Assembly (NCBI GenBank): GCA_905221605.1
Contig: CAJNDS010002109.1
Coordinates: 354,501-418,500, forward strand
From: Symbiodinium natans
Taxonomy: Eukaryota; Sar; Dinophyceae; Suessiales; Symbiodiniaceae
Direction: 5' to 3'
DNA length: 64,000 nt
Shown here: positions 1-64,000 of the stretch, in pieces
Layout: each line of letters opens with the position of its first letter
Position numbering within the stretch: the stretch's first letter is position 1
Notes under the pieces: generated by a model
What the model was told of the DNA's origin: nothing
Database searches by the model: none
Seen by the model: only the letters and a program-made list of their open reading frames with translations
Position numbers and translations under genes: made by a program

Positions 1-167
1 AGGGTTTAGGGTTTAGGGTTTTCAGGGTTTAGGGTTTAGGTTTTAGGGTTTAGGGTTAGCTCGGGGTGAAGTGACTTCCGCTTGTTGCTGTGAAAGCGGG
101 GGCGGGGGGGGGGGGGCAGGGAAGGGCGGTCGTCGGCACCCACCGCCAGAAAGCCAGAAAGCATGAT

Positions 168-275
168 TCACTGGGGCCCAGAGTAGGCCCTCACTCCCCT
201 TTTTAGGTTCCCTTACAACCCCCTTCAAACCGAAGAAAGTGCACATTTTTTCATTCCTAGGTTGCTCCTGCGTCT
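168..275. repeat. Dispersed short repeat, CCCAGAGTAGG family
   Basis: This segment (CCCAGAGTAGGCCC..., then TTCCCTTACAA, ending CATTCCTAGG) matches 57757-57860 and, more diverged, about 10465-10560. In the 57757 copy the ends are weakly inverted (ACCCAGAGTA against TACTCTTGGGT), suggesting a MITE-like unit. The interior resembles the larger CCTTGGTAGCCCAGT foldback family. The boundaries here are approximate. Confidence 0.45.
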
Positions 276-1525
276 AGTTTAGGGCTTAGGGTTTGTGATC
301 TTCGGCCCAGATATCCCAATGGCTTTTGCCTCAAACCTGGGAAACCCTAAACCCTAATTAAACCCTAAACCCTAAACCCTTGAACCCTCCAGCAGGGCCC
401 GCCCTTGGGTCGTATCGTGATCCACTACGTGGGCCGCGACCAGGCGAATCGCTTGAGGCCGGGGCGTGTCTTAGAGACAGTAGGGTTCAGGGTAGGGGTT
501 TAGGGGTTTAGGGGTTTAAGGGTTTAGGGGTTTAGGGGTTTAGGGCTTTAGGGGTTTAGGGGTTTAGGGGTTTAGGGGTTTAGGGGTTTAGGGGTTTAGG
601 GGTTTAGGGGTTTAGGGGTTTCGGGGTTTCGGGGTTTGGGGTTCAGGGTTTAGGGGTTTAGGGTCTGACCGGGTTGTTTCAGACTCTTCTGTTCCCCAAA
701 CCCAAACCCTCAGCCCCGAACTGTAGCCTCTCGCCAGCAACAGTACGCCGGCGGGCCAAGCCCCGTGCAGTGCATTGTATGCGAACGCCAGGTTTAGGGT
801 TTAGGGTTTAGAGTCACGCCGTAAACCATGAGATCCTATAAACCCTTAACCCTAGACATCCTTGCAAAACAGCCCAATCCTGAACCCCAAGCCCTACTGT
901 AGGGGTCGGAATAATTATTAACAATACTCTTACGGTCCCTTTATACGTATGCTATAGTCACTCCCTAAAAGCCCCAAACTAGTTATTTAGGCCCAACCCT
1001 AAACCATAAACCCTAAACCCTCAACCCCATTCTTGTTATATTTAGGCCCCTACAGTACAATCCCTAAGCCCAAGCTCTTTGATGCACGCAGGGCGCTGCC
1101 GTCGCAGCCCAGGTTCCCTGCCACTGGGGGTGTAGGGTTTAGGGTTTAGGGTTTAGGGTTGAAGCTGCTGGGAGGCTTTGAGGTTTCGGGTTCAGGATTG
1201 AACGAAGTGACTGCCCCCCCCCCCCCCCCAAATCCTAAACAACCCCAGCCCTAAAACCCCAAACCCTATAACACCCTGAACCCTTGCAAGCCCTACAGTG
1301 CCAGGGCTTTGGCAGCTCCCCCTTGGGCCGGCGCATTCGGCGCGGCGCCAGCTTCTCGCCCAAAACGCGAGTTTCGGGTTGGGTTTCAATGGTCTTTTGT
1401 TTCAAACCCTCAACCCCAAACCCCAAACCCTGACCCTAAATCCTAAATCCTAAACCAATCCCCAAACCCGAAACCCCAAACCCTAAACCCTAAACCCTGA
1501 ACCTAATTTAGAGAGCTGCTCCCAG

Positions 1526-1627
1526 GCTGCGGACCCCTCCCGGCCGCGAGTCGTGGTGGACGCTCCCAATGTGGCGCGCTACTTCGCCGCGGCCACCAGC
1601 GCTGGCAGGCAGAGGTGCGAGCCGAAA
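1526..1627 (+). CDS. Putative exon, NYN/PIN-like peptide (weak)
   Basis: This is a 102-bp island open in phase 0 (34 codons), preceded by CTCCCAG and followed by GTGGGG, so both ends fit AG acceptor and GT donor rules. The peptide contains RPRVVVDAPNVARYF, which resembles the first conserved strand and catalytic Asp region (VVVDGxNVA) of NYN/PIN-type nucleases such as protein-only RNase P. One exon of 34 residues cannot establish the family. It is flanked on both sides by telomere-type repeat, so the introns would be made of that repeat. It could also be a gene fragment. Confidence 0.35.
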
Positions 1628-1736
1628 GTGGGGGGATGAATAGGGTTTGGGGTTTAGGGTTTCGGGTTTAGGGTTTAGGGTTTAGGTTTTAGGGTTTAGG
1701 GTTTAGGGTTTAGGAGGGCTCAAGTTCTTCCAAGGA

Positions 1737-1868
1737 CTAAAGGAGGGCCCCTTGTAAGGGGCCTTAGGGGCAATGTAGTTGGTATACAGGGACGACATGC
1801 ATGTGAGGCTTTCATCGGGGTTACATAGGGGAAGAAGACCAAGGATCCCTTCTAGGGGTCCCTCCTCT
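1737..1868. repeat. MITE-like foldback, GGAGGGACCCCTA family
   Basis: The left end (CTAAAGGAGGGCCCC) and right end (GGGGTCCCTCCTC) are imperfect inverted repeats about 130 bp apart. A second member with the same end sequence lies at 61930-62071. No ORF lies inside. Non-autonomous transposon or introner-type origin is inferred from structure only. Confidence 0.5.
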
Positions 1869-2033
1869 CCAATTTTTTTTTGGAAAAAATGGCCTCCAAA
1901 GCACTGAGCCCCGAACCCCCCAACCCAAACCCTAAACCCTAAACCCTAAACCCTAAACCCTAAACCTTAAACCCGAAGAACCCAAAACAGGATGAAGAAC
2001 CCAAACCATTCCCTGACCACTGGAACCGGTCAG

Positions 2034-2090
2034 GCCGGCAGACGTGGATGCCCTGGTCTTGGAAGGCGAGGTTACCCTTTCGAAGCAGAG
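2034..2090 (+). CDS. Putative short exon of unknown gene
   Basis: A unique island inside telomere-type sequence, preceded by GGTCAG and followed by GTTCAAGG. It is open in one frame and encodes an acidic, protein-like stretch (PADVDALVLEGEV). I do not recognise the protein. The similar phrase DVDAVALREAA occurs in the island at 7531, which may point to one gene or to chance. Start and end are set by splice-like dinucleotides only. Confidence 0.25.
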
Positions 2091-4114
2091 GTTCAAGGAG
2101 GGTTTATTTGTAGGGTTCTTAAGAGGGTTTAGGGTTTAGGGTTTAGGGTTTAGGGTTTAGGGTTTAGGGTTTAGGGTTTAGGGTTTAGGGTTTAGGGAGG
2201 GGGGGGTTCATGGGGGGTAGGTACCAAGGGAGCCTTAAGGAAGCCTAGGGAGCCTTAGGGAGTAGTGGGGAGTATTGGGGAACCTTAGGTTACATACCCC
2301 CCTTGAACCCCCTTTTTTGAAGAACCCTATAATTTCTGCTTGGGGCCTTTCTAGGGGTTTAGGGAAGGTTTAGGGGGATTGGAGGTTCAGGCGGAGCGAC
2401 CTTTTTTGTTGATTTTAGGGGCTTGCGCTGCAGGTTCAGAGGAAGGAGCCGGGATTGTCGAGGGGCTTTGGGTTCAGGGCTGTTTCAAGCTGAGTCAATA
2501 GTAGGGGGCAGGGGCCTTCGTTTAGCCTGTGCCCTAAACCCTAAACCCTAAACCCTAAAGCCTCAACCCTAAACCCTAAGCCCTAAACCCTAAACCCTAA
2601 ACCCTAAAGCCTAAAGCCCAAAGCCTAAAGCCTAAAGCCTAAAGCCCAAAGCCAAAAGCCTAAAGCCTAAAGCCTAAAGCCTAAAGCCTAAAGCCTAAAG
2701 CCTAAATAAGCGTAAACCCTAAACCCTAAACCCTAACCACGACTTTCGGGCCTTGCGGGTCGGGCTCCGCTGGAGGCGTGCTGGATGCCCTGGTCGCGGA
2801 GGCGCCCGACGCTCTGCTGGTCCTGGTTTTCAGTTCCCCGGCGCGAGCGGTTTAGGGTTTAGGGTTTAGGGTTTAGGGTTTAGGGTTTAGGGTCCAGGGT
2901 CTGGGGCTTAGGGTTTAGGGTTTGGGGTTTGCCTGGCCCTGGATGTACCCTTGAAGGTGCCCTAAATACCACCATTCAGGTACACCTAGACCCTTATTAA
3001 GGGATACTCGGGGGGTGCAGGTGGGGTTTGGGGTTTGCGGTTTAGGGTGTTAGGGGTTTACTAGAACTCCACCCAGCGCATCTACAGTAGATCATGCTCA
3101 AGTTGATTAGGAAGAGCTATCCCTGATAACCACTTTAAACATTAAACATCAATTTTCTGTCCTATATACCCTGATAAACCCATGAGGCCATGTCAAGGTT
3201 AGTTGGGAAGAGTTGTTCCCTTATGCCCCGCCCCTCCCCCCTTCACTCAATCCGCCGCCTTGAAGTTCTCATGCGATCGCCCAATTGCCTGCACCCTTAC
3301 CCGGTCCCAAGCCCCAAAAACAAAGCTCTCTAAACCCTCCAGTTTGTGGTTTCGGGTTAGGGTTCAGGGTTCAGGTATCAGGGTTCAGGGTTCAGGGTTT
3401 AGGGTTTAGGGCTTAGGGCTTAGGGTTTAGGGTTTAGGGTTTAGGGCCTGGGGTTTCCTGCAAGCCATAAGCCCTCTGCGCGCCCCTCGCCCGAGGCCTC
3501 TCCTCGTCGGCGGGGCTCGGCGCGCGCAGCTGGGCTAGCAAGCCCTGGAGTCGAGTCGATGACATCGACACAACATTGTGGGGGTTCGGTTTACGAAATA
3601 TGGGACCCGGCTTAGGGTTTAGGGTTTAGGGTTTAGGGTTTAGGGTTTAGGGTTTAGGGTTTAGGGTTTACGAATATAGACTCCCAAATTGTAGGATCCC
3701 CTTGTATACAGGACCCCAAGAAGGTACCCCTATTCTGGTAAGCCCCCATATGGAAACCTAAAGTTTAGGGTTTAGGGCTTGCACAGGGTGTAACAGCCTC
3801 TAAACCCTATACACCCTGTAAACCCTGATCCCTAACTAAAACTCTAAACCCCAAAACCAAAAACCCTGGAACCCTAAAACCCCCAAACCCCCAAAATCCC
3901 CAAAACCCCAAGCTCTAAACCCTGAAATCCAAACCCTGCAAACCCTAAAACCCTAAAGCCTAAAACCCCAAAACCCCAACAACCCTGCAACCCTAAAACC
4001 CTCAAACCCTACTAAGTCTCCCACTGGGCCCTTTCTCCCTTAGGTTCCTTCTAAAGCAACCTTATGCCAACAAAATAGCCCTTATTCCAAGGTTACTGGG
4101 GATCGGGTTCAGGG

Positions 4115-4282
4115 TTCAGGGTTCAGGGTTTAGGGTTTAGGGCTTAGGGTTTAGGGTTTAGGGTTTAGGGTTTAGGGTTTAGGGTTAAGGGTGGTTTAGG
4201 GTTTAGGGTTTAGGGTTTAGGGTTTAGGGTTTATGGCCCTAAACCCTAAACCCTAAACCCTAAACCCTAAACCCTAAACCCT
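4115..4282. repeat. Head-to-head telomere-type repeat junction
   Basis: TTTAGGG repeats run rightward to about 4232 and switch, after TTTATGG, to CCCTAAA repeats to about 4282. G-strand followed by C-strand is the arrangement produced when two telomere ends are joined, though foldback duplication would give the same pattern. Confidence 0.6.
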
Positions 4283-4906
4283 GGGAGCCCCAAAGCCGGT
4301 CCAAACCCTCGATGACCCGCACATCTCGTCAGCGAGACTTCAAGGTTTAGGGTTGTAGGGTTTAGGGTTTAGGGTTTAGGGTTGTAGGGTGTAGGGTTCA
4401 GGGTTTGGGGTTGAGGGTTTAGGGTTTAGGGTTCAGAGTTCAGGGTGTCGGGTTTTGGGGTTTTAGGGTTGTAGGGTTTTGGGGTTTTAGGGTCTTAGGG
4501 TTGCAGTAGGGTTTTCAGGTTTTCGGGCGCAGGGTTTCGGGCACCGGGCACCTGAAAGGGACCCTCAGGGTTTAAGGCTTCGGTTTTTAAGTCTTTTTTG
4601 GATTATAGGGTTCAGGGCAAAAGGGTTAGGGATGAGGGTTTTCACGCACCCTAAGCCCTATAAACCCTAAACCCTAAACCTTTGTTGCGGGCTGCAGGTT
4701 ATGAGTGTGGAACGCTCGGGAATTCCCAAGCTTCGGCACAACCATCCTGACAACCACACGCCTTTAAAGCTTTGAATGCTTTAGGGTTTAGGGGCTTTGA
4801 GGTTTGAGGTTTAGGGGGCTTTAGGGTTTAGGGTTTAGATTTTAGCCTGTAGGGTTAAGGGTTTAGGGTTTAGAACCCTAAATGTGGGGCTTCCCTCCGC
4901 CCCCAG

Positions 4907-5009
4907 ACCGATTGCGCGAGCGCTACCCTGGCCGAGTGACCCTGCGCTGCCTCCCTCATGGAGAGGACACCTCGGGCTTGGGGTTCTGCGTTGTCTACGA
5001 ATTGCTTAA
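4907..5009 (+). CDS. Putative exon of unknown gene
   Basis: Preceded by CCCCCAG and ending before GCACCCC (a GC-type donor, allowed in dinoflagellates), this 103-bp island is open and encodes a clearly protein-like peptide (RLRERYPGRVTLRCLPHG and onward to YELLK). It lies directly against a C-run/A-run low-complexity stretch (5011-5055). I do not recognise the family. Confidence 0.4.
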
Positions 5010-5400
5010 GCACCCCCCCCCCCCCCCCCCAAAAAAAAAACAACAACAACAACAACTAAAAGAATTAATAAACATGTTCTTCCTTCTAAGTCCAATATAG
5101 GGATTGTTGTTGTTGATGTTCTTAAGCAACTAGTAGTTGCAAGTTACAACCCTAAACCCTCAACACGTAGCATGTAAAGGTATTTCGGGAATCATTCTCC
5201 TGGAGGGTAGTTGGGGGCCTCTGGTACACCACTTGAAGTACTTTATAAGTCTCCCGGAAATTACAGAGTTTGTGGGAGCTGCATCTTCCCGAAGTCCTAT
5301 GCCCCAGACTCTGATGAGGGTTTAGGGTTGGGCTAAGTTCAGGGAACCTCTCTGCCCCGTGGCGCCCTTGGGCCTTGCTCCTGGCTCGGCGAGCTTCCAT

Positions 5401-5729
5401 GATTTGAGTGGTTAAGCTTGAAGGACAATGTCAAGCCTCACCTCTTCAAGCCCCCAAAACCCGGCAAGTTCTTGTGGGCAGTTCTCCAAATGAGGCTCCC
5501 TTGTTGGGTCCGATACATGCTGACGGCACCCGTAAAAGAAGCTTACGAGAGCAACCCATGTTGATAGTTCGCCTCGACCCAATCATGAAGGGGGCGCGAG
5601 CTCCTACTCAGGATTTCGCTTTCGATGGCAGCCGCTGTAGTGTCGGTAACATCGGGTTCTTTGCCGACCGTCGTCACTTGGATCATAAAGCACCTTCCGC
5701 CAAGTTTCGTGTTCCGTTTAGATCTCCCA
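5401..5729. other. Unassigned unique sequence upstream of PPR gene
   Basis: This is non-repetitive sequence without telomere-type heptamers. Open frames exist on both strands (118 codons on +, 71 on -), but neither shows a recognisable motif and the + frame runs into the foldback at 5730. It may be promoter/5' flank of the PPR gene or an upstream exon. I cannot assign a function. Confidence 0.3.
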
Positions 5730-5869
5730 CTTGGAGGTTCATGGTACTTATAACCCAATCATAACTGTACGTACAACCCACTTATGAGCCCTTTAAGTGC
5801 ACTAATATGGTTATAATTGGGTCATAAGTACAGGTCTCATTGGGTTATTACGTACCACGAACCTCCAAG
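5730..5869. repeat. 140-bp MITE-like foldback upstream of PPR gene
   Basis: The ends are ~31-bp imperfect inverted repeats starting CTTGGAGGTTC and containing TAACCCAAT. Inner segments are inverted as well (TATAACCCAATCATAA against TTATAATTGGGTCATAA). It has no coding capacity. The PPR frame stays open back into the right arm, but the better start (5945) is outside it. Confidence 0.65.
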
Positions 5870-5944
5870 CAGGTCAGCCAGCCAAGCAAAGTCCAGCTTT
5901 TCTTACTCCAGCTAAGACATGCTTGGGTTTGGCAGTTGACCGCC

Positions 5945-6970
5945 ATGGCCGGACATCGGAACATGCAGAGGACGATCCTTGCGACGATCATTCCGCTTTG
6001 GCTGTGGGCATCTACGCTCAGCTTTAGCGTGCCAACTCCGAGGCAAAAATCTCTCAGCGTGATCCGCGAAACAACAGGGCAGAGTATCAGCCAAAAAGCT
6101 CCTGAATCAGCCTTTGTGGAACTGTCTCCCCAGGAACAAGTGCTCACGACCAATCTAGCAGAAGCTGGAAGGAAGGGTGACTGGAGCCGCGTTAGCCAAC
6201 TTTATGGAAGGTACACAGGTTCTGCAGAACCAGTGCTCACTGCCGCCATGCAAGCAGCATACCGATGTAAGCGTTACAGGGAAGCGGCCAAAATCTATGA
6301 GAAGTTAAGTTGTGCGGTTAAGGGGCTGAACCAGGTCAGCTTGCTCGTGGCACTCAAAATTTTCGGCAAATTAAGAGATCCCGAAACAGTAAACTCAATA
6401 TGGGCCGAAGCTACAGAGCGATCATTGGTTGACAAGCGTCTGTGTGGTGCCCGAATTGATGCAGCGGCCTACATGGGAGACATCGAGGGGGCGGCCCGGG
6501 TGCTAGACGGCATGATTGCTGGAAAAATGGAGTTGTCTGTTTATGTATTCAACTCGGCAATCCTTGCTTGTGCGAGCGCAGCGCGCCCGAGCCACAACGC
6601 AGCCATGTACCTCTTCCAATCCTTGCTGGACAATGGATTCTCGCCGACAATCATAACTTTTGCCAATCTGGCCCAGGCACATGCGAAGGCAAGTCTTGAA
6701 CAGATCCAGCACATGCGTGCCATGATGAAGAGATACAACGTTCGTTCCAATGCAGTTTTTGCTGAGTGCTGCCTGGGTGCACTGTTCCAGCGGCGAACGA
6801 ACCCAACCACTCGCACTACTCGAGCCATCGACGCGGCGCTTGCCGATCTGCATCAGCGCGAAGCAAGGCTGAAAGAAGCTGAGAGTGTGCTGCTTGAGCT
6901 TCAGGCCAACAAAGTTGAGTTGACCACGCTGTGTCGAAGGATCTTAAAGTACGTCCAGGAAACCGTCTAG
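5945..6970 (+). CDS. PPR-like protein with N-terminal targeting sequence
   Basis: A 341-residue intronless protein. The ATG at 5945 (context GCCATGG, preceded by TTTGGCAG, a possible trans-splice acceptor) is preferred over an in-frame ATG at 5840 that lies in a MITE. Residues ~8-28 form a hydrophobic segment followed by a Ser/Thr/Arg-rich stretch, as in signal-type organelle presequences of dinoflagellates. From about residue 75 the sequence is helical with repeated ~35-residue units typical of pentatricopeptide repeats (for example VYVFNSAILACASAA, then a YLFQSLLDNGFSPTIITFANL-like unit). The C-terminus is a charged, probably coiled-coil segment. PPR proteins bind organellar RNA; that role and a plastid or mitochondrial location are inferred from the family. 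The repeats are divergent, so TPR-like helical repeats are an alternative. Confidence 0.7.
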   Translation: MAGHRNMQRTILATIIPLWLWASTLSFSVPTPRQKSLSVIRETTGQSISQKAPESAFVELSPQEQVLTTNLAEAGRKGDWSRVSQLYGRYTGSAEPVLTAAMQAAYRCKRYREAAKIYEKLSCAVKGLNQVSLLVALKIFGKLRDPETVNSIWAEATERSLVDKRLCGARIDAAAYMGDIEGAARVLDGMIAGKMELSVYVFNSAILACASAARPSHNAAMYLFQSLLDNGFSPTIITFANLAQAHAKASLEQIQHMRAMMKRYNVRSNAVFAECCLGALFQRRTNPTTRTTRAIDAALADLHQREARLKEAESVLLELQANKVELTTLCRRILKYVQETV

Positions 6971-8691
6971 CGAATCAGTGACCACAGCGAAGGCTACTTC
7001 GGTGCCCGCTTCGCAGTCAGCTGTCCTGCCGGATGTGAAGAAAACCCTGGCCCTGCAGCACCTAAGGTGCAATCGCATCCGCCGAATATTAACCGAGCCG
7101 CCTACCCCTAACATTAAATGTTCTTTATAGTCTTTTAATATTCGGGGGTTGGGGGGGGGGTTAATATTAGGGGAGGGGATTGATGGATGTTGGGCCCTCA
7201 GGGTTTTTGGTTTGGGCTTCAGGGTGTATGTTCGGGGAGTTGGGGATTTGAGTCAGGCGGCTTTCAGGTTCTAGGGCTCGTTCCATGCGCCTGTTTATCC
7301 CAAGGCCCAGTAGGAGAGAGCAAGTTTGGGCTATAGTGCCTAGGCGAGTACCGAGTTCCTATTGGAGCCCAGGTAGACAACATCGAGGCAAATCTACCCT
7401 TCGGATGAAGCCCAGTGCCGCACATCATAACCTGGCGCACCCGAAACCCCCAAAAACCCTAAACCCCAAACCCCAAGCCCTAAACCCCAAACCCCAAACC
7501 CCAAACCCTAAACCCCAAACCCCAAACCAGGACGTCGATGCCGTCGCCTTGCGCGAGGCGGCCGCTCCCGACTCCCGGAGCCTCTTGTCCAAAAGCGTCC
7601 CAACTTCGAAGCCCCTAAGCCCCGGATGCTCCCTAAACCCTAAACCCAAAAACCCAAAAACCCAAAAGCCCAAAAACCCAAAAACCCTAAAACCCTAAAA
7701 CCCTAAAACCCTAAACCCTAAGCCCTAAACCCTAAACCCTAAGCCCTAAACCCTAAACCCTAAACCCCTAAACCCCTAAACCCTAAACCCTAAACCCTAA
7801 ACCCTAAACCCTAAACCCTAAACCCCCCCCCCCCCCCCCCCCCCACAAGCCGCGACTATAGCAAGCCTCCAGGCTGCCTCCTCTCAAACGACCACTTCCA
7901 AGACTACGTCGACGAAGGCCTGCTTCAGCGTCGTTTTTTTTGGTTTAGGGTTTAGGGTTTAGGGTTTAGGGTTTAATTAGTGTTTAGGGTTTAGGGTTTG
8001 GGGTTTAGGGGGGGCCTGGAAGAGATTTGGCGTGTTGAGTCGTTGAAAGCAAGCCCAAAACCCCTAAACCTTTCACCCTAAACCTTTTACCCGACACCCT
8101 GAACTCTGAACCCTATACCCCAAACCCTAAACCCTAAACCCTAGATCCGAAACTACACCGCAATGAGCACCCCACGTTGCTGCAGGCGTGGTCTCGGAGA
8201 CCTGGGTCTCTCGCTTTCGCATCGGCTTCGAAATCCGCGGCGCCCCTTGGTTCAGATGAGCTGGCGGTCCCTTTTTGGTTGAGGGTTTAGGGTTTAGGGT
8301 TTAGCGTTTAGGGTTTAGGGTTTAGGGCACCTTTTCGGCATACGAGGGCATCTGGAGGTTCACTACTGGACCAGTTTTGGGATTCTTGTCAGCGTACCTT
8401 GGCAGGTGATGAAGGTTTCGGGAAAACAAGCTTTCTGCAACAAGGATGACACCGTTTCGGAAATATTTGGGCCCTGAAGCCCCAAAGAACCCAAACAGAC
8501 GTTAATTCATGTGTATGAGGGCTTAAAGGCGAGACATTTGGAGCTCTTGAAAAGCCCTTAAGGGTCCGCGTATATCAGAACCCCTTTTCAGGCCCAACCC
8601 TACACCCTAAACCCTAAAGAGGGACATGTACCCGGATGGTCGTAGTTTAGGGTAGGTGATCAAGCCCTTTCTCGTCCCGTTACCTTAGGCC
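6971..8691. repeat. Telomere-type tract downstream of PPR gene
   Basis: About 200 bp of unique 3' flank are followed by mixed CCCTAAA (7690-7823) and TTTAGGG (7943-8010, 8280-8325) arrays with decayed copies. At 7085-7185 a small foldback (CCCCTAACATTAA against TTAATATTAGGGG) is present. A 22-base C-run lies at 7823-7844. No gene is seen apart from the island at 7531. Confidence 0.7.
7531..7610 (+). CDS. Putative exon of unknown gene
   Basis: This island is preceded by AAACCAG and ends before GCCCCTAAGC (GC donor candidate). It is open, encoding DVDAVALREAAAPDSRSLL and onward. Both flanks are CCCTAAA-type repeat. Similar wording (DVDALVLE) at 2034 is noted but not proof of a shared gene. Not recognised. 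Confidence 0.3.
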
Positions 8692-8868
8692 GTATAAACC
8701 CTAAGCCCGATAAACCCTAAACTCATTGCTGTAAGCCCCCAGGAAGCCCTAAGCTGCCCTATTTCTGTGACCCTGCAGGAAGCCCGAGACCCTAAACCCT
8801 AAACGCTCAACCCTTAACCCTAAACCCTAAACCCTAAACTCTAAACCCTAAACCTTCACTCCTCCCAG

Positions 8869-8951
8869 GATGCCACGACCTTTCGCCCCCCCGCGCCCCA
8901 CAACCGGCTGGGGGAGTTCCTGGCGGCGATTCCGCTCCAGGGCCAGGCGGG
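8869..8951 (+). CDS. Putative exon of unknown gene (copy A)
   Basis: Preceded by CTCCCAG and followed by GTTTAAAGG, so both splice rules are met. The island is open and encodes a protein-like peptide (ATTFRPPAPHNRLGEFLAAI). Both neighbours are telomere-type repeat. An identical copy is at 23345-23427. Not recognised. Confidence 0.35.
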
Positions 8952-9452
8952 GTTTAAAGGTTAGGGTTTAGGGTTTAGGGTTCAGGGTCAAGGTTTAGGG
9001 TTTAGGGTTTAGGGTTTAGGGTTTAGGGTTTAGGGTTTAGGGTTTAGGGTTTGGAGTTTAAGTAGGGTTGTAGGGCCAGGTGAGCACAGGGGCTTCGGTT
9101 TAGGGCTTTAGGGCTTCAGGGCTTTAGGGCTTTAGGGTTGCAGGGTTTTAGGGTTACATCTTAGGGCTTTAGGCTTTTGGCATTGGGGTTTTGGAGGTTT
9201 TGGGGGGGTTAGGGTTTCAGGGTTTCTGCGGCTTTTAGGGTTTTAGACGGTTTTTATGGTTTTTTCGACTGGATGGTTCCTTCTTAGCTTGCCCGAAAAA
9301 GGCCAGTTGCTGCATGAAAGCAGTGGGGCCCCAACAAGGAACGTCACCTGCAGAATCATGTGGAACCCAACATGTTGGGTTTAGGCAGGTTTTGTGTTGT
9401 AATTGGGTTTGAGCTGCACCTTGTTTCTTTGGCGCGGCTTGTGGGCTCTACA

Positions 9453-9510
9453 ACACATATATATATATATGTATATATATATATAGATTATATATATATA
9501 TATGTATGTA
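9453..9510. repeat. AT/GT microsatellite (copy A)
   Basis: Alternating TA runs interrupted by TGTA and TAGATTA. The same tract is at 23929-23986 in copy B. Confidence 0.9.
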
Positions 9511-10171
9511 TGAATTGTCTTCTTTTCACAAGGGTTATTTGTGCATTGATCTAGGTGGTTTTCTTCTTTCTTTTTGTTCTCCTTTATGTTATACATGCAA
9601 ATATTATTAATGGTATCAGCATATTTTTGTTCAAATACAAAGCAAGAATCCCCACACACAAAAAAGACTTGCTAGTAGCCTTGTTATCATTGTTATTCGT
9701 ATTGTTACTATTTTCCATTATTACTATTCCTACGTTTGTTTTTCTTTTATTATTTTATTTTCGTAATGATATGCTAATTGTGACTGCAAACGGTTTGAAT
9801 GTGATTCACTACCATTGACACTTGGTGTTGTTGGTCGTTTTTTCTTTCCAATTCTTGCAATTATCTGTATCTGTTCCAGGGCCTGTCTTACAGGTTCTTT
9901 GTAGGGCGGAAGAAATCAAACTCCCTACTAAGACCCGTTAAGTTGAGAGCTTAGGATTTAGGGTTTAGAGTTTAGACTTTCGGTTTAAGTTGAGGGCTTA
10001 GGATTTAGGGGTTTAGGCTGAGGGTTTGGGGTTTACCCACCCAGGAGTGTCTTCAAACAGTTGCTCCACCCCCCCCCCCCCCCCCCCTTTTTCATCCCCC
10101 CTTAGACAACCTTAATTAATGATCCCTACATAACCCTAGCTATGGTGGGAACCTAGAGGGGGGGGGGGGGG

Positions 10172-10262
10172 GGTAGTGCCCCTAAACCCTAAACTTGAAA
10201 CCCTAAGCCCTGTAGTAACTACAGGGCTTAGGGTTTCAAGTTTAGGGTTTAGGGGCACTACC
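10172..10262. repeat. 91-bp perfect palindrome containing telomere-type repeats (copy A)
   Basis: Two 45-bp arms separated by one base (A at 10217). Each arm starts GGTAGTGCCCCTAAACCC and ends CCCTGTAGT. No mismatch was seen. Because the arms carry CCCTAAA and TTTAGGG, this is a precise foldback of telomere-type sequence. It is copied at 24643-24733. Confidence 0.9.
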
Positions 10263-11180
10263 GCCTGTAGTAGGGGAACCCATGAGTGTTTCGCACCCGC
10301 ACTGTGGAGAAGGTGCTGGGCACTTCTGGCACTGATGCAGGCTCCCCTTCGGCGCCCTCGTGAGCAGTGGAGACGGTTGGGAAGCTTCGGGGTTTAGGGT
10401 TTAGGGTTTAGGGTTTAGGGTTGTTTAGGCACATGATGTCCAGGGCTTCGAGTTTCTCGGGCCCAAACTAGGCCCTTCTTCCCCTTTTTCAGGGCTTAGG
10501 GCAGGTTCCCTTCGAAGGCCACAACTGGCACCCTTTGTGTTCCTGGGTCACTCTGGGGCTTAGGACTTGGGTTTAAAAAAGGCCTGGAGTTTAGGGCTTA
10601 GGTCAAGCCGGTCAGAGAGCCGATCTCCGCAAAGTAGATAACGCCCGACAGCCCCGATCCCAAAAAAGAGTAGTGTTTGCCCCCCCCCCCCCCCCCCCCC
10701 CCACACACACAAAACAAACGGTGCAGGACAGGTTGTGGTCTAAGAGGCTGATATCAACACAACTTTCCGCGCAAATGAGCAACTTCCCACCCATACCTGT
10801 CCATTGCTGTTTAGGGTTTATTGTTTAGGGTTTAGGGTAGAGTCAGTACAAGCCCAAGCCTAGAATCCCCCGAAAACCCGAAACCCTAAACCCCAAACAC
10901 CACACCCCCGTTAAGTTCACCCAAACCCCACACCCTAGATACGAAATACTAATAACATTATAACAATAGAATTCAGAAGGGAGTTTACGAACATAGGGGA
11001 CCCCCAAAATAGACCCCCAAATAGTAGAAATCCCTCATGAAAATGACCCAACAAGGTACCCTAAACCCTAAACCCTAAACCCTAAACCCTAAATTTAAGA
11101 GCCTCCGGCTCAAGCCGCCGACCCCGCAGGAGAACAAGTTTAAGGTTTGGGGTTTGGTGATTTTGTTTGCGGTTCCTGTT

Positions 11181-11284
11181 GGGGGGGGGGTGGGGGGGTG
11201 GGGGGGGGGTGGGGGGGGGTGGGGGGGGGTGTGGGGGGGTGTGGGCGGGGTGTGGGGGGGTGGGGTAGGGGGGGGTAGGGGTTT
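11181..11284. repeat. G-rich minisatellite, G-quadruplex prone (copy A)
   Basis: Runs of 7-10 G separated by single T, or TGTG, cover about 100 bp immediately outside the viral terminal repeat. The proline- or glycine-rich ORFs across it are artefacts. The homopolymer lengths differ from copy B (about 25643-25750), as expected for poorly resolved sequence. Confidence 0.85.
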
Positions 11285-11387
11285 TTTCCAAAAGAGCCCC
11301 TGTGCCCTGTGCGAAAACGCCTATGGTCCATCAGTTTACGCGGTGTGGGTGGCCTGTTCCTCCACAGCTACCCCCCCCTACCCCCCA

Positions 11388-12122
11388 AAAATAGTGTAAA
11401 GGGGGATTGACAGGTCAATGGGTTTAGGGTTGTCGTGTCTTGTTCATTCTTTGTTTTTTCTCATTGCATCCTAACTTTTCTCCATTCGTTGCACCTGTTC
11501 TGTTTTCGTTTCTATTGTCATTGACGTTCTCACCCGTTTTGTCGTATTCTTTCACGTTTTCTGTTTCATCTCATCTCATTCGTTTTCTCATTTTTCTTCA
11601 CTTCTTGCTCATCTCTTTCGTTTCTTGCATAACCCTAGTATTCCAATATTTTTGTTAAGTATTTGTTCCACCTCTCACGTTTCCATTTCTCCACCTAGTA
11701 CTTTATCATACATTTTGTTTCTTGTCTCCTCATTCGTTATTTTCCCCATTTTTTTAGGCTATTATTCACTCTACTTTGCTATCTCATTCATTGTAACATT
11801 ATGATCTCAAATACTGTTTAGACACTATTCAACTTTTGTTCATTACTAGGGTTATTTTCCAAGGTCAAGTCAAATTTTCCAAAATTTTCAACAAAATTGA
11901 CTTTGACACCTTAATCGTTTTATTTTCCACTCCCTACCAACATTTCTAACACAAAAATTCTTGAAGTAGATTTTTAAACATTCTTAAATCATCACAGCTC
12001 ATTCGTTATTTTCCACTTATTGTTTCGGTATTCTTCCGTGGTTCATAGATTATAACATAATATTCTAAATTATTGTTCAGACATTGTTCGGAGTTTGGGC
12101 AGTTCTGGGGTTTATGTTGTTG
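11388..12122. repeat. Left inverted terminal repeat of element (copy A)
   Basis: From AAATAGTGTAAAGGGGGATT inward for about 735 bp this is the reverse complement of 52649-53382, with the outer ~650 bp nearly identical and the inner ~80 bp diverged. The match may extend outward through C-rich sequence (TACCCCCC) with an indel, so the exact tip is uncertain and no target-site duplication could be read. Terminal inverted repeats of several hundred bp are typical of Polintons and polinton-like viruses. Confidence 0.9.
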
Positions 12123-12153
12123 CTCGCGTATGCTACACGAAAACTGCGTGTTC

Positions 12154-12189
12154 AACCATTATATTATATTTAATAATAATATTATGGTT
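12154..12189. terminator. AT-rich hairpin 3' of zinc-finger gene (copy A)
   Basis: A 36-bp near-palindrome beginning AACCATTATATTAT and ending ATAATATTATGGTT, 4 bp beyond the stop of the leftward zinc-finger gene. The reverse complement of the same hairpin lies at 52129-52164, just after a rightward gene. Its placement at both gene ends suggests a transcript 3' end signal; this is inference. Confidence 0.5.
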
Positions 12190-12192
12190 GCT

Positions 12193-12668
12193 TTAATTTG
12201 TTTCGGTTTCAGGTCCTGCCTGCTGTGTTAAATTTCGTTTATGTTTGTTGGTTTCTTCATGTATTACTACCCGATATTTTCCGATGTGACATTTACAAAT
12301 AGGGCATTCAATCATTTGTTGTTTATACTCTTTATTTTTCATTAGTATTTCCTCTTTGTTTTTATCATAATAACATTTATTATATTTTGCTATTGTTTCC
12401 TTATTATTTTCACGTATGCTTTCTTTTGGTCTAATACTTTATCTCTATTGTGTTCTTTGTATTCTTTCTTCCTATTTAAAACCGCTTCTCTATTATCTTG
12501 ATAATATTCTTTTGCTTTTTCCCTAAGTTCTTCTCGGTGGTTCTCTCTATATCTTGCTTTTTCTTCTAAACATTGGATACATAGTTTTCTGTCAGGTCTA
12601 TAGTTGTCTGGGGTTTTAGACTTTTTACATTTTGAGCATTGCTTACATTCTTGGTTCATATTTTCCAT
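12193..12668 (-). pseudogene. Zinc-finger protein gene, frameshifted (copy A)
   Basis: The gene reads leftward from ATG 12668. The first segment (92 codons, to 12390) begins with a CKQCSKCKK...CIQC cysteine cluster and continues as a basic, charged, helical region. In the next frame the coding pattern continues from about 12440 to a stop at 12193-12195 and ends with a CPICKCH...H...H zinc finger. The two frames meet at about 12425-12440, so one base is lost or gained there; copy B has the same lesion. A TTTAAAGAC box lies 12-29 bp upstream of the ATG. Protein of unknown function, possibly DNA-binding; the finger resembles those at 40085, 44293 and 50121. Confidence 0.6.
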
Positions 12669-12679
12669 ACCATATAATG

Positions 12680-12697
12680 GGGCGTAGTCTTTAAACC
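12680..12697 (-). promoter_or_regulatory. TTTAAAGAC-type promoter box (copy A)
   Basis: Read on the minus strand as TTTAAAGACTACGCCCC, followed by ATTATA and the ATG at 12668. It resembles the TACTTAAAGACAAAACGCC box found before four rightward genes of the element. Confidence 0.45.
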
Positions 12698-12720
12698 ATT
12701 TTTAGGGCTCAATAAGTGTT

Positions 12721-13105
12721 GCACTAGAGGGTTTCCCATAGGGGAAATATTTATTGCACTAGGGGGTTTCCCATAGGGGAAATATTTATTGCACTAGGGG
12801 GTTTCCCATAGGGGAAATATTTATTGCACTAGGGGGTTTCCCATAGGGGAAATATTTATTGCACTAGGGGGTTTCCCATAGGGGAAATATTTATTGCACT
12901 AGGGGGTTTCCCATAGGGGAAATATTTATTGCACTAGGGGGTTTCCCATAGGGGAAATATTTATTGCACTAGGGGGTTTCCCATAGGGGAAATATTTATT
13001 GCACCTAGGCGTTTCCTATAGGGGAAATATTTATTGCACCTAGGCGTTTCCTATAGGGGAAATATTTATTGCACCTAGGCGTTTCCCACAGGGGAAATTT
13101 TTATT
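12721..13105. repeat. 35-bp minisatellite, 11 units (copy A)
   Basis: Eleven head-to-tail 35-bp units. Each contains the small dyad TTTCCC-ATA-GGGGAAA. The last three units are variant (CCTAGGCG in place of CTAGGGGG). It lies between the divergently transcribed zinc-finger and polymerase genes. Copy B has six units, so the array is variable or mis-sized. A replication or promoter role is possible but unproven. There are no spacers, so it is not a CRISPR array. Confidence 0.95.
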
Positions 13106-13130
13106 GAACCTAGACACCCAACAAAATGAA

Positions 13131-13385
13131 AAAAACATCAATTTTGAAAATACTGATTATAGAGGACGGAATAAAAACACCTACCCGAGGGAAAATCACA
13201 ACCAAAAGCAACAAAAAAGCAAACCACCCGAAAAAACATAGGGAAAACGCTGGCAAAAACAACAGAAAAATTAAAAAACATCAATTTTGAAAATCGTATT
13301 TCTAAAGGAGGTACTTTTGAAACACCAACCCGAGGGTCGCGTTGCAACCATAAGCCCACCAACCCCAACCCACCAACACAAAACC
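13131..13385. repeat. Direct repeat pair upstream of polymerase gene (copy A)
   Basis: Two ~120-bp imperfect copies, each starting AACATCAATTTTGAAAAT and containing ACCCGAGGG and GCAACCA/CAACCAAA, begin at about 13131 and 13275. A leftward 84-codon ORF here is judged spurious. The repeats sit directly upstream of the polymerase promoter box. Confidence 0.6.
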
Positions 13386-13396
13386 TAGCCAAAATA

Positions 13397-13415
13397 TACT
13401 TAAAGAAAAACGGCC
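13397..13415 (+). promoter_or_regulatory. TACTTAAAGA promoter box of polymerase gene (copy A)
   Basis: TACTTAAAGAAAAACGGCC, 10 bp before the ATG at 13426. It matches boxes at 51492 and 52180 at most positions. The equivalent in copy B is 27700-27718. Confidence 0.6.
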
Positions 13416-13425
13416 TTAATAGTAT

Positions 13426-16400
13426 ATGGCTGAACCGGATTATGATTATATAATGGACTACCTAATAAGTAGTCGCATAGGCAACATAAAAACGCGTGGG
13501 AATAAAGAACTCAACAAGGTTATTATAGATGAAAAGGAATACTCTTATAACAAAGACAAACCACTTTCAAATATATTAAAAAAGAAATTAAGGACAATAT
13601 CCAAAACACAGGGTTTTAAAAGATATGTTATATTAAAGAAGGCAACAAAAGGCGTAGCAGTGAGAAAGGCTTTAGAAAAATACGCTATTAAACAAAAGCG
13701 AGGGTCACCGAAGAAACAAGTGCATTCAAAGGATACGCCAATTCATATTCAATATCCAACATAAAACTTAAAGGGTACAAAGGTTTATCATATTTAAAAT
13801 ATCAAGAAGGAAGACTTAAGGAGTTTTTAGGTAGAAATAACAACATGAAAATTAGAATTGACACCGAAATATCTTTTAACCATCCAGAACATGAAGAACC
13901 CCAAAAATACAAAATAGGAAGTAGAATATACACCATCAACAACCAAGATGAACTTAAAACATCAATAGATAATATGGCTTCAGACATAGAGATTAAGGTG
14001 GAGAACTCACAGTTAAGAAAGTCGGGTTACACAATAAATAAGATTGAAAGCATTAGAATTCATTACGACAAATACAACCCAACAAGGCCAGGTAAATATA
14101 TTGAATTACCTAAATGGGTTGCCACCAAAAAGGCCTGTATTAATATTAAAAATGATGATGATTATTGTTTCAAATATTGTGTACAATCTAGATTTTATGA
14201 GATAATGAAGAAAGACCACCCCGATAGAATGTATCATTACAACAAGCTAAACGAAAATGATAATTTAATAAACTGGGATGGTGTAGAATTTCCAGCATCA
14301 GAGGAAGACATTGACACCTTTGAAAAAGTAAATTCTAACACAATATCAGTTAATGTTTATGGCATTGACCCTAACGGAACAAATAGCATAGTAGTTCATA
14401 AAGTTACTAAAATTAAAAATCCTTCATGTCATGTTAATTTGTTGTTATTAGAAGAAGCAAATAATAGCCATTATGTTTTAATAAAAGATTATAGTCGTTT
14501 AATGGGGTCACAAACAAACAAACACAAGGAAAAACTATTTCATTGTAGATACTGTCAACATGGTTTTAACAAAGAAACACTACTAACAAATCATTTATTA
14601 AAAGGATGCATGGCACACGAAATACAACAAATAGTGTTGCCAAAAGAGGGCACAACAATGTATTTTCAGAAACATTACAAAAAGCTTAAATGTCCTTATG
14701 TTATTTATGGTGACTTTGAGTGTCTCACAGCACCATCATCAGAAGGAATAAAGGGTAGCTATCAGCATCATAAACCATGTGGTTTTATGCTTAATGTTGT
14801 TAACAGTATAACCAACGAAGCAACGCCTTATTTATATAGAGGTGAGGATTGTATGGATAAATTTTGTACAACTATTAATAAAATAAAAGAGGAGATTATG
14901 GAAACGATGAAGGAGAAGAAAGAAATTCAATGGACAACAAAACAAAAGGAAGAACATAAAAAAGAGAAACATTGTTTTATATGTGGTGGTAAATTTGACC
15001 ATCAAAACCCAGCAAAAACAAAAGTAGCCGACCACTGTCATTTTACAGGACAATATAGAGGAGCGGCACACAACAAGTGTAATTTAGATTATTGTTTCAA
15101 ATACTTTAGAATTCCAGTGTTTTTTCATAACCTAAAAAACTACGATGCTCACTTAATAATATCGCATATGGAGAAGTTAAATAAGAACAAGGACAAGATA
15201 AGCGTAATAGCCCAGAACAGTGAGAAGTTTGTAACGTTTACGGTTGATAACTTAGAGTTTAAAGATAGTTTTAGTTTCTTATCATCATCATTAGATAAAC
15301 TGGTTAAACTCACAAAATATGAAGAAAATTAGAAGAGAAAAGATTGGCAACATGGTTTCAAATTTAGTAAGAAAAACGTATATGTAGATGATGATAATGA
15401 TTTAGATTTATTAACAGATAAGGGCGTTTATCCATATGACTATTTTACTGACTTTAACAAGTTTAATGAAACATCCCTACCTAATATAGAAGACTTTTAC
15501 AGTAAACTAACAGAAGAAGGGATTAAACAGTCAGAATATGATAGAGCAAACAAGATATGGGAGCATTTTAAGATAAAAAACCTAGGACAGTATCATGACC
15601 TATATTTACAAACTGACGTTTTATTATTAACAGACGTTTTTGAAAACTTTAGAAAGACTTGTTTAGTAGATTATGGATTAGACCCAGCTCACTATATAAC
15701 ATTACCTAATTTTAGTTGGGATGCCATGTTACTTAAAACAGGAATATCACTAGAACTAATTTACGACGAAGACATTTACAAAATGGTTGAAAATGGTTTA
15801 CGTGGTGGCATGTGTCAGGTATCAATGAGAAAAGCAGAAGCAAATAATCCTTATATGGGAGAACAGTATGATGAACATAAAGAAACGTCATACATTAATT
15901 ATTTAGATGCTAATAATTTATATGGTCTGGCAATGTGTCAGAAATTACCATACAAAGATATTAAATTTGTTAATAACATCAATAACTTTACAGAAGAAGA
16001 GATATTGAATTATGACAACGGCGAGGAAGGTTACATATTAGACGTTGATTTAGAATATCCTAAAGAATTACATGATAAGCATATTGATTACCCACTAGCA
16101 CCGCAGATTATGAGTGTTACATCAGATATGTTAAGCGATACCCAGAAAGAGATATATAAGACATACCACGAGAACAAGGATGCAAAAGATGAACAAACAA
16201 AAAAGTTGATATTAAATGTTATGGACAAGACTAATTATATATTACATATTAATATTCTGAAGTTCTATTTGAAACAAGGGTTGAAGCTCAAAAAGGTCAA
16301 TAGGGTAATAGCATTTAAACAGAAGGAATGGTTAAAGCCGTGGATTGATTTTAACACGGAGAAGAGGAAACAAGCTACATCGGACTTTGAAAAGGACAAA

Positions 16401-17222
16401 TATAAATTAATGAATAACGCAGTATATGGTAAGACGATGGAAAATGTAAGGGAACACATTAATTTTGAATTAGTAGATACTCAAGAGAGATACGCCAAAT
16501 GTGTTAATAATCCTACATTCAAACACAGGCACATAATTAATGAAAATCTAGTAGGAGTGGAGAAGTTGAAAGAAAAGGTCAAATTAAATAAACCTATATA
16601 TGTGGGAATGAGTATATTAGACTTATCTAAATTACATATGTATTCATTTTATTATGACGTCCGAAAAGAAAAGTATGATGAAAATGTTAGGCTAGTTTAC
16701 ACAGACACTGACAGTTTTGTTATTCATACTAAAACTAAAGATGTATATGATGATTTTAATGACATCAAAGACCAAATGGATTTTAGTGGTTATGATAAGA
16801 AGCACAAATGCTATGACCCGACCAATAAGAAAGTATTAGGTAAGTTTAAGGACGAGTGCGATGGAAAAATAATAACACATTTCATAGGACTGAAACCAAA
16901 ATCATACGCGTTTAAGGTATTCAATGAAGTCAAGGAAGAAAAGAAATCAAAAGGAATAGTTAAACATAAAGTTAAGAAAGAATTGACATACAAACAATAT
17001 GAAGACACACTCATAGAAAACAGAAGTGACACAGTTAGTTTCAACACAATAAGAAGCAAGAACCACAGCATATATACAATAAATCAAGTGAAACAATGCT
17101 TATCGTCATATGACAACAAACGTTATTATATAAATAGTGTTGAGAGTGTTCCGTATGGGCATTACACCCCCGGGCCGAAAGTTTCGACCCACGGCACATG
17201 TTGGATGGCACGCAGACAGTGA
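13426..17222 (+). pseudogene. polB: Protein-primed family B DNA polymerase, broken (copy A)
   Basis: Replicative polymerase of Polinton/PLV type, split by three lesions. An N-terminal segment (13426-13764) overlaps the main frame, which is open from 13692, so a 1-bp shift lies between 13692 and 13764. The main frame runs to an in-frame TAG at 15330-15332 and resumes without shift to 17222. Visible motifs: exonuclease DFE (14712-14720), a Cys/His cluster with DHCHFTGQYRGAAHNKCN typical of Maverick PolBs (about 15030-15085), NLKNYD (about 15128), polymerase motif A YLDANNLYG (about 15900), motif B KLMNNAVYGK (about 16404) and motif C YTDTDS (about 16698). The native C-terminus YGHY falls at about 17153-17164; the last ~19 codons come from the inserted satellite. 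TAG is used as a real stop by the ATPase gene, so recoding is unlikely. Confidence 0.9.
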
Positions 17223-20200
17223 AGGCTCCCGCGGAGTAGCGGAGTGCCGAAAAGTAGCGTTTTCCCTACGCCTGCTAGCGGAGAAATTAATACCCCGTTT
17301 TGAAAATATAGTACTATAGTAGCTCCGGAGGAGGCCCCCAGCCCCATTGTGTCAGGAGTCTATGGGGAAGAGGGCGGGGTATGGGTGTAAGAACCCCAAG
17401 ATGTTGGTGGGTCGAACTATCGGCCCGGCGCAGCATGCGTTTTGGCGGCCAGAGTTTGCCTCAAAAAGATGCCACCTTTTTGAAGTTTGGGCAAGACCAG
17501 TGCTCCCCGAACGCATGCTGCGCCAGGCCGAAAGTTCGTCGCACTCACAACATAAGACAAGAAGACAGCAGAAAACCCCCTCTCCCCCTTAGACTCCTGC
17601 ACTCCAAGAGCGCCGGGTCCTCCTCCGGAACATTAAAAATAGTATAAGTTTATTCCAGGGGATTAATTCCTCCGCTGGCCAGGCTAGAACAAAACCATGA
17701 TGCAATACTCCGCTGTCCTCCGTCAACTTTGTCGAGTCTGTCAAGAGCGACGAAACTTTATTCCTGGTCATGCTCCTCACAAGGCCGTTTCCACTAAAAA
17801 ATCTAGCGTCCAGGACCTGGCCGGCGTCAGCATCGCGCAGAGCATGCGTTTTTGTGGCTAGAGTCTGCTTCAAAAAGTGCTTCCAGAAGGCAGCATGCGT
17901 TTTGGTCGCCAGAGTCTGCTTCAAAAGTGCTTACTGACAGCAGCATGCGTTTTGGTGGCCAGAGTCTGCTTGAAAAAGTGCTTATGGATGCGTTTTGGTG
18001 GCCAGAGTCTGCTTCAAAAAGTGCTTACGGAAGGCACCCCCGGGCCGAAAGTTTCGACCCACGGCACATGTTGGATGGCATGCAGACAGTGAAGGCTCCC
18101 GCGGAGTAGCGGAGTGCCGAAAAGTAGCGTTTTCCCTACGCCTGCTAGCGGAGAAATTAATACCCCGTTTTGAAAATATAGTACTATAGTAGCTCCGGAG
18201 GAGGCCCCCAGCCCCATTGTGTCAGGAGTCTATGGGGAAGAGGGCGGGGTATGGGTGTAAGAACCCCAAGATGTTGGTGGGTCGAACTATCGGCCCGGCG
18301 CAGCATGCGTTTTGGCGGCCAGAGTTTGCCTCAAAAAGATGCCACCTTTTTGAAGTTTGGGCAAGACCAGTGCTCCCCGAACGCATGCTGCGCCAGGCCG
18401 AAAGTTCGTCGCACTCACAACGTAAGACAAGAAGATAGCAGAAAACCCCCTCTCCCCCTTAGACTCCTGCACTCCAAGAGCGCCGGGTCCTCCTCCGGAA
18501 CATTAAAAATAGTATAAGTTTATTCCAGGGGATTAATTCCTCCGCTGGCCAGGCTAGAACAAAACCATGATGCAATACTCCGCTGTCCTCCGTCAACTTT
18601 GTCGAGTCTTGTCAAGAGCGACGAAACTTTATTCCTGGTCATGCTCCTCACAAGGCCGTTTCCACTAAAAAATCTAGCGTCCAGGACCTGGCCGGCGTCA
18701 GCATCGCGCAGAGCATGCGTTTTTGTGGCTAGAGTCTGCTTCAAAAAGTGCTTCCGGAAGGCAGCATGCGTTTTGGTCGCCAGAGTCTGCTTCACAAGTG
18801 CTTACGGACAGCAGCGTGCGTTTTGGTGGCCAGAGTCTGCTTGAAAAAGTGCTTACGGAAGGCAGCATGCGTTTTGGTGGCCAGTGTCTGCTTCAAAAAG
18901 TGCTTACGGAAGGCACCCCCGGGCCGAAAGTTTCGACCCACGGCACATGTTGGATGGCATGCAGACAGTGAAGGCTCCCGCGGAGTAGCGGAGTGCCGAA
19001 AGGTAAGTAGCGTTTTCCCTACGCCTGCTAGCGGAGAAATTAATACCCCGTTTTGAAAATATAGTACTATATAGTAGGTCCGGAGGAGGCCCCCAGCCCC
19101 ATTGTGTCAGGAGTCTATGGGGAAGAGGGCGGGGTATGGGTGTAAGAACCCCAAGATGTTGGTGGGTCGAACTATCGGCCCGGCGCAGCATGGGTTTTGG
19201 TGGCCAGAGTTTGCTTCAAAAAGATGCCACCTTTTTGAAGTTTGGGCAAGACCAGTGCTCCCCGAACGCATGCTGCGCCAGGCCGAAAGTTCGTCGCACT
19301 CACAACATAAGACAAGAAGACAGCAGAAAACCCCCTCTCCCCCTTAGACTCCTGCACTCCAAGAGCGCCGTAAGTTTCTTCCAGGGGATTAATTCCTCCG
19401 CTGGCCAGGCTAGAACAAAACCATGATGCAATACTCCGCTGTCCTCCGTCAACTTCGTCGAGTCTTGTCAAGAGCGACGAAACTTTATTCCTGGTCATGC
19501 TCCTCACAAGGCCGTTTCCACTAAAAAATCTAGCGTCCAGGACCTGGCCGGCGTCGGCATCGCGCAGAGCATGCGTTTTTGTGGCTAGAGTCTGCTTCAA
19601 AAAGTGCTTCCAGAAGGCAGCATGCGTTTTGGTCGCCAGAGTCTGCTTCAAAAGTGCTTACTGACAGCAGCATGCGTTTTGGTGGCCAGAGTCTGCTTGA
19701 AAAAGTGCTTATGGATGCGTTTTGGTGGCCAGAGTCTGCTTCAAAAAGTGCTTACGGAAGGCACCCCCGGGCCGAAAGTTTCGACCCACGGCACATGTTG
19801 GATGGCATGCAGACAGTGAAGGCTCCCGCGGAGTAGCGGAGTGCCGAAAAGTAGCGTTTTCCCTACGCCTGCTAGCGGAGATATTAATACCCCGTTTTAA
19901 AAATATAGTACTATAGTAGCTCCGGAGGAGGCCCCCAGCCCCATTGTGTCAGGAGTCTATGGGGAAGAGGGCGGGGTATGGGTGTAAGAACCCCAAGATG
20001 TTGGTGGGTCGAACTATCGGCCCGGCGCAGCATGGGTTTTGGTGGCCAGAGTTTGCTTCAAAAAGATGCCACCTTTTTGAAGTTTGGGCAAGACCAGTGC
20101 TCCCCGAACGCATGCTGCGCCAGGCCGAAAGTTCGTCGCACTCACAACGTAAGACAAGAAGATAGCAGAAAACCCCCTCTCCCCCTTAGACTCCTGCACT

Positions 20201-23067
20201 CCAAGAGCGCCGGGTCCTCCTCCGGAACATTAAAAATAGTATAAGTTTATTCCAGGGGATTAATTCCTCCGCTGGCCAGGCTAGAACAAAACCATGATGC
20301 AATACTCCGCTGTCCTCCATCAACTTTGTCGAGTCTTGTCAAGAGCGACGAAACTTTATTCCTGGTCATGCTCCTCACAAGGCCATTTCCACTAAAAAAT
20401 CTAGCGTCCAGGACCTGGCCGGCGTCAGCATCGCGCAGAGCATGCGTTTTTGTGGCTAGAGTCTGCTTCAAAAAGTGCTTCCAGAAGGCAGCATGCGTTT
20501 TGGTCGCCAGAGTCTGCTTCAAAAGTGCTTACTGGCAGCAGCATGCATTTTGGTGGCCAGAGTCTGCTTGAAAAAAGTGCTTACGGATGCGTTTTGGTGG
20601 CCAGAGTCTGCTTCAAAAAGTGCTTACGGAAGGCACCCCCGGGCCGAAAGTTTCGACCCACGGCACATGTTGGATGGCATGCAGACAGTGAAGGCTCCCG
20701 CGGAGTAGCGGAGTGCCGAAAAGTAGCGTTTTCCCTACGCCTGCTAGCGGAGAAATTAATACCCCGTTTTAAAAATATAGTACTATAGTAGCTCCGGAGG
20801 AGGCCCCCAGCCCCATTGTGTCAGGAGTCTATGGGGAAGAGGGCGGGGTATGGGTGTAAGAACCCCAAGATGTTGGTGGGTCGAACTATCGGCCCGGCGC
20901 AGCATGGGTTTTGGTGGCCAGAGTTTGCTTCAAAAAGATGCCACCTTTTTGAAGTTTGGGCAAGACCAGTGCTCCCCGAACGCATGCTGCGCCAGGCCGA
21001 AAGTTCGTCGCACTCACAACATAAGACAAGAAGACAGCAGAAAACCCCCTCTCCCCCTTAGACTCCTGCACTCCAAGAGCGCCGTAAGTTTCTTCCAGGG
21101 GATTAATTCCTCCGCTGGCCAGGCTAGAACAAAACCATGATGCAATACTCCGCTGTCCTCCGTCAACTTCGTCGAGTCTTGTCAAGAGCGACGAAACTTT
21201 ATTCCTGGTCATGCTCCTCACAAGGCCGTTTCCACTAAAAAATCTAGCGTCCAGGACCTGGCCGGCGTCGGCATCGCGCAGAGCATGCGTTTTTGTGGCT
21301 AGAGTCTGCTTCAAAAAGTGCTTCCAGAAGGCAGCATGCGTTTTGGTCGCCAGAGTCTGCTTCACAAGTGCTTACGGACTGCTTGAAAAAGTGCTTACGG
21401 AAGGCAGCATGCGTTTTGGTGGCCAGTGTCTGCTTCAAAAAGTGCTTACGGAAGGCACCCCCGGGCCGAAAGTTTCGACCCACGGCACATGTTGGATGGC
21501 ATGCAGACAGTGAAGGCTCCCGCCGAGTAGCGGAGTGCCGAAAAGTAGCGTTTTCCCTACGCCTGCTAGCGGAGAAATGAATACCCCGTTTTGAAAATAT
21601 AGTACTATAGTAGCTCCGGAGGAGGCCCCCAGCCCCATTGTGTCCGGAGTCTATGGGGAAGAGGGCGGGGTATGGGTGTAAGAGCCCCAAGATGTTGGTG
21701 GGTCGAACTATCGGCCCGGCGCAGCATGCGTTTTGGTGGCCAGAGTTTGCTTCAAAAAGATCCCACCTTTTTGAAGTTTGGGCAAGACCAGTGCTCCCCG
21801 AACGCATGCTGCGCCAGGCCGAAAGTTCGTCGCACTCACAACGTAAGACAAGAAGATAGCAGAAAACCCCCTCTCCCCCTTAGACTCCTGCACTCCAAGA
21901 GCGCCGGGTCCTCCTCCGGAACATTAAAAATAGCATAAGTTTATTCCAGGGGATTAATTCTTCCGCTGGCCAGGCTAGAACAAAACCATGATGCAATACT
22001 CCGCTGTCCTCCGTCAACTTTGTCTTGTCAAGAGCGACGAAACTTTATTCCTGGTCATGCTCCTCACAAGGCCGTTTCCACTAAAAAATCCGGCGTCCAG
22101 GACCTGGCCGGCGTCAACATCGCGCAGAGCATGCGTTTTTGCGGCTAAAGTCTGCTTCAAAAAGTGCTTCCAGAAGGCAGCATGCGTTTTGGTCGCCAGA
22201 GTCTGCTTCACAAGTGCTTACGGACTGCTTGAAAAAGTGCTTACGGAAGGCAGCATGCGTTTTGGTGGCCAGTGTCTGCTTCAAAAAGTGCTTACGGAAG
22301 GCACCCCCGGGCCGAAAGTTTCGACCCACGGCACATGTTGGATGGCATGCAGACAGTGAAGGCTCCCGCCGAGTAGCGGAGTGCCGAAAAGTAGCGTTTT
22401 CCCTACGCCTGCTAGCGGAGAAATGAATACCCCGTTTTGAAAATATAGTACTATAGTAGCTCCGGAGGAGGCCCCCAGCCCCATTGTGTCAGGAGTCTAT
22501 GGGGAAGAGGGCGGGGTATGGGTGTAAGAGCCCCAAGATGTTGGTGGGTCGAACTATCGGCCCGGCGCAGCATGCGTTTTGGTGGCCAGAGTTTGCTTCA
22601 AAAAGATCCCACCTTTTTGAAGTTTGGGCAAGACCAGTGCTCCCCGAACGCATGCTGCGCCAGGCCGAAAGTTCGTCGCACTCACAACGTAAGACAAGAA
22701 GATAGCAGAAAACCCCCTCTCCCCCTTAGACTCCTGCACTCCAAGAGCTCCGGAACATTAAAAATAGTATAAGTTTATTCCAGGGGATTAATTCCTCCGC
22801 TGGCCAGGCTAGAACAAAACCATGATGCAATACTCCGCTGTCCTCCGTCAACTTTGTCGAGTCTTGTCAAGAGCGACGAAACTTTATTCCTGGTCATGCT
22901 CTGCACAAGGCCGTTTCCACTAAAAAATCTAGCGTCCTGCAGGACCTGGCCGGCGTCGGCATCGCGCAGAGCATGCGTTTTTGTGGCTAGAGTCTGCTTC
23001 AAAAAGTGCTTCCAGAAGGCAGCATGCGTTTTGGTCGCCAGAGTCTGCTTCAAAAGTGCTTACTGAC
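17165..23067. repeat. ~0.85-kb satellite array, copy A (about 6.9 units)
   Basis: Units start with CACCCCCGGGCCGAAAG at 17165, 18035, 18914, 19762, 20634, 21456 and 22302, giving lengths of 822-879 bp; the last is cut by the N gap. Each unit contains three to four ~50-bp sub-repeats (GCATGCGTTTTGGTGGCC...GTGCTTACGG) and a 15-bp inverted repeat (GGCGCAGCATGCGTT at 17427 against 17510-17524) around a diverged sub-repeat. It is GC-rich in contrast to the AT-rich element, so it looks like host satellite. Many 60-190-codon ORFs on both strands repeat with the unit and show no recognisable protein; I treat them as non-coding. Confidence 0.95.
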
Positions 23068-23167
23068 NNNNNNNNNNNNNNNNNNNNNNNNNNNNNNNNN
23101 NNNNNNNNNNNNNNNNNNNNNNNNNNNNNNNNNNNNNNNNNNNNNNNNNNNNNNNNNNNNNNNNNNN
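23068..23167. other. Assembly gap, 100 N
   Basis: Exactly 100 N bases, a conventional scaffold gap of unknown true size. Satellite lies on the left, and copy B of host flank begins abruptly on the right. Confidence 1.
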
Positions 23168-23344
23168 GTATAAACCCTAAGCCCGATAAACCCTAAACTC
23201 ATTGCTGTAAGCCCCCAGGAAGCCCTAAGCTGCCCTATTTCTGTGACCCTGCAGGAAGCCCGAGACCCTAAACCCTAAACGCTCAACCCTTAACCCTAAA
23301 CCCTAAACCCTAAACTCTAAACCCTAAACCTTCACTCCTCCCAG

Positions 23345-23427
23345 GATGCCACGACCTTTCGCCCCCCCGCGCCCCACAACCGGCTGGGGGAGTTCCTGGC
23401 GGCGATTCCGCTCCAGGGCCAGGCGGG
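23345..23427 (+). CDS. Putative exon of unknown gene (copy B)
   Basis: Duplicate of 8869-8951 with the same AG and GT boundaries. Confidence 0.3.
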
Positions 23428-25865
23428 GTTTAAAGGTTAGGGTTTAGGGTTTAGGGTTCAGGGTCAAGGTTTAGGGTTTAGGGTTTAGGGTTTAGGGTTT
23501 AGGGTTTAGGGTTTAGGGTTTAGGGTTTGGAGTTTAAGTAGGGTTGTAGGGCCAGGTGAGCACAGGGGCTTCGGTTTAGGGCTTTAGGGCTTCAGGGCTT
23601 TAGGGCTTTAGGGTTGCAGGGTTTTAGGGTTACATCTTAGGGCTTTAGGCTTTTGGCATTGGGGTTTTGGAGGTTTTGGGGGGGTTAGGGTTTCAGGGTT
23701 TCTGCGGCTTTTAGGGTTTTAGACGGTTTTTATGGTTTTTTCGACTGGATGGTTCCTTCTTAGCTTGCCCGAAAAAGGCCAGTTGCTGCATGAAAGCAGT
23801 GGGGCCCCAACAAGGAACGTCACCTGCAGAATCATGTGGAACCCAACATGTTGGGTTTAGGCAGGTTTTGTGTTGTAATTGGGTTTGAGCTGCACCTTGT
23901 TTCTTTGGCGCGGCTTGTGGGCTCTACAACACATATATATATATATGTATATATATATATAGATTATATATATATATATGTATGTATGAATTGTCTTCTT
24001 TTCACAAGGGTTATTTGTGCATTGATCTAGGTGGTTTTCTTCTTTCTTTTTGTTCTCCTTTATGTTATACATGCAAATATTATTAATGGTATCAGCATAT
24101 TTTTGTTCAAATACAAAGCAAGAATCCCCACACACAAAAAAGACTTGCTAGTAGCCTTGTTATCATTGTTATTCGTATTGTTACTATTTTCCATTATTAC
24201 TATTCCTACGTTTGTTTTTCTTTTATTATTTTATTTTCGTAATGATATGCTAATTGTGACTGCAAACGGTTTGAATGTGATTCACTACCATTGACACTTG
24301 GTGTTGTTGGTCGTTTTTTCTTTCCAATTCTTGCAATTATCTGTATCTGTTCCAGGGCCTGTCTTACAGGTTCTTTGTAGGGCGGAAGAAATCAAACTCC
24401 CTACTAAGACCCGTTAAGTTGAGAGCTTAGGATTTAGGGTTTAGAGTTTAGACTTTCGGTTTAAGTTGAGGGCTTAGGATTTAGGGGTTTAGGCTGAGGG
24501 TTTGGGGTTTACCCACCCAGGAGTGTCTTCAAACAGTTGCTCCACCCCCCCCCCCCCCCCCCCTGTCATACCCCCTTAGACAACCTAAGTAATGATCCCG
24601 TACATAACCTTAGCTAGGTGGGAACTAGAGGGGGGGGGGGGGGGTAGTGCCCCTAAACCCTAAACTTGAAACCCTAAGCCCTGTAGTAACTACAGGGCTT
24701 AGGGTTTCAAGTTTAGGGTTTAGGGGCACTACCGCCTGTAGTAGGGGAACCCATGAGTGTTTCGCACCCGCACTGTGGAGAAGGTGCTGGGCACTTCTGG
24801 CACTGATGCAGGCTCCCCTTCGGCGCCCTCGTGAGCAGTGGAGACGGTTGGGAAGCTTCGGGGTTTAGGGTTTAGGGTTTAGGGTTTAGGGTTGTTTAGG
24901 CACATGATGTCCAGGGCTTCGAGTTTCTCGGGCCCAAACTAGGCCCTTCTTCCCCTTTTTCAGGGCTTAGGGCAGGTTCCCTTCGAAGGCCACAACTGGC
25001 ACCCTTTGTGTTCCTGGGTCACTCTGGGGCTTAGGACTTGGGTTTAAAAAAGGCCTGGAGTTTAGGGCTTAGGTCAAGCCGGTCAGAGAGCCGATCTCCG
25101 CAAAGTAGATAACGCCCGACAGCCCCGATCCCAAAAAAGAGTAGTGTTTGCCCCCCCCCCCCCCCCACACACACAAAACAAACGGTGCAGGACAGGTTGT
25201 GGTCTAAGAGGCTGATATCAACACAACTTTCCGCGCAAATGAGCAACTTCCCACCCATACCTGTCCATTGCTGTTTAGGGTTTATTGTTTAGGGTTTAGG
25301 GTAGAGTCAGTACAAGCCCAAGCCTAGAATCCCCCGAAAACCCGAAACCCTAAACCCCAAACACCACACCCCCGTTAAGTTCACCCAAACCCCACACCCT
25401 AGATACGAAATACTAATAACATTATAACAATAGAATTCAGAAGGGAGTTTACGAACATAGGGGACCCCCAAAATAGACCCCCAAATAGTAGAAATCCCTC
25501 ATGAAAATGACCCAACAAGGTACCCTAAACCCTAAACCCTAAACCCTAAACCCTAAATTTAAGAGCCTCCGGCTCAAGCCGCCGACCCCGCAGGAGAACA
25601 AGTTTAAGGTTTGGGGTTTGGTGATTTTGTTTGCGGTACTGTTGGGGGGGGGGTGGTGGGGGTGGGGGGGGGGGTGGGGGGGGGGTGGGGGGGGGGGGTG
25701 GGGGGGGGGTGGGCGGGTTTTGGGGGGGGTGGGGTAGGGGGGGGTAGGGTTTTTCCAAAAGAGCCCCTATGCCGTGTGCGAAAACGCCTATGGTCCATGA
25801 GTTTACGCGGTGTGGGTGGCCTGTCCTCCACGGAAAAGCTGGCGGGGTACCCCCCCTACCCCCCA
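23428..25865. repeat. Host spacer left of viral element (copy B)
   Basis: Same content as 8952-11387: TTTAGGG arrays, an AT microsatellite (23929-23986), a 91-bp palindrome (24643-24733), homopolymer runs of different length from copy A, and the G-rich minisatellite at about 25643-25750. No gene is supported. Confidence 0.65.
24643..24733. repeat. 91-bp perfect palindrome (copy B)
   Basis: Same 45-bp arms and single-base spacer as at 10172-10262, unchanged in both copies. Confidence 0.9.
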
Positions 25866-26600
25866 AAAATAGTGTAAAGGGGGATTGACAGGTCAATGGG
25901 TTTAGGGTTGTCGTGTCTTGTTCATTCTTTGTTTTTTCTCATTGCATCCTAACTTTTCTCCATTCGTTGCACCTGTTCTGTTTTCGTTTCTATTGTCATT
26001 GACGTTCTCACCCGTTTTGTCGTATTCTTTCACGTTTTCTGTTTCATCTCATCTCATTCGTTTTCTCATTTTTCTTCACTTCTTGCTCATCTCTTTCGTT
26101 TCTTGCATAACCCTAGTATTCCAATATTTTTGTTAAGTATTTGTTCCACCTCTCACGTTTCCATTTCTCCACCTAGTACTTTATCATACATTTTGTTTCT
26201 TGTCTCCTCATTCGTTATTTTCCCCATTTTTTTAGGCTATTATTCACTCTACTTTGCTATCTCATTCATTGTAACATTATGATCTCAAATACTGTTTAGA
26301 CACTATTCAACTTTTGTTCATTACTAGGGTTATTTTCCAAGGTCAAGTCAAATTTTCCAAAATTTTCAACAAAATTGACTTTGACACCTTAATCGTTTTA
26401 TTTTCCACTCCCTACCAACATTTCTAACACAAAAATTCTTGAAGTAGATTTTTAAACATTCTTAAATCATCACAGCTCATTCGTTATTTTCCACTTATTG
26501 TTTCGGTATTCTTCCGTGGTTCATAGATTATAACATAATATTCTAAATTATTGTTCAGACATTGTTCGGAGTTTGGGCAGTTCTGGGGTTTATGTTGTTG
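25866..26600. repeat. Left inverted terminal repeat (copy B)
   Basis: Identical in layout to 11388-12122 and the inverse of 52649-53382. This is the left end that belongs with the complete element. Confidence 0.9.
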
Positions 26601-26631
26601 CTCGCGTATGCTACACGAAAACTGCGTGTTC

Positions 26632-26667
26632 AACCATTATATTATATTTAATAATAATATTATGGTT
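26632..26667. terminator. AT-rich hairpin 3' of zinc-finger gene (copy B)
   Basis: Duplicate of 12154-12189, just beyond the stop of the leftward zinc-finger gene. Confidence 0.45.
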
Positions 26668-26670
26668 GCT

Positions 26671-27146
26671 TTAATTTGTTTCGGTTTCAGGTCCTGCCTG
26701 CTGTGTTAAATTTCGTTTATGTTTGTTGGTTTCTTCATGTATTACTACCCGATATTTTCCGATGTGACATTTACAAATAGGGCATTCAATCATTTGTTGT
26801 TTATACTCTTTATTTTTCATTAGTATTTCCTCTTTGTTTTTATCATAATAACATTTATTATATTTTGCTATTGTTTCCTTATTATTTTCACGTATGCTTT
26901 CTTTTGGTCTAATACTTTATCTCTATTGTGTTCTTTGTATTCTTTCTTCCTATTTAAAACCGCTTCTCTATTATCTTGATAATATTCTTTTGCTTTTTCC
27001 CTAAGTTCTTCTCGGTGGTTCTCTCTATATCTTGCTTTTTCTTCTAAACATTGGATACATAGTTTTCTGTCAGGTCTATAGTTGTCTGGGGTTTTAGACT
27101 TTTTACATTTTGAGCATTGCTTACATTCTTGGTTCATATTTTCCAT
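26671..27146 (-). pseudogene. Zinc-finger protein gene, frameshifted (copy B)
   Basis: Duplicate of 12193-12668 with the same frame change near 26905-26918. That two separately assembled copies share it argues against a random base-calling error, although a systematic error is still possible. Confidence 0.55.
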
Positions 27147-27198
27147 ACCATATAATGGGGCGTAGTCTTTAAACCATTTTTAGGGCTCAATAAGTGTT

Positions 27199-27408
27199 GC
27201 ACTAGAGGGTTTCCCATAGGGGAAATATTTATTGCACTAGGGGGTTTCCCATAGGGGAAATATTTATTGCACTAGGGGGTTTCCCATAGGGGAAATATTT
27301 ATTGCACCTAGGCGTTTCCTATAGGGGAAATATTTATTGCACCTAGGCGTTTCCTATAGGGGAAATATTTATTGCACCTAGGCGTTTCCCACAGGGGAAA
27401 TTTTTATT
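27199..27408. repeat. 35-bp minisatellite, 6 units (copy B)
   Basis: Same unit and variant order as 12721-13105, but five of the canonical units are missing. The three variant units at the right end are retained. Confidence 0.95.
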
Positions 27409-27699
27409 GAACCTAGACACCCAACAAAATGAAAAAAACATCAATTTTGAAAATACTGATTATAGAGGACGGAATAAAAACACCTACCCGAGGGAAAATC
27501 ACAACCAAAAGCAACAAAAAAGCAAACCACCCGAAAAAACATAGGGAAAACGCTGGCAAAAACAACAGAAAAATTAAAAAACATCAATTTTGAAAATCGT
27601 ATTTCTAAAGGAGGTACTTTTGAAACACCAACCCGAGGGTCGCGTTGCAACCATAAGCCCACCAACCCCAACCCACCAACACAAAACCTAGCCAAAATA

Positions 27700-27718
27700 T
27701 ACTTAAAGAAAAACGGCC
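27700..27718 (+). promoter_or_regulatory. TACTTAAAGA promoter box of polymerase gene (copy B)
   Basis: Duplicate of the box at 13397-13415, 10 bp before ATG 27729. Confidence 0.6.
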
Positions 27719-27728
27719 TTAATAGTAT

Positions 27729-30700
27729 ATGGCTGAACCGGATTATGATTATATAATGGACTACCTAATAAGTAGTCGCATAGGCAACATAAAAACGCGT
27801 GGGAATAAAGAACTCAACAAGGTTATTATAGATGAAAAGGAATACTCTTATAACAAAGACAAACCACTTTCAAATATATTAAAAAAGAAATTAAGGACAA
27901 TATCCAAAACACAGGGTTTTAAAAGATATGTTATATTAAAGAAGGCAACAAAAGGCGTAGCAGTGAGAAAGGCTTTAGAAAAATACGCTATTAAACAAAA
28001 GCGAGGGTCACCGAAGAAACAAGTGCATTCAAAGGATACGCCAATTCATATTCAATATCCAACATAAAACTTAAAGGGTACAAAGGTTTATCATATTTAA
28101 AATATCAAGAAGGAAGACTTAAGGAGTTTTTAGGTAGAAATAACAACATGAAAATTAGAATTGACACCGAAATATCTTTTAACCATCCAGAACATGAAGA
28201 ACCCCAAAAATACAAAATAGGAAGTAGAATATACACCATCAACAACCAAGATGAACTTAAAACATCAATAGATAATATGGCTTCAGACATAGAGATTAAG
28301 GTGGAGAACTCACAGTTAAGAAAGTCGGGTTACACAATAAATAAGATTGAAAGCATTAGAATTCATTACGACAAATACAACCCAACAAGGGCAGGTAAAT
28401 ATATTGAATTACCTAAATGGTTTGCCACCAAAAAGGCCTGTATTCATATTAAAAATGATGATGATTATTGTTTCAAATATTGTGTACAATCTAGATTTTA
28501 TGAGATAATGAAGAAAGACCACCCCGATAGAATGTATCATTACAACAAGCTAAAAGAAAATGATAATTTAATAAACTGGGATGGTGTAGAATTTCCAGCA
28601 TCAGAGGAAGACATTGACACCTTTGAAAAAGTAAATTCTAACACAATATCAGTTAATGTTTATGGCATTGACCCTAACGGAACAAATAGCATAGTAGTTC
28701 ATAAAGTTACTAAAATTAAAAATCCTTCATGTCATGTTAATTTGTTGTTATTAGAAGAAGCAAATAATAGCCATTATGTTTTAATAAAAGATTATAGTCG
28801 TTTAATGGGGTCACAAACAAACAAACACAAGGAAAAACTATTTCATTGTAGATACTGTCAACATGGTTTTAACAAAGAAACACTACTAACAAATCATTTA
28901 TTAAAAGGATGCATGGCACACGAAATACAACAAATAGTGTTGCCAAAAGAGGGCACAACAATGTATTTTCAGAAACATTACAAAAAGCTTAAATGTCCTT
29001 ATGTTATTTATGGTGACTTTGAGTGTCTCACAGCACCATCATCAGAAGGAATAAAGGGTAGCTATCAGCATCATAAACCATGTGGTTTTATGCTTAATGT
29101 TGTTAACAGTATAACCAACGAAGCAACGCCTTATTTATATAGAGGTGAGGATTGTATGGATAAATTTTGTACAACTATTAATAAAATAAAAGAGGAGATT
29201 ATGGAAACGATGAAGGAGAAGAAAGAAATTCAATGGACAACAAAACAAAAGGAAGAACATAAAAAAGAGAAACATTGTTTTATATGTGGTGGTAAATTTG
29301 ACCATCAAAACCCAGCAAAAACAAAAGTAGCCGACCACTGTCATTTTACAGGACAATATAGAGGAGCGGCACACAACAAGTGTAATTTAGATTATTGTTT
29401 CAAATACTTTAGAATTCCAGTGTTTTTTCATAACCTAAAAAACTACGATGCTCACTTAATAATATCGCATATGGAGAAGTTAAATAAGAACAAGGACAAG
29501 ATAAGCGTAATAGCCCAGAACAGTGAGAAGTTTGTAACGTTTACGGTTGATAACTTAGAGTTTAAAGATAGTTTTAGTTTCTTATCATCATCATTAGATA
29601 AACTGGTTAAACTCACAAAATATGAAGAAAATTAGAAGAGAAAAGATTGGCAACATGGTTTCAAATTTAGTAAGAAAAACGTATATGTAGATGATGATAA
29701 TGATTTAGATTTATTAACAGATAAGGGCGTTTATCCATATGACTATTTTACTGACTTTAACAAGTTTAATGAAACATCCCTACCTAATATAGAAGACTTT
29801 TACAGTAAACTAACAGAAGAAGGGATTAAACAGTCAGAATATGATAGAGCAAACAAGATATGGGAGCATTTTAAGATAAAAAACCTAGGACAGTATCATG
29901 ACCTATATTTACAAACTGACGTTTTATTATTAACAGACGTTTTTGAAAACTTTAGAAAGACTTGTTTAGTAGATTATGGATTAGACCCAGCTCACTATAT
30001 AACATTACCTAATTTTAGTTGGGATGCCATGTTACTTAAAACAGGAATATCACTAGAACTAATTTACGACGAAGACATTTACAAAATGGTTGAAAATGGT
30101 TTACGTGGTGGCATGTGTCAGGTATCAATGAGAAAAGCAGAAGCAAATAATCCTTATATGGGAGAACAGTATGATGAACATAAAGAAACGTCATACATTA
30201 ATTATTTAGATGCTAATAATTTATATGGTCTGGCAATGTGTCAGAAATTACCATACAAAGATATTAAATTTGTTAATAACATCAATAACTTTACAGAAGA
30301 AGAGATATTGAATTATGACAACGGCGAGGAAGGTTACATATTAGACGTTGATTTAGAATATCCTAAAGAATTACATGATAAGCATATTGATTACCCACTA
30401 GCACCGCAGATTATGAGTGTTACATCAGATATGTTAAGCGATACCCAGAAAGAGATATATAAGACATACCACGAGAACAAGGATGCAAAAGATGAACAAA
30501 CAAAAAAGTTGATATTAAATGTTATGGACAAGACTAATTATATATTACATATTAATATTCTGAAGTTCTATTTGAAACAAGGGTTGAAGCTCAAAAAGGT
30601 CAATAGGGTAATAGCATTTAAACAGAAGGAATGGTTAAAGCCGTGGATTGATTTTAACACGGAGAAGAGGAAACAAGCTACATCGGACTTTGAAAAGGAC

Positions 30701-31525
30701 AAATATAAATTAATGAATAACGCAGTATATGGTAAGACGATGGAAAATGTAAGGGAACACATTAATTTTGAATTAGTAGATACTCAAGAGAGATACGCCA
30801 AATGTGTTAATAATCCTACATTCAAACACAGGCACATAATTAATGAAAATCTAGTAGGAGTGGAGAAGTTGAAAGAAAAGGTCAAATTAAATAAACCTAT
30901 ATATGTGGGAATGAGTATATTAGACTTATCTAAATTACATATGTATTCATTTTATTATGACGTCCTAAAAGAAAAGTATGATGAAAATGTTAGGCTAGTT
31001 TACACAGACACTGACAGTTTTGTTATTCATACTAAAACTAAAGATGTATATGATGATTTTAATGACATCAAAGACCAAATGGATTTTAGTGGTTATGATA
31101 AGAAGCACAAATGCTATGACCCGACCAATAAGAAAGTATTAGGTAAGTTTAAGGACGAGTGCGATGGAAAAATAATAACACATTTCATAGGACTGAAACC
31201 AAAATCATACGCGTTTAAGGTATTCAATGAAGTCAAGGAAGAAAAGAAATCAAAAGGAATAGTTAAACATAAAGTTAAGAAAGAATTGACATACAAACAA
31301 TATGAAGACACACTCATAGAAAACAGAAGTGACACAGTTAGTTTCAACACAATAAGAAGCAAGAACCACAGCATATATACAATAAATCAAGTGAAACAAT
31401 GCTTATCGTCATATGACAACAAACGTTATTATATAAATAGTGTTGAGAGTGTTCCGTATGGGCATTACACCCCCGGGCCGAAAGTTTCGACCCACGGCAC
31501 ATGTTGGATGGCACGCAGACAGTGA
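27729..31525 (+). pseudogene. polB: Protein-primed family B DNA polymerase, broken (copy B)
   Basis: Same structure as copy A: N-terminal segment 27729-28067, main frame to an in-frame TAG at 29633-29635, and resumption in the same frame to 31525, where the tail is satellite-derived after about 31467. It differs from copy A by five residues in the translated segments (Pro/Ala, Val/Phe, Asn/His and Asn/Lys between about 28390 and 28555, and Arg/Leu at about 30965). All lesions are shared with copy A. Confidence 0.9.
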
Positions 31526-34500
31526 AGGCTCCCGCGGAGTAGCGGAGTGCCGAAAAGTAGCGTTTTCCCTACGCCTGCTAGCGGAGAAATTAATACCCCG
31601 TTTTGAAAATATAGTTAGTAGCTCCGGAGGAGGCCCCCAGCCCCATTGTGTCAGGAGTCTATGGGGAAGAGGGCGGGGTATGGGTGTAAGAACCCCAAGA
31701 TGTTGGTGGGTCGAACTATCGGCCCGGCGCAGCATGGGTTTTGGTGGCCAGAGTTTGCTTCAAAAAGATGCCACCTTTTTGAAGTTTGGGCAAGACCAGT
31801 GCTCCCCGAACGCATGCTGCGCCAGGCCGAAAGTTCGTCGCACTCACAACATAAGACAAGAAGACAGCAGAAAACCCCCTCTCCCCCTTAGACTCCTGCA
31901 CTCCAAGAGCGCCGGGTCCTCCTCCGGAACATTAAAAATAGTATAAGTTTATTCCAGGGGATTAATTCCTCCGCTGGCCAGGCTAGAACAAAACCATGAT
32001 GCAATACTCTGCTGTCCTCCGTCAACTTTGTCTTGTCAAGAGCGACGAAACTTTATTCCTGGTCATGCTCCTCACAAGGCCGTTTCCACTAAAAAATCTG
32101 GCGTCCAGGACCTGGCCGGCGTCAGCATCGCGCAGAGCATGCGTTTTTGCGGCTAGAGTCTGCTTCAAAAAGTGCTTCCGGAAGGCAGCATGCGTTTTGG
32201 TCGCCAGAGTCTGCTTCACAAGTGCTTACGGACAGCTGCGTGCGTTTTGGTGGCCAGAGTCTGCTTGAAAAAGTGCTTACGGAAGGCAGCATGCGTTTTG
32301 GTGGCCAGTGTCTGCTTCAAAAAGTGCTTACGGAAGGCACCCCCGGGCCGAAAGTTTCGACCCACGGCACATGTTGGATGGCATGCAGACAGTGAAGGCT
32401 CCCGCCGAGTAGCGGAGTGCCGAAAAGTAGCGTTTTCCCTACGCCTGCTAGCGGAGAAATGAATACCCCGTTTTGAAAATATAGTACTATAGTAGCTCCG
32501 GAGGAGGCCCCCAGCCCCATTGTGTCAGGAGTCTATGGGGAAGAGGGTGGGGTATGGGTGTAAGAGCCCCAAGATGTTGGTGGGTCGAACTATCGGCCCG
32601 GCGCAGCATGCGTTTTGGTGGCCAGAGTTTGCTTCAAAAAGATCCCACCTTTTTGAAGTTTGGGCAAGACCAGTGCTCCCCGAACGCATGCTGCGCCAGG
32701 CCGAAAGTTCGTCGCACTCACAACGTAAGACAAGAAGATAGCAGAAAACCCCCTCTCCCCCTTAGACTCCTGCACTCCAAGAGCGCCGGGTCCTCCTCCG
32801 GAACATTAAAAATAGTATAAGTTTATTCCAGGGGATTAATTCCTCCGCTGGCCAGGCTAGAACAAAACCATGATGCAATACTCCGCTGTCCTCCGTCAAC
32901 TTTGTCGAGTCTTGTCAAGAGCGACGAAACTTTATTCCTGGTCATGCTCCTCACAAGGCCGTTTCCACTAAAAAATCTAGCGTCCAGGACCTGGCCGGCG
33001 TCAGCATCGCGCAGAGCATGCGTTTTTGTGGCTAGAGTCTGCTTCAAAAAGTGCTTCCAGAAGGCAGCATGCGTTTTGGTCGCCAGAGTCTGCTTCAAAA
33101 GTGCTTACTGACAGCAGCATGCGTTTTGGTGGCCAGAGTCTGCTTGAAAAAGTGCTTATGGATGCGTTTTGGTGGCCAGAGTCTGCTTCAAAAAGTGCTT
33201 ACGGAAGGCACCCCCGGGCCGAAAGTTTCGACCCACGGCACATGTTGGATGGCATGCAGACAGTGAAGGCTCCCGCGGAGTAGCGGAGTGCCGAAAAGTA
33301 GCGTTTTCCCTACGCCTGCTAGCGGAGAAATTAATACCCCGTTTTGAAAATATAGTACTATAGTAGCTCCGGAGGAGGCCCCCAGCCCCATTGTGTCAGG
33401 AGTCTATGGGGAAGAGGGCGGGGTATGGGTGTAAGAACCCCAAGATGTTGGTGGGTCGAACTATCGGCCCGGCGCAGCATGCGTTTTGGTGGCCAGAGTT
33501 TGCTTCAAAAAGATGCCACCTTTTTGAAGTTTGGGCAAGACCAGTGCTCCCCGAACGCATGCTGCGCCAGGCCGAAAGTTCGTCGCACTCACAACATAAG
33601 ACAAGAAGACAGCAGAAAACCCCCTCTCCCCCTTAGACTCCTGCACTCCAAGAGCGCCGGGTCCTCCTCCGGAACATTAAAAATAGTATAAGTTTATTCC
33701 AGGGGATTAATTCCTCCGCTGGCCAGGCTAGAACAAAACCATGATGCAATACTCCGCTGTCCTCCGTCAACTTTGTCGAGTCTTGTCAAGAGCGACGAAA
33801 CTTTATTCCTGGTCATGCTCCTCACAAGGCCGTTTCCACTAAAAAATCTAGCGTCCAGGACCTGGCCGGCGTCGGCATCGCGCAGAGCATGCGTTTTTGT
33901 GGCTAGAGTCTGCTTCAAAAAGTGCTTCCAGAAGGCAGCATGCGTTTTGGTCGCCAGAGTCTGCTTCAAAAGTGCTTACTGACAGCAGCATGCGTTTTGG
34001 TGGCCAGAAAAAGTCTGCTTCAAAAAGTGCTTACGGAAGGCACCCCCGGGCCGAAAGTTTCGACCCACGGCACATGTTGGATGGCATGCAGACAGTGAAG
34101 GCTCCCGCGGAGTAGCGGAGTGCCGAAAAGTAGCGTTTTCCCTACGCCTGCTAGCGAGAAATTAATAGAAAATATAGTTAGTAGCTCCGGAGGAGGCCCC
34201 CAGCCCCATTGTGTCAGGAGTCTATGGGGAAGAGGGCGGGGTATGGGTGTAAGAACCCCAAGATGTTGGTGGGTCGAACTATCGGCCCGGCGCAGCATGC
34301 GTTTTGGTGGCCAGAGTTTGCTTCAAAAAGATCCCACCTTTTTGAAGTTTGGGCAAGACCAGTGCTCCCCGAACGCATGCTGCGCCAGGCCGAAAGTTCG
34401 TCGCACTCACAACATAAGACAAGAAGACAGCAGAAAACCCCCTCTCCCCCTTAGACTCCTGCACTCCAAGAGCGCCGGGTCCTCCTCCGAAACATTAAAA

Positions 34501-36854
34501 ATAGTATAAGTTTATTCCAGGGGATTAATTCCTCCGCTGGCCAGGCTAGAACAAAACCATGATACAATACTCCGCTGTCCTCCGTCAACTTTGTCGAGTC
34601 TGGTCAAGAACGACGAAATTTTATTCCTGGTCATGCTCCTCACAAGGCCGTTAGCGTCCAGGACCTGGCCGGCGTCAGCATCGCGCAGAGCATGCGTTTT
34701 TGTGGCTAGAGTCTGCTTCAAAAAGTGCTTCCAGAAGGCAGCATGCGTTTTGGTCGCCAGAGTCTGCTTCAAAAGTGCTTACTGACAGCAGCATGCATTT
34801 TGGTGGCCAGAGTCTGCTTGAAAAAAGTGCTTACGGATGCATTTTGGTGGCCAGAGTCTGCTTCAAAAAGTGCTGACGGAAGGCACCCCCGGGCTGAAAG
34901 TTTCGACCCACGGCACATGTTGGATGGCATGCAGACAGTGAAGGCTCCCGCGGAGTAGCGGAGTGCCGAAAAGTAGCGTTTTCCCTACGCCTGCTAGCAG
35001 AGAAATTAATACCCCGTTTTGAAAATATAGTACTATAGTAGCTCCGGAGGAGGCCCTCAGCCCCCAAGATGTTGGTGGGTCGAACTATCGGCCCGGCGCA
35101 GCATGCGTTTTGGTGGCCAGAGTTTGCTTCAAAAAGACCCCACCTTTTTGAAGTTTGGGCAAGACCAGTGCTCCCCGAACGCATGCTGCGCCAGGCCGAA
35201 AGTTCGTCGCACTCATAAGATAAGACAAGAAGACAGCAGAAAACCCCCTCTCCCCCTTAGACTCCTGCACTCCAAGAGCGCCGGGTCCTCCTCCGGAACA
35301 TTAAAAATAGTATAAATTTATTCCAAGGGATTAATTCCTCCGCTGGCCAGGCTAGAACAAAACCATGATGCAATACTCCGCTGTCCTCCATCAACTTTGT
35401 CGAGTCTTGTCAAGAGCGACGAAATTTTATTCCTGGTCATGCTCCTCACAAGGCCATTTCCACTAAAAAATCTAGCGTCCAGGACCTGGCCGGCGTCAGC
35501 ATCGCGCAGAGCATGCGTTTTTGCGGCTAGAGTCTGCTTCAAAAAGTGCTTCCGGAAGGCAGCATGCGTTTTGGTCGCCAGAGTCTGCTTCACAAGTGCT
35601 TACGGACAGCTGCGTGCGTTTTGGTGGCCAGAGTCTGCTTGAAAAAGTGCTTACGGAAGGCAGCATGCGTTTTGGTGGCCAGTGTCTGCTTCAAAAAGTG
35701 CTTACGGAAGGCACCCCCGGGCCGAAAGTTTCGACCCACGGCACATGTTGGATGGCATGCAGACAGTGAAGGCTCCCGCGGAGTAGCGGAGTGCCGAAAA
35801 GTAGCGTTTTCCCTACGCCTGCTAGCGGAGAAATTAATACCCCGTTTTGAAAATATAGTACTATAGTAGCTCCGGAGGAGGCCCCCAGCCCCATTGTGTC
35901 AGGAGTCTATGGGGAAGAGGGCGGGGTATGGGTGTAAGAACCCCAAGATGTTGGTGGGTCGAACTATCGGCCCGGCGCAGCATGCGTTTTGGTGGCCAGA
36001 GTTTGCTTCAAAAAGATGCCACCTTTTTGAAGTTTGGGCAAGACCAGTGCTCCCCGAACGCATGCTGCGCCAGGCCGAAAGTTCGTCGCACTCACAACGT
36101 AAGACAAGAAGATAGCAGAAAACCCCCTCTCCCCCTTAGACTCCTGCACTCCAAGAGCGCCGGGTCCTCCTCCGGAACATTAAAAATAGTATAAGTTTAT
36201 TCCAGGGGATTAATTCCTCCGCTGGCCAGGCTAGAACAAAACCATGATGCAATACTCTGCTGTCCTCCGTCAACTTTGTCTTGTCAAGAGCGACGAAACT
36301 TTATTCCTGGTCATGCTCCTCACAAGGCCGTTTCCACTAAAAAATCTGGCGTCCAGGACCTGGCCGGCGTCAGCATCGCGCAGAGCATGCGTTTTTGCGG
36401 CTAGAGTCTGCTTCAAAAAGTGCTTCCGGAAGGCAGCATGCGTTTTGGTCGCCAGAGTCTGCTTCACAAGTGCTTACGGACAGCTGCGTGCGTTTTGGTG
36501 GCCAGAGTCTGCTTGAAAAAGTGCTTACGGAAGGCAGCATGCGTTTTGGTGGCCAGTGTCTGCTTCAAAAAGTGCTTACGGAAGGCACCCCCGGGCCGAA
36601 AGTTTCGACCCACGGCACATGTTGGATGGCATGCAGACAGTGAAGGCTCCCGCGGAGTAGCGGAGTGCCGAAAAGTAGCGTTTTCCCTACGCCTGCTAGC
36701 GGAGAAATTAATACCCCGTTTTGAAAATATAGTACTATAGTAGCTCCGGAGGAGGCCCCCAGCCCCATTGTGTCAGGAGTCTATGGGGAAGAGGGCGGGG
36801 TATGGGTGTAAGAACCCCAAGATGTTGGTGGGTCGAACTATCGGCCCGGCGCAG
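31468..36854. repeat. ~0.85-kb satellite array, copy B (6 units plus a 270-bp remnant)
   Basis: Units begin at 31468, 32338, 33209, 34041, 34884, 35712 and 36586, with lengths of 828-874 bp; one unit near 35060 lacks about 60 bp. The array starts inside the last codons of PolB and stops after GGCCCGGCGCAG at 36854, where AT-rich viral sequence resumes. The same sub-repeats are present as in copy A, but the variant order differs from the first unit on. Confidence 0.95.
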
Positions 36855-36952
36855 TATTCCACAGAATAATGCACAGAAGCGATTAAATGAAATCTATGGT
36901 TTCATTTTTATCCCCTATGGGTATCAAGGTATCAAAACTATTTAAAGACATG

Positions 36953-37174
36953 TTATTGAATTGCTCTAAATCTTCCCTTTAAGCCTAGATTTTCATTATT
37001 ATTTAAACAAGCTCTACATGATTTATTGTATAATCTTTTGGACTGTTTACTTACAAACTCATCTACACATTTTAACTGCTTACATATTCTACACTGCATG
37101 CACTGTATATACTGTGCTTTGTAATCTTTACCAGCATCAAAATTAACAACAATATTATCATCTAATTCACTCAT
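36953..37174 (-). CDS. Small Cys-rich protein, probable zinc binding
   Basis: A 73-residue protein with the pattern CMQCRICKQLKCVDEF...CRAC, a CxxC...CxxC arrangement also seen at the start of the 12668 gene (CSKCKKSK...CIQC). Probably a zinc ribbon; function unknown. It is the first gene after the satellite and reads toward it. The sequence between array and gene (36855-36952) has no feature beyond a TATTTAAAGAC match at about 36938. Confidence 0.5.
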   Translation of the reverse strand: MSELDDNIVVNFDAGKDYKAQYIQCMQCRICKQLKCVDEFVSKQSKRLYNKSCRACLNNNENLGLKGRFRAIQ

Positions 37175-37192
37175 TATTATTAGATGATAATA

Positions 37193-37456
37193 TCATGAAT
37201 AGGTTTTCGTCTCTTCGTCATACTTTATCTTGTAATAGTCAAGGGTTGTTTGTTTCGGTTGTAAAATTTCCTTGTTGTTCAGTTTAGTCAAATATGTGTT
37301 CTTCTTATTCTCATACGTTGCATCAACTGGTGTTCTGTTAAAGTTTCTCGTGGGTCTTTCATGTAATAATTTCTCAATCCTCTCCAGTCTCAGTATGACA
37401 TCTTGCTTGAATTCGGCTTTAGCCAATAGCTTTGCGTATTCAGGTTTATCACCCAT
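37193..37456 (-). CDS. Hypothetical protein, 87 residues
   Basis: A basic, helical N-terminal half (KPEYAKLLAKAEFKQDVILR, then RIEKLL) and a polar C-terminal half. It is preceded on its strand by TATATATAAGTAT directly at the ATG, like the other leftward genes here, and lies 18 bp upstream of the zinc-ribbon gene in the same direction. Not recognised. Confidence 0.5.
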   Translation of the reverse strand: MGDKPEYAKLLAKAEFKQDVILRLERIEKLLHERPTRNFNRTPVDATYENKKNTYLTKLNNKEILQPKQTTLDYYKIKYDEETKTYS

Positions 37457-37535
37457 ATACTTATATATACATTAAGTTTTTAAATAAAAACTTTTATAAT
37501 AAAACTTTTATATTAAAATTTTCATAAACTGAATT

Positions 37536-37766
37536 ATGAAAATTCTAAATTCCAAACTAATTAGGGATATATCTTATGTATATCCGAATTATGTAAGCGT
37601 ATCGCATTACTCCCCTTTCATGCGTCCGCTTACGATGTCTGGGACTTATGCAATCACACGGGAGCAATGGGCACATATTCGGGGTGTTCATCCTGTTTCA
37701 TGTTCCGGGGAACTCCAAGCACTGTACTCTGTCAATATATATTATAGTTTAACTTTTAAATATTAG
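37536..37766 (+). CDS. Doubtful 76-codon ORF in a GC-richer pocket
   Basis: Open frame with unremarkable composition and no recognisable motif. The stretch 37570-37725 is clearly less AT-rich than the surrounding element, so it may be a small insertion or decayed sequence. It touches the end of the next leftward gene. The coding call is weak. Confidence 0.2.
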   Translation: MKILNSKLIRDISYVYPNYVSVSHYSPFMRPLTMSGTYAITREQWAHIRGVHPVSCSGELQALYSVNIYYSLTFKY

Positions 37767-38161
37767 TCCATAAAATGAAGGTTATGAGATTTCAATTGTT
37801 CAACATCTTTTTTTACATCTCCTACTTCTTCTTCAATTTTATCTAGTCTTTCTTCACATTCTTCAGGGGTGATTTTCCGATGTTCTGACCATCCCGTACT
37901 ACAAAGTTGAACGCCTCCAGCTTGTGGTGCTGTATCTGGTTTAAATATTCCATCATCAGGCGACACGCCCCGACCCATTTTAAAACTAGAACGGTCTTCT
38001 ACAACATTAACAACAACCTTATCATTTTCTGTTGTTGTTTTAGTTTCTTTATGGTATGTGTTTCTTTTACATCTACAAAATAAACAGTTTATACCATCTT
38101 TATTTACACTTACGCCGCCGTCAGTTCCATCTTTGTTATTATCTTTGTTTGCATCGCTCAT
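37763..38161 (-). CDS. Hypothetical protein, 132 residues, coiled-coil tail
   Basis: Polar, Asp/Lys/Thr-rich N-terminus with a CLFCRCK cysteine cluster near residue 27, a Gly/Pro-containing middle, and a C-terminal heptad-like stretch (ERLDKIEEEVGDVKKDVEQL) suggesting a coiled coil. ATTAATAT lies directly at the ATG on its strand. Function unknown; a structural or adaptor role would fit but is not shown. Confidence 0.55.
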   Translation of the reverse strand: MSDANKDNNKDGTDGGVSVNKDGINCLFCRCKRNTYHKETKTTTENDKVVVNVVEDRSSFKMGRGVSPDDGIFKPDTAPQAGGVQLCSTGWSEHRKITPEECEERLDKIEEEVGDVKKDVEQLKSHNLHFMD

Positions 38162-38174
38162 ATATTAATGTATA

Positions 38175-38324
38175 TTAGTTTTTCTTCAATTTTAAATATT
38201 GTAAAATCCCTTTACATATCTCCAACACCGAGTAGCAACACCTACGATATCTAGGCGTTGTTATTATTAACTGTTCTATTTCTTCAAGGTTATCAATGAC
38301 ATCAATGCAATCACTGTAATTCAT
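38175..38324 (-). CDS. Small protein, 49 residues
   Basis: The ATG at 38324 is preceded on its strand by ATCATTAATACTAT, the same AT-rich start context as its neighbours, and the frame closes with TAA at 38175-38177. The peptide starts MNYSDCIDVIDNLEEIEQL and is helix-like with four cysteines. It fills the gap between two divergent genes. Unknown function. Confidence 0.4.
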   Translation of the reverse strand: MNYSDCIDVIDNLEEIEQLIITTPRYRRCCYSVLEICKGILQYLKLKKN

Positions 38325-38363
38325 ATAGTATTAATGATATAATTTTTCTATGTATTAATAATA

Positions 38364-39155
38364 ATGATTACACCTATAGTCAAGCCAGTTAATGTTAAAG
38401 AATATGGTTTCAAACAATCTAAATATGAAATAGCACCGAGACTACCGTTTAGTCAAATAATAACAGGTCCTAGCGGTTCTGGTAAAGGTATACTATTACA
38501 ATCAATGATATTAGATATTTATCGTGACGTCTTCGCTAGAATTTACATTTGGTCACCTTCAATTTCAGTTGACAGTAATTGGACACCAGTTAAAAAATAC
38601 ATTCAAGACAATTTAAAGGTTGATTTAGAAAAAGAAAAATGTATGTTTGATGAATATGTCCCTTCAGAATTAGAAGAAGTTATTAAACGTCAACACAAAG
38701 TAATAGAATATCAGAAAAAGAATGACCGCAATAAATTACATTCAATATTAATTATTGTTGATGATTTTGCAGACAGTAAGGCATTCTCAAGAAATTCTCC
38801 ATTATTAAACCAGTTATATGTGAGAGGTAGACATAATGCAATTAACATTATAACATCAACACAAAAATTTAACGCTTTATCTCCTATTATTCGTGTCAAT
38901 AGTCGTCAGTTGTTCTTTTTCAGATTAAGGAATTATAAGGAAATAGAAACGATGGTTGAAGAATTAAGTGCTGTATTGATTAAAAAATCAAGTGTAGCAG
39001 ATACTAAAAACCTACAAGAAGCAAAGAAATTATTATTAGAAGTGTATAATATAGCAACAGAAGAACCATACAGTTTTTTATTTATTAACCTAATGAAAGG
39101 TGATGTTAATGATATGTTTTATAAACGATTTGACGCTAAATTAGTCATTGATTAG
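38364..39155 (+). CDS. Genome-packaging ATPase (A32-like, FtsK/HerA superfamily)
   Basis: A 263-residue protein, intact. Walker A GPSGSGKG at residues 35-42 and Walker B IIVDDFAD with the acidic pair at 133-134, with a further conserved-looking segment (NIITSTQKF) after it matching the sensor region of this family. Its length is usual for Polinton and PLV ATPases, which pump DNA into the capsid. The start at 38364 follows TATTAATAATA. It ends with TAG, overlapping the convergent gene at 39152 by 4 bp. It is one of the few core genes without a lesion. Confidence 0.92.
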   Translation: MITPIVKPVNVKEYGFKQSKYEIAPRLPFSQIITGPSGSGKGILLQSMILDIYRDVFARIYIWSPSISVDSNWTPVKKYIQDNLKVDLEKEKCMFDEYVPSELEEVIKRQHKVIEYQKKNDRNKLHSILIIVDDFADSKAFSRNSPLLNQLYVRGRHNAINIITSTQKFNALSPIIRVNSRQLFFFRLRNYKEIETMVEELSAVLIKKSSVADTKNLQEAKKLLLEVYNIATEEPYSFLFINLMKGDVNDMFYKRFDAKLVID

Positions 39156-39800
39156 TTAAAATTAGTTAAAACCAGTTCAGTGTCAAACCCATTCCAGAGT
39201 ATGTGTTTAAAAGTCTCGTAATTTTCAGTTCCATCTACAACATTAAACCAAATGCGACCAAAGAAAAATTCCATTATAAAAGGTCTTATTAACCAGTCAA
39301 TGTCATTTTTGAACTTGCAAACATTATTACTTTTATAAGCAGTTAGTAGTTTATTATGTAATTCATGATTATAATTAAGATAAATATTATCAAACTCTGA
39401 AGTATTAAGTTTGTTAAGAACAGGTATAACAAATGTATCATAAATTGCTTTACTGTTTTCATAGTTATAAAAATAACTAAGACCTGTTAAGAATAAAAAC
39501 ACACTATTTAGTATTGTATCAACTCTACTTTCAAAAGCACCATCAGGGTTATTTTGATTATTAATAACTCTTCTTATCTTATTACATTTAGGACAGTTAA
39601 AGTATGACATAATAAGTGTATCAACATTGAAATTAATAATTCCATTCTTTGAAATTTCCTTGTTATTGCAATAACAACTGCAGTTCTTAATATATGAATT
39701 TCCTTTTTCAATTAAATCACAAATTAAGATTTTTTATTTTATTATAAACTTCAAACTTTTTATCACTGATAATTCTAACTTTAAAAATTATACAACCCAT
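39152..39800 (-). pseudogene. Hypothetical Cys-rich protein, probable frameshift
   Basis: The 152-codon frame starting at ATG 39610 extends upstream without a stop to about 39735 and there contains a CSCYC cluster, which with CPKC at 39590 would complete a zinc site. A start (MGCIIFKVRI) at 39800 lies in another frame. The frames meet at a six-base run (T on +, A on the coding strand) at 39730-39735, so a 1-bp indel is likely. The remainder is aromatic-rich with no recognised fold. The alternative is a genuine short gene starting at 39610. Confidence 0.45.
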
Positions 39801-39811
39801 ATTTAACAACT

Positions 39812-39844
39812 ATTACATAAAATATTAATATTGTTTTATGTAAT
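39812..39844. terminator. AT palindrome between genes
   Basis: Perfect 11-bp arms ATTACATAAAA and TTTTATGTAAT with an 11-bp loop, between the gene ending at 39860 and the start at 39800. A possible transcript-end hairpin. Confidence 0.45.
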
Positions 39845-39859
39845 GTTTGATAATATTTT

Positions 39860-40078
39860 TTAAATAATTGAATAATTACATAAGTTAACTGGTGGCAACT
39901 TATAATATATTTTATCACTCTTCTTTTCTCTCACCTCTTTTATATCTTTTATCATTTCTTTCAATACTTTAATCTGTAGTTTATCAATATTACTTAAATC
40001 TAGTTCATCTTCATTAATATTATTTATTTGATTAATACAATCGTTCTCATTATCACCTTTTGATATTCTACTACCCAT
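39860..40078 (-). CDS. Hypothetical protein, 72 residues, possible myristoylation site
   Basis: Starts MGSRISKG, which fits the N-myristoylation rule (Gly2, Ser6). The rest is acidic then basic and predicted helical. It is part of a leftward gene cluster with 40085 and 40289, with only 6 bp to the next gene. Function unknown; membrane association is inference from the N-terminus. Confidence 0.5.
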   Translation of the reverse strand: MGSRISKGDNENDCINQINNINEDELDLSNIDKLQIKVLKEMIKDIKEVREKKSDKIYYKLPPVNLCNYSII

Positions 40079-40084
40079 ATACTA

Positions 40085-40267
40085 TTATTTAGGTTTTTTA
40101 TTTTTGTTCTTTTTATATACATTATCCCAGAATTTCGGATTAGCGTCATAACGGGCTTCTACTAACTTTTGGTGTTCTTTTGTGTTAATGTGTTTCATAT
40201 TCTCCTTTTCTGTTTCGTCTGTTGGTCTCTTCAATCCACATTTACATATATAATATGTTCGTGTCAT
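40085..40267 (-). CDS. Small zinc-finger protein, 60 residues
   Basis: CKCGLKRPT...MKHINTKEHQ gives a CxC...HxxxxH type finger followed by a basic tail (KKNKNKKPK). The same finger layout ends the GIY-YIG protein (CSCGCEVRK...HERTKKHQ) and occurs in two other proteins of the element. CATTAAT precedes the ATG. Probably nucleic-acid binding. Confidence 0.55.
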   Translation of the reverse strand: MTRTYYICKCGLKRPTDETEKENMKHINTKEHQKLVEARYDANPKFWDNVYKKNKNKKPK

Positions 40268-40288
40268 ATTAATGTTTTTAGATAAGAA

Positions 40289-42613
40289 TTATTTTCTACT
40301 TTTTGCTTTTGGTTTAGCCTTTGGTTTCGGGCTTTCCTCGCCTTTCAACTTCTTAACCTCCTTCTTTAAATCTTCAACTTCTTTCATTAACTCTTGAACA
40401 CATCCCCACAATACAACTGCTGTTTTATTATATGCTAATAACTTCATACCATCATCATTATAATATATAATATTGTCCCATTCAGAAGGCATTTTAGCGT
40501 CTTTTATATCATCTGCTATAAATCCAATATGGCTTTTTTTATCTTCATCATTAATAAAATTATATGTTTTAGGTTTAATGTATTTGACTGCTTTATAACA
40601 TTCTTTAATATTTACTTCTTTAACATTCTCTTTTAACTTAGAGTCTGATGTTTCAGTTAAAGCAACGCATGTTAAATTTCCTCCAATATCAGCGTTATTC
40701 GTTGTAGTAAAGAAACCATAAACATCAACGCCTGTGTTTGTGGCGTCTAATCTTGATAAATTATTATTGCTTAATCTAATAAATCCATCATCGTCTGGAT
40801 TATTAATTAATACTCTTTGTTGTCCTGATTTATCAGTGTTTGTAATTTCTAGTTGTCCGACTAAAGTTACTTTTCCATCAGTTAATTGTATTTCTGGTGT
40901 GCTACTTTCCAAGCCTATTGTTAAATTCATTTCCCCTGCTGTGTCTCCATTTCTGATATATAACTTATATTGAGTGTCCAATACTTCTCTAAACTCTGAT
41001 GAATTTTGAAATTTCATTTTTCCCCAAGTTATTAAATCTGCTTCCGCTGTTAAATTACCAATACTATTAAATGTTTGATTATTTGTAACTGCTCTATTTA
41101 TAGTAATTCCGTTAGTGTTATTTAATTGTAACGCTATTGTTCCTGTTGTAGGGTCGGTTGTTCTATTTGATTGTAATGAAAAATTTATTTCTTCTGTTGA
41201 TATTACATTTAATGAATTATTAGCGTCGGCTCTTTGAAATATTCTACCCGAATTATTTACATAAATATCGCCGTTGAATGTTGATGTGCTTTGAAACGAT
41301 GCTGTGCTTCCAAAATTAGCATTGCCTCCCGATACATTTAGTTTATTTGAACCTTGAATAACACCAATACCTAAACTTAAACAATAAACGCCATTACCGT
41401 TTGCTGTATTTAATAAAAGCAACGAAGAACTGTCGTTGCTTGTGTTATACGCGTTAATATTAAAAGAGTTAAATCTTATATATCCTTGTGCATTTTTTAC
41501 TGTTAAAACATTACTGGCATCCGTTGTATTTTTATACAGTGTAAGTCCTGAATTATTAGAAATATTAGAAGTATCATTTTCATAATTTATAGTGTCTTTA
41601 AAATAAGTTGGGTTAAATAATGTAGTTCCTCCTGTTGCATTATTGCATTCTATAAATGTATTAGTGTCAGCGTCTGTTGATGCTCCTAACATTAATCTCA
41701 CTGCCTCTTGGTCTGTTCTTATATCCATTGACGTATTTGATTTAGTAGCGTTATTGTATCTGTCTATACTTGTATTAGCGTCTGTTAATTCAATATTTCC
41801 ACCGATATTAATATTATTTGTTAAATTAATGCTGTCTGCTGTTAAATTAGATACGGATAAATCATTGGTAATATTAACATTTCCTGACGGGTTTAATTCT
41901 AAATCTACAACACTATCATCGGATGTAGCATTTGATATAATTTTATTTCCTTGTAAAGTTATATAATTAGTAGCATTTTTAAATACACTAATAACTTTAT
42001 CTCCTCCTCCTGTTTGATTACTAAATAATAATCCAGTAGTTGGTGATATATTTATTGTCTCATTATTTAACGTTCATCCACTATGAATAATAGTAGGAGC
42101 ACTACAATCAATAACTGGGTTTGTTTTAAACCTATCAGTAAAGTCACTTAATGGAACTCTTAACGCTAATAGATTATCAATTTCTGTATCAGTATAACCA
42201 CCACCGCCACCAGCTCCTGCTATCAATGTATCTACCTCGCCCTTATTATAAAAGTTTGTTGCTAATAATGTGTTGTTTTGATAATTAGTAGATAAATTTG
42301 TGTCTATTTGTGTTGATGTGTAATAGTTAGTAAATGTAGCATCTACCTCTGTTTTATTGTAAAAAATAGTAGCTAGAACTGTGTTAGTTTGATAATTATT
42401 TGTTAAATCATCATTAATTGCATTAATATTGTTGAAATTTTGTAATTGTTTTGTATTTAAAACTGCTATAGCGTCAGTATTTGCTGTTATATCTGCTGTA
42501 AAGTTAAGATTGTCAAGTTCTGTTTTTGTTGCATAAATTTGTGAAATGTCTGTTCCACTGACAACAATATTATCTGCTGTTAATGTGTTTGTATTGTTTA
42601 ATGTCAAAGGCAT
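40289..42613 (-). pseudogene. Fibre/tail-like protein with S74 chaperone domain, interrupted by in-frame TGA
   Basis: Two segments, 42613-42074 and 41728-40289, are in the same frame and the sequence between them is open apart from TGA at 42074-42076; together they span 774 codons. The N-terminal part has beta-repeats rich in Asn/Thr (TNYQNNTLLATNFYNKGEVD-like units repeated three times) as in trimeric fibres. The last ~130 residues match the peptidase S74 intramolecular chaperone (SDSKLKENV...IGFIADDI) ending in a coiled coil and a Lys-rich tail. S74 domains fold trimeric spikes and then cleave themselves off. A host-recognition fibre on the virion is the likely role. TATTAA repeats precede the start. 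Confidence 0.8.
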
Positions 42614-42616
42614 TAG

Positions 42617-42656
42617 TTAATATTAATAAAATAGATAAATATTTTATTAATATTAA
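42617..42656. terminator. AT palindrome between fibre and capsid genes
   Basis: Perfect 17-bp arms (TTAATATTAATAAAATA and its complement) with a 6-bp loop, in the 54-bp space between the capsid stop (42668) and the fibre start (42613), both leftward. Candidate 3'-end hairpin of the capsid transcript or a promoter element of the fibre gene. Confidence 0.55.
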
Positions 42657-42667
42657 TTATCTTAAAA

Positions 42668-44109
42668 TCAGTCATAAACTTTTAAACCTAAATCCTTAAT
42701 TTCTAATATTTGTTCCGACAGTAATGTTATATAACAAGTATCAGGCATGTTTGTATTAGTTATAGCACCATTTGCAGGTTTCACTTTCAATAACATTTGT
42801 TGTCCTGCTCTTGTATTAATTCCTGTGTAGCTACTATCTGGCACACGTTCAAATGAAAAAGCAAACACAAACTGGCGGTCTCTATATTGTTTAAAATCAA
42901 TTGATAAACTGTGTTGATGGAACATTGGTAAATTTAGTGCCTTTCTCAAATGATAGAAGCACTCGGTAATTGAAGCACAAGGGTATTCAGGATAAAGTTT
43001 AGAACCTAATTGAATTTGAAATTCTAAATCTAAATCAGGGTCATATATTCCTTCATTTGCTGGAAATGATGCCTGTTGTGGATGATAGAAACGACAGAAT
43101 TCTTTATCACAATATTCATACCCTGTGCTTGGGTCTCCGCTCTTGTAAAATGTAACGAACGATGCTACTAATTTAGAGACTGAACGAATAACTTGAACGC
43201 TAAAATTGTCATTTCCCGTTAGTGCTTGTGATTGAGTAATGTAAGTGGTATAAGTAATTGGTAGTCCTTTTCCTTCTAAAAGATGTTTGACATATTCATT
43301 ATTCAAATTATTATCAAGGGTGCAAACATCACAAACAACACGAGCATTATTAATTTGCCATTGAATACTTGTATTTCTGTATCTTGCATTCGCTTGCCCT
43401 GCGTCAGCAGGGTTGACATTATTTACAAAACGATTGCCTACGGCAGTGTTCGCTGTATCATCGTTATAGTTAATAATACAATCAGTAGCATTAGTTACTA
43501 ATTCTAATTCAATAGTGAGATTACCCATATATTTCAATGGTAAATATTTAAACTGACTAAATAAACCACAAAGAGGTTTAAATGCAACAGTCATTTTATT
43601 CTTAAACCCTTGACAATTATAACCATTAACTTCATATTTTAATTCAGGATTTACTCCGTCAGCAAATAGTGTTCTAACTTCGTCATCATATCTATAACCA
43701 AAACCTTCATTTGCTTCGTCTTTCCGTGCTCCTGCTGACATCATTTTAGAGAACATGTGATGAACTCGGTTGTAATTATCAAAGTCTTCTACGACCTGAT
43801 TACCAGCAATAATTCGCATTCGTCTAAAGAAGCAATAAGGAGGAGATAATGGACGAAGCTTATTGTCATAATCACCAGTGTCTTCATTTTGCAATGTAAA
43901 GAAAATTCTTACTGATTGAGGGTCTAACCAAGTATTATCTTCACCGTTTAAAGAAATTTTAATACACGATTACCGCTGTTTGACTTATAGATATTTGAAC
44001 CAGTCGGCCAGAATGACACACTTCTTCTATCAATAATATAAGAACTACCTTTGTTTAATTTAAATGACAGGTTGTCAATTAGAATATCTTCGGGCGAGAA
44101 CGTTTCCAT
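42668..44109 (-). pseudogene. MCP: Major capsid protein (double jelly-roll), one frameshift
   Basis: The main frame (43894-42668, 408 codons) is extended upstream in another frame to ATG 44109 (METFSPEDILIDNLSF). The frames meet at a TTTTAA run near 43957-43962, where one base appears to be missing; the full gene would encode about 480 residues, close to PLV and Polinton capsids. Recognisable family features are PPYCFFRRMRIIAGNQVVED, the GLFSQ..YLPLKYM strand, and the C-terminal DTCYITLLSEQILEI. This protein builds the icosahedral shell as trimers. It sits leftward between the fibre gene and the GIY-YIG cluster. Confidence 0.88.
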
Positions 44110-44139
44110 CAGTATATATAAACTAGTGTAGATAATTTA

Positions 44140-44170
44140 ATTAAATATAATTGTTAATATTATATTTAAT
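44140..44170. terminator. AT palindrome upstream of capsid gene
   Basis: Arms ATTAAATATAA and TTATATTTAAT (11 bp, perfect) around a 9-bp loop, between the 3' end of the leftward ORF at 44166 and the capsid ATG at 44109. Confidence 0.45.
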
Positions 44171-44357
44171 CAAATAATTTAAAGTTATATGAAATTTCTT
44201 TACTATTTTTCTTTTTGCTTTTAACTTCCTTAACTATATTATTATCGTTTTCATCTTCTACTAACTTTCGTATCTCTTCATAACTGTTCTGTTTAAACTT
44301 CTTCTCCTTCGGTTGCTTCTCCAGTTTCTCGTAAGTTGTCGCTTTGTAATGGTACAT
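44166..44357 (-). CDS. Small basic protein, 63 residues (uncertain)
   Basis: A Lys/Glu-rich ORF whose first 65 bp overlap the end of the GIY-YIG gene in another frame. The overlap and composition leave two readings: a small separate gene, or a displaced C-terminal extension of the nuclease. No motif recognised. Confidence 0.3.
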   Translation of the reverse strand: MYHYKATTYEKLEKQPKEKKFKQNSYEEIRKLVEDENDNNIVKEVKSKKKNSKEISYNFKLFD

Positions 44358-44943
44358 TATTACTATTACTTAGATTATTTAATGCTTCTTGGTGTTTTTT
44401 AGTTCTTTCGTGGCGTCGTATGTCTTCCTTTCTTACTTCACAACCACAACTACATATTATTTTAAGTTTTCTTCTTTGAATTACATCGTCTCTTTGTCTA
44501 TACTCTTGGTGATGTTTTTTATATTGCTCTGGCTTTTTATCATAACATTTCTTTTTACTTTCGGAAACCTTTTCTGGGTTTTCTTCACGATATTTTTTAC
44601 ACCGTTCCTTGTTTTCTTCTTTATGTGTCTCCCTGTATTCCTGATTGCTTCTACCTGCTATTCTATCGTTTAATGTTCCAAGCTTTCTTATATATTGTCC
44701 TTCCATCGCTTGTAGTTGTTCTTTGTTGTCGCAGGGACATTCACAAAGTAATTCTATATAAAAGTTTTCAATTCCCAACTCTCTCATTCTCTGGTAAATC
44801 TTGTAGTCAGAACTTCTTGATGATTTCATATCATATCTGTGTTTTGCCATTCTTTGAGATAGTTTAGAACAAGTACTACCAATGTAGCAATCGCTATTGA
44901 CTGTGTTTAAAACCTTGTAAATCTTACCATTTTTATAATCCAT
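44293..44943 (-). CDS. GIY-YIG endonuclease with C-terminal zinc finger
   Basis: 216 residues. The N-terminal GIY-YIG domain shows KIY at 7-9, CYIGS at 19-23, LSQR with the catalytic-type Arg at 31, and a later acidic residue in MEGQYI (about 80-85). The middle region is Lys/Glu-rich with repeated YREENPEKVSE-like segments. The C-terminal finger is CSCGC...HERTKKHQ. Such free-standing nucleases are common in NCLDVs, PLVs and virophages; a homing or DNA-processing role is known for the family, but its task here is not evident. It appears intact. Confidence 0.88.
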   Translation of the reverse strand: MDYKNGKIYKVLNTVNSDCYIGSTCSKLSQRMAKHRYDMKSSRSSDYKIYQRMRELGIENFYIELLCECPCDNKEQLQAMEGQYIRKLGTLNDRIAGRSNQEYRETHKEENKERCKKYREENPEKVSESKKKCYDKKPEQYKKHHQEYRQRDDVIQRRKLKIICSCGCEVRKEDIRRHERTKKHQEALNNLSNSNNVPLQSDNLRETGEATEGEEV

Positions 44944-44978
44944 TATATTATTATTATTTCTTCTTTTTTATTCTTTAA

Positions 44979-45623
44979 TTATGTTTCAAATTGTTCCATA
45001 AATTCTTCCTGCGTTATGGGTAAATTTCCTTCTTTATTATGAACATTGCCTATATCTTGATGTGAATGATTTTGTAAAGGGTCTAAAGTTCCCTTATTTA
45101 ATGTTATACTGCCTCTATCAAACATTGATACGGGGTCTCCTGCTTGTCTCAAACGAAGGTTAGTCCCCGTGTCTTCTGGTTTCTGATTTGACACAAAAGG
45201 AGAACCGTAAGACCTTGAACGAAAGATATTTCCATAATCATTATTTATTTGTTGTCCTACTGCACTGCCTAAGGAATGTGAAATAATATCAGTAATACCT
45301 GTAAGTTTTTTACCATCAACTTCTATAGTTCCATCTTTAATAAATTTATCAACATCTTTATATCTTTTCGTGTTTCTTGTTTGATACAAAGGCAATTTTA
45401 CATCGTCCCAAAAATCAATGGGGTCTTTAGTTCCAGCAATGTATAACTGACTACCATTTCTATATATTCCGTCAGGGTTTTCGTATGCTAATTTAAGTCC
45501 TTGACTATCTGTGAGAAAAGACCAATTACCTGCTAACTCTTCCTTAACATAATCACTTATCTTGTTTCTTGTGTTAGGTGCTTCGTACGGTATTCCTTCA
45601 TTTCTTCGTTTATGTTTGTGCAT
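44979..45623 (-). CDS. Lipase-like alpha/beta hydrolase (class 3 type)
   Basis: 214 residues. The order of features fits a compact class-3-type lipase: a beta-strand LYIAGTKDPIDFWDD at ~60-74, nucleophile elbow SHSLGS with Ser117 (SxSxG instead of the usual GxSxG), Asp163 in AGDPVS, and His186/188 in NHSH. RSYGSPFVS (about 137-145) matches the strand following the elbow in lipases. Lipase-like genes occur in several PLVs and could act on host lipids during infection; that role is inference. It is divergent from the penton gene across 40 bp, so the two may share a bidirectional promoter. Intact. Confidence 0.6.
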   Translation of the reverse strand: MHKHKRRNEGIPYEAPNTRNKISDYVKEELAGNWSFLTDSQGLKLAYENPDGIYRNGSQLYIAGTKDPIDFWDDVKLPLYQTRNTKRYKDVDKFIKDGTIEVDGKKLTGITDIISHSLGSAVGQQINNDYGNIFRSRSYGSPFVSNQKPEDTGTNLRLRQAGDPVSMFDRGSITLNKGTLDPLQNHSHQDIGNVHNKEGNLPITQEEFMEQFET

Positions 45624-45663
45624 TATAAATTAAATTATAAAATAAATTCTCATCTTTTTTATA

Positions 45664-46503
45664 ATGCTTAAGTTTAAGAAAGTATATATTGACAGTTCAT
45701 ATAAAGTTAGTGGCACTCCATCTGAATTTACAATTGACTTACCTGAAACTGTTCAGTCAGAGGATAATATGCTATGTCAAATACACGAGGTAAGCATTCC
45801 TCATTCTTGGTACTCAATAAACAACACAAACAATAATATTTATTGGAGACATCAAGTTATTCCACCAGGTGTAATAGCAGGTATTACTTATCGTAAAGTA
45901 ACCATCCCTGAAGGTAACTATACAGCAGTTGATTTAGCACAAACAATACAAATAGCAATCAATTTATTGGTTGATACAGGGGACAGACCTAATACATATT
46001 CTTTAAGTTACAACACATCAACTAATAAGTTTACAATCAGTTCTAATTACTCAACTGTTATTTTTGTTCTTCTTCTGACTGATGGAGAAGTAGCTCCGTT
46101 AGCAGGTTCATTTTCAGACCCTGTTGATGTTAATAATTTAAGTTCAATGAACAGAGTAATCGGTAACACAACACCAGCAACTGACGCTTATACTAATGTA
46201 GCACCTTATACAACTAATTTTGTAGATTTAGTGCCCTTCAAGAGTTTGTATTTACATTGTAATGAAATAAGCAACTACAACCAATTAACAGTAGCGGGTA
46301 ATTCATCAATAGTAAAGAAAGTAAATGTAACAGTTCCCCATCTCGGGGTAATTAATGATAATGAGTTAAGCAGTGTTGATTATATTGATGTGAGTGGAAA
46401 AATGCTACGTCGGTTGAATTTTAGACTTACTAATAATTTGAATCAGGTAGTGAATTTAAACGATGTTGACATCTCCTTCACTTTAACATTTTTTAGAGGA
46501 TAA
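45664..46503 (+). CDS. Minor capsid (penton-like) protein
   Basis: 279 residues, beginning MLKFKKVYIDSSYKVSGTPSEFTIDLP, then CQIHEVSIPHSWYSINNTNN and a YRKVTIPEGNYTAVDLAQTI segment. This series is characteristic of the minor capsid/penton proteins of Polintons and PLVs (VYIDS...EF...IPHSWY...N..N). Mostly beta, with the C-terminal strand ISFTLTFFRG. It forms the capsid vertices in the family. The first gene of a long rightward cluster; intact. Confidence 0.8.
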   Translation: MLKFKKVYIDSSYKVSGTPSEFTIDLPETVQSEDNMLCQIHEVSIPHSWYSINNTNNNIYWRHQVIPPGVIAGITYRKVTIPEGNYTAVDLAQTIQIAINLLVDTGDRPNTYSLSYNTSTNKFTISSNYSTVIFVLLLTDGEVAPLAGSFSDPVDVNNLSSMNRVIGNTTPATDAYTNVAPYTTNFVDLVPFKSLYLHCNEISNYNQLTVAGNSSIVKKVNVTVPHLGVINDNELSSVDYIDVSGKMLRRLNFRLTNNLNQVVNLNDVDISFTLTFFRG

Positions 46504-46540
46504 TAAATATCTAATTAGAAAAATCTAGACTATATTAATA

Positions 46541-47197
46541 ATGAGTGCTGAAGCAGTTGAAGAGGTTAAAAATGAAGAAGCGACCGAAACAGTGGAAAAT
46601 GAAGTTATTGAAACAACCAACGAACAACAACCCACTGAACTAATCAAACAAGAAGAGACAATAACACCACCTGTTGAACAAACAACAGAACAAACGCAAC
46701 CAACACCAAAAGCAAAAGCAAAAGCGAAAGCAAGAACAGTTAAGGTAGTGGAGCTGGTTGAATGTCAGGCTTGTAATAAAAAGATGTTACCCAAGAGCCT
46801 AAGAAACACCCACCCACATTATTGTAAAGGACAACCAACCGAAACATTGCCGGTAAATAGACAAAAGGCAAGTTATGGGTCAAAAGTTGAACAAAAACTC
46901 AGAAAAGAAATAGAGGAAGAGATGAAAGCAAAATATGAAAACCAAGAAAACGATAAAAACGCTCAAAATGTTAAACATGAAGTTGTACAATATAGTCAAC
47001 CTATTGAAGTAAAAACTAAAGCAAAGCCAAGTGGTCGCGAAGCACGCGAGGCGACTGAGTCGCGTCCAGTTGTGCCAAGTGTGCCAAAACAATTAACAGC
47101 AAGAGAATTATTAGAAGCATCCTACAACGAAATAAGAAAAGCAAAGAGAGAGGAACATATACAAAAAATAGACAGTTTTAAATCAGAAATGTTTTAA
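46541..47197 (+). CDS. Lys/Ala-linker zinc-finger protein
   Basis: 218 residues. The N-terminal ~60 residues are Glu/Thr/Gln-rich and probably disordered, followed by a PKAKAKAKARTVK linker, then a finger CQACNKKM...HPHYC (about 79-98). A second Lys-rich linker and a helical C-terminus (ARELLEASYNEIRKAKREEH) follow. The fibre tail also carries a PKAKPKAKSRK string, so a shared linker is notable. TATTAATA precedes the ATG. Function unknown; nucleic-acid or scaffold binding is possible. Confidence 0.6.
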   Translation: MSAEAVEEVKNEEATETVENEVIETTNEQQPTELIKQEETITPPVEQTTEQTQPTPKAKAKAKARTVKVVELVECQACNKKMLPKSLRNTHPHYCKGQPTETLPVNRQKASYGSKVEQKLRKEIEEEMKAKYENQENDKNAQNVKHEVVQYSQPIEVKTKAKPSGREAREATESRPVVPSVPKQLTARELLEASYNEIRKAKREEHIQKIDSFKSEMF

Positions 47198-47263
47198 TAT
47201 ACATATACTTATATGAAGAGTGATATTGAAAGGGTGGATATAGTAAGAAATGAATTATGAAAG

Positions 47264-47566
47264 ATGAAAACATTTGACATAGATGAGAAATGTTGCATAA
47301 TTGAAAGTTATTGTTTTCATTATTTAACAAATGTTAAGGGCTATGATGTCAATGATGAACTTATGAAACAGTTAGTCGTTTTGCAAGCATGTATTAGAAC
47401 TAAAAGACCTGTGGCAAAACAGCTCGCTCCACTAAACGAACTGAAAGAGCATTTAAACAATAACCAACATGAGTTTCTTGATGAAGACACTGTAAAAATG
47501 TTGTTAAATGAGATTGACAAATATGTTATTGATTTTCCTGAAGAAGCACTTCAGTTCTTTAAATAA
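47264..47566 (+). CDS. Hypothetical helical protein, 100 residues
   Basis: Helix-rich with an N-terminal CCIIESYC cluster and an acidic C-terminus. No recognised domain. Followed after 11 bp by a perfect AT palindrome (47578-47616) that overlaps the next start codon. Confidence 0.5.
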   Translation: MKTFDIDEKCCIIESYCFHYLTNVKGYDVNDELMKQLVVLQACIRTKRPVAKQLAPLNELKEHLNNNQHEFLDEDTVKMLLNEIDKYVIDFPEEALQFFK

Positions 47567-47577
47567 AGAACGAAATA

Positions 47578-47616
47578 ATTATTAATAATATTTTTTTATC
47601 TAATATTATTAATAAT
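47578..47616. terminator. AT palindrome overlapping next start codon
   Basis: Perfect 15-bp arms (ATTATTAATAATATT and its complement) with a 9-bp T-rich loop. The right arm includes the first two bases of the ATG at 47615, so the TATTAATA start context and the palindrome are the same sequence. Confidence 0.55.
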
Positions 47617-47935
47617 GAGTATGTTTAAGAGCAAACCAGAGTTCAAAAGAATGCCGCAGGTTCAACAATACTATGATATAGATGATACAATCGGAGTAGC
47701 AAGTAGGAGGAAATATTTAGAAGATTTAAAATTAAGAATAGAGGAAGCAGAAAACAGAGGTAAAAATGTAAGATTAAGAAATGATTGGGTGCAGCATCAA
47801 AAGAAAAGTTTATACCAAGGTGAATTAGATGATATAAACAGACAGTTAGAGCGTCCAATGATGCCAGTGAGAACAAAGGAGGAACTAAGGAAGCGTCAAG
47901 ATGACCTTAAAACAATCATGAAAGAAATAATTTAA
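47615..47935 (+). CDS. Hypothetical basic helical protein, 106 residues
   Basis: Highly charged, with heptad-like helices (RRKYLEDLKLRIEEAENR and later RTKEELRKRQDDL). It is followed after 19 bp by the next gene in the same direction. No recognised family; a minor virion or scaffold protein would fit its position. Confidence 0.5.
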   Translation: MSMFKSKPEFKRMPQVQQYYDIDDTIGVASRRKYLEDLKLRIEEAENRGKNVRLRNDWVQHQKKSLYQGELDDINRQLERPMMPVRTKEELRKRQDDLKTIMKEII

Positions 47936-47954
47936 ATCTAACTTTAAATATAAT

Positions 47955-48953
47955 ATGATTCAAACATTAAAATCAGAATTAAAATTAAGACCTACGTATG
48001 ATGAACTGGTTGGTATGATTGAAAGTCAAGGTGACCCTAACCGCCCATCAATAGAACAAGTAATTGACAGAAAAGCAACATTATTTAGAAACAATCAGTT
48101 CGGAAGTCAATTTGATAATCTTGATTTTTTCGGATTGAAGAAGCAAGAAGAAAACAAAGTTAAAAACGAATTGAGACAAGCACAGTTGAGACAAACGGCA
48201 ATTGCTACTGGTGCATCTATGGGAGTTCTAACAAGTGACGTCGGTTCAAGTGGTTTCACTACTCCTTTACTGGATACACCGTCAGGAGAAGAATATCTCG
48301 GACACTTAGACATAGAACGAATAAAGGCGGAATTATCAGAATTAGAGATAGGACAACAACAAGCACGACAAGCAACATCATCAACATCAAGAAATAATTT
48401 AGATGAAGCACACAGACAATCCTTACCTACTGGGGTTGATTTAAGTCAACCCGCTAGTAGCAGTCAACCAGCAACCGTACCAGCACAACAACCAGCAGAG
48501 AGTTCAGACGAGGAACTGATACCAGCTGATGATACAAGTGGAGGAACAAGACCTTTTCAAAGAGCCATTCAATATTGGAACAACGACATTGATGAAATAA
48601 GACAAAATCAAAATGTCACCTATGAGGATTTAATGTTTCAACTTCATGCAAGAGGTCAATTGTCTGAAGCCATTCAACAAAGAGTAGAAGAAATGCCAGA
48701 TGACGATACTAGAAAGATATACCTTCTTAGAATTATTGAAAAACTTATAGGTTCTGGCGGTGAGGATAACGAGTGGCAGATAGCAGTAAATCAGGAATTA
48801 TTCAAAAAGAGATTAAAAGACTGGCAAGAAATGAGAAAACCGAAACAAGGAGTTGTTAAAAGTTTTCTATCAAGTGCAGGTTCTGCAGTTGCTGAAGCAG
48901 AAAAACAAGCACTTATCGCAGGTGCACAAAATGCGATAATGAGTTTAATATAA
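47955..48953 (+). CDS. Hypothetical protein, 332 residues
   Basis: Begins MIQTLKSELKLRPTYDELVG; the next gene begins with the related phrase RLKPTYEEIARE. The middle (about 140-200) is Ser/Gln/Pro-rich and likely disordered. The C-terminus has an Ala/Gly-rich hydrophobic helix (SSAGSAVAEAEKQALIAGAQ), as in some virion core or membrane-active proteins. No catalytic motif. It lies in the structural cluster, so a virion protein is plausible. Confidence 0.55.
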   Translation: MIQTLKSELKLRPTYDELVGMIESQGDPNRPSIEQVIDRKATLFRNNQFGSQFDNLDFFGLKKQEENKVKNELRQAQLRQTAIATGASMGVLTSDVGSSGFTTPLLDTPSGEEYLGHLDIERIKAELSELEIGQQQARQATSSTSRNNLDEAHRQSLPTGVDLSQPASSSQPATVPAQQPAESSDEELIPADDTSGGTRPFQRAIQYWNNDIDEIRQNQNVTYEDLMFQLHARGQLSEAIQQRVEEMPDDDTRKIYLLRIIEKLIGSGGEDNEWQIAVNQELFKKRLKDWQEMRKPKQGVVKSFLSSAGSAVAEAEKQALIAGAQNAIMSLI

Positions 48954-48976
48954 TAATAATATCAGTATAAGTATAC

Positions 48977-49725
48977 ATGTTAAGATTGAAACCCACTTAT
49001 GAAGAAATAGCAAGGGAAGCAAGAACAAAACGATTAAGAATATTACCAGAAAAGGAAAGAAGAACACAGCAAGGAATATTATTAGATGATGTTGATTTCA
49101 ATGATTTTGATTTAGATAATTATGATAAGAAGATGATAATAATGAATGAAAACCCCCAGAAGGGAACACAAACTGATATGTTCTTTAACTCTTCATCTTC
49201 TTCTTCATCTAGTAAAAGCTCCGATAAATCTGAAATGGAACAAATAGAACAGTTGAAGGAAGAATTAATCAATATATCAAGCAAACCGAGTAGTGAAGCA
49301 GAACAAGAAAAAGAACAACCGGAAAAACAGAAGTCATTGTTAAGACGAATGTTAGATAGTATGTTTGACATTGATGGAGGTAGTGTTCCATCTTCTAGAA
49401 TAAGTAGTGCATCTGAGGATAATCAACCAGTAGAAACAAAGAAAAGCAACACACCACCAGTATTTAGTTCATCATCATCAGCATCTTCATCGCGCGATTC
49501 ACGCCCAGTATTATTGCCAGTTGAAACACAACCCACGCCACCAATTAGTTTACACTCATCACCACCAATTAGTGTACACTCTCACCACCAGTGAGTGTAC
49601 GAAGTTCTCGTTCTAACACAATAGAATATGTACCTAGTGCTAGTTCAAGTTCTAGCAATAGGACAGTGCAATATCTAAGTTCAGGGAGTTCCCGACGAAC
49701 ATCACACGTATCAATATCTTCATAA
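48977..49725 (+). pseudogene. Ser-rich protein, probable frameshift near C-terminus
   Basis: Starts MLRLKPTYEEIAREARTKR, paralogous in its first 15 residues to the preceding gene. It has a poly-Ser stretch near residue 70-80 and a Pro/Ser-rich tail. The annotated-style frame ends at 49594, but the same Ser/Arg-rich composition continues in a second frame to TAA at 49723-49725. The frames meet inside a short CACTCA/TCACCACCA repeat near 49576-49585, where one base seems to be lost. Function unknown. Confidence 0.5.
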
Positions 49726-49746
49726 TTAATAATCTAAGTAATAATA

Positions 49747-50049
49747 ATGGTAGAAATAGTAATTAGAAGAAGTAATAATAAAGATAAAAAATTTGATGTA
49801 AGAATAGACAATAGAAAAACTGTATCATTTGGTGCTAAAAACTATGAACATTTTACGGAAGGGCATCTGGACAATAAACGAAGACAAAGTTATGTAGCCA
49901 GACATGGAAGTGGTAATCAAGATTGGAAAGATTATGAAACGGCTGGGTTCTGGTCGTATCATCTTCTTTGGAGGAAGCCTACTTATAAAGAAGCGATAAA
50001 CACTATTGAACGAGAGTTTCCTAAGTTGAGAATAACAATGAATAAATGA
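49747..50049 (+). CDS. Conserved small viral protein, DUF5754-like
   Basis: 100 residues. The pattern KKFDVRID...TVSFGAKNYEHFTEG, RRQSYVARHG, W, then TAGFWSYHLLWRKPT resembles a small family recurring in NCLDVs and PLVs that I recall as DUF5754; the name should be confirmed by a profile search. Function unknown. It overlaps the following frame by a few bases only if the upstream ATG at 50046 is used. Confidence 0.65.
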   Translation: MVEIVIRRSNNKDKKFDVRIDNRKTVSFGAKNYEHFTEGHLDNKRRQSYVARHGSGNQDWKDYETAGFWSYHLLWRKPTYKEAINTIEREFPKLRITMNK

Positions 50050-50088
50050 ATATTTACTTTAAAGATTTTTGGGTTCAAAAAACAAAAA

Positions 50089-50107
50089 TACTTAAAGAAA
50101 TATTCAC
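50089..50107 (+). promoter_or_regulatory. TACTTAAAGA promoter box
   Basis: TACTTAAAGAAATATTCAC, 13 bp before the ATG at 50121. The first ten bases match the other boxes, and the downstream CG-containing part is not conserved here. Confidence 0.45.
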
Positions 50108-50120
50108 ATTTATAATTAAA

Positions 50121-50477
50121 ATGAGTAGCTATTTTGTTGGTAATGATGGAATACAAACTCAAATAAGTTCAGATTTATTTGCTGTTATGTGGAACAGCAT
50201 AGAAGAAAATGAAGAACAGGAAGTAAAATCACAAAAGGACAAAAAGAAAGAACATAATGATAGACTAAATAAACTAAACAGGGAAAACGGTTATTTTAAG
50301 AAATATTTCAAAGAAAATGATAAATCTTTTGAGTGTGATAGATGTGGATGTATTATTAGTAGTTCAACTGACAAGTCAAAGCATATGAAAACAAATAAAT
50401 GTAAAATGCTATATAAAGAAAGACAAGAAAAAGAGATGGAAGACAAAATAATAAGGAAAATATTGTATGGTAATTAA
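50121..50477 (+). CDS. Zinc-finger protein, 118 residues
   Basis: I chose the ATG at 50121 over an upstream in-frame ATG at 50046 because the promoter box at 50089 lies between them. A basic middle (KSQKDKKKEHNDRLNKLNRE) precedes a finger CDRCGC...KHMKTNKCK, then a charged helix. The finger layout matches the recurrent one in the 40085 and 44293 proteins. Probable nucleic-acid binding; function unknown. Confidence 0.6.
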   Translation: MSSYFVGNDGIQTQISSDLFAVMWNSIEENEEQEVKSQKDKKKEHNDRLNKLNRENGYFKKYFKENDKSFECDRCGCIISSSTDKSKHMKTNKCKMLYKERQEKEMEDKIIRKILYGN

Positions 50478-50480
50478 AAC

Positions 50481-50517
50481 ATAATTAATATTAACTTTTC
50501 TACTTAATATTAATTAT
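50481..50517. terminator. AT palindrome before integrase gene
   Basis: Perfect 14-bp arms ATAATTAATATTAA and TTAATATTAATTAT with a 9-bp loop (CTTTTCTAC). The right arm runs into the ATG at 50516, as at 47578. Confidence 0.55.
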
Positions 50518-51489
50518 GAGTAAAGAACAGGATGAAATTCTGGAGAGAATATACTATGACCTTGAGCGTGGTTATGGTTCTGTTCGTAGTCTTTATGAAG
50601 AAGCAAATAAGGACGCTTCGGCAGAAGCCTCGCGAGCTAATCGCGTCGGTGCAGGTGTTAGTTTAAACTATGTAAAAGACTGGGTCAAAAAACAAACTAT
50701 AAATCAAAGAAGAAATTATAAAAAAGTATAACAGTTATTCAGCACCATATGCTAGGGCAGTTTATCAGTTGGACATCATGGACATGGTAAGCTTAATGAA
50801 GGACACAGACACTTTTAAGGAAGAGTATAAAAGGTATGCTTTGTTGTGTATTGACATATTTAGCAAGAAGATGCACATTGTACCCATGCAAAACAGAGAC
50901 GGTGAAACGGTGTTTGATGCATATATGGAATGCTTTAAAGTTTTAGGATATCCAGAGTCAATTTATACTGATGATGATGGTGCTTTTAATTATAGAAAGT
51001 TACAAGACTGGTTGAAGGGCGAGGGTATAAATCATGTAGTAACTTTGACACATGCTAACGTAGCAGAGAGAGCCATCAGGACGATAAAAAAGATGATTGG
51101 AGACAGAGCATTAGTGACTAAGGGTGCGTGGACAATTTTACTAAAACCAGTGCTTGATAAGTACAATAAAACCATGAAACACTCAACAACGGAAATGACA
51201 CCGAACGAGGCACACAAAGATGACAACGCTGTGAATGTTAAGGCTAATTCTATATTGAAAGAAAAAATATTTAAGAAAGTATCCGAAAGTTGAAGTTGGT
51301 GATAAGGTTAAAATATTTGTAAAAGGAAAAGGTAACTACACGTCAAGAAAGGAAACGAGAAACCAATGGAGTGAAAGAACTTATGAGGTTAAGGAGGTAG
51401 GAAGAGATGGACAGCTAAACAAGCATTATATTCTAGAGGGATTGAGTAAAAAATATAACAGACATGAAATTTTGTTAGTGGATGATTAA
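50516..51489 (+). pseudogene. Retroviral-type integrase (rve), two frameshifts
   Basis: The gene spans three frames. 50516-50725 gives the N-terminal segment ending NQRRNY. 50726-51262 gives the catalytic core: D in CIDIFSKK, D in YTDDDGAF and E in NVAERAIRTIKK (about residues 29, 68 and 100 of the ORF starting at 50769). 51268-51489 gives the C-terminal DNA-binding part (VEVGDKVKIFVKG...HEILLV). Both junctions are six-base A-runs (50720-50725 and 51262-51267), each consistent with one extra A. Between them the core is open. This enzyme inserts Polintons into host DNA. The D-D-E spacing (about 32 residues) is slightly short of the usual D35E. Confidence 0.85.
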
Positions 51490-51491
51490 AG

Positions 51492-51510
51492 TACTTAAAG
51501 ACAAAACGCC
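51492..51510 (+). promoter_or_regulatory. TACTTAAAGACAAAACGCC promoter box
   Basis: Identical over 19 bp to the box at 52180-52198, followed by CTAATATAGTAAGTGAG and the ATG at 51531. It starts 2 bp after the integrase stop. Confidence 0.7.
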
Positions 51511-51530
51511 CTAATATAGTAAGTGAGATA

Positions 51531-52121
51531 ATGAGCTTATTCAAATTTGATGAGAAGTGTTATTCGTGTGAATGTCACAGAAATAGAAAGGCAGTTGTTT
51601 TAAATATAGTGTTTGATGCCACCGTTGTGAATAACATCGTATCTTGTTTGTGCTGTTATAGCTGTTCCAAAATGAAAAAGTGTGAGTTGGAATATGAAAA
51701 GGAAGAATATAAAGCATATAGTAGGGAGGCAAAGTTGTTTCATTTTATATACAATCATCTAGACACCAAATATAACAGACTAAAAACATTGAAAGATAAG
51801 AAAACCTATATGAAAGAATTGATTAGAAAGTCGGAAAGCTGCAAAAAAGGGATGCTTGTAAAGTTTGTTAATGACACTTATTATTTGAAAGGGTTTGATG
51901 AATATAAACAATGGTTTTCTGAAGCATGTCCTTATAAAGGGTATTCTGTTTTTGATGAAACTGACCTAGAAGATGAGTTGTTTTATTATAGAAATGATGG
52001 AATGCCTTTCTATGATGTTTTAAAAAATCTATTCTATCAATACATAAAACATCATGCTATCGGATATAAAGACTACTTTGATTATATTGAAGTTATACAG
52101 TGGGTGCAACATATTTTTTAA
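51531..52121 (+). CDS. Cys-rich hypothetical protein, 196 residues
   Basis: The first 50 residues carry CYSCECH and CLCCYSCSKMKKC clusters, probably a zinc-binding module. The remainder is Lys/Tyr/Phe-rich and helical, without a recognised domain. It has its own TACTTAAAGA box and a hairpin 8 bp after the stop. Expression with the polymerase class of genes is inferred from the shared box. Confidence 0.55.
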   Translation: MSLFKFDEKCYSCECHRNRKAVVLNIVFDATVVNNIVSCLCCYSCSKMKKCELEYEKEEYKAYSREAKLFHFIYNHLDTKYNRLKTLKDKKTYMKELIRKSESCKKGMLVKFVNDTYYLKGFDEYKQWFSEACPYKGYSVFDETDLEDELFYYRNDGMPFYDVLKNLFYQYIKHHAIGYKDYFDYIEVIQWVQHIF

Positions 52122-52128
52122 GTGAAGC

Positions 52129-52164
52129 AACCATAATATTATTATTAAATATAATCTAATGGTT
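52129..52164. terminator. AT-rich hairpin shared with left arm
   Basis: Near-palindrome AACCATAATATTAT...ATGGTT, inverse of 12154-12189 and 26632-26667. About 47 bp around it (including GCAACCATAATATTATTATT) are an inverted repeat of the left arm, although the contiguous terminal repeat stops at 52649. Confidence 0.55.
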
Positions 52165-52179
52165 GAATGATCCTAAAAG

Positions 52180-52198
52180 TACTTAAAGACAAAACGCC
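52180..52198 (+). promoter_or_regulatory. TACTTAAAGACAAAACGCC promoter box
   Basis: Same 19-mer as at 51492, followed by TTAGCATATTAAGTGAAAT and the ATG at 52218. Both boxes start 38-39 bp from the start codon. Confidence 0.7.
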
Positions 52199-52217
52199 TT
52201 AGCATATTAAGTGAAAT

Positions 52218-52595
52218 ATGGATTATTTAAATCTGAACTCATATAAGATCCAAATGAAGTATATCAAGAAGATATATGAAATTAAATTAAATGAAGTAGA
52301 TTATTCAAATAAAATTAAGGAGTTATGTAAGTTGCTTAAAGTTTATGAAAGTGTCTTTGACGAAGAAGATGTCCTGAATGTTAGGCGTGATATATCTATT
52401 TTAGAAGGTAAGATTGAGGAAGATAAACAATTAATTGAAAAATATTCAGAACTGATTGAGAATAGTGAAATACTATGTCAGAATGGAGGAGACAAGGAAG
52501 CTAAATATCTAGATAAAAAACCTAAACATGCTGTCAAATGGATTAATATTAGTATTCAACAAATAGAAGAAGATTACAATGATTTATTAAAATAA
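52218..52595 (+). CDS. Coiled-coil hypothetical protein, 125 residues
   Basis: Almost entirely helical and charged, with heptad-like periodicity (NKIKELCKLLKVYESVFDEE, EGKIEEDKQLIEKYSELIE). No zinc or catalytic motif. Last gene before the right terminal repeat. It lies between two segments that are both repeated in the left arm, so it may have been inserted into an originally longer terminal repeat. Confidence 0.5.
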   Translation: MDYLNLNSYKIQMKYIKKIYEIKLNEVDYSNKIKELCKLLKVYESVFDEEDVLNVRRDISILEGKIEEDKQLIEKYSELIENSEILCQNGGDKEAKYLDKKPKHAVKWINISIQQIEEDYNDLLK

Positions 52596-52648
52596 CAATG
52601 GCAACTATCATATAATATTATGTTAAATTATATTATATTATCGTTGAA

Positions 52649-53382
52649 CAACAACAAAACCCCAGAAAAGCCCAAACTCCGAATAAGGTCCGAACCAATG
52701 TTCTACCATATGATGTTATAATCTATGAACCACGGAAGAATACCGAAACAAGAAGTGGAAAATAACGAATGAGCTGTGATGATTTAAGAATGTTTAAAAA
52801 TCTACTTCAAGAATTTTTGTGTTAGAAATGTTGGTAGGGAGTGGAAAATAAAACGATTAAGGTGTCAAAGTCAATTTTGTTGAAAATTTTGGAAATTTGA
52901 CTTGACCTTGGAAAATAACCCTAGTAATGAACAAAAGTTGAATAGTGTCTAAACAGTATTTGAGATCATAATGTTACAATGAATGAGATAGCAAAGTAGA
53001 GTGAATAATAGCCTAAAAAAATGGGGAAAATAACGAATGAGGAGACAAGAAACAAAATGTATGATAAAGTACTAGGTGGAGAAATGGAAACGTGAGAGGT
53101 GGAACAAATACTTAACAAAAATATTGGAATACTAGGGTTATGCAAGAAACGAAAGAGATGAGCAAGAAGTGAAGAAAAATGAGAAAACGAATGAGATGAG
53201 ATGAAACAGAAAACGTGAAAGAATACGACAAAACGGGTGAGAACGTCAATGACAATAGAAACGAAAACAGAACAGGTGCAACGAATGGAGAAAAGTTAGG
53301 ATGCAATGAGAAAAAACAAAGAATGAACAAGACACGACAACCCTAAACCCATTGACCTGTCAATCCCCCTTTACACTATTTC
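52649..53382. repeat. Right inverted terminal repeat
   Basis: Inverse of 25866-26600 (and of copy A). The outer part is nearly identical; the inner 80 bp, next to AACAACAAAACCCC, are diverged. The 72-codon ORFs inside each repeat are chance frames of low-complexity Ser/Phe/Leu composition. Confidence 0.9.
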
Positions 53383-53521
53383 CCCCCCCCCCGCGTTTTG
53401 GGGGGGGTAAGGAGGGAAAGAGAGGTTTTCACTTCCTTTTCCCATCCAACACGCCGCCAGGGTCGGCGGACACTAAACCCTAAACCCTAAACCCTAAACC
53501 CTAAACCCTAAACCCTAAACC

Positions 53522-53656
53522 CTAATTTCGAAAACCCCCACAAAAAACCTAAAGGTGCCTCTTCCTCTGTTGCCCTCCGACCCTAAACCCTAAACCCTAA
53601 TTTCGAAAACCCCCACAAAAAACCTAAAGGTGCCTCTTCCTCCGTTGCCCTCCGAG
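53522..53656. repeat. Tandem duplication of an intron end and exon start
   Basis: A ~62-bp segment containing TTTCGAAAACCCCCACAAAA and GTGCCTCTTCCTC...TTGCCCTCCGA occurs twice, once ending in telomere-type repeat and once leading into the open island at 53630. Only one base differs in the overlap I compared (CTCTG against CTCCG). Confidence 0.75.
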
Positions 53657-53722
53657 CCGGAGGGAGAAGATGTGGCTGAGGAGGGTGAGGCGCTGGGTGT
53701 CGAGGCGCGGGAAGGGGACTCG
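53630..53722 (+). CDS. Putative exon, acidic peptide
   Basis: 93 bp, phase 0, preceded by CCTAAAG and followed by GTAGGGC. It encodes an acidic Pro/Glu-rich peptide (LPSEPEGEDVAEEGEALG). Not recognised. The 5' part is duplicated just upstream. Confidence 0.35.
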
Positions 53723-54335
53723 GTAGGGCTTAGGCTTTATGCTTTAGGCTTTAGGCTTTAGGGTTTTTTGTTGAGGGGGGGGGGATAATTACTGCAGTGT
53801 TTAGGATTTCTAGGTCTTCGGGGCATGAGGATTGAAGGATTTAAGGGTTTAAGGACTTAAGGACTTCAGGATCTGAGGGATCTAAGGATTTAGGGCTTAG
53901 GCAAAGTCTCCCCCAAGACTCTGGGCACAAGGGGTGCACGTCGAGCCGCTTGAGCTCGAGAGTGGAGAGGGTTGTACTCTAGCGAGAGGGGTGGGGGGGG
54001 GGGGGGGGGGGGGTTGGGAGCTAAGGAGCCAAGGAGTTGGTGGCTTCTGGATTTTAGGGATTCATCGGGTTGTAGGGTTGTAGTGTTTGGGGTTTTGGGT
54101 TGAGGGTGCAGGAGATCATTCGGCGACGGGGGTTTTGGGAGATTTGATGAGCGCGAGATCTTGGCTGAAATCCCGATGTCTTGGACTGCCGCTCAGTATA
54201 GCTTCGGGATTTCGCGCTAAACCCTAAACCCTAAACCCCAAACCCTAAACCCTAAACCCCAAACCCTAAACCCACCGACTCGAGGAACGTGTGAGATGAT
54301 GAGGGTTCCAGGTCTCTAGCCTCCGCCGAAAGTTG

Positions 54336-54450
54336 CTTGGTAGCCCAGTGGTACCCTGTACCCAGTTTAGGGTTTAGGGTTTTTGCTCTGGGTTCCCTTA
54401 TAAAATAACCAACCCCCAAGAAGGGTCCCCTTATTGCGGGCTACCCTAAG
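54336..54450. repeat. Foldback element, CCTTGGTAGCCCAGT family, member 1
   Basis: Starts CTTGGTAGCCCAGTGGTACC, contains GGTTCCCTTATAAAATAACC, and ends GGGCTACCCTAAG. The right arm is decayed. Telomere-type heptamers have been inserted near its left end. Other members: 57629-57745, 58875-58986, 63267-63394. Confidence 0.6.
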
Positions 54451-54676
54451 CCCCCAGACCGTACGTCCAAGGCCAGCCCTAGAAAGCCCTAAATACCCTG
54501 AACCCTAAACCCTAAACCCTAAGCCCTAAACCCTAAACCCCAAGCCCCAAGCCCTAAACCCTAAACCCCAAGCCCTAAACCCTAAACCCCAAGCCCCAAG
54601 CCCCAAGCCCCAAACCCTAAACCCTAAACCCTAAACCCTAAACCCTAAACCCCAAGCCCGAAAATCCCTTCTGTAG

Positions 54677-54749
54677 GAGTATGCCCTTCAGCGCACGCTG
54701 GAGCAGAGCATGCGCCATGGCGCGAAGATGTTCGGTCGGGGGTTCAGAG
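54677..54749 (+). CDS. Putative exon of unknown gene
   Basis: Preceded by CTGTAG and followed by GTGGGGG. Open, encoding EYALQRTLEQSMRHGAKMF and onward, an amphipathic helix-like peptide. Not recognised. Confidence 0.35.
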
Positions 54750-54880
54750 GTGGGGGATTTTCTAGACTTCAGAGGGCTTGCCCTAACCCTAAACCCTAAA
54801 CCCTAAACCCCAAACCCCAAACCCCAAACCCTAAACCCTAAACCCTTGGGTTGTTGAGATGCTTGTTTTTGTGGCACAAC

Positions 54881-54971
54881 ATGTTCCCCTTATACTAACA
54901 GTCCTGAAAGGGGATTGTAGTAACCCCCTAGAATAATCCCTATCAAGGACTGTTAGTATAAGAGGGAACAT
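54881..54971. repeat. 91-bp MITE-like foldback
   Basis: Arms of ~34 bp, imperfectly inverted, starting ATGTTCCCCTTATACTAACA and including AGTCCT. No coding capacity. Not obviously related to the other two foldback families here. Confidence 0.65.
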
Positions 54972-55259
54972 CCCAACGTTCAACCCCCAAGGCTATCCAC
55001 TCCCTTCATCCTCACATGGCGCTTGAGATCACGCCCTGCCCGAAGCCTTTAGCCACCAAACGGTTCACCTCATGGCCCCAAGCCTAAGTAATATAAGGGT
55101 CGGGACAATTACGAATAGTTTGCCCGGCCTTGTGGTCCCTATAGAGGCATACTATAATAAACACCCCAAAACCCTATTCTTGTTTTTGGTTTGTACAGAT
55201 GCATGTGTCTAAGGGCATATGTCTGTCAGTTTGCTTGTCTTAAGTTGAAGCTTCTCTAG

Positions 55260-55330
55260 TGCATGTTGGCCGTCGAAGGCAGGGATCAGGATCAACGCGG
55301 GACTCTTGGGTGCGCGTGCCTGCGCAGCAT
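55260..55330 (+). CDS. Putative short exon of unknown gene
   Basis: Preceded by CTTCTCTAG and followed by GTCCCTAAAC. Open frame encoding LAVEGRDQDQRGTLGCACLR. The downstream intron would start with CCCTAAA-type repeat behind a GT donor. Weak by itself. Confidence 0.25.
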
Positions 55331-55703
55331 GTCCCTAAACCCTAAACCCTAAACCCTAAACCCTAAACCCTAAACCCTAAACCCTAAACCCTAAACCTAA
55401 GAACTCTATAAACGCTAAACCCTAAACCCAAGGCCCTTTCTCTTTTCGGGTGGGCTCAGGGTTTACGGCTCATGGGTTTATAGGTTTGATGGAGGGGTTA
55501 GGGCTTAGGGCAACCCGAAGCCCTAAACCCTAAACCCTTGGGGTTTCGGAGTAGCATGTAGGGTTTAGTGTGCCCTTTTGGGCTAAACCCTAAACCCTAA
55601 ACCCTAAACCCTAAAGCCTAAACCTTAAACCCCAAACCCCAAACCCTAAACCCTAAACCCTAAACCCTAAACCCCCCTTTTGGGCCAAACTCCGGAAGCC
55701 CAG

Positions 55704-55773
55704 GGGTGAGCTGCAGCTCGAGGATTCGGACATCGACTGGGCGATTGCTGCCAGTCTTGCCGAGCACGAGGAG
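55704..55773 (+). CDS. Putative exon with ubiquitin-interacting-motif-like helix
   Basis: Preceded by AGCCCAG and followed by GTTTCGG. The peptide LEDSDIDWAIAASLAEHEE fits the ubiquitin-interacting motif pattern (acidic patch, then Ala-x-x-x-Ser with hydrophobic positions, then Glu). A single helix is weak evidence for function. The frame stays open beyond the proposed donor to about 55790. Confidence 0.4.
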
Positions 55774-56435
55774 GTTTCGGAGGGGTCCATAGCTAGGCTT
55801 TTAGGGTTTAGGGTCTAAGGGTTTAGGGTTTGGGGGTTTAGGGTTTAGGGGTTTAGGGGTTTGGAGGTTTGGGGGTTTAGGGGTTTGGGGGTTTGGGGGT
55901 TTGGGGGTTTAGGGTTTAGGGTTTGGGGGTTTCGGGTAAGAAACACGGGCCCTTTGTCTATGGCGCCTTGCCTCCTGTAAGGAGTTGGTTCTGAAGTACG
56001 GGCCCTGGGGTTGAAAAGGGTATATCGCGGGGAAAATAAGGGATCCCCGTTTGAGGGCCCCTACAGAAGGGCATGAAGCTACACTTAGGTTGGGTTCAGA
56101 GTGTTGGGTTTTTTGCGTTTTAGGGTTCAGGGTCTAGGGTCTTTTAGGGTTTTAGGGTCTTGGGTTGAGGGTTTCGAGGTTTTAGGGTTCTAGGGCTAGG
56201 GTTTTTAGGGCTTAGGGTTTTAGGGTTTTGGGTGTCTTTTTTTGGTGTTGGGGGGCGGTTGGGTTTTATGATTTAAGAGCTTTAGGCTTTCAGTTTTTCG
56301 GGGTTTTGGGGGTTTTAGGGTTTTAGGGACGTGGTGGCAAGCGACAAGAGATGCCTCGAAACCCATGGCCTGCGCTGCCCATCCTTGGTTGAGGCAGGCG
56401 TGGCACCGCTGAGCTTGATGGAGCAGGCTTGACAG

Positions 56436-56592
56436 AACTTCGCCCTTCGCCGTGAAATCCTGCGAAGATACAAGAAGATGATTGTTCTTCCGCAGGCCCT
56501 GCGAAGGGATGTTGCTGAGTTTGAAGAGCCAACATCCAAAACGCCGCCTGGCTTTCATCGAACACTGAGGCAGTTATTTCCTGACAGAGCTT
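56436..56592 (+). CDS. Putative exon of unknown gene, 157 bp
   Basis: Preceded by CTTGACAG and followed by GTGTGTGTCC. The longest open island of the right flank: a basic helical start (NFALRREILRRYKK), then a Pro-containing segment. Minus-strand frames across it are low-complexity. Not recognised. Telomere-type repeat follows directly. Confidence 0.4.
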
Positions 56593-57327
56593 GTGTGTGT
56601 CCCCCCCTAAAGCCTAAACCCTACACCCTAAACCCTAAACCCGGATGCAGATGCTGCAGACTGGGATTGCATTCGCGTATGCAGCTGCTGGATCTTGGCA
56701 CGAGTAGTGAGACTCTGGAAGTCTGCCCCCTCTGTGGCGAAGTCGAGATCGACGTAGCCGACCCGCCAAGCAAGGCCTGGGAATGACGCGCCACCCACTG
56801 GTGCCCCTTCCCTGGCTCCCAAATGGGGTCAACAAGGGTAGGAACAAGGGTAGGAGGGCTAGAAGTGAAACTATTGAAGCTGTAGAAGCTATTTCGGGTG
56901 TTAGGGTTTCGGGTCTAGGGTTTAAAGGGATGTAGACTCTATGTATGCCCTAAAAGCCCCAATTCCGTGATCCATATCCCTTCGTGACCCGATTGTTGAA
57001 GGAAGGAATGGGATAGTCTAAGCCCTAAACTCTATAACCTCAAACCCTAAACCCTTAAACTCTTTGTCCCGAAGCTCTAGAACTCTAATCTCAAGCCCTC
57101 AACCCCAAATCTATAACCCTAAACCCTAGATTGAACTCTATATCCATAACCCTAAACACGAATCCAAAACTCGATGGCGTAAACTCCAGAACAGTACACC
57201 CGCCTTTTCCAAAACCCCAAACCCTTCAAGCCTTATCAGCCCTAAGCCCCAAGCCCTAAGCCCTAAGCCCTAAACCCTAAACCCTAAACCCTAAACCCTA
57301 AACCCTAAACCCTAAACCTCCAAGCAG

Positions 57328-57417
57328 GGAGCGCTGCCGGAGGAGGTGGAGGAGGTGGTCGAGCTGGGAGGGTGCCTCGCTCGCCCTGGAGCCCTCAAGA
57401 CTCCGGTCGCGGAAAAT
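57328..57417 (+). CDS. Putative exon of unknown gene, 30 codons
   Basis: Preceded by CCAAGCAG, followed by GTAGGC; exactly 90 bp, phase 0 at both ends. The peptide is GALPEEVEEVVELGGCLAR and onward. Telomere-type CCCTAAA repeat lies directly upstream. Confidence 0.4.
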
Positions 57418-57628
57418 GTAGGCATTTACTAGGACGCAGAGTAGGTTAGTAACTTAAGTGCATGCTATAGATATGATCTCAACTCTAACTCGGAGCCAGG
57501 GTTGGCAAGTGTATACTATAGATATGATTTCAACAATAACTTAGACCATTACTGCATTGGTTTAGGGGTTGGGCTCCCCAAAAAGCCCTTTAAACCGGGC
57601 CAGTTCATGGATTGGGGGAATATGGAGA

Positions 57629-57745
57629 CTTGGAGCGCAGTGGTGCCTTTTGACCATTTGTTTTTTGCAGTTTTTGAGTTCCCTGATAAAGCAACCAACC
57701 CAAGAACGGGTGCCCTTGTTTTGAAATCGTTTCTGGGCTACCAGG
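57629..57745. repeat. Foldback element, CCTTGGTAGCCCAGT family, member 2 (diverged)
   Basis: Aligns to the other members through CTTGGAGCGCAGTGGTGCC at the left, AGCAACCAACCCAAGAACGG inside and CTGGGCTACCAGG at the right. A 94-codon ORF crossing it is not considered a gene. Confidence 0.55.
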
Positions 57746-57756
57746 AAGATCTAAGA

Positions 57757-57860
57757 CCCAGAGTAGGCCCTTATTCCCATTTTTAGGGTTTGGTTACCTT
57801 ACAAGCCCCTTCAGACCAAAAAGGGACCCTTTCCTTCCTAGGTTACTCTTGGGTTTAGAA
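57757..57860. repeat. Dispersed short repeat, CCCAGAGTAGG family
   Basis: Second copy of the sequence at 168-275, immediately to the right of a CCTTGG-family member. Weak inverted ends (ACCCAGAGTA / TACTCTTGGGT). Confidence 0.5.
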
Positions 57861-58874
57861 GATTTAAGGATTACGGATTTTAGGGTTTAAAGATTTAGGG
57901 TTTTAGGCTGTTTAGCGGATGAAACTTCAGGACTCGGACCTAAGCAAGACTGTAGTTGTTGAAATATTTGCATGAAATTTGGCTGCGAAGATCGGGTTTA
58001 GGGTGTAGGGTTTTGTGCGACAAGCACTCAAATTGGGGTTCAAGCATGGTAAGCCTGTGCTTATACTGACCCCCAAAACCCCAACAGCCTAAATATCCTT
58101 AGTCCCCAAATCCCTAAACCCTCAAACCCCACCACCACCCCAAGCCTTACATCCAAAGACTCAGCCCAAATGTCCGAAGAAAGGCTTGTGGCGAGCGAAG
58201 AGGCTCAGTTGCGCTGGGCTCCTCCGGCCTATCTTTAATGAGGGTCTCAGGGTTTAAGGTAAGCCCTAAACTCGAAACCCGAAACCCTAAACAGGCTTCA
58301 GGGTGTTTTGGGTCGTCAGGACTTGGGGGTCGAAGGTTGAAAGGCCTTCAGGGGAAAGGGCTTCAGAGAGTTCAGGGCTTAGTGATCTTTGTGGTGTTCA
58401 ATGGGTTTCAGGCTTTGTGGTTGGGGACTGAAGGAGGCGTTTCAGGTTTCGGGTATAGGGTGTAGAGGCTAAACCCTAAGCCCGAAGCCCTAAACCCTAA
58501 ACCCTAAACCCTAAACCCTAAACCCTAAACCCTAAACCCTAAACCCTAAACCCTAAACCCTAAACCCTAAACCCTAAACCCTAAACCTTGAGGATTTCGG
58601 TGCCCAAGCACTGCCATGGGGTCATGGCGGCCAGCAGCACGTGCAGAGCACCATGGGCGTCATCCACACCATCGTAGGCAAACTTGAAGCCTTTAGTCCC
58701 TAAACCCTAAACCCTAAACCCTAAACCCTAAACCCTAAACCCTAAACCCAAAAAACCTCCCCCCTAAGCCCTATACCCTCAACCCTGAGCCCGAAACCCG
58801 AAAAATTCTAAACCCAGAAGGCAGCTGCGCACCCATCTGCAACAGTCCACATGCCTCAGCCAGAGCAGTAACTG

Positions 58875-58986
58875 CCTTGGTAGCCCAGTGGTACCCGTTT
58901 CCCTTTTTTGGGTTCAAGGTTCCCTTATAAAGTAACCAACCCAAAAAGGGGTGCCCTTATTGCAATATGGTTACTGGGCTACTAAG
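58875..58986. repeat. Foldback element, CCTTGGTAGCCCAGT family, member 3
   Basis: Left arm CCTTGGTAGCCCAGTGG and right arm ACTGGGCTACTAAG enclose the conserved interior CCCTTATAAAGTAACCAACC. 112 bp long. Confidence 0.7.
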
Positions 58987-60313
58987 CTGCAGAACCTAAA
59001 CCTATAGCTAGACACCCCTTAAACCCTAACCTCACATCCGTACAAGCATTCAGAACTCCCTTGAGGTTTGGGTTTAGGGGTTGAAGGTTTAGTGTTTATG
59101 GTTCAGGGTTTAGTGTTTATGGTTTAGGGTTTAGGGGTTGAGGGTTGGCTTAAGAGCTCAGGGCATGGCGTTCCTTTTTTCCTGCTGTTTACCTTAGGCC
59201 CTGCACTCTATAAACCCTAAACCCTACGCCCTAATGGAGTTTGACCTCGAGGGCCCTCATAGGCAAGAAAAAGTCCGCAAACCACGATTTCCTGGGGCCC
59301 AGCCCCGGGTCCTACTGATCGCCCTTGATTGTGAAGGCTGCGGTCTCCGGTTGCCTTATGAACCGGTAACCCTGGCTTCTTCCAACCCTAGACCCAAAAC
59401 CCAAAACCCTAAACCCTAAGCCCTATATCCCTAAACCCTAAACCCTAAACCCTAAACCCTAATTAAGCCCTAAACCCTAAACCCTAAACCCTAAACCCTA
59501 AACCCCCTTTCATTCCTAGGCGACTCCTGTGCCCAGTCTCAGGCCCTGGAGGCGAGCCTCCGGCAACCCCAGCCGGCGATCCAAGCCTGAGGTTCACAGC
59601 TTTTTTCTTCAGGGCATCCAGCCTTTCGGGTGTTTTTTGTTGTTTTTAGGGGGGGTTTAGGGTTTAGGGTTTAGGGTTTAGGGTCTAGGGTTTAGGGTTT
59701 AGGGTTTAGGGTTGAGGATTTAGGGTTTAGGGTTTAGGGTTAGGATTCCGTGTTTTTATAATACGGGGAGCTTTAATAAGGTTTGTAGCGCTATTAGGGG
59801 AGAAAGCGTTTGGGGTTTTCTAGGGTTCAGGGCATCATGTTGACTGGGTTGGAGGTTTGAGGTCTTCAGGCTTTCCATTTAAGATTTTCAGGGTTTTTAG
59901 GTCTGTTGGGTTTAGGGTTTAGGGTTTGGGGTTTAGGGTTTAGGGTTGAGGGTTTGGGGCTTAGGGTTTAGGGTTTAGGGTTTAGGGGGTTTAGCATTTT
60001 GCCAGTAGAGCATCTAGCTTGTAGAATGTGGCCAGGCTGACCTGGCCGTGCTGCGCGCAAGAGTGAGAAGAAAAGCGTGCTCGAATCTTGGTGCTGAGTC
60101 CACGAAGTCAGCGCTTTTGTGCATATCCAAGGTACACTTTCGTGATTTCTGCCCTGGCATTCGCCTCTTGGCCCAAACCCTAAACACAAAAACCTACAAT
60201 CCCTGAACCCTAATTCCGAAACCCTGATTAAACCCCAAAACCGGGTCTAGGGCTAAATAGCTTCGATTCCTTGTGAGACCCTAAACCCTAAACCCTGAAC
60301 CCTAAACCCTGAG

Positions 60314-60402
60314 GTTGTTTTCCGATCACCCGGCCGCGGGCTGCTCACGGGCTACTCGCCGCTCGTGGTGATCTTGGCCCCTCAGACGCAGACCCCCTCC
60401 AG
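60314..60402 (+). CDS. Putative exon of unknown gene
   Basis: Preceded by ACCCTGAG and followed by GACCCTAAAC, a GA-type donor like two introns of the ankyrin gene. Open, encoding a protein-like peptide with a hydrophobic core (LLTGYSPLVVILAPQTQ). Not recognised. Confidence 0.4.
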
Positions 60403-60807
60403 GACCCTAAACCATCCCAAGCCCTAAACCCTAAACATAGCCAGAAGCCCCAACTAAACGCTTTGCCCTAAACCCTAAACCCTAAACCAAAAACCCTAAA
60501 CCCTAAACCCTAACAACTGCCGGCAGAAGCCCTAAACCTTTTGCCTTTGCTTTTCTTTCGGGGTCTTGGCGTCCTTGATCAACAACCTCAGCCGCAAGAG
60601 CACACCAAGCCCAGAACGTCAAAGCCTCCGGGTTTAGGGTTTAGGGTGTAGGGTGTAGGGTTTAGGGTTTAGGGTTTAGGGACAATATGGAGGGAATGGA
60701 GGTTTTCCTGGGAGAATCAAGAAAACGGACAAAATGACATAAACAAAAAGCAACAACTCCACCCAGTTCAAATCTAGCTCAACACTGCAAGAGCGCTCAC
60801 GAGAAGG

Positions 60808-61024
60808 AGACAGAGAGAGAGAGAGGGAGAGAGAGAGAGAGAGAGAGAGAAAGATAGAGAGAGAGAGAGAGAGTAAGAGAGAGAGAGAGAGAGAGAATCC
60901 AAAACACAACCCAAATTCCCCAAACCCCAGGCCCGGAACCCTAACCCTAACCGCCCCCCAAACCCCCCCCCCCCCCAACCCCCCCCCCCCCCCAACCCCC
61001 CCCCCCCCCAACCCCCCCCCCCCC
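60808..61024. repeat. GA microsatellite and C-run minisatellite
   Basis: GAGAGA tract at 60808-60896, then a spacer with CCCTAACCCTAAC and four C-runs of 8-17 separated by AA (60954-61024). Leftward ORFs here (poly-Ser/Leu, poly-Gly) are artefacts. Confidence 0.9.
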
Positions 61025-61030
61025 TTGCAG

Positions 61031-61112
61031 CGCTAAGGTCATTTACGACAGCGTTTTCGGCTCCGTGCCCGGCCTAGACACTGGAAAACTGAAGGATTTC
61101 GAGTGGTCAGGG
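61031..61112 (+). CDS. Putative exon of unknown gene
   Basis: Preceded by CCTTGCAG directly after the C-runs (a natural polypyrimidine tract) and followed by GTTTAAGG. Open, encoding AKVIYDSVFGSVPGLDTGKL and onward. Not recognised. Confidence 0.4.
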
Positions 61113-61401
61113 GTTTAAGGTTTAGCGTTTAGGGGTTAGGGATTGAGTTTGGGTTGGGGTTTGGGCCTAGGGTCTAGGTCTAGGTAATGGTCTGCAGGCT
61201 TATAGGGTTTAGGGATGTTTGGGGTGTAAGTAGGCTTTCAGGGCGTTTTGTTGCGAAGTTTCGGGCTCATTCAGTCCAAGGCCTGCAATCAAAGGGTTTA
61301 ACCCTGCTTATAGTACCCTAAACCGCCTAAACCGCCTAAACCCTAAACCCTAAACCCTAAACCCTAAACCCTAAACCCTAAACCCTAAACCGGGCATATA
61401 G

Positions 61402-61482
61402 GGGTTATGATGCAACGGCATGTGGACCGCAATGCCGAAGCCCTGCTTGAATATTCGCAAGGGCTCTTCGATCTAGGATCAA
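61402..61482 (+). CDS. Putative exon of unknown gene
   Basis: Preceded by CATATAG and followed by GTTTAGGG, so the telomere-type heptamer itself supplies the GT donor. Open, encoding VMMQRHVDRNAEALLEYSQG and onward. Not recognised. Confidence 0.4.
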
Positions 61483-61794
61483 GTTTAGGGTTGAAGGGTT
61501 TGGGGTTTAGGGTTCAGGGTTTAGGGTTTAGGGTATAGGGTTCAGGGTGACGTTCCGAAATGTCGCTGGTGTGTGCAGCGGTTTTGTGCTTTCTGCGCAG
61601 CTGCGAGACACATCGTGGTCTAGGAAGCTTTCCCGCTACCAGAATCTGTGCACGATGTCCACATGCCAGACATGTTGGTGGTTGAACTCTTCCCTAAACC
61701 TTAGGCCCTAGACCCTAAACCCTACTTGAACCTTCCTAAACAACCCTTAATCCCAAATCCTAGTCGACATCAAGACTCCCTTGAGACCAACACA

Positions 61795-61910
61795 ACTTCT
61801 CGCAGCCCTTGCCATTTCGAGGCCCTCGCCTCCGTCCCGAAGGGGGGAAACCTGGCGAAAGTCATCGGCGCCAGCGGATCCGTGTTGCGGCCGCCCCAGG
61901 GATGTAGGGT
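61795..61910 (+). CDS. Exon-like island with alternative frames
   Basis: Two + frames are open. The more protein-like contains NLAKVIGASGSVLRPP, loosely resembling the GxxG region of a KH domain. The boundaries are not clear, and the call is weak. Confidence 0.2.
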
Positions 61911-61929
61911 CTCGGGCATATCAAGGGAC

Positions 61930-62071
61930 TAAAGGAGGGACCCTAAGAAGGAACCTCAGGAGTTATTCATGGGTTTTTAGGGGCTACTTATAGTTATTTA
62001 AGAACTATATAAGGTTTTTATAGGGGTTTTATAGGAATAAGATTAAGGGTCCTTTTAGGGGTCCCTCCTTA
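61930..62071. repeat. MITE-like foldback, GGAGGGACCCCTA family, second member
   Basis: Left end TAAAGGAGGGACCCTAAGAAG and right end CCTTTTAGGGGTCCCTCCTTA are inverted. Compare 1737-1868. The interior is AT-rich (TTATAGTTATTTAAG) and non-coding. Confidence 0.6.
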
Positions 62072-62749
62072 TACCTCTACCCAAGGTGTAGACTGCTCCT
62101 AACCCTAAGGGTCCACGTACCTTGTTGCTTTTTCTGTTTGGCCTTTACAAAGCTCCTAATATAGAAGCTTCAGTGCCATGTTGGTACTTGAGTGAGGGTA
62201 ACGCTACGCAAACCCTAAGCGACAAACCCTAAACCCTACCTTGACAGAACCCCAGAACCATCTGCTTCTGTTACTCGTCCCGCTTTTCCCGAGAGAGATC
62301 GTCCGTTTTTGTTTTGGGCTTTGCGGTTCTAGGTTGCCGGGGCGTTGGGTTCACTTCGCTCTCAAAGCCTCACAACGCACGTTTATTGCAGCTTTGGCCC
62401 CACAAGAAGGTGACCAAACACAGTTTTTGGGCCACGCAAGTCCTTGTATAAGTAGAGCCCACTAGACCGCGCCATATAGACCGTGATTCGGAATGAAACC
62501 CAAAACCTAAGCCCGAAACCCCAAAACCCTACTCGCTCCTGGCCGGCCGCGGGATGCCAACCCCTAAGTGCTCGACACAAGGAACTTAGCTCAAGTTGCC
62601 AGAATAAGGAAACCCCTAACCCTAAACCCTAAACCCTAAACCCTAAACCCTAAACCCTAAACCCTAAACCTAAACCCCGGTATTGGGTCTATAAGATTAG
62701 GGCCGAGCTTGTGGCTGCTTGCGCCAGCTTTCCTTGCCAGACCTCTGCC

Positions 62750-64000
62750 ATGCTCTCTGTTTGGAGCATCTCCGGGCACAGGGCGGCCGCGATACCCGTG
62801 GCTATATCCCCCTTTGGGAATATTTTTGTTTTATACGTTTGTTTACATAAAACACCCAAGAGGACATTTTTAAAGGAATTGCTTTTTTTAAATGTTTGTT
62901 TATATATAACCCAAGAGAGGATGTTTAAACAAAATGTATTCTTTATGAAGGTTCTAAAATAAGGGGAGTATAGGTAGGGGAGCTGAGCGACGTCGCGGCC
63001 CTGAAGCGCCAACTTCGCCAGAATCTGGGTTGAGCTTCAAGGATCATTTAACGATTTCCCTTCCTTCCTTATAAAGGGAACCTATTCATAAATAGCTTTC
63101 AAAAGGTTTAAAGCACTTCTTTCCTCATGACTTTTAAGGGAACCTATTCTTAAATAATCTTCAAAAGGTTTATAAAGCACAGCTCAGGAATCTGGGGGTG
63201 CCAGTGAACTTTCAGGAGCTCCTCCATGATGGCCGGAGACTCCCTGATGATGAAGAGATAGCTGAGCCTTGGTAGCCCAGTGGTACCCTTTACCTTTCTT
63301 TGTTTTTGCTCTGGGTTCCCTTATATAATGTAGCCAACCATTATAACCAAAAAAAGGGTGCCCTTATTATGATATTGTTACTGGGCTACCAAGGAGCCCA
63401 TGGATCTGCAGTTGGTCGTATCCTCGACGTTCTGCAGCGCCGAGCTTGCATCGGAGTGCTCCGAGGCCGTCAAGAACGGCGAGGTTGAGATCGTGGATTG
63501 GCTGCTGGGAAGGCTGGGCGCGGGTGAGGTGAAATCCTTGCTGAGCTCGATACAGGACCAGTCAAGCCTCATTCTCGCCTCTACCCAGGGGCGCGTCGAC
63601 CTGGTGCGATTGCTGCTGCAATTTGGGGTGGCCAAAGATTTGCCGGACCTCCAGGGCAACACTGCTCTGGTTCATGCATCTGCCTCTGGTCACGCTGGCG
63701 TGGTGCGCTTGCTGCTGGAAGTCCGCGCAGAAACGGACTCCACACACATGACACACAAGTCTGGCAAGACCGCTCTCATTCATGCATCTGCCGAAGGTCA
63801 TGTCAAGGTGACTCGCTTGCTGCTGGAAGCTGGCGCGGCCAAAGACTTGAGGGATTTTCAGGGCCAGGCGGCCCTTACTCACGCATGTATTCGCGGCCAT
63901 GCTCAGGTGGTGCAGCTGCTGTTGCAAGCCACTGCGGCCACAGACTTGACCGACAAGTTCGGCAGAACAGCTCTATGTTATGCATCAGCGGAGGGCCACG
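62750..64000 (+). CDS. Ubiquitin-like plus ankyrin-repeat protein, four exons, 3' incomplete
   Basis: Exons at 62750-62800, 62974-63020, 63188-63263 and 63394 to the edge join in frame without stops. Residues 1 to about 67 form a ubiquitin-like region of the type found at the start of many dinoflagellate ankyrin proteins (MLSVWSISGHRAAAIPV, then ELSDVAALKRQLRQNLGVP, FQELLHDGRRLPDD, PMDLQLVV). From about residue 113 there are at least three ankyrin repeats (NTALVHASASGHAGVVRLLL, KTALIHASAEGHVKVTRLLL and so on). The ATG is 9 bp after TTCCTTGCCAG, a good trans-splice acceptor. Intron boundaries are GC-AG, GA-AG and GA-AG with AG|G acceptors. Such proteins mediate protein-protein contacts; the partner is unknown. 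The first intron's exact ends are the least certain. Confidence 0.8.
62801..62973 (+). other. Intron 1 of ankyrin gene (GC-AG), inverted ends
   Basis: Proposed GCTATATCCCC...GGAGTATAG|G. Near its ends CTATATCCCCCTT and AAGGGGAGTATAG are inverted repeats. The interior is AT-rich with two similar halves (TTTGTTTACATAAAACACCC, TTTGTTTATATATAACCC). The splice ends could shift by a few bases. Confidence 0.55.
63021..63187 (+). other. Intron 2 of ankyrin gene (GA-AG) with 9-bp flanking duplication
   Basis: Begins GAATCTGGG and ends CTCAG, and the following exon again begins GAATCTGGG. Splicing at GA...AG restores RQNLGVP. Inside, a ~45-bp unit (AAGGGAACCTATTC...AAAGCAC) is tandemly duplicated. Confidence 0.7.
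63264..63393 (+). other. Intron 3 of ankyrin gene (GA-AG), formed by a foldback element
   Basis: Begins GAGCCTTGGTAG and ends CTACCAAG, followed by GAG of the next exon. The element 63267-63394 (arms CCTTGGTAGCCCAGT and ACTGGGCTACCAAGG, family member 4) fills the intron. Unspliced reading hits TAG at once, and splicing at GA...AG gives IAEPMDLQL in frame. Confidence 0.75.

Follow-up and report, generated by a model that had tools for sequence, protein, structure and literature searches.

An integrated, probably inactive Polinton-type virus with a nested array in telomere-repeat-rich DNA

Polintons are defined by gene content, namely pPolB, an RVE integrase, a major capsid protein (MCP), a minor capsid protein (mCP), and a packaging ATPase, as set out in PMC7805220. 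Nearly all of them carry a capsid maturation protease according to PMC4642659, which also describes an element of M. neglectum as a Polinton-like virus (PLV) with pPolB and rve obtained by gene exchange. Thousands of such capsid genes occur in protist genomes (Bellas et al. 2023, PMC10120064). Polarella glacialis, an example from the Dino group in that survey, has 2,535 MCPs, and the criterion for membership there is that an MCP clusters with the Dino sequences by BLASTP at 1e-4. We analyzed a stretch of 64,000 nucleotides, called the window below. It contains what we read, with a probability of about 0.85, as an integrated and probably inactive Polinton-type virus, next to an extra left half that is most likely an assembly overlap or a second haplotype.

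The element is a single unit of 27.5 kb (window 25867-53381) bounded by 736-bp terminal inverted repeats (TIRs). The arms are 97.8% identical, with 13 mismatches and three single-base gaps in 738 aligned columns, so the terminal repeats reported by the initial annotation are real and its interval, 25866..53382, was correct to within one base at either end. The features of the element are as follows.

25867-26603, plus strand: left TIR, from alignment to the right arm
27197-27416, no strand: 35-bp minisatellite, 6.3 copies
27726-28067, plus strand: probable 5' part of the polymerase gene in a different frame, from a three-frame reading by eye (the weakest frame assignment)
27995-29635, plus strand: polymerase B piece 1, with ExoI and ExoII motifs and an endonuclease VII-like stretch, from motifs and from Pfam on the copy at 13692-15329
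29636-31467, plus strand: polymerase B piece 2, with PolA, PolB, and PolC motifs, reading into the array
31468-36854, no strand: nested GC-rich (53%) tandem array with inverted-repeat-like ends, from repeat search and GC
36953-38161, minus strand: three small ORFs (36953-37174, 37193-37456, and 37763-38161)
38364-39155, plus strand: A32-type packaging ATPase, open (Pox_A32)
39152-39610, minus strand: ORF without assigned family
40289-42613, minus strand: S74 fiber in two pieces (Pfam S74, 1.6e-10)
42668-44109, minus strand: MCP in two frames (43954-44109 and 42668-43963), from tblastn of relatives and predicted fold
44293-44943, minus strand: GIY-YIG homing endonuclease (Pfam, 1.5e-6; grpIintron_endo, 2.6e-15)
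44979-45623, minus strand: lipase-like protein, open, with invariant S117, D163, and H186
45664-46503, plus strand: putative minor capsid (penton-like) protein of 279 aa, open, from relatives and predicted fold
46541-49594, plus strand: five ORFs without assigned family (starts 46541, 47264, 47615, 47955, and 48977)
49747-50049, plus strand: DUF5754 protein (Pfam, 5.7e-13)
50046-50477, plus strand: ORF without assigned family
50516-51489, plus strand: rve integrase in three frames (50516-50731, 50703-51293, and 51259-51489), from Pfam on the middle piece
51531-52595, plus strand: two ORFs without assigned family (51531-52121 and 52218-52595)
52646-53381, minus strand: right TIR, from alignment to the left arm

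Composition changes at the same borders. The flanks have a GC of 0.49-0.52 and the element one of 0.31-0.32 (0.53 in the nested array). The density of TTTAGGG/CCCTAAA is 20.4, 15.9, and 18.3 per kb in the flanks (1-8691, 23168-25866, and 53382-64000) and 0.36 and 0.06 per kb in the element (25867-31467 and 36855-53381), with 0 in the array. These sharp falls agree with the proposal that the flanking DNA is of telomere type. Polintons combine long TIRs with target-site duplications of 5-6 bp. C/G homopolymer tracts, C-rich, adjoin both ends, and because they touch both, the presence or absence of a 6-bp target-site duplication is unreadable there.

Perfect tracts of at least three telomere-type units occur in both orientations, 21 of them in positions 1-11388 and 19 in 53382-64000. 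Interstitial TTTAGGG tracts are dense over more than 20 kb of the flanks, and no published genome with such a pattern was among the papers listed by literature searches. A PPR-like host ORF lies at 5828-6970, with Pfam matches below the cut-off. The flanks point to a eukaryotic host, likely a protist. From the sequence alone it had been described as seemingly a dinoflagellate. A query that we take to be the dinoflagellate spliced leader gave 0 matches in the window with up to 3 mismatches. Also, TTTAGGG is the telomere repeat of dinoflagellates and of plants (PMC11453091). The dinoflagellate host is therefore a guess that goes further than the sequence does. Another idea concerns the choice of site. 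The TIR carries a GGGTTTAGGGTT stretch, and this, the C/G tracts at both ends, and the repeat-dense flanks all bear on whether the lineage homes to telomere-type and G-tract DNA. We consider homing highly improbable. If it were true, telomere-type repeats would be safe landing sites, and hundreds of copies could accumulate without gene hits.

In the polymerase gene we find, in order, what we take to be the ExoI, ExoII, PolA, PolB, and PolC motifs, and four of these occur only there within the window. The patterns were composed with the sequence in view, and in 200 shuffles of 5.8 kb they appeared in 13, 1, 0, 0, and 0, respectively. A Pfam profile search gave no match of PF03175 to the polymerase pieces, and phage records held no relative of piece 2. 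Many PLV polymerases likewise have no PF03175 match (PMC12220804 section 11). By its ordered motifs, then, the gene reads as a family B polymerase, presumably protein primed, and the pPolB of the initial annotation stands on these motifs, not on Pfam. The middle piece of the integrase matched rve at 35.4 bits against a cut-off of 32.6 (Pfam, 1.3e-8), which bears out the integrase that had been recognized; its likely N- and C-terminal parts, assigned by eye, are in two other frames.

The ATPase matched Pox_A32 at 40.8 bits (cut-off 22.8; Pfam, 2.4e-10). The IMG/VR scans gave a single relative, that of the ATPase (40%), on an 84-kb contig (L001:9533-10724). Just upstream of that gene, in opposite orientation, is a weak minor-capsid match (E 2.9e-4). 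To the eye, a further ORF of this contig (L001:14079-14756) resembles an integrase, and it has no tblastx match to the window. For the MCP, whose frames were set by tblastn of relatives P0001, P0006, P0049, and P0103, there are 557 database relatives at E<=1e-3, and the 120 best MCP clusters together contain 1,341 member sequences. Sequence matches thus make this an abundant MCP family in sequenced DNA. Phage records held no MCP relative, and 41 pattern matches in bacterial and archaeal genomes included none.

The MCP has a predicted double-jelly-roll fold, taken from a model of relative P0001. The minor capsid protein, with 341 database proteins (the window's own included), is penton-like by predicted fold only. 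The pair of a double-jelly-roll MCP and a penton minor capsid protein is therefore present as judged from models of low to middling confidence. The initial annotation had said that its reading would fall if capsid and ATPase profiles failed to hit PLV or Polinton families. Instead, Pox_A32 scored above its cut-off, and the weak MCP model matched double-jelly-roll capsids; the ATPase is thus confirmed by Pfam and the capsid genes by predicted fold only.

With pPolB, rve, both capsid genes, and the ATPase, the element has the Polinton configuration, by gene content rather than by a tree of its MCP. This content and the bounded TIRs support the earlier description of a near-complete, interrupted endogenous element of the Polinton/PLV supergroup. 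A virus of PLV rather than Polinton lineage, with pPolB and rve gained by gene exchange as in M. neglectum, is to us an even bet. No Pfam protease was recognized in the 26 of 30 ORFs scanned, where a divergent one could escape. S74 fibers, lipases, and GIY-YIG nucleases are frequent in PLVs (PMC12220804, PMC4642659), and proteins of Tetraselmis viridis virus S1 are among the fold matches of both capsid proteins. However, no named PLV MCP matched this one at the sequence level, and the fold matches of the MCP (BFVD) are mixed, including also an adintovirus, giant viruses, and virophages.

The S74 fiber had been recognized correctly (Pfam, 1.6e-10), and it also matches the phage tail fiber family phrog_1980 at 3e-17. 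In relative P0103, an MCP reads on into the end of an S74 fiber, which is consistent with the two genes lying side by side in relatives as well. The lipase-like protein has 498 database proteins, the window's own included. S117, D163, and H186 are invariant in 24 of 24 aligned sequences, and the combined motif is found in 117 of 120. We take a Ser-Asp-His triad to be the mark of a class 3-type lipase. None of the 24 matched a Pfam lipase, and PDB searches returned no lipase. The gene proposed earlier is therefore kept as lipase-like, a name given by the motif alone. That the combination of rve, S74, and lipase is informative for lineage does not hold, because S74 fibers and lipases are common in PLVs (PMC12220804, PMC4642659). 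Contigs of equal size were common to the lists for the MCP, the minor capsid protein, and the lipase (120 entries each), at least 11, at least 14, and at least 26 in pairs and at least 2 in all three, although one of the 26 equal-size pairs is the window's own and a few short contigs could coincide by chance. A contig of 35,786 bases is listed as carrying the minor capsid and lipase-like proteins of the window itself (44979-46503). The unbroken stretch here is longer than that contig, so the same or a near-identical copy may also be present in another assembly.

Four genes are interrupted: the polymerase by a stop (an in-frame TAG at 29633-29635) and a probable 5' frameshift, the MCP by a frameshift, the fiber by a stop (an in-frame TGA at 42074-42076), and the integrase by two frameshifts. 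These are the only two stops, the remainder being frameshifts, and the ATPase, minor capsid, and lipase-like genes are uninterrupted. Because four key genes are broken, this copy is probably inactive. The earlier word "decayed" may be overstated, since premature stops in one such element vanished after error correction (PMC10120064 section 7). We think it unlikely, while taking it seriously, that assembly or consensus errors account for the stops and frameshifts and that the provirus is intact and potentially active. In favor of this, besides that precedent, no broken gene is interrupted more than twice, the polymerase motifs and integrase core are kept, other genes are open, and several differences between assembled copies adjoin homopolymers. 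However, the polymerase TAG and the 5' frame break are identical in both assembled copies, and in each of them the polymerase frame ends at an array.

That array, absent from the initial annotation, is 5.4 kb long, with units of about 870 bp and 51-bp sub-repeats. It starts where the polymerase frame runs out, at that gene's 3' end. Its ends are inverted-repeat-like over about 40 bp with a score of 45, which 3 of 500 random pairs inside the array reached (mean 15, maximum 60). GC-rich or retrotransposon insertions occur inside PLVs (PMC12220804, PMC10120064 section 7). Because Pfam recognized no reverse transcriptase in any of the three array ORFs that were scanned, the array is likelier to be satellite-like or a non-autonomous transposon. 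An RNA gene in the array was rejected, the three Rfam hits being sub-threshold and all to one lncRNA family (E 0.027). At gathering scores, Rfam had no hit in the window, and there was no tRNA.

The second assembled copy had also gone unreported.

8692-23067, plus strand: second assembly copy of left flank, left TIR, minisatellite, polymerase, and array, from self-alignment
23068-23167, no strand: scaffold gap of 100 N, the only N run in the window

Across the gap, 8692-23067 repeats 23168 to about 37000. Inward from the TIR, 1330 bp are identical between the copies, and the next 4.05 kb or so (the polymerase region) have 5 substitutions and one 7-base gap. With a gap-permissive aligner, the flank copies show 36 gap bases in addition to 13 mismatches; these differences fall in 9 of roughly 54 bins of 50 bp, and several adjoin homopolymers. 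A MAFFT alignment gave 50 flank mismatches. The minisatellite has 11.1 copies at 12719-13106 and 6.3 at 27197-27416, and one alignment of the arrays shows differences of whole units plus 57 mismatches. A 97-nt segment that looked inverted between the flanks is an inverted repeat shared by the two copies, and an inversion was therefore rejected.

Tandem arrays can promote unequal recombination or template switching. A true tandem duplication of the left half by such events in the array would fit the unequal minisatellites, the 5 substitutions, and the unit-sized array differences. We rate it as improbable, given that the first copy ends inside the array exactly at the 100-N gap, that the other starts in flank directly after it, and that 1330 bp are without a difference. 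Two separate viruses side by side are less likely too, because the second left half ends at the gap. For the extra left half, an unmerged contig overlap or a second haplotype is the most likely source, rather than another virus. The case also illustrates that a gap in the scaffold within an element of this sort can make one copy look like two, a point of relevance to copy counts.

In these families, rve enzymes insert, polymerase B copies from TIRs, the ATPase packages, and the fiber attaches. The element would have entered a C-rich tract of telomere-repeat-rich host DNA, likely by its own rve integrase, and polymerase B would have copied it from its TIR ends, with protein priming suggested by its family. 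Judging from the families, the A32 ATPase may have packaged it into a predicted double-jelly-roll capsid with penton, the S74 fiber may have mediated attachment, and the lipase-like protein may have aided entry. A role in entry has been proposed for lipases (PMC4642659). Damage to the polymerase, MCP, fiber, and integrase and the arrival of the host-like GC-rich array would have come later, and mobility of this copy would require proteins from intact relatives. What results is a bounded gene map of one copy of an abundant-MCP Polinton-type lineage, in which the genes for the minor capsid protein, the ATPase, and the lipase-like protein are open and a satellite-like array is nested.

With its 557 MCP relatives, the element belongs to a known, heavily expanded kind and is ordinary for that kind. 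With Mavirus-like virophages it shares pPolB and an rve integrase (PMC4642659) and a resemblance in penton and MCP folds, but no protease was recognized here and no close sequence relation was found. OmPLV of Oxyrrhis marina shares a size of about 25 kb, low GC, an A32 ATPase, GIY-YIG, fragmented polymerase genes, and TIRs; however, PMC12721341 describes it with a tyrosine recombinase and a helicase-pPolB fusion and without rve or a recognized minor capsid gene. Here, rve is present, and neither a helicase nor a tyrosine recombinase was among the Pfam matches of the two polymerase pieces or of 26 of the 30 ORFs. Dino group viruses of dinoflagellates, as described in PMC10120064, share the GC change relative to the host, TIRs, and high lineage copy number, and the telomere type would fit. 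Cryptophyte PLVs share S74 fibers, GIY-YIG, a GC drop, and nested GC-rich mobile elements, with rve in part of them, but the nested elements described in PMC12220804 encode reverse transcriptase, whereas the array here is satellite-like. Protist Polinton-configuration elements (PMC7805220) share all five genes, a size within 15-40 kb, and TIRs with this element, in which no protease was recognized.
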